Positions 1-64,000 of a stretch of 64,000 bases of DNA are shown here, one piece after another. Made by a program: the position numbers and the translations under genes. This stretch comes from Saccharothrix ecbatanensis (GTDB lineage Bacteria > Actinomycetota > Actinomycetes > Mycobacteriales > Pseudonocardiaceae), in assembly GCF_014205015.1 (NCBI RefSeq), contig NZ_JACHMO010000001.1:6758001-6822000 (forward strand), written 5' to 3'. The first letter of the stretch is position 1; each line of letters opens with the position of its first letter. A model generated the notes under the pieces. That model made no database searches. It saw only the letters and a program-made list of their open reading frames with translations, and was not told the origin of the DNA.

Positions 1-175
1 CGGCCCGCAGTCTCGTGGGGGTGGCAGAGACCGGTTCAGCGGTTCGGATCACCGCCCGGACGCTAGCAAAACCGGGCCGGACCCGAGGGTCGGGCCGCCA
101 GGGCCCGCATCCGGCGCGGCCATCGCGAACACGGACCTTCGAGACAACGCCCCAGCGCGGTGCGGCGGTCCGCGC

Positions 176-1237
176 ATGTGGGGAAAGGACATCGGGTACC
201 CCTACTTGGTGACCGCATCACCTACCTTCAGCCGCATGGGCGGTGGCGTGCGGCGGGTGGTCGAGGCGTGGCTGGGCGCCGGCCGGGAGCTGGCCGACGA
301 GGTGCTCGACGTCTCCGGCGAGGTGCTCCGCGTCTCGGGTGACGTGCTGCGCGCCGTCGCCTCGTGGGGCGGTGTCCGCGGCGTCGCGGTGGAAACCGCC
401 TGGTTGGCGGCGCACACCGTGCTCTACCCGTGGGGCGTCCTGGAAGAGCGGTTGAAGCCCGACGGCCACTTCCGCGCCTACCGGACCGACGGTCTCCCAC
501 CCCGCCAACGCGGCCTCGTGGTTTCGGCCATGGACGCAGCGGGCACCCCGATCGTGTTGGTGCATGGCATCGGGGATAACAGGTCCGCCTTCGCAGTGCT
601 GTCGGGGGCACTGCGAAGGCGTGGCTTCGGAGTGGTGCACGCGGTGAACTACAGCGTGCTGACCGCGTTGACGGGGGACGTCCGCCGGTCGGCCGCGCTG
701 CTGGGGGAGCACGTCGAGCGGATCTGTGAGCAGACCGGATCCGATCGGGTGCACGTCGTCGGACACTCGCTGGGCGGCCTCATCGCCCGTTATTACGTGC
801 AACGCCTGAACGGGGACGCACGCGTGCGCACGCTCGTGACCCTTGGTGCCCCGCACGCCGGCACGCTGACCGCGTACCTGCTCTCCACCACGCTGACCAG
901 GCAACTCCGGCCCGGTTCGGAGCTCTTGTCCGAATTGGCCGAAGCGTCCGGACCGTGCCGCACGAGGTTCGTGGTGGTCTGGAGCGAGATGGACCAGGTG
1001 ATCGTGCCGCAGCGGAACGCCCGGTTGACGCATCCGTCGTTGCTCGTCGAGGAGCACCGGATACGTGATTCAGGTCACCTATCCCTGCCTGTTGACTCCC
1101 GAACGCTACGGGCTGTGGTGACCGCTATCACGCGTTCGGATGACGAGCAAAATCACCCCATCGTGCCTGCACGCACGGGGTCTCGTAGCTCGACCATGAC
1201 CCAGCGTCACCACTCACACTCCGACTATCGGCACTGA
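176..1237 (+). CDS. alpha/beta-hydrolase esterase/lipase
   Basis: Probable carboxylesterase or triacylglycerol lipase of the alpha/beta-hydrolase fold, 353 residues. The oxyanion region VHGIG lies at 129-133. The nucleophile elbow GHSLGG at 196-201 places the serine at 198. A late Asp273 (SEMDQ) and His301 (SGHLS) would complete the triad. The N-terminal 70 residues are amphipathic with no obvious signal peptide. The last about 35 residues (Ser/His/Thr rich) look non-conserved, so the functional protein may end near residue 320. ATG 176 is the longest start. ATG 236 (MGGGVRR) or GTG 209 are alternatives, because no clear Shine-Dalgarno favours 176. Substrate cannot be read from the sequence. 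Confidence 0.8.
   Translation: MWGKDIGYPYLVTASPTFSRMGGGVRRVVEAWLGAGRELADEVLDVSGEVLRVSGDVLRAVASWGGVRGVAVETAWLAAHTVLYPWGVLEERLKPDGHFRAYRTDGLPPRQRGLVVSAMDAAGTPIVLVHGIGDNRSAFAVLSGALRRRGFGVVHAVNYSVLTALTGDVRRSAALLGEHVERICEQTGSDRVHVVGHSLGGLIARYYVQRLNGDARVRTLVTLGAPHAGTLTAYLLSTTLTRQLRPGSELLSELAEASGPCRTRFVVVWSEMDQVIVPQRNARLTHPSLLVEEHRIRDSGHLSLPVDSRTLRAVVTAITRSDDEQNHPIVPARTGSRSSTMTQRHHSHSDYRH
1065..1131. promoter_or_regulatory. two GTGA-N6-TCAC dyads (possible CRP/FNR-family sites)
   Basis: Two copies of the symmetric pattern GTGA-N6-TCAC occur at 1065-1078 and 1118-1131, 53 bp apart. This is the core of CRP/GlxR/Rv3676-type operators in actinobacteria. They fall within the last codons of the esterase gene, about 290-350 bp upstream of the peptidase start, so they may be coincidental coding sequence. 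A related GTGA-N5-TCAC lies at 209-221. Confidence 0.25.
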
Positions 1238-1417
1238 CCGCTATTCGGTAGACATCGCCATCGGGGATTGCCCTTAGGGGCTCCGCGCCGTTATCTTCCC
1301 CCGGTCCGTTGTCACGGTCTGGTCACAAGCAGGACGACGAGTCGGTACCCCGACCGGCTCAACCGGGATCCCCCGCCCGGTGTCCGACCGGACTCCCCGA
1401 AGACGGAAGGCCAAGTT

Positions 1418-2215
1418 TTGTCTCAACACCGCTCCCCCGGCGGCCATACGAGTTCAGCTGTGCTCGAAGAGGCGGTAGACCGCGCTTCGACGCGTCCAGT
1501 GAGCACGCACCGGCTTCCACCACCGCCCTCGGCGCTGCGCGGCCGGATCGTGGTCGCGGCCGTGGCCGTCGGCGCGTTCGCCGCCGCAGGCGCCGGGCAG
1601 ACGATCCACGCTCTGGGCTCCAACTCGCCGGCCGCGTCCGACGAGATCACACCGCTCGCGAACGCCTCCGAAGGCGCTGCCGCGTTCGGCGTCGGCGGCA
1701 CCGGCCCCGCGTCACCGCAGGTCCTGCCGGTCGCCAAGACGGTCGACTCGGCCGCCGAGGCGCAGAAGCTCGTCAAGAGCCTGCAGATCACCGAGGACCG
1801 CGAGGCCGCCGAAGCCGAGGCGAAGCGACCCAAGTTCTCGCACCCCGCCGCCGGCTCCTTCACCTCCGGTTTCGGCGGTCGCTGGGGCGAGATGCACTAC
1901 GGCATCGACATCGCGGGCCCCATCGGCACCCCGATCCTGTCCGCTGCGGATGGTGTCGTGATCGAGGCCGGTCCGGCAAGCGGTTTTGGCCTCTGGGTCA
2001 AGGTCGAGCACCCCGACGGCTCCGTCACCGTCTACGGCCACGTGGACACGTACTCCGTTTACGAGGGCCAGCGGGTCCGGGCGGGCGAGCAGATCGCCCG
2101 GATGGGCAACCGCGGCTTCTCCACCGGCCCGCACCTCCACTTCGAGGTCTGGAACCCGGACGGCAAGAAGATCAACCCGCTGACCTGGTTGAACTCCAAG
2201 GGCATCAGCGTCTGA
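1418..2215 (+). CDS. M23 family metallopeptidase (LytM-type), membrane anchored
   Basis: Peptidoglycan-directed endopeptidase or amidase of family M23, 265 residues. I place the start at TTG 1418: GGAAGG at 1405-1410 sits 7 nt upstream, and the protein then begins SQHRSPGG, a form I recall from actinobacterial homologues. An open frame continues upstream to 1268 but looks non-coding. One hydrophobic segment (about 43-60) serves as signal-anchor. An Ala/Glu-rich linker follows, then the LytM domain (about 140-260). Zinc ligands are H160 and D164 (HYGID) and H241 of HLH; H239 is the catalytic histidine. It likely cleaves peptide cross-links during growth or resuscitation. A strong terminator follows at 2243. 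Confidence 0.85.
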   Translation: MSQHRSPGGHTSSAVLEEAVDRASTRPVSTHRLPPPPSALRGRIVVAAVAVGAFAAAGAGQTIHALGSNSPAASDEITPLANASEGAAAFGVGGTGPASPQVLPVAKTVDSAAEAQKLVKSLQITEDREAAEAEAKRPKFSHPAAGSFTSGFGGRWGEMHYGIDIAGPIGTPILSAADGVVIEAGPASGFGLWVKVEHPDGSVTVYGHVDTYSVYEGQRVRAGEQIARMGNRGFSTGPHLHFEVWNPDGKKINPLTWLNSKGISV

Positions 2216-2242
2216 GACGGTTGGTCACACACACGGGTAACA

Positions 2243-2279
2243 GGAAGGGCCGGGCTGCGCTGAGCAGCCCGGCCCTTCC
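2243..2279 (+). terminator. intrinsic-type terminator hairpin after the M23 peptidase
   Basis: Perfect 16-bp stem (2243-2258 with 2264-2279) with loop GCTGA, starting 27 nt after the peptidase stop codon. There is no U tract, as usual in this high-GC genome. Confidence 0.8.
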
Positions 2280-2535
2280 ACTGTGCGACTCCACTGCGGC
2301 ACTGCGGTGAACTCCGCGGTGGAACCGCCCCCCGAAGGTGATTCCCCCTCCTACGGCCACCGCCCCGACACGGCGCCCGCCCAACTACCTTCCCCCGTTG
2401 CCACGAAGCGGCTCCCCCGGCCGGTTCACCCCGAATGAGCCCGTCCGTTCCGCTTGTGACACCCCTAAAGACGCGCGGACCCGAGTCGGGTTGCACTCGA
2501 ATCAGGCCACGATCGGGTGACGGCCGGATGAACGA

Positions 2536-2976
2536 TCAGGCCGCGCCGACACTGGCGTCGTAGGTCGCCCTGGCCGCCGCCAACTCGGCCTCGTGCCGGT
2601 CCGACCAGGAGCTCAGCACCTGGACCGTCCGGTGCAGGCTCGCGCCCAGGGGCGTCAGCTCGTAGTCCACCCGCGGCGGCACGGTCGGGTGGACGGTCCG
2701 CCGCACCAGCCCGTCCCGTTCGAGTTGGCGCAGCGTCACGGTCATCACCCGCCGGCTCACGCCGTCGATCTTGCGCCACAGCTCGTTGAACCGGTGCGTC
2801 CGCTCGGCCAGGTACGCCAGCGCGAGCAGCGACCACCTGTCCCCGACCCGGTCCAGCACGGCCCGCACCTCGCACCCGGCCCGGTGGTCCCACTGGCGCG
2901 CCTCGCCGTCGGCGCAGTCCACGAAAGAAACGCGTTCGTCCACGAGCCGATATTGTGGCCTGAGTTGCATGCACAT
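2536..2976 (-). CDS. HxlR-family winged-helix transcriptional regulator
   Basis: DNA-binding regulator of the HxlR (DUF24/MarR-like) family, 146 residues, the normal length. Residue Cys35 followed by the conserved run through GDRWSLL marks the start of the winged helix. RFNEL, GVSRRVMT and the LV-R wing (VDYELTPLG) follow. Several members of the family use the N-terminal cysteine as a redox or electrophile sensor; Cys21 and Cys35 are available here. It is a monocistronic gene between the peptidase and pcrA, with no divergent partner, so the target is not evident. The 250 bp between 2280 and 2535 contains no gene I can support. Confidence 0.85.
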   Translation of the reverse strand: MCMQLRPQYRLVDERVSFVDCADGEARQWDHRAGCEVRAVLDRVGDRWSLLALAYLAERTHRFNELWRKIDGVSRRVMTVTLRQLERDGLVRRTVHPTVPPRVDYELTPLGASLHRTVQVLSSWSDRHEAELAAARATYDASVGAA

Positions 2977-3033
2977 GCAAGAGAACCCCGCGCCTCAAGC
3001 GACGCCGAACGACGAACTACCGCTGAACGCCCC

Positions 3034-5376
3034 TCAGAGCTTCACGAGGGGCACGCCGCCGATGAGCATCAGCCGCACCGTCCCCGCGCCGCCGAAATCG
3101 ATCGTGGCGGTCGCACGGGGCCCCGAACCGTCCACGGCCACCACCCGGCCGAGCCCGTACTTGTCGTGGCTCACGCGGTCGCCCACGTCCAGCGCCACCG
3201 CCGGCGTGTTCTTCCACCCGGCGTTAGTCGGCGCGGGGCGCGACGGCGTGGACGACCCGCGGCCCCACGACGTCGGCGCGGACGGCGCGGAGCGCTTCGG
3301 CTCCACCCGCCGCCACTCGACCAGGTCCGGCGGGATCTCGTCCAGGAACCGGGACGCCGGGTTCGCGGACGGCTGGCCCCACGCCGAGCGCACCAGCGCC
3401 CGCGACAGGTACAGCCGCCGCTGCGCGCGGGTGATGCCGACGTACGCGAGTCGGCGTTCCTCGGCCAACTCCGTCGGATCGCCCAGCGCCCGCATGTGCG
3501 GGAAGACGCCGTCCTCCCAGCCGGTGCAGAACACGACCGGGTACTCCAGGCCCTTGGCGGTGTGCAGCGTCATCAGCGTGACCACGCCGTCCGACTCCGC
3601 GTCCGGCACCGAGTCGGCGTCCGCGACCAGCGACACCCGCTCCAGGAACGCGGCCAGCGAGCCCTCGGCCGGCACGCCGTCGTCTTCGACGGGCACGGCC
3701 TCTTCGGGAACGGGCGCCACCGCGCCGAGGTCGGTGAACTCGCGGGCCACCGTGACCAACTCGTTCAGGTTCTCCACCCTGGTGTGGTCCTGCGGGTCCT
3801 CGCTGGCCTCCAACTCGGCCCGGTAGGCGGTCTTCTCCAGCACCGCCTCCAGGATGTCGGCCACGTCGTCGCCGCGGTCGACCAGCACGCCCAGCTCGTC
3901 CATCAGCTCGACGAACCCGGCGATCGCGTTGCGGGAGCGCGGGTTCAGCAGCGGGACCCTGCCCTCGACCGCCGCCCGCAACGCCGCCGCGAAGCCGATC
4001 CGCTCGCGCTCGGCGTACGTCGACACGCACGCCTCCGCGCGGTCGCCGATGCCGCGCTTGGGGACGTTGAGGATGCGCCGCAAGGACACCGTGTCGTCCG
4101 GGTTGGACAACGCGCGCAGGTAGGCCAACGCGTCCCGCACCTCGCGCCGCTCGTAGAACCGGACGCCGCCGACGACCTTGTAGGGCAGGCCGAGGCGGAT
4201 GAAGATCTCCTCGAACACGCGCGACTGGTTGTTGGTCCGGTAGAACACGGCGATCTCGCCGTTGTTCGCCTCGCCGCCGTCCACCAGCCGGTCGATCTCG
4301 CGCGCGACGAACGCCGCCTCGTCGTGCTCGTTGTCCGCGACGTAGCCGACGATCTTCTCGCCGTCGCCCAGGTCGCTCCACAACCTCTTGTCACGACGGT
4401 CGGGGTTGCGCGAGATCACCGCGTTCGCGGCGCTCAGGATGGTCTGGGTGGACCGGTAGTTCTGCTCCAGCAGGATGGTGGAGGCCTGCGGGTAGTCCCG
4501 CTCGAACTCCACGATGTTGCGGATCGTCGCGCCGCGGAAGGCGTAGATCGACTGGTCCGCGTCGCCCACCACGCACAGCTCGCCCGGCGGGACGCCGTCC
4601 TTGCCGGTGCCGATCAGCTCGCGGACCAGCGTGTACTGCGCGTGGTTCGTGTCCTGGTACTCGTCCACCAGCACGTGCCGGAACCGGCGGTGGTAGTGCT
4701 CGGCCACGTCCGGGTGGTCCTGGAGCAGCTCGACCGTCCGCATGATCAGGTCGTCGAAGTCCAGCGAGTTCGACTCGCCGAGCCGGCGCTGGTAGCTCTC
4801 GTAGACCTCGGCGACGCGGCGCTCCAGGTCGTTGGTCGCGCGCTCCTTGGCGGTGGCCGCGTCGACCAGCTCGTTCTTCAGGTTCGAGATGTGGATCGCG
4901 AGCGTGCGCGCCGGGTAGCGCTTCGGGTCCAGGTCGAGGTCGCGCGCCACCAGCGTGATCAGCCGGCGGGTGTCGTCCGAGTCGTAGATCGAGAAGTTGG
5001 ACGACATGCCGAGGGTCTTGGCCTCGCGGCGCATCACCCGCACGCACATCGAGTGGAACGTGGACACCCACATCGAGCGGGCCCGCGCGCCGACGAGGTC
5101 GGACACGCGTTCCTTCATCTCGGCGGCGGCCTTGTTGGTGAAGGTGATGGCCATGACCTCGCCGGGGTGGACCTTGCGCTCGGCGAGCAGGTAGGCGATC
5201 CGGCGGGTGAGCACGCGCGTCTTGCCGGAGCCCGCACCCGCCACGACCAGCAACGGGGCGCCGGCGTGCTCGACCGCCCGGCGCTGGGACGGGTTGAGGT
5301 CTTCGAGCAGCCGTCCGACAGCGGAGCCGGTGGGCCGGGAGGGGGGACTTGTAGGCAAGTCGAACAAGGCGCTCAT
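3034..5376 (-). CDS. pcrA: ATP-dependent 3'-5' DNA helicase PcrA/UvrD
   Basis: Superfamily 1A helicase for repair and replication restart, 780 residues, full length. Motifs in order: Walker A AGAGSGKT (46-53), DEYQDT (238-243), GDADQSIYAFRGA (271-283), NYRST (306-310), then TLHTAKGLEYP and the arginine-finger motif VGITRA towards 650. The C-terminal 50 residues form the Tudor-like domain (VGDRVSHDKYGLGRV) that binds RNA polymerase in PcrA, which distinguishes it from UvrD2-type helicases. ATG at 5376. It is transcribed divergently from the chorismate mutase leader, with 63 bp between the two start codons. Confidence 0.95.
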   Translation of the reverse strand: MSALFDLPTSPPSRPTGSAVGRLLEDLNPSQRRAVEHAGAPLLVVAGAGSGKTRVLTRRIAYLLAERKVHPGEVMAITFTNKAAAEMKERVSDLVGARARSMWVSTFHSMCVRVMRREAKTLGMSSNFSIYDSDDTRRLITLVARDLDLDPKRYPARTLAIHISNLKNELVDAATAKERATNDLERRVAEVYESYQRRLGESNSLDFDDLIMRTVELLQDHPDVAEHYHRRFRHVLVDEYQDTNHAQYTLVRELIGTGKDGVPPGELCVVGDADQSIYAFRGATIRNIVEFERDYPQASTILLEQNYRSTQTILSAANAVISRNPDRRDKRLWSDLGDGEKIVGYVADNEHDEAAFVAREIDRLVDGGEANNGEIAVFYRTNNQSRVFEEIFIRLGLPYKVVGGVRFYERREVRDALAYLRALSNPDDTVSLRRILNVPKRGIGDRAEACVSTYAERERIGFAAALRAAVEGRVPLLNPRSRNAIAGFVELMDELGVLVDRGDDVADILEAVLEKTAYRAELEASEDPQDHTRVENLNELVTVAREFTDLGAVAPVPEEAVPVEDDGVPAEGSLAAFLERVSLVADADSVPDAESDGVVTLMTLHTAKGLEYPVVFCTGWEDGVFPHMRALGDPTELAEERRLAYVGITRAQRRLYLSRALVRSAWGQPSANPASRFLDEIPPDLVEWRRVEPKRSAPSAPTSWGRGSSTPSRPAPTNAGWKNTPAVALDVGDRVSHDKYGLGRVVAVDGSGPRATATIDFGGAGTVRLMLIGGVPLVKL

Positions 5377-5439
5377 CGCCTGTCCACGTTACTCGGTAGC
5401 CCCGACAGTCCTCGGCTGTGGCATGATGAGGCGGTGCGC

Positions 5440-5496
5440 ATGGCCCACTTCGAGTTTTTTTACGGGAACCGGACTCCGGCTCCCGTGGAGCGCTAG
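5440..5496 (+). CDS. putative Phe/Tyr attenuation leader peptide (18 aa)
   Basis: Short open frame with ATG 5440 and GAGG at 5428-5431 (spacing 8). It encodes MAHFEFFYGNRTPAPVER. Four aromatic codons (TTC, TTT, TTT, TAC) fall within five positions, at 5449-5463. Phe TTT codons are very rare in this genome, so two adjacent TTT codons stand out. The peptide stops 96 bp before the chorismate mutase ATG and directly precedes mutually exclusive hairpins. This matches the architecture of classical amino-acid attenuation leaders such as enterobacterial pheL. A GTG at 5434 is an alternative start in the same frame. Confidence 0.7.
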   Translation: MAHFEFFYGNRTPAPVER

Positions 5497-5546
5497 CGCA
5501 ACCAAGCCACCACGAAGCCCCGGAGTCCTCGGACCCCGGGGCTTCG
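5462..5546 (+). promoter_or_regulatory. transcription attenuator (pause hairpin, antiterminator, terminator)
   Basis: Three alternative structures are visible. Hairpin 1:2 spans 5462-5486 (11 pairs with one A-C mismatch). Terminator 3:4 spans 5513-5546 (11 pairs, then 4 more across one mismatch). Segment 5471-5479 (GGACTCCGG) is perfectly complementary to 5520-5528 (CCGGAGTCC), giving a 9-bp 2:3 antiterminator that destroys both other hairpins. A ribosome stalled on the Phe/Tyr codons 5449-5463 would cover the 5' arm of hairpin 1:2 and free segment 2. Expected outcome: read-through into chorismate mutase when Phe-tRNA is scarce. Confidence 0.7.
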
Positions 5547-5592
5547 CTGCTGCCAGGGCTGGGACTCCCACCAGAGTCGAGAGGTCATCACG

Positions 5593-5853
5593 ATGAACAG
5601 CACCGAAGCCGCACCGGACATCGACGCGTTGCGCGAGGAGATCGACCAGCTGGACGCCGAGCTGCTGCGCATGGTCAAGCGCCGGATCGAGATCTCCAAG
5701 ATCATCGGTGCCGCGCGGATGGCCGCCGGCGGCACGCGGATCGTGCACAACCGCGAGATCGACGTGATCAACCGGTACAAGGAACTCGGCCCCGAGGGCC
5801 ACAACCTGGCGATGATCCTGCTCAAACTGGGCCGCGGGCCGCTGGGTAGGTAG
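5593..5853 (+). CDS. chorismate mutase, AroQ-delta type
   Basis: Converts chorismate to prephenate, the branch point to Phe and Tyr. It has 86 residues, the size of stand-alone actinobacterial AroQ enzymes (Mtb Rv0948c type). Active-site candidates are R14, R30/R31, K36 and R54. The C-terminal LGRGPLGR resembles the tail that, in Rv0948c, docks on DAHP synthase and raises catalytic activity; by analogy this enzyme would be inter-enzyme activated and feedback regulated. ATG 5593 has GAGAGG 9 nt upstream. Expression appears to be controlled by the attenuator at 5440-5546. Its last 32 bp overlap the 3' end of the convergent deacetylase gene. Confidence 0.9.
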   Translation: MNSTEAAPDIDALREEIDQLDAELLRMVKRRIEISKIIGAARMAAGGTRIVHNREIDVINRYKELGPEGHNLAMILLKLGRGPLGR

Positions 5854-6907
5854 TGAAGTCCCAGTCGGTGAGCGTGGATCTGGCGGCTGCCAGGTCCACG
5901 TCCACTAGCTGGGTGTCGTCGGGCACGTAGGCCAGCGGGTCTTCCAGCAGGTCGAGGCCCAGCAGGCCCTCCACCAGGGTGTGCAGGCACAGCGCGGAGT
6001 AGCCGCGCAGGTAGCCGCCCTCCTGGGTGAGCACGGTCGGCAGCCCGAGTTCCGCCACCGCCCTGCCGATCGCCCGGTACCCGTCGGCGGTGAGGTTGTG
6101 CCTGCCGTTCGGGTCGAACGCGGACCCGTCGAAACCGGAGGCGCAGACCAGGAAGTCCGCGCCGAACTCCGCCAACGCCGGCAAGGCGATCTCCGCCAAC
6201 GCCCTTCGGTAGGCGCCGTCGCCCGCACCCAGGGACAGCTCGACGTTGACGTTCGACGCCCCCGACTCGGCCGGCGACCCCGTCTGCGCGTGGTTGGCGC
6301 CCCACGGCCCGTGCCGCATGTGCACGGACACGGTGAGCACGTCGGGCGTGCCGCGGAACACCTCCTGCGTGCCGTTGCCGTGGTGCACGTCCCAGTCCAG
6401 GACGGCGACCCGGCGACCGGCCCGACGGGCCGTCTCGGCGACCAGCGCGGCGTTGTTGACGAGGCAGTACCCGTCCGCCAGGTCCGGCTGGGCGTGGTGG
6501 CCGGGCGGGCGGACCAGGGCGTACGCCAGGCGCGTCCGACCGGCGGCGACCGCCTCGTACGCCGCCAGCGCGGTGCCGGCGGCGGCGCGGATCGCGTCCC
6601 ACGAGCCGGGGCCGACGACGGTGTTCAGCTCGACGGCCGTCCGCTGCCCGCACGCCGCACGGAGGTCGTCCAGATAAGACCGCGTGTGGACCCGCGCCAG
6701 CTCCTCGTCCGTGGCGAACCGACCGGTCGACCAGGACAGGTGCGGCGCGACCGGACCGTGCTCCAGGGCGTGCCGGAACGTGCGCAGCCGGGCCGCGTTC
6801 TCCGGGTGCGGCTCGGCCACGTCGAGCCAGTCCCAGCGACCGGGCAGCTCCCACAGGCCGACGCCCGTGTCGTGCTCCAGGCAGGCGTCGTGCCAGAAGA
6901 CCTCCAC
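5822..6907 (-). CDS. class II histone deacetylase-like amidohydrolase
   Basis: Zinc amidohydrolase of the HDAC / acetoin-utilisation / acetylpolyamine amidohydrolase superfamily, 361 residues. It carries the active-site signatures [16 protein letters not shown] and [11 protein letters not shown], plus the late zinc Asp in [10 protein letters not shown] and the EGGY motif. Bacterial relatives deacetylate polyamines or protein lysines; the substrate here is unknown. The N terminus ([13 protein letters not shown]) is typical of the family, supporting ATG 6907. It is convergent with, and overlaps, the chorismate mutase gene by 32 bp, so both stop codons lie inside the other gene. Confidence 0.88.
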
Positions 6908-6971
6908 CTCAGGTGGATATCAGGGCGATCACGGATGGTCCAGTCGCTTTGATCGAGGGCACACTGTGCAC

Positions 6972-7289
6972 ATGGGAGTCATCGGTCTGATCACGGGCCT
7001 CATCGCGATCCTGGGTGTGCTGGCCGCGCTGGCGCACGACGGCTACCTCGCGATGCTCGGTTCCGCCGCCAAGTCCAAGCGCGCCGCGGGTGCGCCCATC
7101 GCGCAGTACGTGCGCAGTCGGTGGACCGTCGCCGGGGTCACCACGATCATCGCGCTGGTCGGTCTGCTGATCACGGCGGGCGCGGGCACCTCGGGCGACA
7201 TCATCGGCGCGCTGATCGCCGGCGGCGCGGGTTTCGCCGCCGCCAACGCGCTGCAGAGCACCCGGAAGAAGCTGGACAGCGGCAGCTAG
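6972..7289 (+). CDS. small two-segment membrane protein of unknown function
   Basis: 105-residue protein with a hydrophobic N-terminal helix (about 2-22) and a second hydrophobic stretch (about 52-90) containing glycine/alanine-rich repeats ([22 protein letters not shown]). A basic loop (KSKRAAG) lies between them. ATG 6972 is chosen because the upstream open frame overlaps the divergent deacetylase start region and looks non-coding. I recognise no domain. It is divergent from the deacetylase (65 bp apart) and followed by a terminator-like hairpin at 7368. Confidence 0.65.
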
Positions 7290-7367
7290 CCCCGGACAGG
7301 CTCCACGGCTCCAGATTCACACTTATGTGTGTCGCTCGGTGCCACGGGCCTGATCCGCACGGCTCCA

Positions 7368-7409
7368 CGAGGACCCTGCACCTACTGTGAAGTAGTTGCG
7401 GGGTCCTCG
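7368..7409 (+). terminator. hairpin downstream of the small membrane protein gene
   Basis: Outer stem CGAGGACCC/GGGTCCTCG (7368-7376 with 7401-7409) and inner stem CTACT/AGTAG (7382-7386 with 7391-7395) around loop GTGA. It lies 79 nt after the stop codon. The rest of the 240-bp gap (7290-7529) shows nothing else I can support. Confidence 0.5.
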
Positions 7410-7529
7410 GCGTCCCACCCCCATGCCCCGCGCCACTTGAGCGACGCCATCCAGGTGAACGTGAAACCGATCAGGTGAACAGGGCCGCGAGGGCCGTCAG
7501 GCCAGGGGGCGGGAGGGGTCTGCACAGCT

Positions 7530-8465
7530 ATGGACATCGGGGAACCAGGACGGTCGGGCCGGCACCGGCATGAGGACGAGGCGGCGCTCTGGCGACGCCT
7601 GGGCGGCGAGCTGGAGCACCCGCCGCCCCGCGTGGTGGTGCGCCCGCTGCCCGCCTCACCGCCGGACCCGTCACCCCCGGACCCGACACCGCCCGACCCG
7701 TTCTTCGACACCGACGCGGTGGGGCTCGGCAAGTTCAACATCGGCATGGTGCCCGCCTCGGTGACGCCGCCCCGGACGTGGAAGCGGGCCGCGTGGTTCG
7801 CCGTGCTGTCCTCGGCGGGCGTCCTGGTCGGCCTGGCCATCGCGGCGGTGAAGCTGGTCGGCTCGCACGGCCCGGTCGAGCGGATCGGGATGCCGGGCTA
7901 CCCGACCGACGTGCCGCTGCTGACCGGTTTCGCCACCACGCCGCCGCCACCCGTCACCCCGGAGCCGGGCCGTGAGCCCGGACCCCGGGCCGCGTCCGAG
8001 GGCCTGCGCGCACCGACCGAGGACCACCGCACGGCCGCCGGCGGCAGCTCGTCCACCGACCACGCCACCAACCCGCCGGGCCCGTCGACGTCGCCGCCAT
8101 CGTCGACGTCACCGCACGTCACCATGGTTCCGGTGGACGCGCAGCCGGTGGTGGACGCGGTCGCGATCGCGGCCAGCACCGAGCTGTTCTACGAAGAGGT
8201 CGCGCACGACTCGGACGCCGCGTTGACGTTGGTCACCGACGCGTTCCGGCCGAAGGGCGGCGCGGTGCTGGAGGCCCGGTTCGGCGGCGTGTCGCTGATC
8301 GAGGTGACGGAGATCAGCGTGGACCCGGTGAAGGGCATCACGGTGAGCACGTTGCAGCTGACGCACGACGACGGCAAGACGAGCACGGAGAAGCGCGAGC
8401 TGGTGTTCACCACCACCGACGGTGTTCCGCTGATAGACGACGAACGCCCGGTCGGCGGCGCGTAG
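7530..8465 (+). CDS. single-pass membrane protein with C-terminal extracytoplasmic module
   Basis: 311 residues, no named family recognised. Order of parts: charged cytoplasmic N terminus with a Pro/Asp-rich stretch (PPDPSPPDPTPPDP, about 46-60); one membrane helix (about 88-112); a long Pro/Ser/Thr linker (about 130-200); and a folded C-terminal module of about 100 residues starting at VVDAVAIAASTELFYEE. That module aligns by eye with the C termini of the gene at 8657 and the kinases at 12293 and 16426 (aromatic pair, DA-LT, a later V--I-V strand, DGK-STEKREL). A SnoaL/NTF2-like fold is my guess. It lies in a run of envelope-signalling genes. Confidence 0.6.
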   Translation: MDIGEPGRSGRHRHEDEAALWRRLGGELEHPPPRVVVRPLPASPPDPSPPDPTPPDPFFDTDAVGLGKFNIGMVPASVTPPRTWKRAAWFAVLSSAGVLVGLAIAAVKLVGSHGPVERIGMPGYPTDVPLLTGFATTPPPPVTPEPGREPGPRAASEGLRAPTEDHRTAAGGSSSTDHATNPPGPSTSPPSSTSPHVTMVPVDAQPVVDAVAIAASTELFYEEVAHDSDAALTLVTDAFRPKGGAVLEARFGGVSLIEVTEISVDPVKGITVSTLQLTHDDGKTSTEKRELVFTTTDGVPLIDDERPVGGA

Positions 8466-8656
8466 CCCCCGTACGCGCGCCGCGACCCGCGTCCCGCACG
8501 CCCGTCTCCGTAGCGCCGTTCCGTAGTCCTTCGTCCGTTCGAGCGATGACTTTTGACCACTGGTCGCCACGAACGAGTGAACTCCCGCGCTGAGCTGGAT
8601 TCTCGTCCGTCAGGCACGGTACGAGTCTTGGCGACGTCACGACGAGGGAGTCGCCA

Positions 8657-9439
8657 GTGCAGCGCCCTAGGACGAGCGGTCGCAGGCACAACCGCGCGGG
8701 TTCGGTCACCGTGGCCGAGTTGATCAGGAAACAGCCGGTACCAGTGCGTATGCCGCACCACGGGCACGCGGCGGGACGCAGTCTGGAGGCCGAGCTGCTC
8801 GGCGACGAGGAACGGCCGGTGGTCCGGCGGCCACCCACCCGGGCGGTGAAGCTCGCCGGTGTGGCCACCGGGGCGATCGTGCTGTTCGCCGCCGTCTCGG
8901 CCGCCTCCTTCCTGGCGGGGAACCGCCCCACCGGTCCCGAGCAATCCCCTGCCGCCGCGCCCGCGGCGATCAACGGGGCGTCCGCGTTGCGGCCGGACGT
9001 GCTGTCGGCGGAGCTGGGCGGCGCCCGACCGCAACCGGCCACCGCCCCGGCGCGGCACGGTGCGCCGCCCGCCGCCGACCCGCCGGCCGAGTCGGCCGTC
9101 GTGGTGCCGCCGTCGAACCTGGTGGTCGGACCGAACCCTCAGGTGGACGTGGTGCGGCGGTTCTTCGAGCTGCTGCCGGCCAACCCCGCGGACGCGTCCC
9201 GGCTGCTGTCGCGGGACCTCCTCGGCGGCGACGCGGGTGACTTCGTCGCGTCGTGGGACGACGTGCAGGCGATCACCATCGAGTCGACCACTTTGCGGCC
9301 GGACGGCACGGTGCTCGCGGTGGTGTCGATGCAGGAGCGCACCGGGCGGTGGATGCGGGTCGAACAGGTATTCCGGTTGACGGACACGACCGTGCCCCGC
9401 ATCGTCGCGGCCGAGGTTCTATCGGCCCAACGGAGCTGA
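8657..9439 (+). CDS. single-pass membrane protein with shared sensor-like module
   Basis: 260 residues from GTG 8657, with GAGGGAG at 8644-8650 (spacing 6). The cytoplasmic N terminus contains VTVAELIRKQ, a short motif that recurs twice in the protein at 9598. A membrane helix follows at about 74-93, then an Ala/Pro linker, and a C-terminal module from about 160 (VDVVRRFFELLP) with the pattern FF-LP, LL--LL, FV-SWDDV, DGTV-AVVSM. The same layout ends the kinase genes at 12293 and 16426, so this protein may be a ligand-binding partner or decoy for those kinases. No enzymatic motif is seen. Confidence 0.6.
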   Translation: MQRPRTSGRRHNRAGSVTVAELIRKQPVPVRMPHHGHAAGRSLEAELLGDEERPVVRRPPTRAVKLAGVATGAIVLFAAVSAASFLAGNRPTGPEQSPAAAPAAINGASALRPDVLSAELGGARPQPATAPARHGAPPAADPPAESAVVVPPSNLVVGPNPQVDVVRRFFELLPANPADASRLLSRDLLGGDAGDFVASWDDVQAITIESTTLRPDGTVLAVVSMQERTGRWMRVEQVFRLTDTTVPRIVAAEVLSAQRS

Positions 9440-9454
9440 CTCTCCGTAGCAATC

Positions 9455-9482
9455 TTGACCAGACGCTGACTCTGCGTACATA
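9455..9482 (+). promoter_or_regulatory. sigma70-like promoter
   Basis: TTGACC (9455-9460), 16-bp spacer, TACATA (9477-9482) followed by AAT, in the most A/T-rich stretch of the 9440-9597 gap. It is positioned to transcribe the gene at 9598 with a leader of about 100 nt. Confidence 0.5.
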
Positions 9483-9597
9483 AATCACACCTTTGCCAAA
9501 CAAACTTCACTCAAAGGGGTTACGAAGACGGTCACGATTCGGTATCCATGGTCCCGGTCAGTAGCGCAATGCACTCCCCGGGAGAGGTGTTCCAGCG

Positions 9598-10452
9598 GTG
9601 TCGAACGACGACAAACGCCGTCGGCAGGATGGCTCGACGGCCAAGCTGTCGGTCGCCGACCTGCTCGCCAGGCGCGAGGCGGAGACGCAGCCCATCCCGC
9701 GGATCACCGAGCGGATCAACGACGACGAGGAGACGGTGCGCTTCTCGGCGGCCGCCCTGGCGTCGGCCGCGAGCAAGTCCCCGGTGACCAACCTGTCCGG
9801 CCGCGAGCTGCACATCACCGAGCTGCTGCGCCGCGAGGGCCGCGCTGGTGAGGAAGAGCGCGGCGGCGGGTTCTCCGTGCCGAAGCTCGTCGCGATGGCC
9901 AGTGGTGGCGTGGTGCTCGCCGGCACCGTCGCGTTCTCCGCGTCCAGCCTGATGTCGTCCCCGGACGAGCGACCGCTGGCCGAGGTGCGCTTCGACGCCC
10001 GTGCCGCGGCGCGGGGCACCAACCCGCTCACCAAGGACCTCGGCGCAGCCGCCGCCAAGCAGCAGCAGGCGCAGCAGGCACAGGCCGAGACCACCACCAC
10101 GACGCCCGAGCAGACGCCGCAGCAGACGGCCGAGCAGACCACCCGGCGCGCGCCGCAGCCCGCTCCGCGTCAGACGACGACCACCACCACGGAGCAGGCG
10201 CCGGCGACCGAGGCGCCGACGTCGACCAGCCAGCAGACGACGACCCCTCCGCCGCCGAGCACGAGCACCGGCACCACGACGCCCGCGCCGCCGCCGAGCA
10301 CCAGCACGCCGCCGCCCGCGTCGTCCGGGACGACCACCCCTCCGCCGCCCAGCGAGCCGAACGACCCGGGCATCGGCCTGGACATCGGCCTCGACCTCGG
10401 CGGGATCCTGAGCCCGCTCGGCGGCTTCGACTTCTTCGCTCCGGCGAGCTGA
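9598..10452 (+). CDS. single-pass membrane protein with Thr/Pro/Gln-rich extracytoplasmic tail
   Basis: 284 residues from GTG 9598 with GGAGAGG at 9581-9587. The cytoplasmic part carries two copies of a short motif, LSVADLLARR (about 17-26) and LHITELLRRE (about 71-80), which is also seen once in the protein at 8657. One membrane helix lies at about 98-118. Outside is a low-complexity tail of Gln/Ala, Thr and Pro (about 140-260) typical of wall-spanning linkers, then a hydrophobic Gly/Leu/Asp end (GIGLDIGLDLGG). No folded outer domain is evident. The function is unknown; the neighbouring kinases suggest it is a kinase substrate or scaffold. Confidence 0.6.
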   Translation: MSNDDKRRRQDGSTAKLSVADLLARREAETQPIPRITERINDDEETVRFSAAALASAASKSPVTNLSGRELHITELLRREGRAGEEERGGGFSVPKLVAMASGGVVLAGTVAFSASSLMSSPDERPLAEVRFDARAAARGTNPLTKDLGAAAAKQQQAQQAQAETTTTTPEQTPQQTAEQTTRRAPQPAPRQTTTTTTEQAPATEAPTSTSQQTTTPPPPSTSTGTTTPAPPPSTSTPPPASSGTTTPPPPSEPNDPGIGLDIGLDLGGILSPLGGFDFFAPAS

Positions 10453-10760
10453 CGGCACACCGTCCACAACGGTCCGCTCGGGACGCCCGGGCGGACGGTT
10501 CGCGGTGTCCGGGAACGCGGTTCGGGGCGCCTGGGCGGACGACTCACCAGGCGGTTAGGCCGTTCGGCCGCAAATCCCGCGATCTTCGTGCGAACGGGTG
10601 TCCCTACGGGTCGGTATCGGGTATCCCTTCCCGGTCACCCCTCGGCTCACGTGACCTGCGCAACGGCGCGAAAGGCGTAGTCACGGCCGGGGTAGGCTCT
10701 GCGGGCGAGCGGTGGCCTAGCCTGTTCCGCGCACCGATCCGCACGACGAGGAGCCCGAGC
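10453..10760. other. 308-bp intergenic region before the first kinase
   Basis: No coding signal. It contains a weak hairpin (ACCGTCC/GGACGGT, 10459-10465 with 10493-10499, with further pairing inside) that may terminate the upstream gene. A TAGGCT hexamer at 10693-10698 could be a -10 element, but I see no convincing -35. Confidence 0.4.
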
Positions 10761-10817
10761 GTGAGACCTGCTGCCATTGCCGCGGTCACGCAGCGCCCCA
10801 GCGAGGTGGCCCGGTGA
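10761..10817 (+). CDS. possible 18-aa upstream peptide coupled to kinase translation
   Basis: GTG 10761 with GGAG 8 nt upstream opens an 18-codon frame (MRPAAIAAVTQRPSEVAR). Its TGA overlaps the kinase GTG as GTGA (10814-10817). The tight overlap and good ribosome site suggest the kinase is translated by coupling. There is no run of a single amino acid, so it is not an attenuator of the usual type. Confidence 0.35.
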   Translation: MRPAAIAAVTQRPSEVAR

Positions 10818-12184
10818 GCAACGAGGACCGCGTCATCGCGGACCGCTACCGCTTCCTGGACCGGATCGGCAGCGGCGCGATGGGCATCGTGTGGCGCGCG
10901 CAGGACGAGCGCCTCAACCGCATCGTGGCGATCAAGCAGCTCCTGCTCGCGCCGAGCCTCGAGGCGCGCGAGCAGGACGAGGCCATCCAGCGCGCCATGC
11001 GCGAGGGCCGCATCGCCGCCAAGCTGCACCACCCGAACGCCATCGCGGTGTACGACGTGGTGGAGGAGAACGGCGCTCCGTGCCTGGTCATGGAGTACCT
11101 GCCGTCGTACAGCCTGGCCGACACGATGGCCGAGCACGCCCCGCTGGACCCGATCGAGGTCGCGCAGATCGGCTTGCAGGCCGCCGCCGCGTTGACCGCC
11201 GCGCACGCGGCCGGGATCGTGCACCGGGACGTGAAGCCCGGCAACGTGCTGCTCGCCGACAACGGCCTGGTCAAGATCACCGACTTCGGCATCTCGCGGG
11301 CCAGCGACGACGTCACGGTGACCAAGACCGGCCTGATCGCCGGCACGCCCGCCTACCTGGCCCCGGAGATCGCCCGCGGCCAGGACCCGACGCCCGCCTC
11401 GGACGTGTTCTCGCTCGGCTCGACGCTCTTCGCGGCGGCCGAGGGCGAGCCGCCGTTCGGGCTGTCGGAGAACACCCTGGGTGTGCTGCACGCCGTCGCG
11501 GCGGGCCGGATCAACCCGCCGACGCTCGACCACCCGCTGACCGACGTGCTGCTGCGGCTGCTCGCCTACGACCCGGCGGACCGGCCGACCATGGCGCAGG
11601 CCCGCGACCTGCTGAACGCGGTCGCGCAGGGCCGTGACCCGAGCCTGACCGGCCTGCTGCCGGCCAGCTCGCCCGGGTTCCCGCCGGTGGTCGCCGCGGG
11701 CGCCACGGCGCTCCTGGACGGCGACCGGACCCGCGTGGTGCGGCCCGGCCACCGCTCGACGGGCGGAGCCTCGCCGGTCAGCCCGCCGCCGCCACCGCCG
11801 CAGTCCTCCAACAACCGGCCGCTGGTGATCACCGCCGTGGCGCTGGGCGCGGTGCTGCTGCTCGGCTTCCTGCTGGTGGCGTTGGGCGTGTTCGGCGACA
11901 AGGACCCGATCACGCCCCCGGTCAGCGAGACGAGTTCGTCCACGGCCACTCCGACCACGACGGTGCCGACGACGACTGTGGTGACGACCACTGTGGAGAC
12001 CGAGACCGTAACGGTCGAGCCGACCACGACGACCCAGCCGCCGACGACCACCACCACGACGACCACCACGACCCCGCCGCCTCCGCCGAGCACGACCACG
12101 ACGACCCCGTCGTCGCCCGTGCCTACGACGACCGTGCCGACGACCACTGTGTCGGTCCCCACCGCGGGGACCGGGGTTCCGTGA
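10814..12184 (+). CDS. membrane Ser/Thr protein kinase (Hanks type) with Thr-rich tail
   Basis: 456 residues. The kinase domain is complete: Gly loop GSGAMG (19-24), ATP lysine K41, HRDVKPGN (138-145, catalytic D139), DFG (157-159), then GTPAYLAPE. A Pro-rich juxtamembrane region precedes one transmembrane helix (about 337-360), and a Thr/Pro low-complexity tail forms the outside, with no PASTA repeats and no folded sensor module. It is therefore not PknA or PknB. It is paralogous to the next gene (12293), with near-identical kinase motifs. The start GTG 10814 overlaps a short upstream frame. Confidence 0.9.
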   Translation: MSNEDRVIADRYRFLDRIGSGAMGIVWRAQDERLNRIVAIKQLLLAPSLEAREQDEAIQRAMREGRIAAKLHHPNAIAVYDVVEENGAPCLVMEYLPSYSLADTMAEHAPLDPIEVAQIGLQAAAALTAAHAAGIVHRDVKPGNVLLADNGLVKITDFGISRASDDVTVTKTGLIAGTPAYLAPEIARGQDPTPASDVFSLGSTLFAAAEGEPPFGLSENTLGVLHAVAAGRINPPTLDHPLTDVLLRLLAYDPADRPTMAQARDLLNAVAQGRDPSLTGLLPASSPGFPPVVAAGATALLDGDRTRVVRPGHRSTGGASPVSPPPPPPQSSNNRPLVITAVALGAVLLLGFLLVALGVFGDKDPITPPVSETSSSTATPTTTVPTTTVVTTTVETETVTVEPTTTTQPPTTTTTTTTTTPPPPPSTTTTTPSSPVPTTTVPTTTVSVPTAGTGVP

Positions 12185-12292
12185 ACCTCGTAAGGTGGTG
12201 CCGATCCCAATCGGGTGACGCAACGTTCTTGTCCTAGTGGCGTCTTGTCGTGTGCCACTGAATGAAGCCCTAGCAGCTACTGGGAGCACGCC

Positions 12293-13891
12293 GTGAGCGA
12301 CGATGGCCGCCTGGTTGCCGGCCGCTACCGACTTGGCCGGCGGATCGGCAGCGGTGCGATGGGCATCGTCTGGCAGGCGCACGACGAGCGCCTGCACCGG
12401 ACCGTCGCGGTCAAGCAGCTCCTGCTCCAGCCGGGCCTCGCGGAAGCCGACACGGACGAGGCGAAGCGCCGCGCGATGCGCGAGGGCCGGATCGCGGCCC
12501 GCCTCCAGCACCCGCACGCGATCGCGGTCTACGACGTGGCCGAGGACGACGGCCAGCCGTGGCTGGTGATGGAGTACCTGCCGTCCGTAAGCCTCTCCTC
12601 GGCGCTGTCGGAGCGCGGCACGCTGCCTCCCCGTGACGTGGCGTCGATCGGCTCGCAGGTCGCCTCGGCGCTCGCAGCCGCGCACAACGCCGGCATCGTG
12701 CACCGCGACATCAAGCCGGGCAACATCCTGCTGGGCAACGAAGGCACGGTGAAGATCACCGACTTCGGCATCTCCCGGGCCACCGGCGACGTCACCGTCA
12801 CGGCGACCGGGATGCTCGCGGGCACGCCCGCCTACCTCGCGCCCGAAGTGGCCAAGGGGTACGACCCGGGCCCGCCGTCCGACGTCTTCTCGCTGGGGTC
12901 GACGCTGTACGCGGCGATCGAGGGCGCGCCGCCGTTCGGGCTGAACGAGAACACCATCGCGCTGCTGCACCAGGTCGCGTCCGGCAAGGTCGTGCCGCCG
13001 AAGCAGGCCGGTCCGCTGACCGCGCTGCTGATGCGCCTGCTGCGCGCCGAGCCCGAGGACCGGCCGACCATGGCCGAAGCCCGCGAGGCGTTGGCCGCGG
13101 TGGCGGCGGGACGGGCCGCGCCCGAGTTCCCGATGGCGATGCCGCAGTCCCACCCGCCGTCGTGGCAGGGCACGCCCGTGCAGGCGGCCCGTGCGCCGGC
13201 CGACCGGCACAACCCCGCCCAGCACAACCCGCAGCCCGCGGCGACGAGGGTGGCGCCCGCGCCCCAGCCCGCGCCGCAGCGGCAACAGCGCCACAACCCG
13301 CAGCCCGCCCGTCCGTCCGGCACGCCGAGGCCGGCCTCCGCCTCCAACGGCGGTCCGATGCTGAAGGGCAAGCGGTCCGCCATTGTGACCGCCCTCGCCG
13401 TCGCGGGCGCGGCCGTCGTCGGCATCCTGCTGGCCAGCATGCTGTCCAACGGCGATCCCAACGACAAGCAGGCCGGTGCGGTCACGTCGACCACGGCCGT
13501 CGAAGCGGGCGGTTCGGCCTCGATGACACCGTCGAAGAAGCCGGTCAACCCGCCCCTCAAGATCACCACCGACCCGACGCCCGCGCAGCAGGAGCAGACG
13601 GTCCGGGACTACTTCGGCATGCTCCCGGAGGACGTGGACGGGTCCTTCAGCCGCCTCAGCGACAAGATGAAGGCGTCGTCCGGCGGGCTTGCGGGCCACA
13701 AGAGCCGGTGGGACCGGGTGAAGTCGGTCGCCCTCGGCGACGTGTCGCAGAACACGGACTACGCGTACGTGATCGTCCTCAACTACGAGATGAAGGACGG
13801 CTCGCGCACCTCCGAGCGCAAGCTGGTCGGCCTGGCCTGGCGGGGCGAGGGTCTGTACATCGACAAGGAAGAACTGCTCGCCCAGCCGTGA
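12293..13891 (+). CDS. membrane Ser/Thr protein kinase with extracytoplasmic sensor-like module
   Basis: 532 residues, GTG start. Complete kinase core: GSGAMG (19-24), K41, HRDIKPGN with the catalytic Asp near 139, DFG, and GTPAYLAPE. A Pro/Gln/Asn linker (about 280-350, with the repeated words HNPQPA) leads to one membrane helix (about 361-383). The outer C-terminal domain (about 437-532) starts TVRDYFGMLPEDVDG and contains KSRWDRVKSV and MKDGSRTSERKL. This domain resembles the C termini of the genes at 7530, 8657 and 16426, suggesting that all bind the same kind of wall or membrane signal. It is convergent with the LysR gene (25 bp gap). Confidence 0.9.
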   Translation: MSDDGRLVAGRYRLGRRIGSGAMGIVWQAHDERLHRTVAVKQLLLQPGLAEADTDEAKRRAMREGRIAARLQHPHAIAVYDVAEDDGQPWLVMEYLPSVSLSSALSERGTLPPRDVASIGSQVASALAAAHNAGIVHRDIKPGNILLGNEGTVKITDFGISRATGDVTVTATGMLAGTPAYLAPEVAKGYDPGPPSDVFSLGSTLYAAIEGAPPFGLNENTIALLHQVASGKVVPPKQAGPLTALLMRLLRAEPEDRPTMAEAREALAAVAAGRAAPEFPMAMPQSHPPSWQGTPVQAARAPADRHNPAQHNPQPAATRVAPAPQPAPQRQQRHNPQPARPSGTPRPASASNGGPMLKGKRSAIVTALAVAGAAVVGILLASMLSNGDPNDKQAGAVTSTTAVEAGGSASMTPSKKPVNPPLKITTDPTPAQQEQTVRDYFGMLPEDVDGSFSRLSDKMKASSGGLAGHKSRWDRVKSVALGDVSQNTDYAYVIVLNYEMKDGSRTSERKLVGLAWRGEGLYIDKEELLAQP

Positions 13892-13916
13892 CCTGGGCGG
13901 TGTTTCGCAAGCCCGC

Positions 13917-14810
13917 CTAGCGGGACGAGGCCTTCAACGCGTCGAGCAGGCTGGTCACGGCCGGTGAGCCGACGCCGTCCTCCCTGATCGCGGCGCAGAT
14001 GGTCCTGGTGGGCTCCGGGTGGCGCAGCTTCCGGATCACCACGCCGGGGTGGATCACGCCGAGGCTGAGCTTGGGCACGATGGTCACGCCCAGCCCGGCC
14101 GCGACGAACCCCTGGGCGGTCGGGTAGTCGTCCGCCTCCACCACGACGTTGGGCGCGAACCCCGCGCCCGCGCAGGCGTCGAGCACGATGTCCCGGCACG
14201 GTCCGGGCGACATCACCGCGTCCACCCACGGCTCCTCCGCCAGGTCGGCGAGGTCGATCACGCGCTTGCGGGTCAGCTCGTGCCCACGCCGCAGCACGGC
14301 CAGGTACGGGTCGTCCATCAGGTGCACGAGGTGCACGCCGCGCGGCGGTTCGCTGTCGCCGTGGTGGACGACGATGGCCACGTCGGCGCGGCCCGCCTCG
14401 ACCTCGACCATCGGGTCGACCGGCTCGGTCAGCTTGAGGTCCAGCCGGACGTCGGCGTGGCTGGCCCGGAACAGCGCCACGGCGGGCGGCACCAGAGCCG
14501 CGCCGGCGGTGGCGAAGTACCGCACCCGGAGCCGCCCGGTCCGGCCCGCGCGCAGGTCGGCGAGCGCCGACTCGGCCTCGACCAGCCGGTCGGCGATGTG
14601 CGCGGCGTGCTCGGTGAGCATCCGGCCCGCCACGGTCGGGCGCACGCCCCGTCCGACCCGGTCCAGCAGCGGTAGGCCCGCCTGCTTCTCCAGGGCCGTC
14701 ACCTGCTGGCTGACGGCCGAGGGCGTGTACCCGAGGTTCACCGCCGCGGCGGTGATGGAACCGGTGGCCACGACGGCCCGGAGCACCTGCATGCGTCGCA
14801 CGTCCAACAT
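13917..14810 (-). CDS. LysR-family transcriptional regulator
   Basis: 297 residues with an N-terminal winged helix (residues 1-60, ITAAAVNLGYTPSAVSQQV) and a periplasmic-binding-like effector domain. Divergent from the EamA exporter gene with only 30 bp between start codons, the classic arrangement in which a LysR protein controls the neighbouring gene. The inverted repeat at 14818-14837 is the obvious operator candidate. The effector is unknown, but an exporter substrate such as an amino acid is likely by analogy. Confidence 0.9.
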   Translation of the reverse strand: MLDVRRMQVLRAVVATGSITAAAVNLGYTPSAVSQQVTALEKQAGLPLLDRVGRGVRPTVAGRMLTEHAAHIADRLVEAESALADLRAGRTGRLRVRYFATAGAALVPPAVALFRASHADVRLDLKLTEPVDPMVEVEAGRADVAIVVHHGDSEPPRGVHLVHLMDDPYLAVLRRGHELTRKRVIDLADLAEEPWVDAVMSPGPCRDIVLDACAGAGFAPNVVVEADDYPTAQGFVAAGLGVTIVPKLSLGVIHPGVVIRKLRHPEPTRTICAAIREDGVGSPAVTSLLDALKASSR

Positions 14811-14817
14811 GACCCGA

Positions 14818-14837
14818 CCTTACAGCTGTGCTTAAGG
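14818..14837. promoter_or_regulatory. candidate LysR operator
   Basis: Inverted repeat CCTTA-N10-TAAGG (14818-14822 and 14833-14837) with a central CAGCTG, in the 30-bp gap between the divergent lysR and eamA starts. It fits the loose T-N11-A dyad expected for LysR proteins. Confidence 0.4.
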
Positions 14838-14840
14838 ATA

Positions 14841-15809
14841 GTGCAGTTCTATTCACTTGTGCTGATGGCAGCGACCACGCAAAGTGGACTCGTGAACAAG
14901 CCCGGCACGCTGATCAGGATGGGTGTACTGGCCCTCATCTGGGGTTCCAGCTTCCTGTGGATCAAGATCGCACTGACCGGCCTCTCGCCGATCCAGATCA
15001 CCTTCACCCGCACCGCCCTCGGCACGTTGGTGCTGGTCGCGCTGGTGTACTGGAACAAGCAGCGGCTGCCCCGGGACAAGCCGTCCTGGCGGCACCTGGT
15101 CCTCGCCGCGTTCTTCAGCACCGCGCTCCCGTTCGCGCTGTTCGCGATCGGCGAGCAGACCGTGGACTCGGGTGTCGCCGGTGTGCTCAACGCCACCACG
15201 CCGCTGTGGGCCCTGGGCATCGGTCTGGTCCTGGGCACGGAGCGGCAGCGCAACCCGGCGCGGTTGGCGGGCCTCGTGCTCGGCTTCGCGGGCGTGCTGC
15301 TCATCTTCGCGCCGTGGCAGAAGGCCGGCATGGCCAGCTGGGGCGCGCTCGCGTGCTTGGCCGCCGCGGCGTCGTACGCGGTCGCCTACGCCTACATCGG
15401 CCGCACGGTGTCGGGGCGTGGCCTGTCCTCGATGCAGATCTCCTCGACCCAGCTGGTGGCCGCGACGGGCATGACGGCGATCGCGATGCCGGTGGCGGGG
15501 TTGCAGCCGGTGCACCTGTCCTGGCCGCCGCTGATCGCCGTGGTGATCCTGGGCGTGTTCGGGACGGGTGTCGCGTTCGCGCTGTACTACCGCGTCATGG
15601 AGGACGAGGGCCCGACGAACGCCACGATGGTCGGCTACCTGCTGCCGGTGGTCTCGGTGCTGCTGGGCGCGCTGTTCCTCGGCGAGGCGCTCAACGCCCG
15701 GGTCGTCATCGGCATGGTGGTGGTCCTCGTCGGCGTCGCCTTGACCCGGAAGCAGCCCGCGGCCGTGACCGTGCCGGTAACCCGGGAGCCGGTGACTACG
15801 CTCAAGTGA
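14841..15809 (+). CDS. EamA/DMT-family transporter (metabolite exporter)
   Basis: 322 residues, two EamA repeats, ten predicted hydrophobic helices beginning near residue 25 (MGVLALIWGSSFLWIKIAL). The family exports amino acids, nucleobases or drugs. Motifs seen: the first-helix WGSSF signature, a mid-protein repeat start at SWGALACLAAA, and the late EDEGPTNATMVGYLLPV. The start is uncertain: GTG 14841 has AAGGA only 2 nt away, ATG 14865 and GTG 14892 are alternatives, and the first 17-24 residues look dispensable. It is likely regulated by the divergent LysR protein. Confidence 0.88.
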   Translation: MQFYSLVLMAATTQSGLVNKPGTLIRMGVLALIWGSSFLWIKIALTGLSPIQITFTRTALGTLVLVALVYWNKQRLPRDKPSWRHLVLAAFFSTALPFALFAIGEQTVDSGVAGVLNATTPLWALGIGLVLGTERQRNPARLAGLVLGFAGVLLIFAPWQKAGMASWGALACLAAAASYAVAYAYIGRTVSGRGLSSMQISSTQLVAATGMTAIAMPVAGLQPVHLSWPPLIAVVILGVFGTGVAFALYYRVMEDEGPTNATMVGYLLPVVSVLLGALFLGEALNARVVIGMVVVLVGVALTRKQPAAVTVPVTREPVTTLK

Positions 15810-15992
15810 CCTGCGATAACCGACCGTTACTCGCTGGTACGGCCAACTGAGACATGGCCTGTGGGCAAACGGGTGGACTTGAGACTCAGGTCTCCCCCGA
15901 TCGTATGGTGTTCACGCGAACCGCGTCCCGATTCCGCCTCTCGGACGTCTCCTCACATGAGAGGGACGACTCCGGAAGGGAACCCACAGGCC

Positions 15993-16403
15993 ATGAGCAA
16001 CGACAGCATCACCATCACGACGACGTTCCACCTCCTCGTCCCGGGCATCACCCCGGCACCCGTGGAGGCCGAACTCCATTACGAACCCGAGGACCCGTAC
16101 GCGGTAGCCGTGCTGTTCCACACCGGGCAGGGCAAGGTCGAGTGGATCTTCGCCCGCGACCTGCTCGCGGACGGCCTGCTGACGTCGGCGGGCGAGGGCG
16201 ACATCCTGGTCCGTCCGGCCGCCGACGACCCGGAGCGGGTGCTGGTGGAGCTGAACGCGCCGACGGGCTTCGCGATCCTGTCCGCCGAGGCGGAGGTCAT
16301 CGCCGAGTTCCTGGACCTCACCTACGACGTGGTCCAGCCCGGCGAGGAGGACCTGTGGATCGACTTCGACCGTGAGCTGGCCAAGCTGGTCTCGACCAAC
16401 TGA
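15993..16403 (+). CDS. SsgA/SsgB-like sporulation and cell-division regulator
   Basis: 136 residues, the standard size of SsgA-like proteins (SALPs), and close in sequence to SsgB: ITTTFHLLVPG, AELHYEPEDPYAV, WIFARDLLADGL, and GEGDILVRPA are all family-typical. In Streptomyces SsgB recruits FtsZ to future septum sites in aerial hyphae. ATG 15993 with GGAAGGG at 15974-15980 is preferred to the open frame extending to 15861. Its presence supports a sporulating, mycelial host. The 183 bp upstream includes CTCCTCACATGAGAGG, a partial dyad of unknown role. Confidence 0.88.
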   Translation: MSNDSITITTTFHLLVPGITPAPVEAELHYEPEDPYAVAVLFHTGQGKVEWIFARDLLADGLLTSAGEGDILVRPAADDPERVLVELNAPTGFAILSAEAEVIAEFLDLTYDVVQPGEEDLWIDFDRELAKLVSTN

Positions 16404-16425
16404 CCGATCGCCTACCCTCCTGGAC

Positions 16426-18138
16426 GTGGCGGAGTCCGGGGGGACGGTAGGCGGCAGGTACACGCTGGTCGAGCAGATCGGCAGCGGCGCGATGGGCGTC
16501 GTCTGGCTGGCGCGCGACGCGTTGCTGGACCGCGAGGTGGCGGTGAAGGAGCTCCGGCCGGACCTGGCCTTCGAGGAGGTCCAGGTGGTCGGGGCACGGG
16601 CTATGCGCGAGGCGCGCAACGCGGCCCGGCTCCAGCACCCCAACGCGGTCGCGGTCTTCGACGTGGTGGTCGAGGACGACCGGCCGTGGCTGGTCATGGA
16701 GTACGTGCCCGCGCGCACCCTGGGCGCGCTGCTGGCCGAGCGGGGCACGCTGGACCCGGCCGAGACGGCGCGGATCGGCGGTCGGGTGGCCGCCGCGCTG
16801 GCCGCGGCGCACGCGGCGGGCATCGTGCACCGGGACGTGAAACCGTCCAACGTCCTCATCGGCGAGGACGGCACGGTCAAGTTGACCGACTTCGGCATCT
16901 CCCGCGCGGCGGGCGACGGCACCCTGACCGGCAGCGGCATGATCACCGGCACTCCCGCGTACCTGGCGCCCGAGGTGGCGCGAGGTGACCAGCCGGACAC
17001 CCCTTCCGACGTGTTCTCCCTCGGGGCGACGCTGTACGCGGCGACCGAGGGCCAATCACCCCATGGTGTGAGCGACAACAGCTTCGGGCTGCTCTACCGG
17101 GCCGCGCTGGGCAAGGTCGAGCCGCCGACCCGCTCCGGGCCGCTGACCGGCGTGCTTATGCGGATGCTCGCCACCGACCCCACGACCCGGCCGACCGCCG
17201 TGGAGGCGATCGGCCTGCTGGCCGATCCACCCGCAGACTCCCACCCCGCAGACTCCCACCCCGCCCAGCCGCACCCCGCCCAGCCGCACCCGGCAGAGTC
17301 CCACCCCGCACAGTCCGACGCGGAGTCGCACACCGCGTCGCCTGCGGAGACACCTGCGAAACCGCCCGCCGAGCCACGCGCGAAGTGGCGGGCCAAGTCG
17401 TCCTCGCAGCGGACCGCCGGATCGCCCACCGGATCGGCCGCAGGGTCGGCCGCCGGATCGGCCGCCGGGTCGCCTGCCAGGTCGACCACCGGATCGCCCG
17501 CAGGGTCGGCCGCCGAGACACCTGCGAAGTCGGCCACCGGATCACCTCGGAAGGCAGCCGCCGGGTCGCGCCTCAAGCGGCCCACCGGGTCGCCTGCCGA
17601 GGAGACCACCGGGTCGCCTGCCGAGCAGGCGGCCGACCAGGTTGCCGAGGAGGCCGCTGAGGGGGCCGCTGGGCCGTCCGGCGGGCGCAAGCGGCGGCGT
17701 TGGCTGGTGCCGGCCATCGTGGCGGCCCTGCTGCTCCTGGCGGGGGCCGGAGGCGCCGCCGTGTACCTGCTTCCCTGGCCGGGCAGCAGCACCGGATCAG
17801 GAGGGCCGCACCCGTGGAACGCGCCGTCCTACACCACCGAGGACGCGGTGGCGTTGGTCCGCGGCCACTACGCGGCGCTGCCGGACGACCCGTACACCGC
17901 GTACCAGAACCTGGCCACCCACTACCGGCCGACGTACGAGGACTACACCGCGAACTGGGGTCGGTACGACCAGGTCCACGCCGACGGGATCAGCGCGGAG
18001 CAGGACCAGCCCACCCGGTTCGTCGTGCGGGTCCGGGTGACGTTCGTGGTGGCCGGGGCCGAGACCGGCGGGTGGTACGAGCTCGTGGTCGAGTACCGCC
18101 AGGAGAGGCTCCTGATCGTCCAGTCCAGTGAAGTCTGA
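16426..18138 (+). CDS. membrane Ser/Thr protein kinase with repetitive linker and outer module
   Basis: 570 residues from GTG 16426 (AESGGTVGGRYTL). The frame is open upstream to 16372 but that would overlap the ssgB-like gene. Kinase motifs are complete: GSGAMG (19-24), K41, HRDVKPSN, DFG, GTPAYLAPE. The juxtamembrane region (about 265-415) is a low-complexity run of His-Pro-Ala and Gly-Ser-Pro-Ala repeats. One membrane helix follows (about 424-445), then an outer module (about 465-570) beginning EDAVALVRGHYAALPDDPY and containing NWGRYDQV. This is the same module type as at 7530, 8657 and 12293. Confidence 0.9.
   Translation: MAESGGTVGGRYTLVEQIGSGAMGVVWLARDALLDREVAVKELRPDLAFEEVQVVGARAMREARNAARLQHPNAVAVFDVVVEDDRPWLVMEYVPARTLGALLAERGTLDPAETARIGGRVAAALAAAHAAGIVHRDVKPSNVLIGEDGTVKLTDFGISRAAGDGTLTGSGMITGTPAYLAPEVARGDQPDTPSDVFSLGATLYAATEGQSPHGVSDNSFGLLYRAALGKVEPPTRSGPLTGVLMRMLATDPTTRPTAVEAIGLLADPPADSHPADSHPAQPHPAQPHPAESHPAQSDAESHTASPAETPAKPPAEPRAKWRAKSSSQRTAGSPTGSAAGSAAGSAAGSPARSTTGSPAGSAAETPAKSATGSPRKAAAGSRLKRPTGSPAEETTGSPAEQAADQVAEEAAEGAAGPSGGRKRRRWLVPAIVAALLLLAGAGGAAVYLLPWPGSSTGSGGPHPWNAPSYTTEDAVALVRGHYAALPDDPYTAYQNLATHYRPTYEDYTANWGRYDQVHADGISAEQDQPTRFVVRVRVTFVVAGAETGGWYELVVEYRQERLLIVQSSEV
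17227..17670 (+). repeat. coding low-complexity repeats in the kinase juxtamembrane linker
   Basis: Degenerate 15-18 bp units encode (AD/AE/AQ)SHP-type pentapeptides and then GSAAGSA / GSPAGS words. Near-identical DNA words such as GGATCGGCCGC recur, so the length probably varies between strains. Confidence 0.6.
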
Positions 18139-18144
18139 CGGGCC

Positions 18145-18795
18145 TCAGACGAGCCTGCGGTCCGACGCCCAGCGGGACAGTTCGTAGCGGTTGGACAGCT
18201 GCGTCTTGCGCAGCACGCTCGACACGTGCGTCTCGACCGTCTTCACCGAGATGAACAGCTCCGACGCGATCTCCTTGTACGCGTAACCACGCGCCAGCAG
18301 CCGCAGCACGTCCCGCTCACGCGGCGTCAGCAGGTCCAGCTCCGGGTCGCTGATCGGGGCCGCGCCGGGCCGGTCGGCGAACGCGTCCAGCACGAACCCG
18401 GCCAACCGCGGGCTGAACACCGCGTCGCCCTCCGAGACCCGCACGACCGCGCGCACCAGCTCCTGGCTGGAGATGGTCTTCGTCACGTACCCGCGCGCAC
18501 CGGCGCGGATGACCGCGATGACGTCCTCGGCCGCGTCGGACACCGACAGCGCCAGGAACACCACCTCGGGCAGCGCCGTGCGGATCTGCCGCAGCACCTC
18601 CGCGCCGCCACCATCGGGCATGTGCACGTCGAGCAGCACCACGTCCGGCCGGTGGTGGCCGATGCCGGCAACGGCCTCACCGACCGAACCGGCCTCGCCG
18701 ACCACCTCGATCTCGTCGGTGATCGAGTCCAGCTCGGCCCGAACCCCGGCGCGGAACAGCGCGTGGTCGTCTACCAGGAACACCCGGACGGTCAT
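18145..18795 (-). CDS. NarL/LuxR-family response regulator (LiaR/EsrR-like)
   Basis: 216 residues: receiver domain with acidic pair D9/D10, phospho-acceptor D56 (VVLLDVHMP) and the switch lysine in YVTKT. A C-terminal LuxR helix-turn-helix follows (LTPRERDVLRLLARGYAYKEIA). The ATG overlaps the kinase stop codon as ATGA (18792-18795), so the pair is translationally coupled. Together with the PspC-domain kinase and the divergent PspC/LiaF protein it forms a three-part cell-envelope stress system comparable to Bacillus LiaFSR and Corynebacterium EsrISR. Confidence 0.92.
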   Translation of the reverse strand: MTVRVFLVDDHALFRAGVRAELDSITDEIEVVGEAGSVGEAVAGIGHHRPDVVLLDVHMPDGGGAEVLRQIRTALPEVVFLALSVSDAAEDVIAVIRAGARGYVTKTISSQELVRAVVRVSEGDAVFSPRLAGFVLDAFADRPGAAPISDPELDLLTPRERDVLRLLARGYAYKEIASELFISVKTVETHVSSVLRKTQLSNRYELSRWASDRRLV

Positions 18796-20030
18796 GTCCT
18801 GGACCCCGTCTCTCGCTTGTCTGCGGTCTTCCTCGGCATCATCAGCTGCACCTCCGTGCCCTCACCCAGCCGGGTGCGGATCCGGACTTCGCCGCCGTGC
18901 CGCTCCATCCTCCCCCCAATCGAGTCCGCGAGGCCATGCCGGTCCTCCGGCACGGTCTCCGGGTCGAAGCCCTTGCCCCGATCCCGGACGAACACCGTCA
19001 CCCGTTCGGGCTCCACTTCGCCGTAGACGCTGATCTCCCCGACGCCCGCGTGCTTGGCCGCGTTGACCATCGCCTCACGGGCCGCCTGGACCAGCGCGTA
19101 CAGGTTCGGGTCCAGCTCGCAGTCGCCGACCACGACCTGCTGCACGGCCAGCGCGAAGCTGTCCTCCACCTCGCCCGCGGCCTTGGCGATCGCCGCGGAC
19201 ATGACCGTCGGCTGGCTGTTCTCGTCCATGACCCGCCCGTACAGCCACTCCCGCAGCTGCCGTTCCTGGCCCCGGGCCAGGCGCTTCACCTCGCGCGGCT
19301 GCTCGGCCTGCTTCTGGATCAGCGCCAACGTCTGGAGCACGGAGTCGTGCAGGTGGGCGGCGATCTCGGCGCGTTCCTCGGTGCGGATGCGGACCCGGCG
19401 CTCCTCGCCCAGGTCGTTGATCAGCTTGATCCACAGCGGCACGGTGAGCACCGCCACACCGCCCAGCGTGGCGACGACGGCGAGCAGCGCGAACCGCAGC
19501 TGGTCGATGCCGTAGCTGTTGACCAGCAGGACGCCGATGCCGATGGCGACCAGGGCGACGCCCGCCAGGACGCGCACGATCGTGCTGCGGCCGGCGCCGA
19601 GGAAGCCGGACTTCGCGCCGTCCCGCCAGCGGCGGCGCTGTGCCTCGTCCGCCTCGCGCCAGACGACGGCGGCGCCGACCAGGGCGACCGCGAGCGGTCC
19701 GGCGATCCAGCCGCTCACCGGGCCGGAGAACAGACCGGCCAGCACGGCCGCGGCGATGCCGAGCGCCACCAGGCCGAGCGCCTGCTGGCGTTCCCTCGGG
19801 TTCGACGCGTCCTCGGGTTCGCTGACCGGGCGTTGCGGCACGAACAGCCACAACAGGCCGTACGCGATCACGCCGACGCCGTTGAGCGCGGTCAACGCGG
19901 CAAACGCCGCCCGCACCCAGAACACCTCGATGCCGAGGTGGTCGGCGACACCGCCCGCCACGCCCGCGACCACCCGACCCGTCCGCCTGCGGCGCACCGG
20001 CTCGACGACGGTCTTCGTCTCCACACTCAC
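18792..20030 (-). CDS. PspC-domain sensor histidine kinase (LiaS/EsrS-like)
   Basis: 412 residues. An N-terminal PspC domain (about 11-65: RTGRVVAGVAGGVADHLGIE) is fused to a five- or six-helix membrane region (to about 200), a HisKA_3 dimerisation helix with phospho-acceptor H228 (AHLHDSVLQ), and a HATPase domain with an N box (VNAAKHAG) and DRGKGFDP. It phosphorylates the co-transcribed NarL-type regulator. PspC fused to such a kinase is characteristic of actinobacterial envelope-stress systems. The start codon is 74 bp from the divergent PspC/LiaF-like gene, which is probably a target as well as the inhibitory partner. Confidence 0.92.
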   Translation of the reverse strand: MSVETKTVVEPVRRRRTGRVVAGVAGGVADHLGIEVFWVRAAFAALTALNGVGVIAYGLLWLFVPQRPVSEPEDASNPRERQQALGLVALGIAAAVLAGLFSGPVSGWIAGPLAVALVGAAVVWREADEAQRRRWRDGAKSGFLGAGRSTIVRVLAGVALVAIGIGVLLVNSYGIDQLRFALLAVVATLGGVAVLTVPLWIKLINDLGEERRVRIRTEERAEIAAHLHDSVLQTLALIQKQAEQPREVKRLARGQERQLREWLYGRVMDENSQPTVMSAAIAKAAGEVEDSFALAVQQVVVGDCELDPNLYALVQAAREAMVNAAKHAGVGEISVYGEVEPERVTVFVRDRGKGFDPETVPEDRHGLADSIGGRMERHGGEVRIRTRLGEGTEVQLMMPRKTADKRETGSRT

Positions 20031-20104
20031 CCCTCGATGGTCACACGCGCGTCGGGGCCGGTCATCAGGGTTCCACCCGATGCGCGGTTCAGGGTGGGTC
20101 CCCG

Positions 20105-21355
20105 ATGTGCGGCGCGGCGACTTTGAGCAAGCTGGTCATCGTGAGCGGGAACATCAGCGCAGCCAACGTCGAAGAGACGCTGAGGGACTTCTGGGCCACC
20201 AGGCCCAGGCGGCCACACGACGGTCGCAAGATCGCCGGTGTCGCCGCCGGTATCGCGCAGCGGTACCAGATCGACCCGGTGATCGTCCGGGTGGCGTTCG
20301 TCGCGATGGCGTTGTGCAACGGCGCCGGGGTGCTCATCTACCTGCTGGGCTGGTTGTTGCTCGCGCAGGCCGATGACGAGGTGTCGGCGGCGGAGTCGCT
20401 GCTCGGACGGGGCCGCAGCTCGACGCCGACCGCGTTGACCATCCTCCTCGGGATCGCGGTGATCCCCGCGACCGGCTTCTTCGTCGACGGCGGCTTCACC
20501 ATGGTCGGCGGGGTGCTGCTGTCGGTCGGCTCGATCTACCTGCTGCACCGCGGCCGCGGGCAGCTCAACCGGCCGGACGCACCGGCCTTCACCGTGGGGG
20601 AACCGGTGTCGACGGACGACCAGACGACCGCGAGGGTGTCGCCGCCCGCCTGGGACCCGCTCGGCGCGGCCCCGTTCGCGTGGGACCTGCCTGAGCCTTC
20701 GAGCAGCACGCCGGCAGCGCCGGTGGTCCCGGCACCGCGGCAGGTGCGCCGCAGGTCACGGGTCGGTGTGGCCACGTTCGGCGCGGCCATGGTGACGCTG
20801 GCCGGGTCGCTGGTGGCGTCTTCGTACTCGCCGTGGTTCACCTTCGAGCACGTCCTCGGCCTCCTGGTCGCGGTGTTCGGGGCGGGCATGGTGCTCGGCG
20901 CGCTCCGCGGCAACGGTGGACGCGGGCTGCTCTGGCTGGTCGTGCCGATGTCGGTGCTCGGGGTGGCGCTCACGTCGATCGACTTCGACGGGATCAACCC
21001 GGACCGGATCGGCAGCACCAACGCCAAGCCGACGTCGGTGGAGCAGGTCGACGCCCGCTACACGACGAGCATCGGCGAGGTGGACCTGGACCTGACCGGC
21101 CTGCCGAACACGGGTTCCGTGACCACGGAGGTCGAGGTCGGGCTGGGGAGCGCGAAGGTCAGGGTGCCCGCCGACGCGGACGTGACGGTGACCTGCCGGG
21201 CCGAACTCGGCTCGGTGGCGTGCCTGGACAAGAAGTCCGATGGCAAGGACAGCCACGTGGAGGTCAGTAGCAACGGCGCCGACGGCGAGGGCGGGCTGAA
21301 GATCGTGCTGGACGTGCGCAGTGAAGTCGGAGACGTGGAGGTGAGTCGTGGCTGA
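20105..21355 (+). CDS. PspC / LiaF-like envelope-stress membrane protein
   Basis: 416 residues. An N-terminal PspC domain (about 40-97: DGRKIAGVAAGIAQRY) precedes a middle region with hydrophobic helices and a C-terminal beta-rich domain (about 310-416: TSIGEVDLDLTGLP, LGSAKVRVPADADVTV) resembling the LiaF / cell-wall-active-antibiotics-response domain. It would hold the kinase off in unstressed cells (role inferred from LiaF and EsrI). ATG 20105 is the longest start; GTG 20141 (VSGNISAANVEETL) is plausible because the conserved text begins there. It overlaps the next small gene by 8 bp. Confidence 0.85.
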   Translation: MCGAATLSKLVIVSGNISAANVEETLRDFWATRPRRPHDGRKIAGVAAGIAQRYQIDPVIVRVAFVAMALCNGAGVLIYLLGWLLLAQADDEVSAAESLLGRGRSSTPTALTILLGIAVIPATGFFVDGGFTMVGGVLLSVGSIYLLHRGRGQLNRPDAPAFTVGEPVSTDDQTTARVSPPAWDPLGAAPFAWDLPEPSSSTPAAPVVPAPRQVRRRSRVGVATFGAAMVTLAGSLVASSYSPWFTFEHVLGLLVAVFGAGMVLGALRGNGGRGLLWLVVPMSVLGVALTSIDFDGINPDRIGSTNAKPTSVEQVDARYTTSIGEVDLDLTGLPNTGSVTTEVEVGLGSAKVRVPADADVTVTCRAELGSVACLDKKSDGKDSHVEVSSNGADGEGGLKIVLDVRSEVGDVEVSRG

Positions 21356-21551
21356 CCGGGATTCGATCGAGAAGCGTGGGGTCGACGTGGTGGGGCTGGT
21401 GTTCGGGATCGCGGCTCTGGTCGCGGCCGCCTACATGCTCTCCGACGGCGCGGCCTGGCCGGACTTCCTCGACCTGAGGTGGGCGTTGGCCGGCGGGGCG
21501 ATGGTGATCGGTCTGGGACTCCTGGCGGGGTCGGCTCGACGGCGCCGCTAG
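21348..21551 (+). CDS. small two-helix membrane protein
   Basis: 67 residues, GTG start inside the last codons of the PspC/LiaF gene (8-bp overlap), so it is co-translated with it. Two hydrophobic helices (about 14-31 and 46-62) and an Arg-rich C terminus (ARRRR, positive-inside). No known family. Its location suggests an accessory to the envelope-stress module. Confidence 0.7.
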   Translation: MADRDSIEKRGVDVVGLVFGIAALVAAAYMLSDGAAWPDFLDLRWALAGGAMVIGLGLLAGSARRRR

Positions 21552-21552
21552 C

Positions 21553-21587
21553 GGGGGGATCCGGGGGGATCCGGGGGGATCCGGGGG
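21553..21587. repeat. tandem 10-bp repeat GGGGGGATCC x3
   Basis: Three perfect copies of GGGGGGATCC (21553-21582) followed by GGGGG, directly after a stop codon and before a terminator. It is prone to slippage; no function is apparent. Confidence 0.8.
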
Positions 21588-21597
21588 TTCGGAGAAA

Positions 21598-21633
21598 GCG
21601 AAAGGCCCGTCCTGGGGAGGACGGGCCTTTCGC
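21598..21633. terminator. bidirectional terminator between convergent genes
   Basis: Perfect 16-bp stem GCGAAAGGCCCGTCCT/AGGACGGGCCTTTCGC with loop GGGG. It serves the small membrane protein gene (+) and guaA (-), which converge here. Confidence 0.88.
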
Positions 21634-21648
21634 GTGTTCAAGGGGTGG

Positions 21649-23208
<1,560 letters not shown>

Positions 23209-23259
23209 TGGGGAAAAACCTCTCGTCTGGCGGATCCGCGCAGGTGAAGGATGTCATGC

Positions 23260-23985
23260 GTGGAAGAGGAAGCGCTCACCGGTGGCGGGCTCAACGAGGT
23301 GGTGCGGGTCGGGTCGACGGTGCGCAGGCCGACCGGTCCGTGGACCCCGAACGTGCACCGCCTGCTGGAACACCTTGCCCCGCTTGGCATCTCGCCGGTC
23401 GCGCACGGGGTGGACGACCGCGGGCGCGAGGTGCTGTCGTTCCTGGAGGGTGAGGTCGGCCACCCGCCGCTGGCGGACGCGCTGCGCACGGACGAGGTCC
23501 TGGTGGCCGTGGCGCGGATGGCGCGCCGGCTGCACGACGCGTCGGCGGCGCTGGTGTCATCCGGCGCGGTGTCGTTGGTCGACGGCTGGCAGCACCCGCC
23601 CCTGTCACCCGTCGAGGTGATCTGCCACAACGACCTCGCGCCGTACAACATGGTGTTCCGCGACGGGCTGCCCGCCGGGGTGTTCGACTTCGACACCGCC
23701 CGGCCGGGGCCGCGGTGGTGGGACGTCGCCTACACGGCGTACTGCCTGGTGCCGTTCTCCCCGGAGTTCGGCACGCCCGACGAGCAGTGGCGGCGGGCCG
23801 AGTTGTTCTGCGCCGAGTACGGCATGCCGGCGGCCGGGCTGGGGCGCCGGGTGCTCGCCCGGCTGGACGACATGATCACGATGATCCGCGACCGGCCCGA
23901 GTTCGCGCGGCAGCGGGAAGAGGGCCACGACCGCTACTACCTGGGCCATGCGGGGTATGTCCGAAACCACTTCCAAGATCGATAG
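23260..23985 (+). CDS. aminoglycoside phosphotransferase-fold kinase
   Basis: 241 residues from GTG 23260, with GTGAAGG at 23244-23250 placed 9 nt upstream. ATG 23251 directly abuts that site and is less likely. It has the APH/choline-kinase catalytic loop ICHNDLAPYNMV (Brenner-type HNDxxxxN) and the metal-binding FDFDTARPGPRWWDVAY. The N-lobe is short, so it may be a small-molecule kinase rather than a resistance enzyme. It is divergent from guaA with about 50 bp between starts. The substrate is unknown, and resistance should not be assumed. Confidence 0.8.
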   Translation: MEEEALTGGGLNEVVRVGSTVRRPTGPWTPNVHRLLEHLAPLGISPVAHGVDDRGREVLSFLEGEVGHPPLADALRTDEVLVAVARMARRLHDASAALVSSGAVSLVDGWQHPPLSPVEVICHNDLAPYNMVFRDGLPAGVFDFDTARPGPRWWDVAYTAYCLVPFSPEFGTPDEQWRRAELFCAEYGMPAAGLGRRVLARLDDMITMIRDRPEFARQREEGHDRYYLGHAGYVRNHFQDR

Positions 23986-24020
23986 GTCGGATCACCCCGT
24001 ACGGGCATACGGTGTGGCCT

Positions 24021-25466
24021 ATGGACGCGTTCACCCCGCAGCCGCGGCCCTGCTGGATCGCCGGACACGCCGAGCAGGGCGGGCAAGCCATCACCGTCCA
24101 CCACCCGTTCGACGGCACCGAGGTCGCCTCGGTCGCGGTGCCGGGACCGGAGCAGGTGGAACGCGCGGTCGCCGCCGCGGCGGCCGTGGCCAAGGAGTTC
24201 CGCCGCACACCGGCGCACGTGCGGGCGACAGCGCTGATGCACGTGTCGCAGGCGATCGCGGCACGGGCCGAGGAGATCGCGGAGACCATCACGGCGGAGA
24301 ACGGCAAGCCGCTGAAGTGGGCCGACATCGAGGTGCAGCGGGCGGTGAACACGTTCCGGTTCGCCGCCGAGGAGGCACGGCGGTTCACCGGCGACCTCCA
24401 GCGGCTGGACACCGACGCGAACGGCGAGGGCCGGATGGCCGTCGTGCGCCGGGTGCCGCGCGGGCCGGTGCTCGCGGTGGCGCCGTTCAACTTCCCGCTG
24501 AACCTGGTCGCGCACAAGGTCGCGCCCGCGCTGGCGGTGGGCGCGCCGGTGATCGTGAAGCCGTCGTCGTCCACGCCGCTGTCGGCGTTGCTGCTCGGTG
24601 AGCTGCTGGCCGAGACGGACTTGCCGGAGGGCGCGTTCTCCGTGCTGCCGGTGCGTGGTTCGGAGATGAAGTCGCTGGTCACGGACGAGAGGTTGCCGGT
24701 CATCTCGTTCACCGGCTCCACCTCGGTCGGCTGGTCGCTGACCGAGTCGGCGCCGCGCAAGCACGTGCTGATGGAACTGGGCTCCAACTCGGCCGCGATC
24801 ATCTGCCCTGACTGGCCGGACCTGGACTTCGCCGCGTCCCGGATCGCCACGTTCGGCAACTACCAGGGCGGGCAGTCGTGCATCGCGGTGCAGCGGGTGC
24901 TGGTGCACCGGGACGTGGCCGAGGCGTTCGTGCCGAAGCTGGTGGAAGCGGTGCGGGCGTTGAAGACCGGTGACCCGCACGACCCGGAGGTCGAGGTCGG
25001 GCCGCTGATCGACGAGGACAACGCGAAGCGGGTCGAGGAGTGGGTGGCCGAGGCCGTGGCCGCCGGCGCGACGTTGCACATCGGCGGCGGGCGGGACGGG
25101 ACTTCCGTCGAGCCGACCGTGGTGCAGGACGTGCCGCCGTCGGCGCGGGTGTGGCACCAGGAGGTGTTCGGGCCGGTGCTGGCGGTGTCCGTGGTGGACT
25201 CGGTGGCCGAGGCGTTCGAGCAGGCCAACGCCACGGAGTACGGGTTGCAGGCCGGTGTGTTCACGCGGGACGTGACGGTGGCGTTCGAGGCGGCGGCCGA
25301 GCTGGAGGTCGGCGGCGTGATCATCGGCGACGTGCCGTCGTACCGGGCCGACCAGATGCCGTACGGCGGCGTGAAGGGATCGGGCACGGGCCGCGAGGGC
25401 GTGCGGTCGGCCATGGTCGACTTCACCGAGGAACGCACCATGGTGTTGACCGGAATTACTCTGTAG
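24021..25466 (+). CDS. NAD(P)-dependent aldehyde dehydrogenase
   Basis: 481 residues. The fold and catalytic positions are complete: PFNFPLN (155-161), K180 of the cofactor site, FTGST (230-234), general base E252 (MELGS), catalytic C287 (GGQSC), and EVFGPVL near 390. Oxidises an aldehyde to an acid; the substrate is unspecified. ELGSN in place of ELGGK occurs in a subgroup of the superfamily. ATG 24021 is chosen over an upstream open frame lying inside the APH gene. Its end overlaps the convergent TetR gene by 11 bp. Proximity to the TetR/SDR/P450 set suggests handling of fatty aldehydes, which is inference. Confidence 0.9.
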   Translation: MDAFTPQPRPCWIAGHAEQGGQAITVHHPFDGTEVASVAVPGPEQVERAVAAAAAVAKEFRRTPAHVRATALMHVSQAIAARAEEIAETITAENGKPLKWADIEVQRAVNTFRFAAEEARRFTGDLQRLDTDANGEGRMAVVRRVPRGPVLAVAPFNFPLNLVAHKVAPALAVGAPVIVKPSSSTPLSALLLGELLAETDLPEGAFSVLPVRGSEMKSLVTDERLPVISFTGSTSVGWSLTESAPRKHVLMELGSNSAAIICPDWPDLDFAASRIATFGNYQGGQSCIAVQRVLVHRDVAEAFVPKLVEAVRALKTGDPHDPEVEVGPLIDEDNAKRVEEWVAEAVAAGATLHIGGGRDGTSVEPTVVQDVPPSARVWHQEVFGPVLAVSVVDSVAEAFEQANATEYGLQAGVFTRDVTVAFEAAAELEVGGVIIGDVPSYRADQMPYGGVKGSGTGREGVRSAMVDFTEERTMVLTGITL

Positions 25467-26031
25467 TCGTTGTAGTCGAACCCTTTGCCAGCAGCATCAG
25501 GCCGTCGACCAGGTCTTCGGTGCCGGAACCGGTGGCGAGGGCGCGGAGCTTGAGGCCCATCACCATGCCCACCACTGCGCCGGCGACCTGGTCGGCGTCC
25601 TTCACCCCGATGGACGTCAGCACGGTCGCGGCCAGCCGGTCGTAGGCGGCGAAGCACTCGGCGGCGGCGGCACGCAGCTCCGGGTCACGGCCGGCGTGCA
25701 GGTACAGCTCGTACGGCGCGATGCGCTCGCTGTCCGTCCCGGTGGCCTCGGCGACCTGGCCGACGAGCTCGACCACCTGCGTCAGGTCGGCGCACTCGGT
25801 CGAGTTCTCCTTCGCCAGTTCCCCGAACCGCTTGGTCTCCTCGGTGACGAAGTACCGCAGGCTCTCCCGCAGGAGGTCCTGCTGGGTGGCGAAGTGGTAG
25901 GTGACGGAACCGAGCGAGACGCCCGCCTCCTGCGCGATGCGCCGGTTGGTCACGCCGGCGATCCCGTCGTCGCCGACGATCCGCAGCACGGCGCTGATGA
26001 TCCGCTGCCGGGTCTCGGCGGGTCTCGTCAT
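25456..26031 (-). CDS. TetR-family transcriptional regulator
   Basis: 191 residues from ATG 26031 (TRPAETRQRIISAVL). An upstream in-frame ATG at 26070 would add 13 poorly conserved residues. The N-terminal helix-turn-helix runs GVTNRRIAQEAGVSLGSVTYHF (about 26-47), followed by an all-helical ligand domain. It is divergent from the SDR-P450 operon; the 28-bp perfect palindrome at 26101-26128 between them is almost certainly its operator. CYP102-type P450 genes in Bacillus are regulated by adjacent TetR repressors (Bm3R1, FatR) that respond to fatty acids, and this arrangement is closely parallel. Confidence 0.9.
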   Translation of the reverse strand: MTRPAETRQRIISAVLRIVGDDGIAGVTNRRIAQEAGVSLGSVTYHFATQQDLLRESLRYFVTEETKRFGELAKENSTECADLTQVVELVGQVAEATGTDSERIAPYELYLHAGRDPELRAAAAECFAAYDRLAATVLTSIGVKDADQVAGAVVGMVMGLKLRALATGSGTEDLVDGLMLLAKGSTTTTTE

Positions 26032-26100
26032 GGCGTCATTGTCCCTGCTCTGCCTCGGCGGCCTTGTCACCGGTCGCCATTCACTGTCGACGTCATCCAG

Positions 26101-26128
26101 GGTACTGTTCGTTCGAACGAACAGTACC
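26101..26128. promoter_or_regulatory. TetR operator: perfect 28-bp palindrome
   Basis: Perfect dyad with half-site GGTACTGTTCGTTC, no mismatch and no spacer, ending 16 bp before the SDR start codon and 69 bp from the TetR start. A repressor bound here would block the SDR-P450 transcript and could autoregulate tetR. Confidence 0.85.
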
Positions 26129-26144
26129 GCCTACGGAGGTCGCC

Positions 26145-26936
26145 ATGCACGTCGAGGGAATGACCGTTCTGCTCACCGGGGCGACCGGCGGCATCGGGCA
26201 CGCCATCGCCCGGGCGTTCGCCCGCCGGGGCGCCAAGCTGGTGCTGACCGGCCGGAAGGCGACCGAGCTGGAAGCGCTGGCCGCCGAGACCCGGGCCCGC
26301 GCCGTCACCGCCGACCTGGCCGACCCGGACGGTGTGCGGAGGTTGATCGAGGAGGTGGGCGCGGTGGACGTGCTGGTCGCGAACGCCGCGCTGCCCGCGA
26401 GCGGTGCGCTGCTGGACTTCACGCCCGAGCAGGTCGGACGGGCGCTCGCGGTGAACCTCGAAGCGCCGATCGCGCTCACGCACGCGCTGCTCCCGTCGAT
26501 GATCGCTGCCGGACGCGGGCACGTCGTGCACGTCGGCTCCCTGTCGGGCAAGGTCGCCTCCGCGTACTCGTCGCTCTACAACGCCACCAAGTTCGGGCTG
26601 CGCGGGTTCGCGTTGGGGCTGCGCGAGGAACTGCACGGCACCGGCGTCGGAGTTTCGGTCGTGCAGCCCGGTTTCGTGCGGGACGCCGGGATGTTCGCCG
26701 ACACCGGTGCCAAGCCGCCCGCCGGAACGCGCACCGTGTCACCGGAGCAGGTCGCGGACGGCGTGCTGGCCGCGATCGAGCGGGACAAGGGCGAGCTGAA
26801 CGTCGCGCCGCCGGAGTTGCGTGCGCTGAGCGTGCTCGGCAGCGCGTTCCCGGGGTTCTCGTCGGGCGTGCAGCGCCTGATGTCGAACGACGCGGTGATG
26901 CGGAAGATGAGCGGGGCGAACCAGGGGAAGCGCTGA
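26145..26936 (+). CDS. short-chain dehydrogenase/reductase
   Basis: 263 residues, classical SDR. Cofactor loop TGATGGIG (11-18), NAA motif around 80-82, catalytic S132/S134, Y145 and K149 (YNATK). ATG 26145 with GGAGG at 26135-26139. NAD(P)-linked oxidation or reduction of an alcohol/ketone. Its stop codon overlaps the P450 start (TGATG, 26934-26938), so the two are one translationally coupled operon under the palindromic operator. A plausible role is processing of hydroxylated fatty-acyl products made by the P450. Confidence 0.88.
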   Translation: MHVEGMTVLLTGATGGIGHAIARAFARRGAKLVLTGRKATELEALAAETRARAVTADLADPDGVRRLIEEVGAVDVLVANAALPASGALLDFTPEQVGRALAVNLEAPIALTHALLPSMIAAGRGHVVHVGSLSGKVASAYSSLYNATKFGLRGFALGLREELHGTGVGVSVVQPGFVRDAGMFADTGAKPPAGTRTVSPEQVADGVLAAIERDKGELNVAPPELRALSVLGSAFPGFSSGVQRLMSNDAVMRKMSGANQGKR

Positions 26937-28291
26937 TGGCCGCGACGGACTCCATGGACACGACCGCGATCCCGCATCCGCCCTGGCGGGTGCCGTTGCT
27001 CGGTGACGTCGTCGGCGCGGGCAGTCGCACGCCCGTTCAGGACACCATGAAGCAGGCCCGCGGCCTCGGGCCGATCTTCACCCGGCGGTTCCTGAAGCGG
27101 GAGATCGTCTTCGTGGCCGGCGCCGAGCTGTCCGCGGAACTGGCCGACGAGTCGCGGTTCTCCAAGCACCTGGCGCTCGCTGTGGAGGCGTTGCGCGACA
27201 TCGGCGGCGACGGCCTGTTCACCGCGTACAACGAGGAGCCGAACTGGAAGGCGGCGCACGACGTGCTGCTGCCCGCGTTCACGCAGAGCGCGATGCGCGG
27301 CTACCACGCGACGATGCTGGACGTGACCGCGCAACTGGTCGAGAAGTGGGACCGGGGTGGGGTCGTGGACGTCTCGGCGGACATGACCAAGCTGACCCTG
27401 GAGACCATCGGTCGGGTCGGGTTCGGGTACTCGTTCGAGTCGTTCGAGCGGTCGTCGGCCCACCCGTTCGTGCGCGCGATGACCGGGTCGCTGGCGTACG
27501 CGCAGGGCACGACCGTCACGTTTCCGTTGGTGCGCAAGCTGTTCGGCCGTGCGGCTCGGGAGCGTTACGGGCGGGACTTGGCGTACCTGGCCGAGGTGGT
27601 GGACTCGGTGATCCGGTCGCGGCGGGGGACGCAGGGGACGGACCTGCTCGGGTTGATGCTGGCGTCCGGGGCGCTGGACGACGTGAACGTCCGCAACCAG
27701 GTGATCACGTTCCTGGTGGCGGGGCACGAGACGACGTCCGGTGCGTTGTCGTTCGCGCTGTACTACCTGTCGCGGCACCCCGAGGTGGTCGCGCGGGCGC
27801 GGGCCGAGATCGACTCGGTGTGGGGTTCGGCGGAGGTGCCGGAGTTCGAGCAGGTCGCCAAGCTGCGGTACGTGCGGCGGGTGTTGGACGAGGCGCTGCG
27901 CCTGTGGCCGACCGCGCCGGCGTACGCCAGGCAGGCGCGGGAGGACACCGTGCTGGGTGGGAAGTACCCGATGCGGGCGGGGCAGTGGGCGTTGGTGCTG
28001 CTGCCGTTGGTGCACCGGGATCCGGCGATGTGGCCGACGCCCGAGGCGTTCGACCCGGACCGGTTCTCGCCGGTTCAGGTGCGTTCGCGGCCTGGGCACG
28101 TCTACAAGCCGTTCGGGACGGGGGAACGGGCGTGCATCGGGCGGCAGTTCGCGTTGCACGAGGCGATGTTGGCGCTGGGCACGGTGTTGCGGCGGTACGA
28201 CCTGGTCGGCTCGGCGGATTATCGGTTGAAGGTTGCGGAGACGTTGACGCTGAAGCCGGAGGGGTTCAGGTTGACGCCTCGGCGGCGGTGA
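26936..28291 (+). CDS. cytochrome P450, CYP102 (BM3)-like haem domain without reductase
   Basis: 451 residues. Oxygen-binding I-helix AGHETTSG (262-269), ExxR in EALRLWP (319-325), haem loop FGTGERACIG with ligand C400. Long runs match my memory of the haem domain of Bacillus P450 BM3 (CYP102A1): GDGLFTA (F95 equivalent to BM3 Phe87), NWKAAH, RLWPTAPA, EDTVLGG-YP, GRQFALHEA, ETLTLKPEGF. CYP102A enzymes are fused to a diflavin reductase; here the gene ends after the haem domain, so electrons must come from separate partners. Likely a fatty-acid or lipid hydroxylase. Its end overlaps the convergent monooxygenase gene by 26 bp. Confidence 0.9.
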   Translation: MAATDSMDTTAIPHPPWRVPLLGDVVGAGSRTPVQDTMKQARGLGPIFTRRFLKREIVFVAGAELSAELADESRFSKHLALAVEALRDIGGDGLFTAYNEEPNWKAAHDVLLPAFTQSAMRGYHATMLDVTAQLVEKWDRGGVVDVSADMTKLTLETIGRVGFGYSFESFERSSAHPFVRAMTGSLAYAQGTTVTFPLVRKLFGRAARERYGRDLAYLAEVVDSVIRSRRGTQGTDLLGLMLASGALDDVNVRNQVITFLVAGHETTSGALSFALYYLSRHPEVVARARAEIDSVWGSAEVPEFEQVAKLRYVRRVLDEALRLWPTAPAYARQAREDTVLGGKYPMRAGQWALVLLPLVHRDPAMWPTPEAFDPDRFSPVQVRSRPGHVYKPFGTGERACIGRQFALHEAMLALGTVLRRYDLVGSADYRLKVAETLTLKPEGFRLTPRRR

Positions 28292-29999
28292 AGCCCTTGG
28301 CGCGGCGCAGGGCTTGGTCGAGGCTGGTTCGGTCGAGGCTGGTTCGGTCAACGTCGGCCCGGTCAACGTCGGCCCGGTCAAGGCCGGCGCGGTCAAGGCC
28401 GGCGCGGTCAAGGCCGGCGCGGTCAAGGCCGGCGCGGTCGAAGCCGGCCTGACCTAGACCTGTCAGTGCGACGGCGGCGGTGTGGCCGTCGGGGCGGATC
28501 AGTGCGTCCGCCTCGACGGTGAAGCCGGGGCCGTAGCGGTGGCTGTGCGGGCGTAGTGCGCCGTCGCCGTTGGTGGTCAGCGGTGAGTCGCGGTACGGGA
28601 AGGTCTCGAACAGTCGGCCCGAGTCGATCTGGTCCGTCAGGCCGTGCTCCAGCACGTGCCGGCGGTGGGCGCGTTCAGCTTCCGTCTGCGGCACAAGGAA
28701 TCGCATGGTCTCGCCGGTGACGCGCAGGTTCTCGTCGGCCGCCGCGGCGCGTTCGTCGTGATAGGACTCCAGCAGGTACGGGCCTGCCTCACCGGCGCGG
28801 TCGAGCGCGATCTTCCACGCCGCGTTGTCCGCGTCGCACACCCCCGAGTTCAGGCCACGCGCGCCGAACGGGCTCATCACGTGCGCGGCGTCGCCCGCCA
28901 GCAGGACGTTGCCGACGCGGAACCGGGCGGCTCGGCGCTGGTGGAAGCGGTACGTGGACTGCCACAGCACCTCGTACGGCCGGTCGCCGGTGATCGCGCG
29001 GATGTGGTCCGCGGTCAACTCGAAGCCCTCGGGCACCTGCCAGTCGATGCGGTGCACGCCGTCCGGCTGCGGGTGGACGAGGACTTGGCGGCCAGGGTGC
29101 CACGGCGGGTCGAAGTAGAAACGACGCTCCGCCTCGGGGTGGCCCAAGTCGACCCGGATGTCCGCGATGACGAACCGATCGGCGAACGAGTGGCCGTCGA
29201 ACGTGACGCCGAGCAGATCGCGGACCGTGGAGTGCGCGCCGTCCGCCGCAATGCAGTGCGTCCCCTCCAAAATCCCGCAGACTGTATACAAAATAACGTG
29301 GCCAGTCTGCTGTATACCAACAACCTTCCACCCGTAGCGCAGGTCAATCAATGGCTCCAGACAGGCCTTTGTATGCAATATCCCTTCAACAACCGTCTGA
29401 GGCGTATTGACGAACGGCGGGAACCCCTCGACACGCGGCAGTTCGACGGTAATCACTTCACGATCGCGGAAGTAGGTCCGGCCGCGGTACCAGGTGACAC
29501 CCGCGTCGACCACGGCTTGGCCGACGCCGACGCGTTCGAGGATGTTGAGGACGTCCCGGTGCACGCAGATGGACCGGGAGCCGACAGCTTGGCGCCGTTC
29601 GGCAGCTTCGAGAACGATCGTCGGCACACCAGCGCGGGCCAACAGAAGCGCAGCAATAAGCCCCACCGGCCCAGCCCCAACCACCAACACCGGCCGCACC
29701 CCCAATTCCGCCCCCGCCCCCAGCCCCAGCCCCGATCCCGGCCCTGGCACCAGTCGCGGCCCCGGCTCCAGCTCCCTCTCCAGCGGCAGCCCCAGTCGCA
29801 GCTCCGGCTCCAACTCCGAGCCGAGCTTCAGCCCCAACTCCAAGCCCAGTTCCGGCTCTAGGCGCAGTTCAGGCCCAATCTCCGGTCCCGGTCCCGGTCC
29901 CGGCTCCAGCTCCGGTCCCACCTCGAACTCCGGTCCCAGCCCCAGCCCCAGTCCCCGCCCGAACCCGGACCCGGACACCGGCCCCAACCCGCGGCTCAT
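28266..29999 (-). CDS. FAD-dependent aromatic/polyketide-type monooxygenase with repeat-rich ends
   Basis: 577 residues from ATG 29999, whose ATGA overlaps the stop of the upstream metallo-hydrolase. The FAD-binding core (GAGPVGLIAALLLARAG, then VAADGAHS-like IAADGAHSTVR, then VLLAGDAAHVMSPFGARGLN) identifies the PHBH/PheA-TfdB class. Three oddities: residues about 10-105 are a degenerate repeat of Leu/Pro-Gly/Glu dipeptides; the C terminus carries about eight pentapeptides of type AGLDR/ADVDR/TSLDR; and codons for about residues 215-245 lie in an A/T-rich patch (29275-29400) with rare ATA, TAT and TTT-like codons. Either an active enzyme with added low-complexity arms or a decaying gene. Confidence 0.75.
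   Translation of the reverse strand: MSRGLGPVSGSGFGRGLGLGLGPEFEVGPELEPGPGPGPEIGPELRLEPELGLELGLKLGSELEPELRLGLPLERELEPGPRLVPGPGSGLGLGAGAELGVRPVLVVGAGPVGLIAALLLARAGVPTIVLEAAERRQAVGSRSICVHRDVLNILERVGVGQAVVDAGVTWYRGRTYFRDREVITVELPRVEGFPPFVNTPQTVVEGILHTKACLEPLIDLRYGWKVVGIQQTGHVILYTVCGILEGTHCIAADGAHSTVRDLLGVTFDGHSFADRFVIADIRVDLGHPEAERRFYFDPPWHPGRQVLVHPQPDGVHRIDWQVPEGFELTADHIRAITGDRPYEVLWQSTYRFHQRRAARFRVGNVLLAGDAAHVMSPFGARGLNSGVCDADNAAWKIALDRAGEAGPYLLESYHDERAAAADENLRVTGETMRFLVPQTEAERAHRRHVLEHGLTDQIDSGRLFETFPYRDSPLTTNGDGALRPHSHRYGPGFTVEADALIRPDGHTAAVALTGLGQAGFDRAGLDRAGLDRAGLDRAGLDRADVDRADVDRTSLDRTSLDQALRRAKGFTAAEAST
28317..28444. repeat. 15-bp tandem repeats encoding AGLDR-type pentapeptides
   Basis: About eight copies of a 15-bp unit (consensus AAGGCCGGCGCGGTC on the plus strand). 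Four central copies are nearly identical and the outer ones diverged (AACGTCGGCCCGGTC). In frame in the monooxygenase C terminus, resembling a very short pentapeptide-repeat block. Confidence 0.85.
29700..29990. repeat. degenerate hexanucleotide repeat in the monooxygenase N terminus
   Basis: About 290 bp of 6-bp periodicity (CCCCAG / CCCCGG / CTCCAG-like on the plus strand), encoding alternating Leu or Pro with Gly or Glu. It sits between the coupled start codon and the first strand of the FAD domain. It looks like an expanded and partly decayed microsatellite. Confidence 0.8.
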
Positions 30000-30967
30000 T
30001 GCAACGCCGCCCACACCTCGCGGTCCCGTTCCGCGGTCCAGATCCGGGGCCAGTCCACGCCGTCGCACTCGTCCCAATACCGCTGCACATCGAACGGAAG
30101 GCAGTGTTCGAAGATCGGCCAACGCCCATACCTCGGCGCGAGAGCGGCGTACGCGGCCTCGAAGGCGGCCTTCACCGTGCCCCCGCTGACGTGCACCGTG
30201 CCGACCGTGCGGCGCAGTTCGTCCAAGAAATGCCGCGACTGGGCAATCGCCGCGTCCACCTCAGCCCGATCCCGCGCCGGAGCACCGCGCCCGCCGACCA
30301 ACTGCTCCGCACCCAGGGCAGCCACTCGGTCGAGCGTCGTCGTTGCCCACTCGTTGTGGAACGCATCACCCGTGTACAGCGCGGCCTGCGACTCGACCAG
30401 GTCACCCGCGAACAGGATCCGCTGGTGCGGCAGCCACACCACGATGTCGCCCGCGGTGTGTCCTCGGCCCGAGAACCGCAGTTCGACCTCACCCCGGTCA
30501 CCGCCGAGCGGGATGGTGAGGCGGTCCGAGAACGTCAGGGTCGGCCACGTCAGCCCGGGAATACCCGACGGCTCCTCGAACAACCGGGGCATCCGGCCGT
30601 ACTCGCTCAGCCAGTCCGCCCGACCACGCTCGGCGATCAACGTCCTGGTGTTCTCGTGAGCGACGATCTCCGCCGCGTCGAACGCGCTCGCACCCAGCGT
30701 CCGAACCGCGTGGTAGTGGCTCAGCACCAGATACCGCACAGGCTTGTCGGTGCGCGAGCGGAGGATGTCCAACCACCGCCGGGCGGCCTTCGGCGTGGCA
30801 CGGGCTTCCACGCAGACGAGGAAGTCCTCACCCTCGATCGCACCGACGTTCGGATCGCCTTCGGCGGTCAGGGTGTAGACGCCGTCGGCCAACTCCACGA
30901 ACTTCTCGTCCTTGGGCGCGAGGTCGGCGCTGGACGCGAACGGCTTCGTTGCCACACAACCCACCAT
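29996..30967 (-). CDS. metallo-beta-lactamase-fold hydrolase
   Basis: 323 residues. The MBL fold is recognisable from SHYHAVRTLGAS, FSGRGHTAGDIVVWLP and ILFAGDLVES. The usual HxHxDH metal motif reads HYHAVR, so the Asp-His pair is missing; I recall this variant in a subgroup of bacterial MBL proteins, so it may be a lineage trait rather than decay. GRGHTAGD and the GD of FAGDLV supply the later metal ligands. The stop codon overlaps the monooxygenase ATG (ATGA), so the two are co-translated. Substrate unknown. Confidence 0.82.
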   Translation of the reverse strand: MVGCVATKPFASSADLAPKDEKFVELADGVYTLTAEGDPNVGAIEGEDFLVCVEARATPKAARRWLDILRSRTDKPVRYLVLSHYHAVRTLGASAFDAAEIVAHENTRTLIAERGRADWLSEYGRMPRLFEEPSGIPGLTWPTLTFSDRLTIPLGGDRGEVELRFSGRGHTAGDIVVWLPHQRILFAGDLVESQAALYTGDAFHNEWATTTLDRVAALGAEQLVGGRGAPARDRAEVDAAIAQSRHFLDELRRTVGTVHVSGGTVKAAFEAAYAALAPRYGRWPIFEHCLPFDVQRYWDECDGVDWPRIWTAERDREVWAALQ

Positions 30968-30988
30968 AGGGCCGTCGGCACGACCGGG

Positions 30989-32710
30989 TCAGGACGATTT
31001 GACCTCCACGATCGGCAGCCGCAGAGCACCGGGCGCCTCAGCCGGGACAGCGGGCCGCCGAGGCGGCACCGGGGCGATCCGACGGTACCCGCCAGCCTGA
31101 TCAGGACGCAGGTCCGACTCACCCTTGTTCGGCCACACCGAGAACGCCCGCTCGGCCTGCGCGGTGATCGTGAGCGACGGGTTCACGCCCAGGTTCGCCG
31201 AGATCGCCGCGCCGTCCACCACGGACAGCCCGGGGTAGCCGTAGACCCGGTGGTAGGGATCGATGACACCGCTCGACGGGTCCGCCCCGATCGGACAGCC
31301 GCCGAGGAAGTGGGCCGTCAGCGGGATGTCGAACAGCTCGCCCCACGTCCCTCCAGCCATGCCGTCGATGTGCTTCGCCGCGAGCAGGTTCGCCCGGTGC
31401 CCGGCCGGGATGAACGTCGGGTTCGGCTCGCCGTGCCCCTGCTTCGAGCTCAGCTTGCGACGCCCGAACAGGCCCTTCTTCGTGAACGTGATGATCGAGT
31501 TGTCCAGGCTCTGCATCACCAGCAGGATCACCGTCCGCTCGCTCCACCGGTGCACGGACAGCAGCCGGGCGAACCGGATCGGGTGCCGCACCGCCTGCGA
31601 CAGGAACTGGAGGATGCGGGGCGTCGACTTCGCACCGTCCGTGGCCAACGTCTGCAACAGCCCCATGGCGTTGCTGCCCTTGCCGTAACGCACCGGCTCG
31701 ATGTGGGTCTGCTCGTCCGGGTGGATGGACGACGTGATCGCCACGCCCTGGCTGAAGTCGCGCTCCTTGTCCACCGTGAAACGTCCGGCTCCGATGATCG
31801 ACTCGGAGTTCGTCCTGGTCAGCTCCCCCAGCTTGGGCGAGATCCGCGGCAACGCGCCCTCGTCCCGCATCCGGTGCAGCAACTGCTGGGTGCCCCACGT
31901 GCCCGCGGCCAGCACCACCTGACCCGCGGTGATCGTGCGGCGGCCCTTGCGGAGCTTGCCGCCGGTCCGCCGGGTGCCGACCGCCCACGTGCCGTCCGGC
32001 GCCTGGCGCAGGTCGGTCACGGTGGTCAGCGGCAGCACCTCCGCGCCGTTGCGTTCGGCCAGGTAGAGGTAGTTCTTGACCAGCGTGTTCTTCGCGCCGA
32101 CCCGACAGCCGGACATGCACGCGCCGCACTCCGTGCAGCCGGTCCGGCTCGGGCCCGCGCCACCGAAGTACGGGTCCTCCGCGGGCTTGCCCGGCTCGCC
32201 GAAGTACACGCCGACCGGTGTCGGGTGGTACGTGTCGGCCACGCCCATGTCCTCGGCGACCTGCCGCATCACCACGTCCGACGGCGTCACGGTCGGGTTC
32301 TCCACCACGCCCAGCATCCGGCTCGCCTGGTCGTAGAACGGGGCCAGCTCGGCTTCCCAGTCGGTGATGTGCGCCCACTGCCGGTCCGCGTAGAACGGCT
32401 TGAGCGGCCGGTACAGGGTGTTCGCGTAGACCAGCGACCCGCCGCCGACACCCGACCCGGCCAGGATCATCACGCTGCGCAGGGCGTGGATGCGCTGGAT
32501 GCCGTAACAACCCAGCGCGGGCGCCCACAGGTAGCGGCGCAGGTTCCAGGAGGTCTTGGCGAACTCGTCGTCGGCGAACCGGCGGCCCGCCTCGATGACG
32601 GCCACCCGGTACCCCTTCTCGGTGAGCCGGAGCGCGGCGACGCTGCCACCGAAGCCCGACCCCACCACCACGACGTCGTAGTCGGTGTTGTTACCGGCGA
32701 GTTCACCCAT
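30989..32710 (-). CDS. choD: GMC-type oxidoreductase, ChoD-like
   Basis: 573-residue FAD oxidoreductase. The dinucleotide fold GSGFGGSVAALRL begins at about 17; GSGVGGGSLVYANTLY is the GMC signature; the C terminus has HFLGGCPIGADPSSGVID and VNPSLTITAQAERA. A cysteine cluster CTECGACMSGCRVGAKNT (CxxCxxCxxxC) occurs mid-protein. In M. tuberculosis the equivalent gene beside guaB3 (Rv3409c) is named choD, a putative cholesterol oxidase whose activity has been questioned; the symbol follows that synteny and similarity. Likely acts on a sterol or other bulky alcohol. Confidence 0.85.
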   Translation of the reverse strand: MGELAGNNTDYDVVVVGSGFGGSVAALRLTEKGYRVAVIEAGRRFADDEFAKTSWNLRRYLWAPALGCYGIQRIHALRSVMILAGSGVGGGSLVYANTLYRPLKPFYADRQWAHITDWEAELAPFYDQASRMLGVVENPTVTPSDVVMRQVAEDMGVADTYHPTPVGVYFGEPGKPAEDPYFGGAGPSRTGCTECGACMSGCRVGAKNTLVKNYLYLAERNGAEVLPLTTVTDLRQAPDGTWAVGTRRTGGKLRKGRRTITAGQVVLAAGTWGTQQLLHRMRDEGALPRISPKLGELTRTNSESIIGAGRFTVDKERDFSQGVAITSSIHPDEQTHIEPVRYGKGSNAMGLLQTLATDGAKSTPRILQFLSQAVRHPIRFARLLSVHRWSERTVILLVMQSLDNSIITFTKKGLFGRRKLSSKQGHGEPNPTFIPAGHRANLLAAKHIDGMAGGTWGELFDIPLTAHFLGGCPIGADPSSGVIDPYHRVYGYPGLSVVDGAAISANLGVNPSLTITAQAERAFSVWPNKGESDLRPDQAGGYRRIAPVPPRRPAVPAEAPGALRLPIVEVKSS

Positions 32711-32770
32711 GGTTGCGAGATTAGGGGTTACTTCCGGTAACAGCTAGTCCCCGATCGGTTCAGGACCCTG

Positions 32771-34630
32771 GTGGAGCAAGGCACTCGACAGGAGCGGGCA
32801 GATCCCGACGCCTACGCTGCACGGGTGTTCCGCAGGCGAGCGGACCGTGACGCGCGGTCGACCAACTCGGCACGCCACTTCGCGGTGGCCGGCGCCATCG
32901 TGCTGCTCGGCGCGTTCACGCACCCGTCGAGCGCCCCTCGATCCGACCCCGGCGTCTACTCGTACTCGACCGACGACCACGTCGTCGTCATGCGCGGCGA
33001 GGACGAGGTCACCCGCTGGACGGCGGCCGAGGGCGAGGTCACCGGACGCATGGTGTGGACGGACGACGGCAACCACGTGGCCTTCTTCGCCGAGGCCGAG
33101 GGGGACGCGGCGCGCAGGCTCGTCACGCTCGACGCCCGTTCAGGGGCCGAACGCGCCTTGCCGTGCGACACCTGCGCACGCATCGCCGCCGCCGGCAACG
33201 ACGTCCTCATGGTCGGCACCCACGACGGTGACGGTTTCTCCGGCCTGCTCCGACTCGACCTCTCCCGCGCCACACCGCCGGCCGACGTCCCCGCCGAACT
33301 CCCACCGCTCGTCGACGCCGCGATCTTCTCCGGCACGCACGGCGAAGTGCTGCTGCAAGGCGTGGACCGGACGGGCGGCGAGGTCTACCTGCGGGTCCGC
33401 CCCGACGGCACGACGTCACCCGTCGGCACCGCGACCCACGCCCGCCGCGACCGGCAGGGGCGGACGTTCCTGCGTGAACTCGTGGACGCCGCCGTGGCCA
33501 CGGACCAGGACGGCAACACCGTGTACGCCGTCGTCGGCGGCTTCCAAGCGCCCCAGGGCTCGTGCGAGCACGCCGCCGAGGTGTTCATGGCGCTGCCGTC
33601 ACGCCAGAGCACCGTGCCGACCGACCTCAGCCTCGCCACGCCCGTCCCCGACGTCGACGCAGCCACCAGCACCACCGTCCTGTCAGTGTGGTGGGACCAC
33701 GACGACCGCCTGCGCGCGGCGGTGCTGGCGAGCTTGTGCGACGGGCAGGGGACCGTCGGGCCCACCAGCGGCGAATGGGTGCTCGACCACAACAAGTGGA
33801 CGCAGGTCTCGACCGACCTCACCCTCGGCTCGCGGTCCCTGCGCGACGGGTCGGAGGTCGTCACCCGGTTCACCGGTGAGCACTGGGACGGCGCGGCGCT
33901 CGCCCTGGAACGCGGCTCGGACAAGACCCACATCGCCGACGGTGTGCTCAGCCTCGCCGCCCCGACACCCCGCCGCACCGGGAGCGAACGGGTGCTGGAG
34001 CACCTCTGCGACCCACGCGACGCGGTGTGCCTGGCCCGCGTCGGACGTGACTACGAGGTGGGCTCCACTTCCGGGGACTTCGACGGCGACGGCACCCCCG
34101 ACCAGGCGACGATCGTCCGGAACCAGGCGAACGGCACCTCCGTGAAGATCACATTCGCCGGTGGGCGTTCGGAGACGGTGGCCCTCACCGAGACGATCGA
34201 AGAGGGCGTGCCGCACTGGGCGGGCGCGACCGACGTCACCGGGGACGGCCGGGCCGAACTCCTCGTCCCGCTCGGCACGAAGGCGAACGGCGTGGTGCTC
34301 GGGCTCTTCCAGTACGCGGACGGCCGGCTGGGCAAGGTCCAGGGCGATCTCGCCGCCCCGGTCGTCGGCGCCGGCGCCCAGGAGGCGTCCGGCATCCAGT
34401 GCCGGGAGGACGACGGCCGACGGGTCCTGCGGACCCGGACCGCCCACACGGGCTCCGCCGAGTACGTGCTCCGGGAGGTCACGTACGCGGCCGACGAGTC
34501 CGGTCGGCTCGTCCGAACCGGCGACGAGAGCTTCACGTTCCCGGTCGGCGCGGACGGCGCGCTGCCCGCGCAACTGGCCGACGTGCCGGGCGTGCACTGC
34601 CCCGGCGTGCCCGACCTGTTCCAGCCCTGA
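32771..34630 (+). CDS. membrane-anchored or secreted beta-propeller / FG-GAP-like protein
   Basis: 619 residues from GTG 32771 (AGGA at 32762-32765); GTG 32825 (VFRRRADRD) is an equally good start. A hydrophobic signal-anchor lies at about 36-52. The outer part is rich in beta-strand and contains two calcium-binding FG-GAP/integrin-alpha-type loops, DFDGDGTPDQA and DVTGDGRAELL, plus pairs of Cys (PCDTCA, CDPRDAVC). No enzyme motif is seen. Placed between choD and guaB3, it interrupts the order known in M. tuberculosis. Ends at a strong terminator. Confidence 0.7.
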   Translation: MEQGTRQERADPDAYAARVFRRRADRDARSTNSARHFAVAGAIVLLGAFTHPSSAPRSDPGVYSYSTDDHVVVMRGEDEVTRWTAAEGEVTGRMVWTDDGNHVAFFAEAEGDAARRLVTLDARSGAERALPCDTCARIAAAGNDVLMVGTHDGDGFSGLLRLDLSRATPPADVPAELPPLVDAAIFSGTHGEVLLQGVDRTGGEVYLRVRPDGTTSPVGTATHARRDRQGRTFLRELVDAAVATDQDGNTVYAVVGGFQAPQGSCEHAAEVFMALPSRQSTVPTDLSLATPVPDVDAATSTTVLSVWWDHDDRLRAAVLASLCDGQGTVGPTSGEWVLDHNKWTQVSTDLTLGSRSLRDGSEVVTRFTGEHWDGAALALERGSDKTHIADGVLSLAAPTPRRTGSERVLEHLCDPRDAVCLARVGRDYEVGSTSGDFDGDGTPDQATIVRNQANGTSVKITFAGGRSETVALTETIEEGVPHWAGATDVTGDGRAELLVPLGTKANGVVLGLFQYADGRLGKVQGDLAAPVVGAGAQEASGIQCREDDGRRVLRTRTAHTGSAEYVLREVTYAADESGRLVRTGDESFTFPVGADGALPAQLADVPGVHCPGVPDLFQP

Positions 34631-34640
34631 AACGAGACCA

Positions 34641-34672
34641 CCTCTGCCCCCGGACTGGTCCGGGGGCAGAGG
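34641..34672. terminator. bidirectional terminator
   Basis: Perfect 14-bp stem CCTCTGCCCCCGGA/TCCGGGGGCAGAGG with loop CTGG, between the convergent propeller gene and guaB3. Confidence 0.88.
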
Positions 34673-34693
34673 TGTGGATCGACGGTCGCGGGG

Positions 34694-35827
34694 TCAGCCG
34701 CGGATCGTCAGGCCGACCTTCTGGAATTCCTTCAGGTCGGAGTAGCCCGTCTTCGCCATCGCCCGGCGCAGCGAGCCGAACAGGTTCGTCACGCCGCGCG
34801 GGTCCACCGACGGGCCGAACAGCAGCGTCCGCAGGTCGACCACCTGGTCCACCCCCGTGGACACGTGGCTGCGCGGCACCGACGGGTGCGCCGACGCGGC
34901 GGTCCAGTAGAGGCCCTGACCAGGCGCCTCGGACGCCGCCGCCAACGGCTCGCCCAGCATCACCGCGTCCGCGCCGCACGCGATCGACTTCGCGATGTCA
35001 CCGCTGGTCAGCGCGCCACCGTCGGCGATCACGTGCACGTACCGGCCACCGGTCTCGTCCAGGTAGTCCCGACGCGCCGCGGCGGCGTCCGCGATGGCCG
35101 TGGCCATCGGGACACCGATGCCGAGGACGGAGTCCGTCGTGGTCACGCCCGGCGTGTAGCCGTAGCCGACGACGACGCCCGCCGCGCCCGTGCGCATCAG
35201 GTGCATCGCGGTCCGGTAGTCGCCGACGCCGCCCGCGATCACCGGGATGTCCAGGTCGGCGATGAACGACTTCAGGTTCAGCGGCTCGCCGTCGCGGGAC
35301 ACGTGCTCGGCCGAGATGATCGTGCCCTGCACGACCAGGATCTCGACGCCCGCGGCCAGCAGGTCCGGGGTCAGCTCGGCGGCCCGCTGCGGGCTGACCC
35401 GCACCGCGACCGTCACGCCAGACTCGCGCACCTGCTTGATCGCCTCGGCGATCAGGTCCATCCGGACCGGCGCCGAGTGCAGCTCCTGGAGCACCTTCAC
35501 CGGACCGGCCGGGTCGTCGGTGTCCTCCACCGCCTGCACCAGCCGGAACAACGCCTCCTCGACGTCGCTGTGCCGGGCCCACAGGCCCTCCGCGTTGAGG
35601 ACGCCCAGGCCACCCAGCTCGCCGATCGCGACGGCCGTGCCCGGCGACACGATGGCGTCCGTGGGATGGGTGATCAGCGGGATCTCGAACCGGTAGGCGT
35701 CGATCTGCCACGCGGTGGACACGTCCTTGGAGGAGCGGGTCCTCCGGGACGGGATGATTTCGAGGTCGTCCAGCTCGTAGGCCCGCCTCGCGGTCCGGCC
35801 CATGCCGATCTCGACCAGATCGCGCAC
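34694..35827 (-). CDS. guaB3: GuaB3 family IMP dehydrogenase-related protein
   Basis: 377 residues. TIM-barrel IMPDH family without CBS domains; begins VEIGMGRTARRAYELDDLEI, the actinobacterial GuaB3 signature. Contains VIAGGVGDYRTAMHLMRTGAAGV and ends with IRG. GuaB3 proteins are distinct from GuaB2 and their activity in actinobacteria is less certain (GMP-reductase-like in some relatives). Downstream of guaB with 60 bp between, same strand, probably co-transcribed, as in M. tuberculosis (Rv3410c-Rv3411c). Confidence 0.92.
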   Translation of the reverse strand: MRDLVEIGMGRTARRAYELDDLEIIPSRRTRSSKDVSTAWQIDAYRFEIPLITHPTDAIVSPGTAVAIGELGGLGVLNAEGLWARHSDVEEALFRLVQAVEDTDDPAGPVKVLQELHSAPVRMDLIAEAIKQVRESGVTVAVRVSPQRAAELTPDLLAAGVEILVVQGTIISAEHVSRDGEPLNLKSFIADLDIPVIAGGVGDYRTAMHLMRTGAAGVVVGYGYTPGVTTTDSVLGIGVPMATAIADAAAARRDYLDETGGRYVHVIADGGALTSGDIAKSIACGADAVMLGEPLAAASEAPGQGLYWTAASAHPSVPRSHVSTGVDQVVDLRTLLFGPSVDPRGVTNLFGSLRRAMAKTGYSDLKEFQKVGLTIRG

Positions 35828-35887
35828 CTTCGTCGTCCTTCCGTGGAGCCAGCGGAACTTGGGAACCCTAGCTCACCCGAATGAGGT

Positions 35888-37480
<1,593 letters not shown>

Positions 37481-37529
37481 TCATGGTATCTGGACGCGGG
37501 CGGGGGTCCGCCCGGTACCGTGCGGGGTC

Positions 37530-37919
37530 GTGCCGCACGACGCGTTGCCACCAGACCCGTTCGCGGGCGACCCGGAAGACCCGGCCCGGGTCCTCGGCGA
37601 GCCCGACCACGACCACGACCAGCCGCCGATGGACGACGCCGAGCGGGCCGAGCTGATCGGCGACCTCAGCGACCTCGCCGTGTACCAGGCGCTGCTGGAA
37701 CCCCGTGGTGTCAGGGGAATCGTGGTGGACTGCGGCGAGTGCCAGGAGCCGCACTACCACGACTGGGCGCTGCTGCGGTCGAGCCTGGAGCAGCTGCTGG
37801 CCGACGGCCGGATGCGCCCGCACGAGCCCGCGTACGACCCGGATCCGACGTCCTACGTGAGCTGGGAGTACTGCCGCGGCTACGCCGACGGCGTCACCGC
37901 GACCGAGAGCGCCCGCTGA
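37530..37919 (+). CDS. DUF5319 family protein
   Basis: 129 residues from GTG 37530. It begins PHDALPPDPFAGDPEDPAR and contains VVDCGECQEPHYHDWALL and WEYCRGYADG. The same small protein sits beside guaB2 in M. tuberculosis (Rv3412) and other actinobacteria, but its function is unknown. Conserved Cys-x2-Cys and His residues could bind a metal. Divergent from guaB and followed by a strong terminator. Confidence 0.85.
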   Translation: MPHDALPPDPFAGDPEDPARVLGEPDHDHDQPPMDDAERAELIGDLSDLAVYQALLEPRGVRGIVVDCGECQEPHYHDWALLRSSLEQLLADGRMRPHEPAYDPDPTSYVSWEYCRGYADGVTATESAR

Positions 37920-37922
37920 AGA

Positions 37923-37966
37923 TGTGACGAAGCCCGCCCCCCGTGCGAGGGGCGGGCTTCGTCACA
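37923..37966. terminator. bidirectional terminator
   Basis: Perfect 18-bp stem starting TGTGACGAAGCCCGCCCC, loop CCGTGCGA, serving the DUF5319 gene and the convergent rsdA. Confidence 0.9.
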
Positions 37967-38005
37967 GCGGAGTTCGGGCTGGGTGTCGGACGCTAGTTGT
38001 CGACG

Positions 38006-38944
38006 CTAGTTATCGGGCGAGGTCTGGACGCCGTCGCTGGTGCCGGGGGTCGCCGTGTCGTCGCCCCGGGTCTGACCGCTCGGGGTCTCGGCCGAGGTGG
38101 GCGGCGGCGGGTGCGCGGTGGCCTCGGTGGTCGGGGTCGACTCGGTGGTGGTCGTCGTCGGCGCGGTCGTGGTGACCGGCGGCGTGGTCGTGGACACCGC
38201 GGGCGAGGTCGGCCCGGCCGGCGACGTGGTCGGCAACGTCGGCGTGGTGGCCTGGGTGACCGTGGTCGGCGGGACGGTCGGCGTCGGCGTGGTGCTGGTC
38301 AGCTCCTGCAACAGCGACTCGCGCTTCTGGGTCAGGTCGTCCTTGCCGTCGTCCGGGGAGACCGACGGCAGGCTCTGACCCGCCTTGAGCAGCGCGTCAC
38401 GCGCCTCGCCGTACCGGCCGTCGCGCAGTGCGGCGCGGGCGGTGGCGAGATCGTCCTTGACCGCGACGGCGGCTTCCACCGACCGGGCGTGCTCGGAGTA
38501 GAGGACCCTGGTCAGGCCCCAGAGCGTGTCGCCGGGCTGGGCGTCACGGGCCACCAGGCTCATCCCGGTGAACGCGATCGCCAGCACGGCCGCCGCGCTC
38601 GCGATCGGGATCAGAAAACGGTGCCTGCCGCGGGGCTGGTGCCGGGCGGCGGCGATGGTGGCCACCGCGGTGTCGGTGTCGACGAGCTCACCCATGGGCG
38701 GTTCGTCGACTTCACGGCGCCAGGCCAGCAGCAGTGCGTTCAGCTCGTCGTCGACGAGCGACTCCGGCTGGTCGCCGGCACGTCCGCCCAGCGCGTCGAG
38801 CAGCGCGTCGTCAGCCCTGATGCCCGCGAGGTCGTCGCCGGGCTCGATCGACGTGTCGTCGGCCAAGGCGTCATCAGACTGCGGCGGTCTCTCATCTCGT
38901 CCGCGCACGACTTCTCCGTTGCCCTTCTCGTGCTCGTCGGCCAC
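38006..38944 (-). CDS. rsdA: anti-sigma-D factor RsdA
   Basis: 312-residue single-pass membrane protein. The cytoplasmic region contains DDELNALLLAWRREVDEPP (about 65-84), which matches the sigma-D-binding segment of M. tuberculosis RsdA (Rv3413c). One membrane helix lies at about 109-131, then an extracytoplasmic helical stretch (SEHARSVEAAVAVKDDLATARAAL) and a Thr/Pro tail (about 215-310). GTG start directly abuts the sigD stop (adjacent codons), so the pair is one unit. RsdA sequesters sigma-D until proteolysed. Confidence 0.9.
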   Translation of the reverse strand: MADEHEKGNGEVVRGRDERPPQSDDALADDTSIEPGDDLAGIRADDALLDALGGRAGDQPESLVDDELNALLLAWRREVDEPPMGELVDTDTAVATIAAARHQPRGRHRFLIPIASAAAVLAIAFTGMSLVARDAQPGDTLWGLTRVLYSEHARSVEAAVAVKDDLATARAALRDGRYGEARDALLKAGQSLPSVSPDDGKDDLTQKRESLLQELTSTTPTPTVPPTTVTQATTPTLPTTSPAGPTSPAVSTTTPPVTTTAPTTTTTESTPTTEATAHPPPPTSAETPSGQTRGDDTATPGTSDGVQTSPDN

Positions 38945-39517
38945 TCAGACCACCTCCTCGGCTGCCAACGTCTTCCGCAGGCGGGCCAAGGCGCGGTGTT
39001 GCGCCACCCTCACCGCGCCCGGCGTGGAGCCGACCGCGTCGGCGGTCTCTTCGGCCGACAGGCCGACGACCACCCGGAGCAGCAGGATCTCCCGCTGCTT
39101 CTCCGGCAGGATCTTCAGGAGCACGGCCATCCGCTCCGACAGCTCGCCCTGCATGGCGCGCTGCTCCGGACCGGCCTCCGTCTCTGGCGCGTCGGGGACC
39201 TCCGGCACCGGTTCCGACCGGTTCCGGGCGGCTGAGCGGTGTGCGTCCGCGACTTTGTGCGCGGCGATGCCGTAGACGAACGCCAGGAACGGTCGACCCT
39301 GGTCTCGATAGCTGGGAAGGGCTGTCAGCACCGCGAGACACACCTCCTGGGCCACGTCGTCCGCCGAAGCGAAAGACCTCTCCTGCCTGCCGACTCGGGC
39401 GCGGCAATACCGCACCACGAGGGGTCGGATGGATGCCAGGAGCCGCTCGATCGCGTGGCGGTCGCCATCGACGGCTGCGCCCACTTCGGCGTCCAGTCCG
39501 TCCCCCAAGTTGGTCAT
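38945..39517 (-). CDS. sigD: ECF RNA polymerase sigma factor SigD
   Basis: 190 residues from ATG 39517 (TNLGDGLDAEVGAA); the frame stays open upstream to 39568. Region 2 includes SADDVAQEVCLAVLTALPSYRDQGRPFLAFVYGIAAHKVADAHR; region 4 includes LPEKQREILLLRVVVGLSAEETADAVGSTPGAVRVAQHRAL. The gene order sigD-rsdA next to guaB is the same as in M. tuberculosis (Rv3414c-Rv3413c). Controls ribosomal, chaperone and lipid genes in late growth there; inferred here. Confidence 0.92.
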   Translation of the reverse strand: MTNLGDGLDAEVGAAVDGDRHAIERLLASIRPLVVRYCRARVGRQERSFASADDVAQEVCLAVLTALPSYRDQGRPFLAFVYGIAAHKVADAHRSAARNRSEPVPEVPDAPETEAGPEQRAMQGELSERMAVLLKILPEKQREILLLRVVVGLSAEETADAVGSTPGAVRVAQHRALARLRKTLAAEEVV

Positions 39518-39694
39518 CGCAGACAACTGCCCTGGTGTTACGCGTAGGCGTACGACATAGAACAGCACGGGACGATCGACGTCGCCCGTACCGGTGATGC
39601 TTACCGTACCGGTCGCGCGACCGGAAGCACGGCAATGGGGTCCTGAAGGGGTCTTTAGACCTAGTCCGACCAGGCGACACGCCGTGAACGCGAA

Positions 39695-39726
39695 CCGGCC
39701 CGGCGACAGTGACGTCGCCGGGCCGG
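39695..39726 (-). terminator. terminator between bldM-like gene and sigD
   Basis: 13-bp perfect stem CCGGCCCGGCGAC/GTCGCCGGGCCGG with loop AGTGAC, downstream of the bldM-like gene on the minus strand, separating it from sigD. Confidence 0.8.
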
Positions 39727-39788
39727 GCCGGGAAGGAAGGAGTGCCGGTGTGACCCGCCTTACGGGCCCCCGCTGGTCCTCGCAGGCC

Positions 39789-40385
39789 CTACGACACGAG
39801 GCCGCGGCGGAAGCCGTGAGCCACGGCCTGCGCCCGGTCCCGCACGCCGAGCTTGCGGAACAGGCGCCGGGCGTGCGTCTTGACCGTGTCCTCCGACAGG
39901 TAGAGCTCGCGCCCGATCTGCCCGTTGCTCTTGCCCTGGCTCATCCCGCGCAACACCTGGAGCTCGCGCTCGGTGAGCTGGACGCCCGGGTCCGATGGTT
40001 GCCTGGGCGCGGGCACGCTGGTGCTCGCCAGCGTGTGCGCCAACGCGGCCACCAGCTCGGGACGCGAGGCGTCCCAGCGGAGGTAGCCGCGGGCGCCGCC
40101 GGCGATCGCCGCGGCGATGCTGCCCGCGTCGTCCGGTGCGCCGAAGACGATGACGTTTGCCTGCGGGTTGGCCGAGACGAGTCGTCGGGTCGCTTCGACC
40201 CCGGTCGGGACGGCGCGCTGGGTGCCAACCAGTACGACGTCGACCGGCTGCCGAGAAAACCGAGCCAACAACTCGTCACCGTGCGCTACGCAGTCGATGC
40301 GGCTAACCCCTGGGACAGCCGACATCACGCGGGTGAGACCCTCCCGCACACTGCGCCGGTCGTCGCAAATAAGGACCGTGGTCAC
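39789..40385 (-). CDS. bldM: BldM-like atypical response regulator
   Basis: 198 residues from GTG 40385 with GGAAGGAG 7 nt upstream. The C-terminal LuxR domain (LTERELQVLRGMSQGKSN through TVKTHARRLFRKLG, 138-180) is very close to Streptomyces BldM, and the location next to sigD, whiB and groEL1 is also that of bldM. The receiver keeps D8/D9 but has Gly54 in place of the phospho-acceptor Asp, and RW instead of the HK around the switch lysine (103-104). BldM is known as an atypical regulator acting as homodimer or WhiI heterodimer in sporulation; phosphorylation here seems impossible. Confidence 0.85.
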   Translation of the reverse strand: MTTVLICDDRRSVREGLTRVMSAVPGVSRIDCVAHGDELLARFSRQPVDVVLVGTQRAVPTGVEATRRLVSANPQANVIVFGAPDDAGSIAAAIAGGARGYLRWDASRPELVAALAHTLASTSVPAPRQPSDPGVQLTERELQVLRGMSQGKSNGQIGRELYLSEDTVKTHARRLFRKLGVRDRAQAVAHGFRRGLVS

Positions 40386-40465
40386 GGGGACTCCTTCCTG
40401 CAGCCGAGTGACGTTCCACATCCCCTATCGGACGCTAGAGGCCGAACCTTGACACGATCCGGTGC

Positions 40466-41416
40466 TTAATCCGTCAAGAAGTTCGTCTCAGCGTCTGCGT
40501 TCGGGGGTTCCCCGGAACGGAGCAGCGCAGTCGGGATCCACGGCGAGCGGATGGCGAGGCGGCGGCCGAGAGGGTCGGCTCTGCGCAACACGCAGCTCAG
40601 AGCGTTTTTGGCGCTCTCCTTCACGTTTTCGCTTCCCGCAATACTGCGGTCTGCCTGGGCGTTTGCCAGGACGAGCGCCGTCGGCCAGGTCAACGAGAAA
40701 AGCCCGCTCCAGTGAGTGTGATTTAGGTCACAGTACAGCAGGTTCATGCCCCGACCAACGCTTTCGGGTGTCCCCCACACCACAAGTGCGGTCCCCAGGA
40801 CGAGGTCGGACTTGAGGATGTGTCGCGTTGCGCCGGCTTCCCGGGCGGTCGCCGCGGCGACCTCGGCCGGACGCACCGCCTGCTCCGCGTGACCGCCGGC
40901 CAACGCGATCTCGGCCGCCAGCCACTGGTGCCGCACCCGACTGCGCCAACCGCGTGGCTCGACCCTCGCGTGCAGTCGCCGGGCCTCGACCAGCCGGCCG
41001 GCGCCCACAGCGTCGGCCGCCAACCCCAACAACGCGTCGGCCCGTGCCCCGGCCAGATCGACGTCGTCCACATCCCCCACCAAACCACCTCCCCCCTCAC
41101 TTACCGCCTCTGCACTTGTCGCCTCCACTTCGGCAGCGACCGCCATCGCCAGGGCCCGCCCATCAAGGCCTCGCGCCGCCCCGTGCCCGCCCAGCTGCCG
41201 CCGGTGCGAGGCCAACGTCGAAGCCGCCAGCGACCCGAACAGCCCACCGCGCCGCATCAGCTCACCCAGCACCCCCGCCGCCGCCGCGTAGTGCCCCTGC
41301 CCGCCCAGCGCCACGGCGGCCAACCACCGTTCCTCCACCCCGCCCGCCAACGCCCCCCAGACCTCGGCCTCCGGCCGGTCCCCGAACGCCACCCGCCGCA
41401 CCCCACCCACCCCCAC
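40466..41416 (-). CDS. uncharacterised helical (TPR-like) protein
   Basis: About 316 residues; GTG 41416 is chosen since the frame upstream runs into the palindromic repeat element. Several further GTGs lie in the first 10 codons. The sequence is alanine-rich helical repeats (ERWLAAVALGGQGHYAAAAGVLGELM; RHQWLAAEIALAGGHAEQAVRPAEVA), suggesting TPR-like hairpins, with a distinct C terminus (NLLYCDLNHTHWSGLFSLTWPTALVLAN). No known function. Next to bldM and the palindromic element A, on the same strand as both neighbours. Confidence 0.6.
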   Translation of the reverse strand: MGVGGVRRVAFGDRPEAEVWGALAGGVEERWLAAVALGGQGHYAAAAGVLGELMRRGGLFGSLAASTLASHRRQLGGHGAARGLDGRALAMAVAAEVEATSAEAVSEGGGGLVGDVDDVDLAGARADALLGLAADAVGAGRLVEARRLHARVEPRGWRSRVRHQWLAAEIALAGGHAEQAVRPAEVAAATAREAGATRHILKSDLVLGTALVVWGTPESVGRGMNLLYCDLNHTHWSGLFSLTWPTALVLANAQADRSIAGSENVKESAKNALSCVLRRADPLGRRLAIRSPWIPTALLRSGEPPNADAETNFLTD

Positions 41417-41419
41417 CCC

Positions 41420-41716
41420 GTGAGTCCTACGTTCAGAACGCGTGAGTCGTACCTTCAAAACCACCGTGTCCTACGTTCAGGACCTCCGAATTCAACGCTC
41501 AGAACAAACGATCTTGTACTGAACGTTGAACTCGGGGGTCGCGAACGTAGGACTCACCCGTCCTGAACGTAGGACTCACGGGGGCTGGAGGTTCGACACG
41601 CGGGGCCTGAGCGTTCGACACGCGCGTTCTGAGCGTTGAACTCGGGGGTTCCGAACGTAGGACTCACGCGTTCCGAACGTAGGACTCACGCGTTCCGAAC
41701 GTAGGACTCACGCGGG
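41420..41716. repeat. palindromic repeat element, copy A
   Basis: About 297 bp built of degenerate units GTGAGTCCTACGTTC and the reverse complement. It holds one exact forward unit (41420-41434), five exact reverse units, and three perfect tandem copies of a 22-bp unit at 41649-41670, 41671-41692 and 41693-41714. A central imperfect hairpin GAATTCAACGCTCAG...CTGAACGTTGAACTC lies at about 41488-41534. It begins directly after the stop codon of the MerR-type gene (41720) and runs up to the start of the gene at 41416. Two related copies occur at 52885 and 61848. Confidence 0.9.
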
Positions 41717-41719
41717 GGG

Positions 41720-42727
41720 TTAGCAGACGGCGCGTTCTACGGCGTCGGCCGCGGACGCCAGGTCGTTGATCCGCTCGGCCGGCTGCGGCACGACGCCGCG
41801 CTCCCAGCCGGGGCCCCCGGCGAAGATGCGGACCTGCTGACGGGTCCTCGGCAACGCCGTCACGACACCCGGATCGGCGTAGCGCGGCAGCTGGGCCCAC
41901 AGCACCACCGCTGCCGGCGCGGTGCGGCGCACGGCCACGGCCAGCGCGTCCGACGGCAACGCCGCCCCCAACTGCCTGGCACCGATCCCACGCTGCGCCA
42001 ACACCGCCGCCAACGGGTACAGCGGCAGGTTGTGCCGCTCGTCCGGCATGCACGCCAGCAGCACGGGCCGGTGGTTGCGCGGGCTCGTCACGACCGGCGT
42101 GGCGCGCAGCACGGCGGCCAGCACGCACTCCTCCACCAGGTGCGACACCTCGACCCCGCCACCCGACTGGTCCCACCTCGCCGCCAGCGCGGACATCACC
42201 GGACGGACCACCTCGTCCCACGTCGCCACCACGCCGTCCGCCTCGATCGCGTCGGCCAACAGCGTCTGCACCGCCGCCGAGTCCATCGCCAACGCCGCCC
42301 GCCCCACCCCGCGCGCCCGCCGGTTCGCCGACGGCAACCTGAGCCCACGACCACCGGCCGACGCGGACGCCCCGTCGAGCTCACCCCCGGTCAGCAACGC
42401 CTGGCCGACCCGCACCGGACGCACAGGGCTCGCGAGGGCGTACTTCGCGGCCTCGGCGGACGACGCCCCGCGCAGCAGCGCCCGCTGCATCAGCTCGAGG
42501 CGTGCTACATCGAGTGGCGCATATTTCCTGTGTCGCCCGGTCGTGTGATCGCTGGGTCCGAGTCCGTACCGGCGGTCCCAGGTGCGCAGAGTGGCCGGCG
42601 CGACACCCAACCTGCGGGCCACGGCGGCCACCGAGAGGGTCACCGAATGCGCCGGATCGTCTTCTGCCGCAAGGGTTTCCGGCTCGCCTTCCGGCACGGT
42701 CCCGGTGTGGTCGGGGGGCGTCATCAC
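41720..42727 (-). CDS. MerR-family regulator with cobalamin-binding-like domain (LitR/CarH-like)
   Basis: 335 residues. The N-terminal MerR helix-turn-helix (about 30-75: VAAVARRLGVAPATLRTWDRRYG) is followed by a helical bundle and a C-terminal B12-binding-type fold. The diagnostic signatures are altered. CarH-type W-x9-EH reads W-DQSGGGVEV-SH, and the ExHxxG cobalamin motif reads ERHNLP, keeping the His but losing the Gly. It may still bind B12, or the domain may be a relic. In light-sensing relatives AdoCbl controls carotenoid genes; no such genes are in this window. It is divergent from whiB, 186 bp apart. Confidence 0.82.
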   Translation of the reverse strand: MMTPPDHTGTVPEGEPETLAAEDDPAHSVTLSVAAVARRLGVAPATLRTWDRRYGLGPSDHTTGRHRKYAPLDVARLELMQRALLRGASSAEAAKYALASPVRPVRVGQALLTGGELDGASASAGGRGLRLPSANRRARGVGRAALAMDSAAVQTLLADAIEADGVVATWDEVVRPVMSALAARWDQSGGGVEVSHLVEECVLAAVLRATPVVTSPRNHRPVLLACMPDERHNLPLYPLAAVLAQRGIGARQLGAALPSDALAVAVRRTAPAAVVLWAQLPRYADPGVVTALPRTRQQVRIFAGGPGWERGVVPQPAERINDLASAADAVERAVC

Positions 42728-42826
42728 GCTGACATCGTCCGTTCACTTGACGTCACCGGCAACTCCGGGACGGGCACCGGCCGCTCACCCATCGAATGAA
42801 TTGCCGGAAAATGCCGCCGCACCCCC

Positions 42827-42855
42827 TTGAACAAGTTTTGGCGCGGTTCTACGGT
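42827..42855 (+). promoter_or_regulatory. candidate whiB promoter
   Basis: TTGAAC (42827-42832), 17-bp spacer, TACGGT (42850-42855), about 52 bp upstream of the whiB ribosome-binding site region (AAGGAGG near 42900). Plausible primary-sigma promoter. Confidence 0.4.
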
Positions 42856-42913
42856 GGATCATCGTTAAGCCGAATGGAGCAGTTCACGTCCATGGGCCAA
42901 GGAGGCGGTCTCG

Positions 42914-43210
42914 ATGGCGGACACCCGAAGGCTTCCCGGTCCCAACGCGGATCTGTGGGACTGGCAGATGCGCGGCTCGTGCCGCGGGATGGACAGCGCG
43001 TTCTTCTTCCACCCGGACGGGGAGCGCGGACCTGCACGGGCACGGCGGGAGGCACGGGCGAAGGCCGTGTGCCTGTCGTGCCCGGTGCTGGAGATGTGTC
43101 GGCGGCACGCCCTGGCGGTGCAGGAGCCGTACGGGATCTGGGGTGGTCTCTCGGAGTCCGAGCGGGACAGCATCATCAAGGCGCGCAAGCGGCAGTTGAC
43201 GCCCGCCTGA
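42914..43210 (+). CDS. WhiB-family iron-sulfur regulator
   Basis: 98 residues. Four cysteines C23, C53, C56 and C62 (C..CxxCxxxxxC) to bind [4Fe-4S]; GIWGG turn at 74-78; basic C terminus (KARKRQ). ATG 42914 with AAGGAGGCGG upstream. Position beside groEL1 equals whiB3 (Rv3416) in M. tuberculosis, so this is probably the WhiB3-type protein, a redox sensor that binds region 4 of the primary sigma factor. Convergent with groEL through a shared terminator. Confidence 0.92.
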   Translation: MADTRRLPGPNADLWDWQMRGSCRGMDSAFFFHPDGERGPARARREARAKAVCLSCPVLEMCRRHALAVQEPYGIWGGLSESERDSIIKARKRQLTPA

Positions 43211-43244
43211 CCAGGAAACAGGCGGACCGAGCACGCCGAACGCG

Positions 43245-43281
43245 CGGGAGGGGCGGCACCTCGCGGGTGCCGCCCCTCCCG
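43245..43281. terminator. bidirectional terminator whiB / groEL
   Basis: Perfect 16-bp stem CGGGAGGGGCGGCACC with loop TCGCG, between the convergent whiB and groEL genes. Confidence 0.9.
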
Positions 43282-43317
43282 TGCGCGCTGAAGACCCGTG
43301 GGTCAGTGACCCGTGGG

Positions 43318-44943
<1,626 letters not shown>

Positions 44944-44964
44944 TTAGCCTCTCTTGATGCGAAA

Positions 44965-45001
44965 CGCCCCGGGAAGCCCCGGTGAGGGGTTCGCCGGGGC
45001 G
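44965..45001 (-). other. intercistronic hairpin between groES and groEL1
   Basis: CGCCCCGG (44965-44972) pairs with CCGGGGCG (44994-45001), with a second inner stem (GCCCC/GGGGT). Located in the 81-bp gap of the operon, it could attenuate or protect the transcript and set the groES:groEL ratio. Confidence 0.5.
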
Positions 45002-45021
45002 CCTTGCGTGTCAGCCGATCG

Positions 45022-45315
45022 TCAGTTGATGACGGCCAGCACGTCGCGGGCGGAGAGGATGAGGTACTCCTCGCCGTTGTACTTGACCTCGGTGCCGCCG
45101 TACTTCGAGTAGATGACGACGTCGCCGACAGCCACGTCCACCGGGACGCGGTTGCCCTTGTCGTCGATCCGGCCGGGGCCCACCGCGATGACCTTGCCCT
45201 CCTGGGGCTTCTCCTTCGCGGTGTCCGGGATCACGAGGCCGGAAGCGGTCGTGGTCTCGGCCTCACTGGCCTGGACGACGATCTTGTCCTCGAGCGGCTT
45301 GATGTTCACGCTCAC
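45022..45315 (-). CDS. groES: 10-kDa co-chaperonin GroES
   Basis: 97 residues from GTG 45315 ([22 protein letters not shown]), with GGAGGT upstream; the open frame to 45432 crosses the CIRCE element and is not coding. Mobile-loop residues [21 protein letters not shown] and the roof region are conserved. Caps GroEL. First gene of the groES-groEL1 operon under the CIRCE element. Confidence 0.96.
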
Positions 45316-45416
45316 CGGGCTGACCTCCACGGTCGTCGAAAGCGTTGGCAGGTTGCGTTTACGGCTCCTGCCACCCCGCCGTCGCGGGGGTCGGGGCGGT
45401 TGCTGGTGCCGTGCAT

Positions 45417-45443
45417 CTAGCACTCTACCCATGCGAGTGCCAA
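45417..45443. promoter_or_regulatory. CIRCE operator (HrcA) and promoter of groES-groEL1
   Basis: CTAGCACTC-N9-GAGTGCCAA matches CIRCE (TTAGCACTC-N9-GAGTGCTAA) at 16 of 18 positions. On the minus strand it contains a TTGGCA -35-like element and a downstream TAGAGT/TAGAT -10-like stretch, so HrcA binding would block polymerase. It lies about 100 bp upstream of groES. Confidence 0.92.
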
Positions 45444-45461
45444 CGCTTCAACGAGCCCCCG

Positions 45462-47222
45462 TCACTCCTTCCGGGCACCCAGTCGCGCCACCCCCTCCAA
45501 ATCGGCGTGGAACTGCTCGAAACCACGCCTCAGCGCCTCCGACGCGCCCCTCATGGCCACGTCACGGGCCTTGTCGTCGAAGTCGACCTTCTCGTCCGGG
45601 TACGGGAACGCGCCGCGCAGCGCGACCAGCGCGCCGCCGATGGCGATGTCGGCCAGCGGTTCGAGGTCGAGCCACGGGATCGGCGGGTTCTCCGGCTTGC
45701 CCGCGAGCGGCCCCCACGGGTCGAGCCACGGCCGCAGCCGGGGTTCGACCACGATGATCTGGTCGATCACCCAGTGCAGGGTCTGGCACGCGCTCGCCTG
45801 CCTGCCGAGCACGTCACGGGCGTGCACGCCGATCTGGAACAGCTCGCTGAGGTGCACCCGGTCCAGGGTCGCGTCCGGCTCCATGAGCGTGGCCTCGACC
45901 AGCCGGTCGGACCAGACCAGGTCCCACCAGAACCGCGACCGCATGCACGTGATCCGGTCCGGCGGCGCGATCCACACGCCGACGTTGACGTAGTACTCCT
46001 TGATCTTGTCCAGCGCGGCGCGGCCGGACGGGCTGTAGAGGAACCCGGTGTGCTTGGACAGGTGCGTGCCGGGCGTGCCGCCACCGCCGCCGGGGAAGTC
46101 GTCGAACCCGCCGCCCTCGACCACGCCGATCAGGTTCACGTTGACGAAGTGGTGCCAGGTCGAGTCGGTGACGACCCGGCCGACGTCGCAGCGGTGGCCG
46201 TCGTAGGTCGACACCACGCCGAAGCTGTGCGCGACGGTCGCCTGCTTGAGGTTCGCGCCGGCGTCGGACGACGCGGTGTTGCCCGCCGGCACGCGGCCCC
46301 GGGCGACGATCTCGGGTGACAGCTGCCCGGTGCCGTCGGTGGCGTTCGGGTACTCGGGCGAACCGTCCCGGCACGCGCCGGCCAGGCTGGACGGGACCCG
46401 CGTCTCCCCCTCGTGCGGGTGGTCCGGGAAGACGTCGATCCGGCCCGTCCGGCCGCACATCACCGGGTGCGGGTAGCGGGCCTTCTTCAGGATGTTGGCG
46501 TACGTCGTGTAGAGCTTCAGGTCGAGCACCTGCGGCACGTCGTCGCTCTGGTCGCTGAACTGCGAGCCGGCGTCGTGGCCGACCCGGTTGGAGTCGTTGC
46601 GGCGGGAGGTGCCCATGCTCACCTCGCCGCCGCCGAAGTCCGCCCAGTGGCGCATGTTGCGGACCCGGTCCACCGAGCCGCACAGGGCGTTGCCGAGGGA
46701 GCCGTGGTCGCCGGTGGCGAAGATGCCACCGCCCTTGTTCATGTGCGCGGTGAGCGCGTTCAGCTCGGCGTCGCCCAGGCGGGTGGACGGGAAGCGGCCG
46801 GGGTTGCCGGAGCGGTTCGGGTAGGTGCCGTTGTGGAAGTTGGTCTCGATGCCGAACAGCCACACCTCGTCGAAGCTGTCGGGCGTGAAGTGGTTCGGGT
46901 CGTCGAACATGAAGCCCTTGATGCTGCGGGCGATGCCCGGCGCGCCCAGCATGACCGCGGCGTTGGTCACGTTGGTGCGGAGGTGCGCGACGGTGATCTC
47001 GAACCGCACGTAGCTGCGGCCGTCGTGGAGCAGGATGTCCACGAAGGTCTGGAGGCCGAAGTCGCCGAGGCCGAAGTCGAGCCCGCCGTCGGTGACGAGC
47101 AGGGTCTTCACCGTGCACGGTCGGCGCCACGGGAAGAGGATCGTCTGGTCTTCGAGGTGGAGCCTGGCACGTCTCTGCACGAGGTCGATGAGTCGTTGGT
47201 TGCTTGTTCCGATGCCATCCAT
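45462..47222 (-). CDS. uncharacterised 586-residue protein
   Basis: No family recognised with confidence. Features: N terminus MDGIGTSNQRLIDLVQRR; a Rossmann-like region (KTLLVTDGGLDFGLGDFG; VAHLRTNVTNAAVML; FDEVWLFGIE; LTAHMNKGGGIFATGDHGSLG, about 40-185) resembling the core of ThuA / class I amidotransferase-like folds; a Gly-rich loop (DFPGGGGGTPG, about 375); Trp-rich segments near 430; and Asp/Glu-rich helices at the C terminus. No signal peptide. It starts 124 bp from, and is divergent from, the phoD gene. Possibly an enzyme acting on carbohydrates or a stress protein; this is only fold-level inference. Confidence 0.65.
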   Translation of the reverse strand: MDGIGTSNQRLIDLVQRRARLHLEDQTILFPWRRPCTVKTLLVTDGGLDFGLGDFGLQTFVDILLHDGRSYVRFEITVAHLRTNVTNAAVMLGAPGIARSIKGFMFDDPNHFTPDSFDEVWLFGIETNFHNGTYPNRSGNPGRFPSTRLGDAELNALTAHMNKGGGIFATGDHGSLGNALCGSVDRVRNMRHWADFGGGEVSMGTSRRNDSNRVGHDAGSQFSDQSDDVPQVLDLKLYTTYANILKKARYPHPVMCGRTGRIDVFPDHPHEGETRVPSSLAGACRDGSPEYPNATDGTGQLSPEIVARGRVPAGNTASSDAGANLKQATVAHSFGVVSTYDGHRCDVGRVVTDSTWHHFVNVNLIGVVEGGGFDDFPGGGGGTPGTHLSKHTGFLYSPSGRAALDKIKEYYVNVGVWIAPPDRITCMRSRFWWDLVWSDRLVEATLMEPDATLDRVHLSELFQIGVHARDVLGRQASACQTLHWVIDQIIVVEPRLRPWLDPWGPLAGKPENPPIPWLDLEPLADIAIGGALVALRGAFPYPDEKVDFDDKARDVAMRGASEALRRGFEQFHADLEGVARLGARKE

Positions 47223-47346
47223 TCGCGTGTTCTCGCAATCCGTTCGCCGGGGGCGGCGGTGCCCCTCGTTGGACTGCGGAGTGCTGGATGCCCTGAGTAA
47301 TACCTGCGTTCACCCGTTCGCCACCCTGTTCGGTCACGGTGAGCGC

Positions 47347-48858
47347 ATGACGGTGACCCGACGTTCCCTGCTCATCGGCGGCGTGGCCCTCGCGACCGCG
47401 GCGACCGCGGGTGCGGGCTTCCCCAAGCTCGCCGACCCCTTCACGCTGGGCGTCGCTTCCGGCGACCCCCTGCCCGACAGCGTCGTGCTGTGGACGCGCC
47501 TCGCGCCGCGGCCGCTCGACGAGGACGGCCTCGGCGGTATGCCCGATCGGGTGATCCCGGTGCGCTGGGAGCTGGCCGAGGACGAGCGCTTCCAGCACGT
47601 GGTGCGGCGCGGCGTGCAGCCCGCCAAGCCGGAGTCCGGCCACAGCGTGCACGTGGAGCCGTTCGGCCTGCGGCCCGGCCGCGAGTACTTCTACCGGTTC
47701 CAGGTGGACGGTCATGTGTCCCCGGTCGGCCGCACCCGGACCGCGCCCGACCCGTGGGTGCTCGGGCAGGACCTGACCATGTGCTTCGCGTCGTGCGCGC
47801 ACTACGGCGAGGGCTACTTCACGGCGTACCGGCGGCTGGCCGAAGATCACCCGGACGTGGTCCTGCACCTGGGTGACTACCAGTACGAGTACGCGGCCAA
47901 GGCGGCGGACGTGCGGACGGTGCTCGGGCCGGAGACCCGGACGTTGGCCGACTACCGGCTGCGGCACGCCCAGTACAAGACGGACGCCGACCTCCAGCTC
48001 GCGCACGCCGTCGCGCCGTGGGTCGTCGTGTGGGACGACCACGAGATCGAGAACAACTGGGCCGACGACGTGCCCGAGCAGCCCGACCCGAACTTCGCGG
48101 CACGGCGTGAGGCGGCGTTCAAGGCGTACTACGAGAACATGCCGCTGCGTCGGGGCGCCCGGCCCAACGGCGTCGACCTCCAGCTCTACCGGCGGCTCGG
48201 CTGGGGCGGGCTGGTGAACTTCCACATGCTCGACACCCGGCAGTACCGGGACGACCAGGCGTGCGGCGACGGGTGGAAGACCTGCGCGGACGCCGCCCTG
48301 CCCGGCCGTTCGATCACCGGCGCGGCGCAGGAGGAGTGGCTGCTGGACGGGTTCCGCCAGTCCCGGGCGCGCTGGGACGTGCTCGGCCAGCAGGTGTTCT
48401 TCGCCGAGCGCGACCGCAAGGACGGGCCGGAGAAGGAGGTCTCCATGGACGGGTGGGACGGTTACCTCGCGTCCCGCGACCGGGTGACGCGCGGGTGGGT
48501 CGACGCGGGTGTGCGCAACGCCGTCGTGCTGACCGGTGACGTGCACGCGCACTACGCGGCGGACGTGAAGCTGGACTGGAACGACCCGGCGTCCCCCACC
48601 GTGGGCACCGAGCTGGTGTGCTCGTCGGTGACGTCCGGTGGGAACGGCAACGACACGGTCGACCAGGTGCAGTTGCGGAACAACCCGCACATCAAGCTGC
48701 ACAGCCGGCGGCGCGGGTACGTGCGGACGAAGTTCACCGCGCAGGAGATGCGGGCGGACTTCCGCACGCTGCCGTACGTGCGCACGGCCGGGGCCGAGGC
48801 CACGACGCTCAAGTCGTTCGTCGTCGAGGACCGCAACCCCGGCCTGAACCCCGTCTGA
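47347..48858 (+). CDS. phoD: alkaline phosphatase D (PhoD), Tat-exported
   Basis: 503 residues from ATG 47347; the frame is open upstream to 47035 but runs into the divergent gene. Twin-arginine signal RRSLLIGGVALATAA at 5-19. PhoD N-terminal FN3-like domain (LGVASGDPLPDSVVLWTRLAP) and a metallophosphatase core with CASC, LHLGDYQYEY, VWDDHEIENNW and TGDVHAHYAAD. Calcium/iron-dependent phosphodiesterase/phosphomonoesterase that scavenges phosphate and can act on teichoic acids. A PHO box was not identified. It abuts the convergent imine-reductase-like gene (stops adjacent). Confidence 0.93.
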   Translation: MTVTRRSLLIGGVALATAATAGAGFPKLADPFTLGVASGDPLPDSVVLWTRLAPRPLDEDGLGGMPDRVIPVRWELAEDERFQHVVRRGVQPAKPESGHSVHVEPFGLRPGREYFYRFQVDGHVSPVGRTRTAPDPWVLGQDLTMCFASCAHYGEGYFTAYRRLAEDHPDVVLHLGDYQYEYAAKAADVRTVLGPETRTLADYRLRHAQYKTDADLQLAHAVAPWVVVWDDHEIENNWADDVPEQPDPNFAARREAAFKAYYENMPLRRGARPNGVDLQLYRRLGWGGLVNFHMLDTRQYRDDQACGDGWKTCADAALPGRSITGAAQEEWLLDGFRQSRARWDVLGQQVFFAERDRKDGPEKEVSMDGWDGYLASRDRVTRGWVDAGVRNAVVLTGDVHAHYAADVKLDWNDPASPTVGTELVCSSVTSGGNGNDTVDQVQLRNNPHIKLHSRRRGYVRTKFTAQEMRADFRTLPYVRTAGAEATTLKSFVVEDRNPGLNPV

Positions 48859-49719
48859 TCAGCCCCGGATGACGTTGATCAGGGCGGTCCAGCTGTCCTT
48901 GCCGTGCCCCGCCTCGGTGGCGCGGTCGTAGAGGGCCTGGACCGCCCTGGGCAGCGCGGTGTCGAGGCCGGCGGTCTCGCTCGCGCCGACGATGTGCGCC
49001 GCGGTGGCGCCCATCATGGTCACGTTCGCCAGGTCGCCGGGGTGCCGGTCGGAGTCCACGTGCTGGGACGTCTCGTCCACGTACATGGACAGCGAGGACA
49101 GCACGTCGGTGAGGTAGGGCGCGTACCGCTCGGCCGTGACGCCCGCCGACGTCACCAGCGCGATGGCGTGCAGCATCGCGGCCAGGGACGTGAGGAAGAC
49201 GTCCAGCTGCGCCTGGTAGAGCAGCTGCGCGAGGGTGTGGTCCGCGCCCATGTAATCCGGCCTGCCGATCACCGCGAGGGTCTCGGCGTGCCGGTCGAAC
49301 ACCTCGCGCGGACCGCTGTAGAAGACGTAAGCAGACTCCTCGCCGACCAGTGGCGCGGGCACCATCACGCCGCCGACCAGCAGTTCCGCGCCCCGTTCGG
49401 CCAGCCAGGCGGCGGCCTTGAGGGTGGTGTCCGGTGTGTCGGAGCTGAGGTTGACGACCACCCGGCCGGCGAGGTCGGCGCCGTCCAGGACGTCGTACAT
49501 CGCGGCGTAGTCGGTGAGGCTGAGGATGATCAGCCGGTTCGCGGCGACGGCTTCGGCGGCGGTGGCGGCGCGGGTGGCGCCCTGGGCCACGAGGCCGTCC
49601 GCACGGGCGGGGGTGCGGTTCCAGACCGTGGTCGGGTGCCCGGCGGCGAGGAAGCGGGTGACCATGGCCTGCCCCATCGGGCCGAGGCCGATCAAGGTCA
49701 ACGCGGTCTTGTCGGTCAT
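48859..49719 (-). CDS. NADPH-dependent imine reductase-like oxidoreductase
   Basis: 286 residues from ATG 49719 with AAGGAG upstream. N-terminal Rossmann fold GLGPMGQAMVTRFLAAGH and NRTPARADGL (NADPH-type), and a C-terminal helical dimerisation domain. Overall it matches the actinobacterial imine reductase / 6-phosphogluconate-dehydrogenase-like family. Reduces cyclic imines in vitro in relatives; natural substrate unknown. Divergent from the AfsR/SARP-type regulator, whose start is about 100 bp away, which suggests direct regulation. Confidence 0.85.
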   Translation of the reverse strand: MTDKTALTLIGLGPMGQAMVTRFLAAGHPTTVWNRTPARADGLVAQGATRAATAAEAVAANRLIILSLTDYAAMYDVLDGADLAGRVVVNLSSDTPDTTLKAAAWLAERGAELLVGGVMVPAPLVGEESAYVFYSGPREVFDRHAETLAVIGRPDYMGADHTLAQLLYQAQLDVFLTSLAAMLHAIALVTSAGVTAERYAPYLTDVLSSLSMYVDETSQHVDSDRHPGDLANVTMMGATAAHIVGASETAGLDTALPRAVQALYDRATEAGHGKDSWTALINVIRG

Positions 49720-49820
49720 GTGTTCTCTTGCTCCTTCAGGTGATGTGTTCCCCACTGTGGACGGGGGCGCGCACGATCCGCTGGGGGTTCGCTGGGGGTG
49801 GTCCGGTTACCGTCCTGAGC

Positions 49821-52169
49821 GTGAGATTCGGGGTGTTGGGGCCGCTCGGGGTGTGGACGGCGGGTGGTGCGGCGGTCCGGGTGCCGGAGGTCAAGGTTCG
49901 GCTGCTGCTGGCGGACCTGCTCGCGCACGAGGGGCGGCCGGTGTCGGCGGACCGGCTGGCGTTCGACCTGTGGGGTGACGAGCCGCCCGGCAACCCCGTG
50001 AACACGCTCCAGACGAAGGTGTCGCAGCTGCGGCGGGCGCTGGAGGCGGCCGAGCCCGGTGGCCGTTCGCTGGTGGCGCATGAACCGGCGGGGTACGTGA
50101 TCCGGGTGGACTCGTCCACTTTGGACGTTCTGCGGTTCCGGGAGCTGGTGGCCGCGGGGCGGTTCGGCGAGGCGTTGGCCTTGTGGCGCGGTGAGCCGCT
50201 GGAGGAGCTCGCCGACGCGCCGTTCGTGGCGCCGGTGGTGGCGCGCTGGACTTCGGAACGGTTGGCGGCACTGGAGGAGTTCGCTCGTACGGGTGAAGTC
50301 GATCTGGCGGCCGAGGTGGCGCGGCACCCGTTGCGCGAACGTTTGCGCGGCTTGCACATGCGTGCGCTGTACCGGGCCGGACGGCAGGTCGAGGCGCTGG
50401 AGAGCTACGCCGAACTGCGGCGGTTGCTGGCCGAGGAGCAGGGGTTGGAGCCCGGTCCGGAACTGGCCGCGCTGCACCAGGCGATGCTCAACCACGATCC
50501 GGCGCTCGGCGTTTCTGCGCTAGGCGTTTCTGCGCTCGGTGCTTCAGCGCTCGGTGCTTCAGCGCTCGGTGCTTCAGCGCTGGGTGTTTCGGCGCGTACG
50601 AACAACCTGCCCGTGCCAGTGAGCGACCTGGTCGGCCGGGAGAAGGCGGTCGCGGACCTGTGCGAGCTGCCCGGCCGGGCCCGGCTGGTGACGCTCACCG
50701 GTCCCGGCGGGGTGGGCAAGACCCGGCTGGCGCTGGAGGTCGCGCGGCGGGTGTCGGTCGCGGACGGGGTGTGGCTGGTCGAGTTGGCGGGCGTCGGGCG
50801 GGCCGAGCAGGTGGTGAGCGCGGTGGCCGACGTGCTCGACGTGCGCGAGGACGCGTCGGGGATGGCGTTGGTGGAGGCGTTGCGCGGCCGTGAAGTGCTG
50901 CTGGTGCTGGACAACTGCGAGCGGCTGGTCGAGCCGGTCGCCGCGCTGGTGTCCCGGTTGTTGCGGGCGGCGCCGGGTCTGCGGGTGCTCACCACCAGCC
51001 AGGAACCGCTCGGCCTGTCGTTCGAGACGGTGTGGGCTGTCCCGCCGCTGGACGTTTCCGACGCTGTCACGTTGTTCGCAGCGCGCGCTGCTGCCGCCGC
51101 TCCGGGCTTCACGCTGACTCCGTCCAACACGGTGGTGGTCGAGGCGATCTGCCGGCGGCTCGACGGGCTGCCGCTGGCGTTGGAGCTGGCCGCGACGCGG
51201 GTGCGGAGCCTGGGCGTGGACGCGCTGTTGGAACGGCTGGACGACCGGTTCCGGCTGCTGGCCACCGGGCATCGGGACGCGCCGGCCCGGCAGCGCACCT
51301 TGCGGGCGATGATCGACTGGAGTTGGGACGTGCTCGGTGAGGCCGAGCGGATCGTGCTGCGGCGGCTGTCCGTGCACGTGGACGGGTGCTCGCTGGACTC
51401 GGCGGAGTTCGTGTGCGCGGGTGGTGGGGTGGCTGCCGGTGAGGTGCTGGACGTGGTGACCCGTCTGGTGGACCGGTCGTTGGTGGTGGCGCCGGAGCAG
51501 ACGGGCGAGCCGCGGTTCCGGCTGTTGGAGTCGGTCGCCGATTACGGGCGGGAGCGGCTGCGTTCAGCGGGTGAGTTCGAGGAGGTGCGGCGGCGGCACG
51601 CGGCGTTCTACCTGGGGTTGGCGGAGCGGGCGGACCCGGAGTTGCGCGGGGCGCGGCAGTTGGCGTGGTTGGAGCGGCTGGACGCTGATACGGCGAACCT
51701 GCGTGCGGCGCATGACGCGTTGGATCCGGCTGAGGCGGCGCGGCTGGTGCGTGCGTTGACCTGGTACTGGTTCCTGCGTGGGCGGCTGCGGGAGGGGCGT
51801 CGGCTGATGACGGCCGACGATCCGGTGACGGTCGCTTGGCGCGCGGGGTTCGGGGTGCTGCTGGGTGAGGCGGCCGATCCGTCTGCCCTGTCCGGGACGG
51901 CCTTGATCGCTGATCGGGTGGACGAGGCGCGGACTCGGTGGTTCCTGGGTTACGTATTGTCTACAGTAGGCGATATGCCGACCGGGCGGCGGCTGACCGA
52001 CCAGGCGCTGGCGGCGTTCGAGGAGCTGGGTGACGACTGGGGCGTGGCCGCCGCGTACAGCGATCGGGTGAGTCAGGTGCTGGCGCGGGGCCAGGTGGAC
52101 GAGGCTCGGGAGGCGGCCGACCGCAGTGCCTCGTTGTTCACCTCTTTGGGTGAACGGTGGGGCAGCTGA
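49821..52169 (+). CDS. AfsR/SARP-type regulator with BTAD and NB-ARC ATPase (5' part of a frameshifted gene)
   Basis: 782 residues from GTG 49821 (RFGVLGPLGVW). OmpR-type winged helix (1-90) and BTAD bacterial transcriptional activation domain (about 95-240), then a linker of 15-bp repeats, NB-ARC P loop (TGPGGVGKTRLAL), Walker B LLVLDNCERL, and TPR helices beginning near 600. The frame stops at 52169 (GERWGS), in mid-TPR. The continuation is in another frame from 52157: the two protein texts join smoothly (GERWG-QLKAS) if one G is added to the GGGG at about 52158-52161. Such proteins activate secondary metabolism or neighbouring genes. Either a sequencing error, strain-specific disruption, or programmed slippage. 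Confidence 0.85.
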   Translation: MRFGVLGPLGVWTAGGAAVRVPEVKVRLLLADLLAHEGRPVSADRLAFDLWGDEPPGNPVNTLQTKVSQLRRALEAAEPGGRSLVAHEPAGYVIRVDSSTLDVLRFRELVAAGRFGEALALWRGEPLEELADAPFVAPVVARWTSERLAALEEFARTGEVDLAAEVARHPLRERLRGLHMRALYRAGRQVEALESYAELRRLLAEEQGLEPGPELAALHQAMLNHDPALGVSALGVSALGASALGASALGASALGVSARTNNLPVPVSDLVGREKAVADLCELPGRARLVTLTGPGGVGKTRLALEVARRVSVADGVWLVELAGVGRAEQVVSAVADVLDVREDASGMALVEALRGREVLLVLDNCERLVEPVAALVSRLLRAAPGLRVLTTSQEPLGLSFETVWAVPPLDVSDAVTLFAARAAAAAPGFTLTPSNTVVVEAICRRLDGLPLALELAATRVRSLGVDALLERLDDRFRLLATGHRDAPARQRTLRAMIDWSWDVLGEAERIVLRRLSVHVDGCSLDSAEFVCAGGGVAAGEVLDVVTRLVDRSLVVAPEQTGEPRFRLLESVADYGRERLRSAGEFEEVRRRHAAFYLGLAERADPELRGARQLAWLERLDADTANLRAAHDALDPAEAARLVRALTWYWFLRGRLREGRRLMTADDPVTVAWRAGFGVLLGEAADPSALSGTALIADRVDEARTRWFLGYVLSTVGDMPTGRRLTDQALAAFEELGDDWGVAAAYSDRVSQVLARGQVDEAREAADRSASLFTSLGERWGS
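50502..50591 (+). repeat. six tandem 15-bp repeats in the regulator linker
   Basis: Six units of GCGCTCGGTGCTTCA-type sequence (50502-50591), encoding ALGVS/ALGAS pentapeptides. The three central copies are identical. They lie between BTAD and NB-ARC and are a length-variable hinge. Confidence 0.9.
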
Positions 52170-52882
52170 AGGCGTCGTTCGGGTTGGGCATGCTGGCGCA
52201 GCTGGGCGGGGACAACGCGCGCGCCGAGGCCGTGCACCGCGAGGGGTTGCGGGTGGCCGAGGAGCTGCGGTCGTGGCCGGAGGTGTCGTACAAGCTGTCG
52301 TGGCTGGGGCGGGTCGCACTGACCGAGGGCGACTACGCGAAGGCCCGTGACCTGCATGAACGCGCTCGGCGGACGGCTGCTGAGCACGGGTTCTCGCCGG
52401 GTGAGGTGTACGCCGAGACGGGGTTGGCGTTGGGCGCTCGGCGGGAGGGGCGGCTGGACGCGGCGGAGGCTCACTGGGACCGGCTGCGGTCGTGGCACCG
52501 GCAGGTCGGGTTCGAGGCGGGTGGGACGTTGGCGTTGGCCGAGTTGGGGTTCGTGGCCGAGTTGCGCGGTGATGCGGAGCGGGCGTTGGCGTTGCAGTCG
52601 GAGGGGTTGGCGCTGGCCCGGCAGGTGGGTGATCCGCGGGCGATCGCGTTGGCGTTGGAGGGGGTGGCGGGCGCTCGGGCGTTGGCCGGTGACGCGGTGG
52701 GGGCCGCCCGGCTGTTGGGTGCGGCGACGGCGGCCCGTGCGTCCGTGGGGGTGCCTTTGCCGGCCGGTGAACGAGGTGACGTGGACCGCATCACCGCTCT
52801 GGCCCGCGCCGCGCTGGGCGCAGCCGGCTTCGCGGCAGCCTTCACCACCGGCCACGCCGAAGGCCTCGCCATCACCCCGTAA
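52157..52882 (+). pseudogene. TPR C-terminal part of the frameshifted AfsR/SARP-type regulator
   Basis: 241 codons in a different frame from, and overlapping, the previous one. Tetratricopeptide-like helices (LGMLAQLGGDNARAEAVHREGLRVAEEL; SYKLSWLGRVALTEGDYAKARDLHERA) continue the TPR domain of the upstream part without a gap. Its own GTG (52157) has no ribosome-binding site, so independent translation is unlikely. The stop (52882) is directly followed by palindromic element B. Confidence 0.75.
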
Positions 52883-52884
52883 CC

Positions 52885-53118
52885 CGCGCGAGCCGAACCT
52901 CCAGACCCCCGTGAGTCCTACGTTCAGAACGCGTGAGTCGTACCTTCAGGACCACCGTGTCCTACGTTCAGGACCCCCGAATTCAACGCTCAGAACAAAC
53001 GATCTTGTACTGAGCGTTGAACTCGGGGGTTCCGAACGTAGGACTCACGCGTCCTGAACGTAGGACTCACGGGGTCTGGAGGTTCGACACGCGGGACCTG
53101 AGTGTTCGACTCGCGTGG
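52885..53118. repeat. palindromic repeat element, copy B
   Basis: About 234 bp between convergent stops (52882 and 53121). The outer arms CGAACCTCCAGACCCC and the complementary GGGGTCTGGAGGTTCG enclose GTGAGTCCTACGTTC units, with a central hairpin CCCCCGAATTCAACGCTCAG/CTGAGCGTTGAACTCGGGGG (52974-52993 with 53010-53029; one mismatch) and loop core ACGATC. Same orientation as copy A, opposite to copy C. Confidence 0.9.
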
Positions 53119-53120
53119 GG

Positions 53121-54173
53121 TCAGAGGATTTGGATGGTGCCCACGGGGAGGCCGGGGGTGGTGGAGAGGTCCAGGGACGAGGGCTTGGCGTCGGCGGCGA
53201 CGAGGTGGGCGCCCAGAGCGGCGATCATCGCGCCGTTGTCGGTGCACAAGCGGGGCCGGGGGACGCGCAGCTCCAGGCCCGCCTCGGCGCAGCGCTCGGC
53301 GGCCAGGCCGGAGAGGCGCGAGTTCGCCGCGACGCCGCCGGAGATCACCAACGTGTCCACGCCGAAGTCCTTGCAGGCCCGGATCGCCTTCCCGGTCAGC
53401 ACATCGGCCACCGCCTCCTGGAACGACGCGGCGACGTCCGCCAACGGGATCTCCTCGCCCGCGCGTTCCTGCTTCTCGACCCACCTGGCCACCGACGTCT
53501 TCAGCCCGGAGAACGAGAAGTCGTACTTGGAGTCACGCGGCCCGGTCAGCCCGCGCGGGAACGCGATCGCGCAGCGGTTGCCCTGCTTGGCGAGGTTGTC
53601 GATCGGCGGCCCGCCCGGGTACGGCAGGTCGAGCAGCCGGGCGACCTTGTCGTACGCCTCGCCCGCCGCGTCGTCCACCGTGGACCCGATCTCGGTGATC
53701 TTCTCCGCCAGCCCCTCCACCAGCAGCAGCTGCGAGTGCCCGCCGGACACCAGCAGCGCCAGGCACCGCTTCGGCAACGGGCCGTGCTGGAGGGTGTCCG
53801 CGGCGACGTGACCCGCGAGGTGGTTGACGCCGTACAGCGGCTTGCCCAACGCCGCCGCGTACGCCTTCGCCGCCGACACGCCGACCAACAGCGCGCCCGC
53901 CAGACCCGGCCCGGCGGTGACCGCGATCGAGTGCACGTCCCGCAGCTCGATCCCGGCCGTCTCCACCGCACGGCGCATGGTCGGGACCATCGCCTCCAGG
54001 TGCGCGCGGGACGCGACCTCGGGGACCACGCCGCCGAACCGCGCGTGCTCCTCGACGCTGGACGCGACCTCGTCGGCGAGCAGTTCCATCGACCCGTCCG
54101 GGCCGAGCCGGACGATGCCGACGCCGGTCTCGTCGCACGAGCTCTCGATTCCGAGGATGAGCCGGTCAGTCAC
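53121..54173 (-). CDS. tsaD: tRNA N6-adenosine threonylcarbamoyltransferase TsaD
   Basis: 350 residues from GTG 54173 ([16 protein letters not shown]), overlapping the end of rimI by 8 bp. Transfers threonylcarbamoyl to A37 of ANN-decoding tRNAs together with TsaB and TsaE. ASKHA fold with metal ligands H118 and H122 (NHLAGH), and the ATP motifs VSGGHSQL and [11 protein letters not shown]. Last gene of tsaB-rimI-tsaD on this strand; ends immediately at the edge of palindromic element B. Confidence 0.95.
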
Positions 54174-54624
54174 GGTTCGCGGGCCTTCCCATCGTGTACG
54201 CGTCGGCACCCGACGGCTGGTAGTAGCGGCGGCGCAGGCCGAGGTGCTCGAAGCCGTGCGCCAGGTACAGGGTGATCGCGGGCACGTTGTCCGTGCGGAC
54301 CTCCAGGAACACCGGCAGGCCCGCCTCGTCGGCCTTCGCCAGCAGCGTGCGCAGCAACGTCTTCCCGACGCCGCCGCCCTGGTACGCCGCGGTCACCGCG
54401 ATCGTGTGCACGCTGGACTCGAAGTCCGTCAGGCCGAGGCCCGCGTACCCGACCAGCGCGCCGCCGACATACGCGCCGACGTAGAAGTTGCCGTGGTCCA
54501 ACTCGCTGCGGAACGCGTCCTCGGTCCACGGGTCGTCACCGGCGAACAGCTCGTGCTCGATCTCCGCGCACCGCGGCACGTCCTCGTGGCGCAGCGGCGC
54601 GATCGTGACGGTGCCCGTGCTCAC
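54166..54624 (-). CDS. rimI: ribosomal protein S18-alanine N-acetyltransferase RimI
   Basis: 152-residue GNAT-fold acetyltransferase. Contains the acetyl-CoA loop [20 protein letters not shown] (Q/RxxGxG/A), and the C-terminal [22 protein letters not shown] typical of RimI. Acetylates the N terminus of S18 (E. coli) and other proteins in actinobacteria. Start overlaps the tsaB stop (4 bp) and its stop overlaps the tsaD start, so the three genes are translationally coupled. Confidence 0.92.
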
Positions 54625-55295
54625 GCCTTCGTCACCCGCTTGCGGCCGACCGGCTCCACAGCATCGGGTCGACGCAGGTAGAGCGGGGTAAGGGCAGCCG
54701 GACGGGCACCCGCGAGCAGTTCCTCGGCGGCCACCGCGACCAGCGACACCGGTGACGGGTAGCGCGCCTGGACCACCGGGAGCCCGATGACGTCGGCGTA
54801 GATCTCGGCGCCTTCACCGGCCGCGTCCGACACGGCGGGCAGCTTGCCGACCAGGTCGGCGGGCCGGTCCACGTGCGGCCCGTCGGTGCGCCGGCCGGCC
54901 GCGTCGTAGGCCGCCCAGTACACCTCCTTGCGGCGTGCGTCCGTGGCGACCAGCAGCGGTTTGCCGGTGGCGGCGTCCAGCGCGATGGCGTCGGGTGTCG
55001 GCACCGGGTAGACGGGCCGGTTGAGCGCCTGACCGAGGGCGGCGGCGGTGACCAGGCCGACGCGCAGCCCGGTGAACGGCCCTGGCCCCGACCCGCACAC
55101 GATCGCGTCGAGGTCGGCGAGCGTGTGCCCGGCCTCGGCGAGCGCCTCCAGGAGGTGCGGGGTCAGCAGCTCACCGTGCGCCTTCGAGTTCACCGTCACC
55201 CGCTCCGCGAGCAGGCGCGGCGGAGAATCGGGCGTCAGTTCCACCACACCGGCCGTGACGGCGGGAGTGGCGGTGTCCAAAGCGAGCACCAGCAC
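54621..55295 (-). CDS. tsaB: tRNA threonylcarbamoyladenosine biosynthesis protein TsaB
   Basis: 224 residues; GTG 55295 (LVLALDTATPAVTAG) fits the conserved N terminus, GTG 55289 being a close alternative, whereas the frame upstream to 55415 would enter the divergent merR promoter. ASKHA-fold partner of TsaD, with SGPGPFTGLRVGL. Forms the t6A complex with TsaD and TsaE (tsaE at 59134). Confidence 0.92.
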   Translation of the reverse strand: MLVLALDTATPAVTAGVVELTPDSPPRLLAERVTVNSKAHGELLTPHLLEALAEAGHTLADLDAIVCGSGPGPFTGLRVGLVTAAALGQALNRPVYPVPTPDAIALDAATGKPLLVATDARRKEVYWAAYDAAGRRTDGPHVDRPADLVGKLPAVSDAAGEGAEIYADVIGLPVVQARYPSPVSLVAVAAEELLAGARPAALTPLYLRRPDAVEPVGRKRVTKA

Positions 55296-55332
55296 AACAG
55301 ACAAGAGTACGGGTGGCACAAGCCACACTGGA

Positions 55333-55350
55333 CTTGACGTCCACGTCAAG
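55333..55350. promoter_or_regulatory. MerR-type operator/promoter element
   Basis: Inverted repeat CTTGACGT-CC-ACGTCAAG lies 16 bp upstream of the merR start, including a TTGACG -35-like hexamer. MerR regulators bind such dyads between -35 and -10, implying autoregulation of the merR-thioredoxin operon. Confidence 0.65.
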
Positions 55351-55366
55351 GCGGAGGATCGGGTCT

Positions 55367-55738
55367 GTGCGCATCGGAGAACTGGCGAGACGGGGTGGGA
55401 CGACCACTCGGGCACTGCGCTACTACGAGTCCCTCGGGCTGCTGTCCTCGCGGCGCGGGGCGAACGGGCAGCGGGAGTACGACGAGGACGATCTGCGCCT
55501 GGTGAACGAGATCCGCTCGCTCGCCGGCATCGGGTTCGCCCTGGAGGACACCCGCCCGTTCGTCCAATGCCTCCGTGACGGCCACCGCACCGGCGACTCG
55601 TGCCCGGCGTCCGTCGAGGTGTACCGGCGCAAGGTCGCCGAGCTGGACACCTGCATCAGCCGGCTCCAAGCGGTCCGGGACCAGGTGCGCGCGCAACTCC
55701 AGGATGCCGAGCAGAGGAGCAGGCCGTGCGGACGTTGA
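55367..55738 (+). CDS. MerR-family regulator, candidate redox/metal sensor
   Basis: 123 residues from GTG 55367 (RIGELARRGGTTTRALRYYESLGLL); the frame is open to 55313 across the operator. N-terminal MerR winged helix (1-70), dimerisation helix (about 85-115). Four cysteines, C68, C79, C96 and C121, with C68/C79 in the usual sensor loop before the coiled coil; consistent with thiol-redox or metal sensing. Its stop overlaps the thioredoxin start by 13 bp, so it probably controls a disulfide-stress pair. Confidence 0.85.
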   Translation: MRIGELARRGGTTTRALRYYESLGLLSSRRGANGQREYDEDDLRLVNEIRSLAGIGFALEDTRPFVQCLRDGHRTGDSCPASVEVYRRKVAELDTCISRLQAVRDQVRAQLQDAEQRSRPCGR

Positions 55739-56031
55739 CCGACGACGAGTTCACCGAGGCAGTGGGTACCGGGAACGTCCTGGTGGAGTTCCGGGCCGAC
55801 TGGTGCGGCCCGTGCCGGATGCTCGAACCCGTGCTGGCCGAGATCGACCGCGAACGCGACGACCTGACCGTGGTCAAGGTCGACACCGACGCCAGCCCGC
55901 GCACGGCACGCGACCAGCGGATCATGTCCGCGCCCACGCTCCAGCTCTACAAGGACGGGCATTTGGTGGCGCAGACGGTCGGCGCCCGGCCGAAGATGCG
56001 CCTGTTGGCGTGGCTCGAACCACACTTGTGA
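55726..56031 (+). CDS. thioredoxin-family protein
   Basis: 101 residues from GTG 55726, with AGAGGAG at 55713-55719 and a 13-bp overlap with merR. Redox site WCGPC in EFRADWCGPCRML (about 25-37), cis-Pro in SAPTLQLYKDG. A small cytosolic disulfide reductase of standard length. Co-transcription with a cysteine-rich MerR protein suggests induction by thiol stress. Confidence 0.9.
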   Translation: MRTLTDDEFTEAVGTGNVLVEFRADWCGPCRMLEPVLAEIDRERDDLTVVKVDTDASPRTARDQRIMSAPTLQLYKDGHLVAQTVGARPKMRLLAWLEPHL

Positions 56032-56071
56032 CGTACGGCCTGCGGAGCAGCGGCCATGGAACAGTAAGGGG

Positions 56072-57397
56072 ATGCTGCTGCCCGCGCTGGCCACGCCGTC
56101 ATCGAAGATCGCCCTGAGGTTCCCCGACCGGGAACTGACGTACGAGCAGTTGGCCGTCGAAGCCCGCCGCGTCGCCTACGGGCTGGTGGGCAAGCGTCGG
56201 GTCGCGGTGTGGGCGCGGTCCACGCCCGAGACGTGCCTGGTGATCGTCGGCGCGTTGCTGGCGGGCGTGCCGGTCGTGCCGCTCAACCCGAAGATCGGCG
56301 AGAAGGAACTCGCCCACATCCTCGCCGACAGCACCCCTGACCTGGTCGTCGACGACGAGTTGCCGCACGGTGAGCCGGTCGACCTGCCCGAGCCGGACGG
56401 TGAGGCGCCCGCGCTGATCGTCTACACCAGCGGCACGACCGGGCCGCCCAAGGGCGTGGTGCTGCCGAGGCGCGCGCTCGCGACGAACCTCGACGCGTTG
56501 GCGCGGGCCTGGGAGTGGACCGAGGACGACGTCGTGGTGCACGGCCTGCCGCTGTTCCACGTGCACGGTCTGGGGATCGGGGTGCTCGGCCCGCTGCGGC
56601 GCGGCGGGACCGTGCACCACCTGGGGTCGTTCAGCGTGGCGAAGGCGGCGCAGGCGTTGGCCTCGGGCGGCACGATGATGTTCGGCGTTCCCACGATGTA
56701 CCACCGGATCGCGGCCGAGCCCGAGCACGCCGCCGCGTTCGGCAAGGCGAGGCTGCTGGTGTCCGGTTCGGCCGCGCTGCCCGCGTCCGTGCACGAGCGC
56801 ATCGAGCAGCTGACCGGCCAGCGCGTGGTCGAGCGGTACGGGATGACCGAGACGTTGATGAACACGAGCGTCCGCGCGGACGGCGACCGGCGGCCGGGCA
56901 CGGTCGGGCTGCCGCTGGACGGCGTGGAGGTGCGGGTCGTCGGCGAGGAGCCGGGCGAGATCGAGGTGCGCGGGCCGAACCTGTTCCTGGAGTACCTGAA
57001 CCGGCCGGACGCGACCGGGGGCGCGTTCCACGACGGCTGGTTCCGCACCGGTGACCTGGCCGTGGTCGAGCCGGACGGGTACCTGCGGATCGTCGGCCGG
57101 CGGGCCACGGACCTGATCAAGAGCGGCGGTTACAAGATCGGCGCGGGCGAGATCGAGAACGCCCTGCTGGAGCACCCGTCGGTGGTCGAGGTGGCGGTGA
57201 CCGGCGAGCCGGACGAGGACTTGGGCGAACGCGTGGTGGCTTGGGTCGTCGCGCGGGGCGAGGCGCCGGCGCCGGAGGTGTTGAGCGATCACGTGGCCCG
57301 GCTGCTGTCACCGCACAAACGTCCGAGAGTGGTGCGGTACCTGGAAGCGTTGCCGCGCAACGACATGGGCAAGGTGCTGAAGCGGGAACTCCGGTGA
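56072..57397 (+). CDS. matB: malonyl-CoA synthetase (MatB-like AMP-forming ligase)
   Basis: 441 residues, acyl-CoA synthetase superfamily. P loop YTSGTTGPPKG (about 117-127), LFHVHGLG (about 159-166), ERYGMTET (about 263-270), GWFRTGD (about 335) and the catalytic C-terminal lysine in NDMGKVLKREL. The text FHVHGLGIGVLGPLRRGG and NLFLEYLNRPDAT is very close to Streptomyces MatB, which ligates CoA to malonate or methylmalonate. Its stop overlaps the next gene (GTGA), so they form one unit. Confidence 0.88.
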   Translation: MLLPALATPSSKIALRFPDRELTYEQLAVEARRVAYGLVGKRRVAVWARSTPETCLVIVGALLAGVPVVPLNPKIGEKELAHILADSTPDLVVDDELPHGEPVDLPEPDGEAPALIVYTSGTTGPPKGVVLPRRALATNLDALARAWEWTEDDVVVHGLPLFHVHGLGIGVLGPLRRGGTVHHLGSFSVAKAAQALASGGTMMFGVPTMYHRIAAEPEHAAAFGKARLLVSGSAALPASVHERIEQLTGQRVVERYGMTETLMNTSVRADGDRRPGTVGLPLDGVEVRVVGEEPGEIEVRGPNLFLEYLNRPDATGGAFHDGWFRTGDLAVVEPDGYLRIVGRRATDLIKSGGYKIGAGEIENALLEHPSVVEVAVTGEPDEDLGERVVAWVVARGEAPAPEVLSDHVARLLSPHKRPRVVRYLEALPRNDMGKVLKRELR

Positions 57398-58611
57398 ACC
57401 CCTTGGGCTGGCCGGGTTACGAGGAGCAGCTCGCGCGGGCTCGGGAACGGTCCGGTGGCGCCGAATCGGTCTCGTGGCGGCGGCACCGGCACGCCGTGGT
57501 GATCAAGTTCGACTTCCGGTTCCTCGGCGGTTCGGTGGGCACGGCGACCGGAGCGCTGATCGAGCAGGCGTTCACCGAGGCGCGGGCCACGCACCTGCCG
57601 GTGGTGTCGATGATCGCGACCGGTGGCAGTCGCATGCAGGAGGGGATGCTGTCGTTGCGGCAGCTCCAGCGGGTGACGCGGTTGTGCGCGGCGCACCGGG
57701 AGGCCGGGCTGCCGCACGTGTCGGTGCTGTGCGACCCGACTACCGGCGGGGTGTGGGCGTCGCTGGGTGCCGGCGCGGACGTGGTGATCGCGGTGTCCGG
57801 GGCGCAGGTGGGGTTCGCGGGCAGCAGGGTTCGGCCCGACGACGATTGTGCTTATACGGCCGAAGGCCAGTTCGCGGCCGGGACGGTCGACATGGTTGTG
57901 GCGCGGGACGAAGTCGACCCGATCGTGTCACGGATCCTCGACGTGCTGACCCGTGGTGACGCGGTGCCGGCGGAGGTGCCGCGCGCTCTCGGTGCTCACT
58001 CGCTGCCCACGAACGGGTGGAGCGCGGTGTCTGGAGCGCGCGCTCCGGAACGTCCACGTGCGGCGGCTTACCTGGACGACTACTTCGACTTCCGCGTGCC
58101 GATCAGCGGTGACCGCGCGGGCGGGGTGGACCCAGGGATGCTGTGCGGCTTCGGGCGACGGGGTGAGCGTGCCATCGCTTTCGCCGCGCAGACCGGCACT
58201 GCCACCACCCCCGCCGGGTTCCGCACGGCGTCACGGCTGATCCGGCTGGCCGAGCGGTTCGCGCTGCCGGTGTTGACGTTGGTGGACACGCCCGGCGCGG
58301 CGAACGACGCGGCGGCGGAACGGGCGGGGGTGGGCGCGGCCATCGCGGAACTGTTCGCCACCGTTGCCGAGGCGCGCGTGCCGATCACCACGCTGGTGAT
58401 CGGGGAGGGTGGGTCCGGTGGGGCGTTGGCGTTGTCGTCGCCGGAGCACACGTGGATCACGCCGAACGCCTACTTCTCGGTGATCGCGCCGGAGTTGGCG
58501 GCGGCGATCCTCAAGCGGGACGATGTGCGGCAGCTCGCCGACGACCTACGGTTGAGGCCCCAGGACTTGGTCGAGCTGGGCGTGGTGCGCGGGATCCCGG
58601 ATCACCAGTAG
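57394..58611 (+). CDS. acyl-CoA carboxyltransferase (fused beta/alpha halves)
   Basis: 405 residues from GTG 57394, overlapping matB (GTGA). Two crotonase-like halves: an AccD-like N half (IKFDFRFLGGSVGTATG; ATGGSRMQEG; DPTTGGVWASLG) and an AccA-like C half (LVDTPGAANDAAAER; IGEGGSGGALAL). No N-terminal zinc finger. Carboxyltransferase of acetyl-CoA / propionyl-CoA or malonate type. No biotin carboxylase or biotin carrier gene is nearby, so partners must be encoded elsewhere. Pairing with matB suggests supply or conversion of malonyl-CoA. Confidence 0.85.
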   Translation: MNPLGWPGYEEQLARARERSGGAESVSWRRHRHAVVIKFDFRFLGGSVGTATGALIEQAFTEARATHLPVVSMIATGGSRMQEGMLSLRQLQRVTRLCAAHREAGLPHVSVLCDPTTGGVWASLGAGADVVIAVSGAQVGFAGSRVRPDDDCAYTAEGQFAAGTVDMVVARDEVDPIVSRILDVLTRGDAVPAEVPRALGAHSLPTNGWSAVSGARAPERPRAAAYLDDYFDFRVPISGDRAGGVDPGMLCGFGRRGERAIAFAAQTGTATTPAGFRTASRLIRLAERFALPVLTLVDTPGAANDAAAERAGVGAAIAELFATVAEARVPITTLVIGEGGSGGALALSSPEHTWITPNAYFSVIAPELAAAILKRDDVRQLADDLRLRPQDLVELGVVRGIPDHQ

Positions 58612-58866
58612 TCCACAGGCTACGGCCAGTTATCCACAGTCTCACCGTGGTCCGTCGCAGTTATCCACAGGCCAGCCGCGACCACCGCCGACCGTCGGTC
58701 CCCGCCGGTAAGATCAAAGCAGGGGTCCCCTTGGCGGGGACGCCTGCGGAGCGTGCGTGATCTCGGCCGGTCAGCCTGGTGCGGTCGGTGGGACCGGTGG
58801 GGGCCGGCGGGTCCGGTGGGTCCGGTGGCCGAGCACCGTTCCCCTCACCGCGTGGAGTTATCCACA
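58609..58866 (+). other. cluster of DnaA-box-like sequences
   Basis: Perfect TTATCCACA at 58630-58638, 58661-58669 and 58858-58866, all in the same orientation, plus TAGTCCACA at 58609-58617. These match the strict E. coli DnaA-box consensus. No dnaA, dnaN or AT-rich unwinding region is present, so this is not oriC in my view. A DnaA-titration or regulatory locus is possible. Confidence 0.6.
58694..58751. repeat. 58-bp hairpin repeat, copy 1
   Basis: Begins GTCGGTCCCCGCCGGTAAGA and contains GCAGGGGTCCCC/GGGGACGCCTGC (one mismatch) as a hairpin. About 85 percent identical by eye to the unit at 58892-58948. Lies in the non-coding gap after the carboxyltransferase gene. Confidence 0.8.
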
Positions 58867-58891
58867 GGCGGGCGTCGGGTGCACGGTTCCT

Positions 58892-58948
58892 GTCGGTACC
58901 CGCCGGCAAGATAAAGACAGGGGTCCCCTGGCGGGGACGCCTGCGTAG
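58892..58948. repeat. 58-bp hairpin repeat, copy 2
   Basis: Second copy: begins GTCGGTACCCGCCGGCAAGA, then ACAGGGGTCCCCTGG and GGGGACGCCTGC. It is preceded, like copy 1, by a TTATCCACAGG box (26 bp away here, 25 bp in copy 1), so box and hairpin seem to have been duplicated together. Confidence 0.8.
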
Positions 58949-59133
58949 CCCGCAAGCCGTTCTGGCTGAAGCCCGTTCAGGCTGAAGCCCTCGCCGCCAA
59001 GACCACCTGCCTGAAGGCCGTCGTGGCCGGGACCGTCGAGTCCGAAGGCCGTCGTGGCCGAGGCAGTCCTGGGCCGAAACGTCGTGACCGAAGGTCGCCG
59101 GGCCGGTAATTCAGGTCAGGCCGGCGGCCCGGA
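58949..59133. other. 185-bp intergenic with degenerate short repeats
   Basis: No gene. Contains two copies of GAAGGCCGTCGTGGCCG (59013-59029 and 59044-59060) and repeated GCTGAAGCCC words. Frames through it give only repetitive text. Function unknown. Confidence 0.5.
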
Positions 59134-59607
59134 TCAGACCGGAAGCTCGCGGTCGGTCCAAGCGCCGTGCGGATGCAGGTGGGCGATCCGCACGTCGTCG
59201 TCCCGCCGTTCCAGCCTGATCAACAGGTGGTCCTCGGACAGCCGCTCGGCCGCGCCCTCACCCCACTCCACCGCCACCACCGCGTCGACCAGGTCCGTGT
59301 CCAGGTCCAAGTCGTCCAGTTCGTCCAGATGCCCGCCGAGCCGATAAGCGTCCACGTGCACCAACGGCACACCGCGACCATCCGGCGCCGGCTCGTGCAC
59401 GCGTGCGATCACGAACGTCGGCGAGCTGACCCGACCCGTCACGCCCAGACCGTCCGCCAGCCCGCGCACGAGCGCCGTCTTGCCCGCGCCCAACGGCCCG
59501 GACAACAGCACCAGATCACCACCCCGCACCAGTCCGCCCAGCTTGCGCCCGAACTCCTCGGTGTCCCGCACCTCGGGGAGCGTCACGCTCACGCTCGTCG
59601 CCACCAC
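59134..59607 (-). CDS. tsaE: tRNA t6A biosynthesis ATPase TsaE
   Basis: 157 residues. P loop SGPLGAGKT (36-44), switch I-like SSPTF (61-65), Walker B region LVHVDAYRL and VEWGEG. ATPase that recycles the TsaB-TsaD complex during t6A synthesis. The GTG start lies 19 bp inside the end of the upstream hydrolase gene, so alr-hydrolase-tsaE are read as one coupled operon, in the order known from mycobacteria. Confidence 0.93.
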   Translation of the reverse strand: MVATSVSVTLPEVRDTEEFGRKLGGLVRGGDLVLLSGPLGAGKTALVRGLADGLGVTGRVSSPTFVIARVHEPAPDGRGVPLVHVDAYRLGGHLDELDDLDLDTDLVDAVVAVEWGEGAAERLSEDHLLIRLERRDDDVRIAHLHPHGAWTDRELPV

Positions 59608-60692
59608 CGTCGCCCGCTTTCCGACTGCTCGGCGGCACTGCGCCGAAGCAGACCGACCAGGTGCCCGGTGACCAGGTCGGGTTGTTCCAACATGAGCATG
59701 TGGCCCGCCCCGGACACGCGGACCAGTTCGCCGTGCGGCATCTCCTCGGCCATCCGCTCGGCGTGCGAGAACGGCGTCAGCTTGTCCGCGTCACCGCTCA
59801 TCACCAACACCTCGCAGTGCCGCAGACCGGCCAACGCCTTGTACCGGTTGTGCGTCCCGAGGGTTTCCAGGAACTCGGTGAGCACCTGCACCGTGGCGCC
59901 GTTGATCATCTGTTCCATCAGGTTCACCAGCGACGGGCTGATCTTGCCGGTGCCGAACGCCAACGCCCGGATACCGCTCCACGTGAGCGTGGTCGACCGC
60001 CGGCGGACCCACTCGACGAGGTCCGGTTGCAGGCCCGCGATCCTGCTGACGCCGAGCGTCACCGGGTTGTAGCGGGACAGCACGGACTTCGGCAGACCCA
60101 CGCCGCCGACCGCGCCCGCCGCCGTGCCGAAGAGCGCCACGCCGCGCACCCGTTCGGCGAACAGGTCCGGCCGCTCCTCGGCCAACGCCATGATCGTCAT
60201 ACCGCCCATGGAGTGGCCGACCAGCACCAACGGGCCTTCGGGCGCCATCGAGCGGATCACCGCGTCCAGGTCTTTGGCGCACTGGTCGATCGTGCTGCCC
60301 TCGGCGGTGGACCGACCGGAACGGCCGTGGCTGCGCTGGTCGTAGATCAGCTGGCGGACGCGCGGCTCGGTGAGGGTGGCGAGGTCGCGTCGCTGGAAGT
60401 GCCAGCAGCGGCGGTCGAGGGCGAAACCGTGCACGAGGACGACCGTGACGTCGGGTTTTCCGCCGTCCTGGGGGTCGACTTCCTCGACCGACAGCGGGAC
60501 GCCGTCGTCCGCCGCGACGGTCGACTCCCGGCTGGGCGTGAGGCGGCCCAGGGGTTCGTCGGCGAGCGGGTCGTCGGCGCGGCGGTCGTGCTCGACCTTC
60601 TTGTGGTTCGCCGCGACACCGACCGCGACACCCGTCGCGGCGGCGCCGAGGATGCCGCCGACCCAGCCGACGGCCTTCCACACCGTGTTCAC
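59589..60692 (-). CDS. alpha/beta-hydrolase with N-terminal membrane segment
   Basis: 367 residues from GTG 60692 (NTVWKAVGWVGGILG), overlapping the alr stop as GTGA; the frame stays open to 60782 inside alr. A hydrophobic Gly/Ala helix at about 5-25 (membrane anchor). Hydrolase core: VLVHGFALDRRCW, nucleophile elbow VGHSMGGM, acid in MSGDADKLTPF, and GAGHMLML with the catalytic His. Commonly found between alr and tsaE in actinobacteria; the substrate is unknown. Confidence 0.88.
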   Translation of the reverse strand: MNTVWKAVGWVGGILGAAATGVAVGVAANHKKVEHDRRADDPLADEPLGRLTPSRESTVAADDGVPLSVEEVDPQDGGKPDVTVVLVHGFALDRRCWHFQRRDLATLTEPRVRQLIYDQRSHGRSGRSTAEGSTIDQCAKDLDAVIRSMAPEGPLVLVGHSMGGMTIMALAEERPDLFAERVRGVALFGTAAGAVGGVGLPKSVLSRYNPVTLGVSRIAGLQPDLVEWVRRRSTTLTWSGIRALAFGTGKISPSLVNLMEQMINGATVQVLTEFLETLGTHNRYKALAGLRHCEVLVMSGDADKLTPFSHAERMAEEMPHGELVRVSGAGHMLMLEQPDLVTGHLVGLLRRSAAEQSESGRRWWRRA

Positions 60693-61813
60693 CGGCGCGT
60701 CCCGCTGTACGTCCTGGCCACCCTGGGCCGGTACATGCCGGTGACGATCTCGTAGTCGATGGTGCCGGTGGTGTCGGCCCACTCGCGGGCCGTCGGTTCG
60801 CCCTCGTCACCCGATCCGAACAGCACGACCTCGTCCCCCTCGGCCACCGCGTCGTCGCCGCAGTCGACCACGATCTGGTCCATGCAGACGCGGCCGACGA
60901 CCGGGCGGCGCTTGTGGGCGAGCCACACGTGCATCCGGTTCGAGAGGCTGCGCGGCACGCCGTCGGCGTAACCGACGGGCACCAGGGCCAGGTTCGTGTC
61001 GCTCTTGGCGGTCCAGCTCAGACCGTAGGACACGGATTCGCCGGCCGGAATGCGCTTGGCGAGGGCGACTGTGGAGCGGAACGTCATGACGGGGCGGAGG
61101 TCGGCCGGGACGGGGACCGGGTTGAGGCCGTAGATCGCGATGCCGGGGCGGACGAGGTCCAGGTGGAGGTCCGGGCGGGTGATGACGGCGGCGGAGTTGG
61201 CGAGGTGCCGGCGTGGGTCGAGGCCGGCGGCGAGGGCTTCGCGGTAGGCGTCGTCGAAGCGTTCGGCCTGGGCGTCGGTGGCGGGGTGGCCGACCTCGTC
61301 GGCGACGGCCAGATGTGACCAGATCGAGTGAACTTCGATGTTGGCGGTCTTGGCGGCCAGGTCGACCAGCGCGGGCCAGTCGGCGGCCGGGCAGCCGTTG
61401 CGGGACAGGCCCGTGTCGATCTTGAGGTGGACGCGCGCGGTCTTGCCCGCTTTCCCGGCCGCCGCGGTGATGTCCTTCAGCTGCGTGATCGAGGACGCGG
61501 CGAGGTCAACGTCCTGCTCGACGCCGGGGGTGTAGTCCGTCCCGGGCGGGTCCAGCCAGGCCAGGATCGGCACCGTGAACCCGGCTGCCCGCAGCGTGAG
61601 GGCTTCGGCGAGCGAGCAAGAACCGAGCCAGGTCGCGCCGGCCTCGACGGCCGCTCTCGCCACCTCCACGGCGCCATGGCCGTACCCGTCGGCCTTGACC
61701 ACGGCCATCGTGTCGGCGTCCTTGGCGAGGCCGTCGAGATAGGCCACGTTGTGCCGGAGGTTGTCGAGGTCGATCACGACCTCAGCGCGAGGAGCAGCCA
61801 TAACACCGCTCAT
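60689..61813 (-). CDS. alr: alanine racemase
   Basis: 374 residues. Interconverts L- and D-Ala for peptidoglycan. PLP lysine K40 (AVVKADGYGHG), the Tyr base in SYGLSW (about 262), and the conserved GRVCMDQIVVD. ATG 61813 or ATG 61801 both possible (if the latter, K36). A single alr in the window, first of the coupled alr-hydrolase-tsaE unit. The region upstream is occupied by palindromic element C. Confidence 0.95.
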   Translation of the reverse strand: MSGVMAAPRAEVVIDLDNLRHNVAYLDGLAKDADTMAVVKADGYGHGAVEVARAAVEAGATWLGSCSLAEALTLRAAGFTVPILAWLDPPGTDYTPGVEQDVDLAASSITQLKDITAAAGKAGKTARVHLKIDTGLSRNGCPAADWPALVDLAAKTANIEVHSIWSHLAVADEVGHPATDAQAERFDDAYREALAAGLDPRRHLANSAAVITRPDLHLDLVRPGIAIYGLNPVPVPADLRPVMTFRSTVALAKRIPAGESVSYGLSWTAKSDTNLALVPVGYADGVPRSLSNRMHVWLAHKRRPVVGRVCMDQIVVDCGDDAVAEGDEVVLFGSGDEGEPTAREWADTTGTIDYEIVTGMYRPRVARTYSGTRR

Positions 61814-61847
61814 GGTGACACAACCACCTACCGGCGGGTTCAGTGCC

Positions 61848-62086
61848 CAAACCCGCGAGTCGAACGCTCAGGCCCCGCGTGTCGAACCCCCAGCCCTCGT
61901 GAGTCCTACGTTCAGGACCCGTGAGTCCTACGTTCGCGTACCCCGAGTTCAACGCTCAGAACAAGATCGTTTGTTCTGAGCGTTGAACTCGGGGGTCCTG
62001 AACGTAGGACACGGTGGTCCTGAAGGTACGACTCACGCGTTCTGAAGGTACGACTCGCGCGTTCTGAAGGTAGGACTCACGCGGGG
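61848..62086. repeat. palindromic repeat element, copy C
   Basis: About 239 bp, from ACCCGCGAGTCGAACGCTC-like sequence to the nnr stop. A perfect 24-bp stem (61941-61964 with 61971-61994) with loop GATCGT is the centre; forward units GTGAGTCCTACGTTC occur at 61910-61924 region and its tandem neighbour, and reverse variants GAACGTAGGACAC, GAAGGTACGACTC and GAAGGTAGGACTCAC follow. The loop is the reverse complement of that in copies A/B, so this copy is inverted. Confidence 0.9.
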
Positions 62087-63481
62087 TTAGAGGGGGCGGA
62101 CGGCGCGGATGGCGTCGGGGATGGACTGGAGGAGGGCGGTGGCGGGGATGGGGGCGCCGTCGGCGGCCAGGTCGGCGGCCAGGACGTGGATTTTGGCGGC
62201 GCAGCCGGCGGCTAGGACTGGGTCGAGGCGGGCTGCCAGGAGGGAGCCCAGGAGGCCGGAGAGGACGTCGCCGGAGCCTGCCGTCGCGGCCCAGGACGTG
62301 CGGGTGCGGTTGACCAGGACGCGGCCGTCCGGGCCGGCGACGATCGTGGCGTGGCCTTTCAGGAGCACGACGGCGTTGAAGCGTTCGGCGGCCTTTCGCG
62401 CCGCGGCGACGCGGTCGGCGCCCACGGGGCCGGCCAGGCGTTCGAACTCGCGGTCGTGCGGCGTCAGCACGAGCGGGGTGTCGGGGTCACGGGCGTCCCA
62501 CAGGTCCGGGTTGTTGGCGAGCATGGTGATCGCGTCGGCGTCGGCGCACACCGGCACACCGGCCTCCAGGACGGTCCGGAGAACGGCCTCCGCGCCCAAC
62601 CCGGTGCCCAAGCCGGGGCCGACCACCCACGCCTGAACGCGGCCGGCGTCCGTGATCGACCCGGTGCAGATCGCCTCCGGCCACCGCGCCCGCACACCCT
62701 CGGCCGCCGCACCGGCGTACCGGACCATCCCGGACGTCCCCAGCAGCGCCGCACCGGTCGCCAGCACGGCCGCGCCCGGGTAGGTCGCCGAACCGGCGGC
62801 GACACCCGTGACGCCCTGCGTGTACTTGTCGTCCTCCGGCCCCGGCACCGGCCACGCCACACCGATGTCGGCGATGTCCAGTTCGACCAGGTCAGGCCCG
62901 CCCAACTCGCCGTCCAGCCCGATGTCCACCAGCCGCACGTCACCGCAGTCCGCCAACGCGTGCACGGGCTTCAGGCAGCCGAACGTCACGGTGGTGTGCG
63001 CGCGAACGGCCGGCCCGGAGACCGCACCCGTGTCCGGGTCGATCCCGCTGGGCAGGTCGACGGCGAGCACCGGCGCGTCGAGGTGCGCGACGTGTTCGGC
63101 GGCGTCCGGCCGGAGCGGACCCCGTGCGGACAAGCCCACGATGCCGTCGATCACCAGGTCGACGTCCGCCACTCGATCGACCACCCGACCGCCGACACGA
63201 CGGAACGCGGCCAGACCCTCCGCGTGCACACGATCAGGTGTCAGCAGGACGGCCGACACCGCAACACCCCGTTTGCGGAGGTAGTAGCCGGCCCACAACG
63301 CGTCACCGCCGTTGTTGCCCGCGCCGACTAGCAGACCGACCCGCCGCTTGCCCGCGAGCAGCTCCGACGCCACGACCGCCACGCCGAACGCCGCCCGACG
63401 CATCAGCGCGCCCGGCGGCACCACCGCCATGACGCGTTCCTCCGCCGCCCTGACCCGTGCCGTAGTCCACAGACCCCGCAT
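62087..63481 (-). CDS. nnr: bifunctional NAD(P)H-hydrate epimerase / ADP-dependent dehydratase
   Basis: 464 residues. Repairs hydrated NAD(P)H. N-terminal epimerase half (YjeF_N: GAGNNGGDALWAGYYLRKRG; DLPSGIDPDTG) and C-terminal carbohydrate-kinase-like dehydratase half (LTPHDREFERLAG; LKGHATIVAGPDGR; TAGSGDVLSGLLG). The fusion is usual in bacteria. Lies between glmS and alr, as in mycobacteria (Rv3433c region). Its TAA stop directly precedes element C. Confidence 0.94.
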   Translation of the reverse strand: MRGLWTTARVRAAEERVMAVVPPGALMRRAAFGVAVVASELLAGKRRVGLLVGAGNNGGDALWAGYYLRKRGVAVSAVLLTPDRVHAEGLAAFRRVGGRVVDRVADVDLVIDGIVGLSARGPLRPDAAEHVAHLDAPVLAVDLPSGIDPDTGAVSGPAVRAHTTVTFGCLKPVHALADCGDVRLVDIGLDGELGGPDLVELDIADIGVAWPVPGPEDDKYTQGVTGVAAGSATYPGAAVLATGAALLGTSGMVRYAGAAAEGVRARWPEAICTGSITDAGRVQAWVVGPGLGTGLGAEAVLRTVLEAGVPVCADADAITMLANNPDLWDARDPDTPLVLTPHDREFERLAGPVGADRVAAARKAAERFNAVVLLKGHATIVAGPDGRVLVNRTRTSWAATAGSGDVLSGLLGSLLAARLDPVLAAGCAAKIHVLAADLAADGAPIPATALLQSIPDAIRAVRPL

Positions 63482-63496
63482 GGGGCCAAGCCTGCC

Positions 63497-64000
63497 CTAC
63501 TCGACCGTGACGGACTTCGCGAGGTTGCGGGGCTTGTCCACGTCGTAGCCGCGGCTGCGCGCGATCTCCGCGGCCAACACCTGCAACGGCACGGTCGAGA
63601 TCAACGGCTGGAGCAGCGTCGGCACCGCCGGGATCTCGATCAGGTGATCCGCGAACGGGCGAACCGTCTCGTCACCCTCTTCGGCGATCACGATCGTGCG
63701 CGCGCCGCGCGCCTGGATCTCGGAGATGTTCGACACCAGCTTCGAGTGCAGCACCGCCCGCCCCTTCGGCGACGGCATGATCACGACCACCGGCAGGCCC
63801 TCTTCGATCAACGCGATCGGACCGTGCTTCAACTCGCCCGCCGCGAAGCCCTCGGCGTGCATGTAGGCGAGTTCCTTCAGCTTCAACGCGCCTTCGAGCG
63901 CCACCGGGTAGCCGACGTGGCGGCCCAGGAACAGCACGGCCTTCGAGTCGGCCAGCTCACGCCCCAGCGCGCGGACCTGGTCGATCTTGCCCAGCACCTT
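63497..64000 (-). CDS. glmS: glucosamine-6-phosphate synthase GlmS (3' part, truncated by window)
   Basis: Only the C-terminal about 167 residues are present, the gene continuing beyond position 64000. SIS (isomerase) domain with FLGRHVGYPVALEGALKLKELAY, HAEGFAAGELKHGPIALIE and the C-terminal DVDKPRNLAKSVTVE (the conserved tail that closes on the active site). Makes glucosamine-6-phosphate for UDP-GlcNAc and wall synthesis. 15 bp from nnr, same strand, probably one operon. Confidence 0.95.
   Translation of the reverse strand, partial: KVLGKIDQVRALGRELADSKAVLFLGRHVGYPVALEGALKLKELAYMHAEGFAAGELKHGPIALIEEGLPVVVIMPSPKGRAVLHSKLVSNISEIQARGARTIVIAEEGDETVRPFADHLIEIPAVPTLLQPLISTVPLQVLAAEIARSRGYDVDKPRNLAKSVTVE

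Follow-up and report, generated by a model that had tools for sequence, protein, structure and literature searches.

Polar arrays of 22-bp units stand behind stop codons in one clade of Saccharothrix

We analysed a 64,000-nt stretch of the Saccharothrix ecbatanensis genome (contig NZ_JACHMO010000001.1, positions 6,758,001 to 6,822,000), called the window here, with positions counted from its first nucleotide; the genome as a whole is designated G000. A preliminary description of this stretch had marked three large palindromic copies of one element, and all three lie where it placed them, with limits in our scan of 41420-41711 (copy A), 52888-53114 (copy B), and 61855-62080 (copy C). Copy B occupies the gap between two convergent genes. 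On its left, a TPR-protein gene (52157-52882, plus strand) ends with the stop codon TAA (52880-52882) 5 bp ahead of the element; on its right, the minus-strand open reading frame of tsaD (TsaD, PF00814; 53121-54209) has its stop codon 6 bp from the element's end. The left half of copy B (52888-52998, plus strand) consists of four body units and a cap, with one additional base behind the first unit; the loop ACGATC (52999-53004) follows, and then the right half (53005-53114, minus strand), a cap and four body units. Copy C has the same composition, with a plus-strand half-element (61855-61964) and a minus-strand half-element (61971-62080) around the loop GATCGT (61965-61970), and it ends 6 bp from the stop codon of an NAD(P)HX dehydratase/epimerase gene (PF01256, PF03853; 62087-63481, minus strand).

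Copy A is no single symmetric palindrome: it comprises three half-elements, and its right side holds two of these as a tandem. A plus-strand half-element of three body units and a cap (41420-41507; cap 41486-41507) is separated by the loop ACGATC between two caps (41508-41513) from a minus-strand half-element of a cap and four body units (41514-41623; cap 41514-41535), which is followed by another of a cap and three body units on the same strand (41624-41711). The last of these lies 8 bp from the stop codon (41720-41722) of a MerR-type regulator gene (open reading frame 41720-42727, minus strand). A stop codon is thus found 5-8 bp from each copy, and for copy B at both ends, a feature that the preliminary description does not mention. 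Because the loop reads GATCGT in C and ACGATC in A and B, copy C is inverted relative to the others, as had been proposed; A and C are 92% complementary over 210 nt, and B and C 93% over 206 nt. The perfect 24-bp stem ascribed to copy C also holds, its predicted fold containing 24 consecutive pairs. A lone weak unit (score 11) at 49810-49831, near the start of a gene at 49833, may be a remnant or a chance match.

The preliminary description expected many copies per genome and set against this the case of no further copies, which did not arise. The 13-mer core GAGTCCTACGTTC occurs 158 times in forward and 160 times in reverse orientation in the 9.69-Mb genome, a total of 318 exact matches compared with 0 and 0 for the control, which excludes chance. 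The first 100 places fall into 39 clusters (manual count), from which we extrapolate an estimated 120 or so elements in the genome. They are sparse far from the replication origin: dnaA lies at 7.44 Mb, and the 29% of the chromosome from 1.724 to 4.503 Mb holds 11 of the 318 core matches (manual count).

A search with GWGTCSWACGYTC divided 25 Saccharothrix genomes into 14 with 70-528 matches and 11 with 0-3, with 0 or 1 for the controls. In a tree built from the tsaD and NAD(P)HX sequences (genome G155 had no tsaD match), one branch with a support of 0.999 separates the 14 array-bearing genomes from the other 11. This split along a single branch fits one gain of the array family, in one Saccharothrix clade. 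Beyond the genus, 7 of 143 genomes of the family have one 13-mer match apiece. Named carriers among the matches listed are Saccharothrix sp. NRRL B-16314, S26, and NRRL B-16348, S. luteola, and S. deserti.

To describe the repeat unit, we scanned the window with a position-weight matrix, together with 60 further stretches of G000, a sample made up of exact-match picks and five arbitrary 20-kb stretches, one of which contained elements. At a score of 10, the scan gave 512 matches in the real sequence and 3 in a 3-mer-shuffled version, and 71 elements had at least two units: 45 inward-facing, 24 one-sided, and 2 outward-facing. Within an arm, 383 of 389 neighbouring pairs of units are spaced at 22 bp, and most arms (101 of 118) contain three to five units. 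There are two kinds of unit, the body (GAGTCCTACGTTCAGAAC and relatives) and the cap (GARTTCAACGCTCAGAAC and relatives). Read in unit direction, the cap is the last unit in 88 of 93 one-sided arrays (in 3 it occurs elsewhere too), and caps hold both innermost positions in 87 of 95 inward elements; for these cap counts, the named loci were not deduplicated and overlap with the genome G158. Since the cap ends one-sided arrays and also forms the innermost units of inward elements, the elements are assembled from polar half-elements, and a palindrome arises where two of these meet with their caps together. The earlier view of a large palindromic element therefore stands as far as inverted halves face each other, but the palindrome is not the basic unit. 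Columns 3, 6, 11, and 15 of the unit carry one base at 96-100% in all five sets, while other columns switch between sets, and these invariant bases seem to be recognised by something.

The arrays keep close to stop codons. From the outer edge of an array to the stop codon, the median distance was 6 bp in G000 (interquartile 3-12, n = 76) and 4 bp at named loci (2-8, n = 105, among the matches listed); the latter were picked by an exact 15-mer (at least 118 loci, 92 with elements), and this set and the G158 set overlap. A stop codon lay within 30 bp of 59 of the 71 G000 elements and of 78 of 90 at named loci (among the matches listed), leaving 12 without one in each, and within 15 nt of 53 of the 71. 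The first unit supplies the stop codon itself, through its TGA, at 13 gene ends in the G000 sample. Bases +1 to +3 behind the stop are rich in C at array ends (0.78, 0.89, and 0.78; n = 18) relative to other gene ends (0.46, 0.58, and 0.43; n = 191). Because gene calling relied on a simple codon-bias script, stop positions are more reliable than starts; stop-finder rows that gave no stop or ran into a neighbouring gene were left out, among them those of G153 and G165 at tsaD and of G088, G165, and G158 at NAD(P)HX.

The orientation of the flanking genes is also skewed. Four contiguous regions totalling 1.58 Mb hold 46 elements, of which 25 lie in convergent, 21 in codirectional, and 0 in divergent gaps, compared with 117, 420, and 209 among the 746 background gaps of at least 60 bp in the same regions. 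Divergent gaps contain 3 of the 71 elements of the G000 sample and 2 of the 90 at named loci (among the matches listed). The unit abutting a gene is directed away from it in 175 of 221 cases over five sets (70/76 in G000, 6/6 in G158, 10/16 in G165, 13/18 in G088, and 76/105 at named loci, among the matches listed). Exceptions, with the abutting unit toward the gene, number 6/76 in G000, 6/16 in G165, 5/18 in G088, and 29/105 at named loci (among the matches listed).

We compared array sites between species in regions paired through reciprocal best hits; at the protein level, G158 is on average 94% identical to G000, G165 88%, and G088 88%. Counting a convergent site twice, array-bearing gene ends were distributed (both genomes/G000 only/other only/neither) as 8/1/1/242 for G158, 13/3/4/311 for G165, and 13/3/6/297 for G088. 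The species also have one-sided arrays (at gene 54 in the G000 region) and an outward element (at genes 46/47) in common. Behind a one-sided array, on the 3' side of gene 54 and in locus L056 near 850-910, a CACGATC.GGTGAA stretch ahead of the next gene is conserved between species and is perhaps that gene's promoter or leader.

While the sites last, their letters change. Arrays at shared sites were about as similar as mismatched site pairs: 0.781 versus 0.785 for G088 (9 sites; 801 of 1000 permutations reach the observed value), 0.789 versus 0.786 for G165 (9 sites; 335 of 1000), and 0.884 versus 0.873 for G158 (6 sites; 148 of 1000). Copies at the same sites resemble one another within a genome (0.888-0.915 in G000, 0.856 in G088), with G165 the exception at 0.775. 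A canonical layout with a GATC loop is present in 33 copies in G000, with 94.3% mean identity over 160 nt; some of these copies occupy shared sites at which the layout in G165 and G088 is a different one, and G158 keeps the unit order of G000 at site 338 but with a different loop. The plainest reading of these patterns is that gene conversion homogenises the dispersed copies, and repeated replacement at the same places is a possible alternative. Columns 3, 6, 11, and 15 stay fixed while others switch, which would not be expected from conversion alone.

A few sites differ in occupancy. Site 267 carries a 66-bp half-element in G000 and G158, immediately downstream of an ordinary hairpin, and lacks it in G165 and G088. 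Site 243 shows the opposite pattern, and the array-less genome G166 is empty there. As the array stands behind an ordinary hairpin at both sites, a terminator would already be present, and inspection by eye found no evident target duplication at either. Gene 121 has arrays in G000, G165, and G088; their place in G166 holds an ordinary hairpin, and on the same side G158 carries a GC-rich one. In this small sample, hairpins of at least 9 bp in G166 are in no excess at the orthologous ends (3 of 6, versus 8 of 14 other ends). At the 3' sites of tsaD, an insertion with ends starting AGAGCGTTATTCA splits an array unit, as a short palindromic remnant in G152 (L216) and a longer element in G160 (L219); its place inside a unit suggests that arrays are targets of an insertion sequence.

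The window copies are predicted to fold at -177.8 (A), -173.8 (B), and -161.2 kcal/mol (C), with z-scores of -13.2, -17.7, and -14.4, and the mean z over 20 two-sided elements is -15.4. The 24 one-sided arrays do not exceed shuffles (mean z -0.7, 1 of 24 below -3), nor do they with 60 nt beyond them included (mean z -0.3). The suggestion of a structured 3'-UTR element thus describes two-sided copies but not one-sided arrays. Pairing between oriented canonical arms of G000 (33 copies) is not above shuffled arms (1065, 885, 1237, and 1447 of 2000 shuffles for units 0-3), and for pooled centres (70 distinct, 8 sets) 145 of 2000 shuffles match at or above the observed level. Innermost arms do pair above the shuffled level in G165 (n = 6; 3 of 2000 shuffles) and in G000 (2 of 2000), where the arms were unoriented and element polarity confounds the test, and centre column 8 is paired in 62 of 70 compared with 51 expected. 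Pairing may matter at the centre; to judge from these comparisons, it is not a general kept feature of the arrays.

That no named family fits, as the preliminary description stated, agrees with our searches. No Rfam match reached gathering score in the window; copy B matched neither phage nor plasmid, which led us to reject such a source; and the four core strings were not found in the searched open full-text literature, a body with subscription papers mostly outside it. Literature on Saccharothrix repeats, of the same scope, does not mention the array family among the matches listed.

The REP class that had been proposed does not describe these arrays. REP units, as defined and linked to RAYTs in two accounts (PMC3733652, PMC2817692), are 20-40 bp long and themselves palindromes; most of them follow coding regions and separate genes that are convergent or run in one direction (PMC3733652). 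Like the REP/BIME sequences of E. coli, Pseudomonas, and Stenotrophomonas, the arrays are high-copy extragenic mosaic repeats in both orientations and mostly behind genes, but their 22-bp unit is not itself palindromic and forms phased direct repeats with a cap. GTAG, which like CGTC can tag one end of a REP, is not conserved in them (248 of 507 units in G000, 4 of 73 in G088), and they lack a RAYT link: the Y1 transposase (PF01797) occurs in 3 of the 14 genomes with arrays and in 2 of the 11 without, with none in the two richest array genomes. On unit structure, tag, and transposase, we rejected a REP/RAYT system. With one-sided arrays unfolded and neither RAYTs nor Mu-type proteins tracking the arrays, the family does not belong among REPs and is not just an RNA hairpin either. 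G000 has a Y1 domain at C1:7231169-7231480, in a 260-aa open frame; across the genus, this domain is unlinked to array number.

Other known systems share part of the design. REPINs, or paired REPs, likewise form one long hairpin from two inverted halves and, according to one study (PMC8049555), persist as populations of copies, but single halves of the arrays are common and shared between species, and RAYTs show no link to them. U-less (I-shaped) intrinsic terminators of GC-rich bacteria also stand directly behind the stop codon, and two-sided arrays would form a comparably strong stem; one-sided arrays are stemless, however, and the family keeps sequence columns rather than pairing. MITEs are similarly short, non-coding, inverted, and dispersed, whereas halves of the arrays occur alone, with no target duplication (by eye, two sites) and no autonomous partner found (by eye, eight pairs of neighbouring arrays). 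The MITE class that had been proposed may still apply, since a 66-bp half-element is present in some species and missing in others. The ends of Tn7-type transposons carry several 22-bp TnsB sites. Sites of about 22 bp in inverted sets behind genes are thus a likeness, but the arrays are strictly phased head to tail, and the Mu-type C domain (PF09299) is absent from G000 and occurs in 2 of the 14 genomes with arrays and in 3 of the 11 without. As it does not track the family, a Tn7/Mu-like mobiliser was rejected. So was a gene carried between facing arrays: nine neighbouring pairs lie within 3.5 kb of each other (named loci, among the matches listed), and in the eight inspected the longest open reading frames resembled ordinary genes, judged by eye on the first 60 residues of up to three per pair, including what we take to be an ABC-F-like ATPase and a NagA-like deacetylase.

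Our leading interpretation, to which we give a probability of roughly 35%, is that the arrays are a protein-bound, sequence-specific boundary at gene ends, homogenised by gene conversion. A putative protein would bind the 22-bp units side by side on double-stranded DNA and read their invariant bases; because 22 bp is about two DNA turns, every site would face the same side. The bound array would stop RNA polymerase and so end transcription, the step with the least support, and would insulate neighbouring, often convergent, genes. Conversion, which breaks at the long palindromes could trigger, would keep the copies within a genome alike. A sequence-specific factor would explain the invariant bases, the phasing, the grammar, the place, and the upkeep of unstructured arrays, and the boundary is also favoured by the retention of one-sided arrays between species, the shared sites, the outward direction of most abutting units, the preference for convergent over divergent gaps, and the ordinary hairpin that G166 carries in place of an array at gene 121. 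Against it stand the terminator hairpins already at sites 243 and 267, the lack of hairpin excess at orthologous ends in G166, the polarity exceptions, the few elements in divergent gaps, and the elements with no stop codon within 30 bp. A more specific version, which we think rather doubtful, has a dedicated DNA-binding protein reading the polar, capped array as hairpin-free gene-end punctuation, with sites that persist and letters that conversion rewrites in step with the protein.

Nearly as likely as a gene-end boundary is a BIME-like selfish repeat, in which a putative enzyme would recognise the invariant bases and copy half-elements to new places; the copies would survive best behind genes because those elsewhere do harm. 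High copy number, a single origin followed by differing copy numbers, the opposite occupancy of sites 243 and 267, and the uniformity of the 33 canonical copies would all follow, and REPs too prefer the ends of genes (PMC3733652). Unselected DNA should be lost, however, and most array sites are common to relatives at 88% protein identity; the transposases considered (Y1 and Mu-type), each in 5 of 25 genomes, do not track the arrays, target duplication is not evident by eye at sites 243 and 267, and the distance to the stop codon is tighter than safety alone needs.

The two remaining explanations account for less. Gyrase or a nucleoid protein on the arrays might relieve or store supercoils between convergent genes, in keeping with the convergent enrichment and two-turn phasing, but such a role needs neither closeness to stop codons nor orientation to the gene, and gyrase is generally considered universal in bacteria while arrays are present in only 14 of 25 genomes. 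We consider it improbable, even with the strong gyrase binding reported for BIME-2 (PMC2817692). Least probable, by a little, is that the transcribed palindrome acts as an RNA hairpin that ends transcription without a U tract, protects the mRNA 3' end, or stalls ribosomes at the stop codon. The folding of two-sided copies and the pairing at innermost arms and column 8 would suit it, as would two reports, of structured 3' ends without a U tract in Streptomyces clavuligerus (PMC8269248) and of ribosome stalling by E. coli REPs within 15 nt of the stop (PMC12306157), a distance that three-quarters of the G000 elements (53/71) share. It leaves a third of the elements (24/71), one-sided and unstructured, unaccounted for, the canonical arms show no pairing beyond the shuffled level, and 145 of 2000 shuffles equal or exceed the pooled centres.

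Most comparable interspersed repeats described in bacteria are short palindromes that RAYTs mobilise. In the arrays, by contrast, each genome has hundreds of units that are not palindromes; they follow stop codons, obey a strict grammar and, as the tree suggests, have a single origin in one clade. They would represent a case of concerted evolution in dispersed non-coding bacterial DNA. Lasting sites, changing letters, and a few near-fixed bases make them a natural experiment in telling selfish DNA from working gene-end signals, and with 14 genomes that have arrays and 11 that do not, the responsible factor should be findable by comparative genomics.
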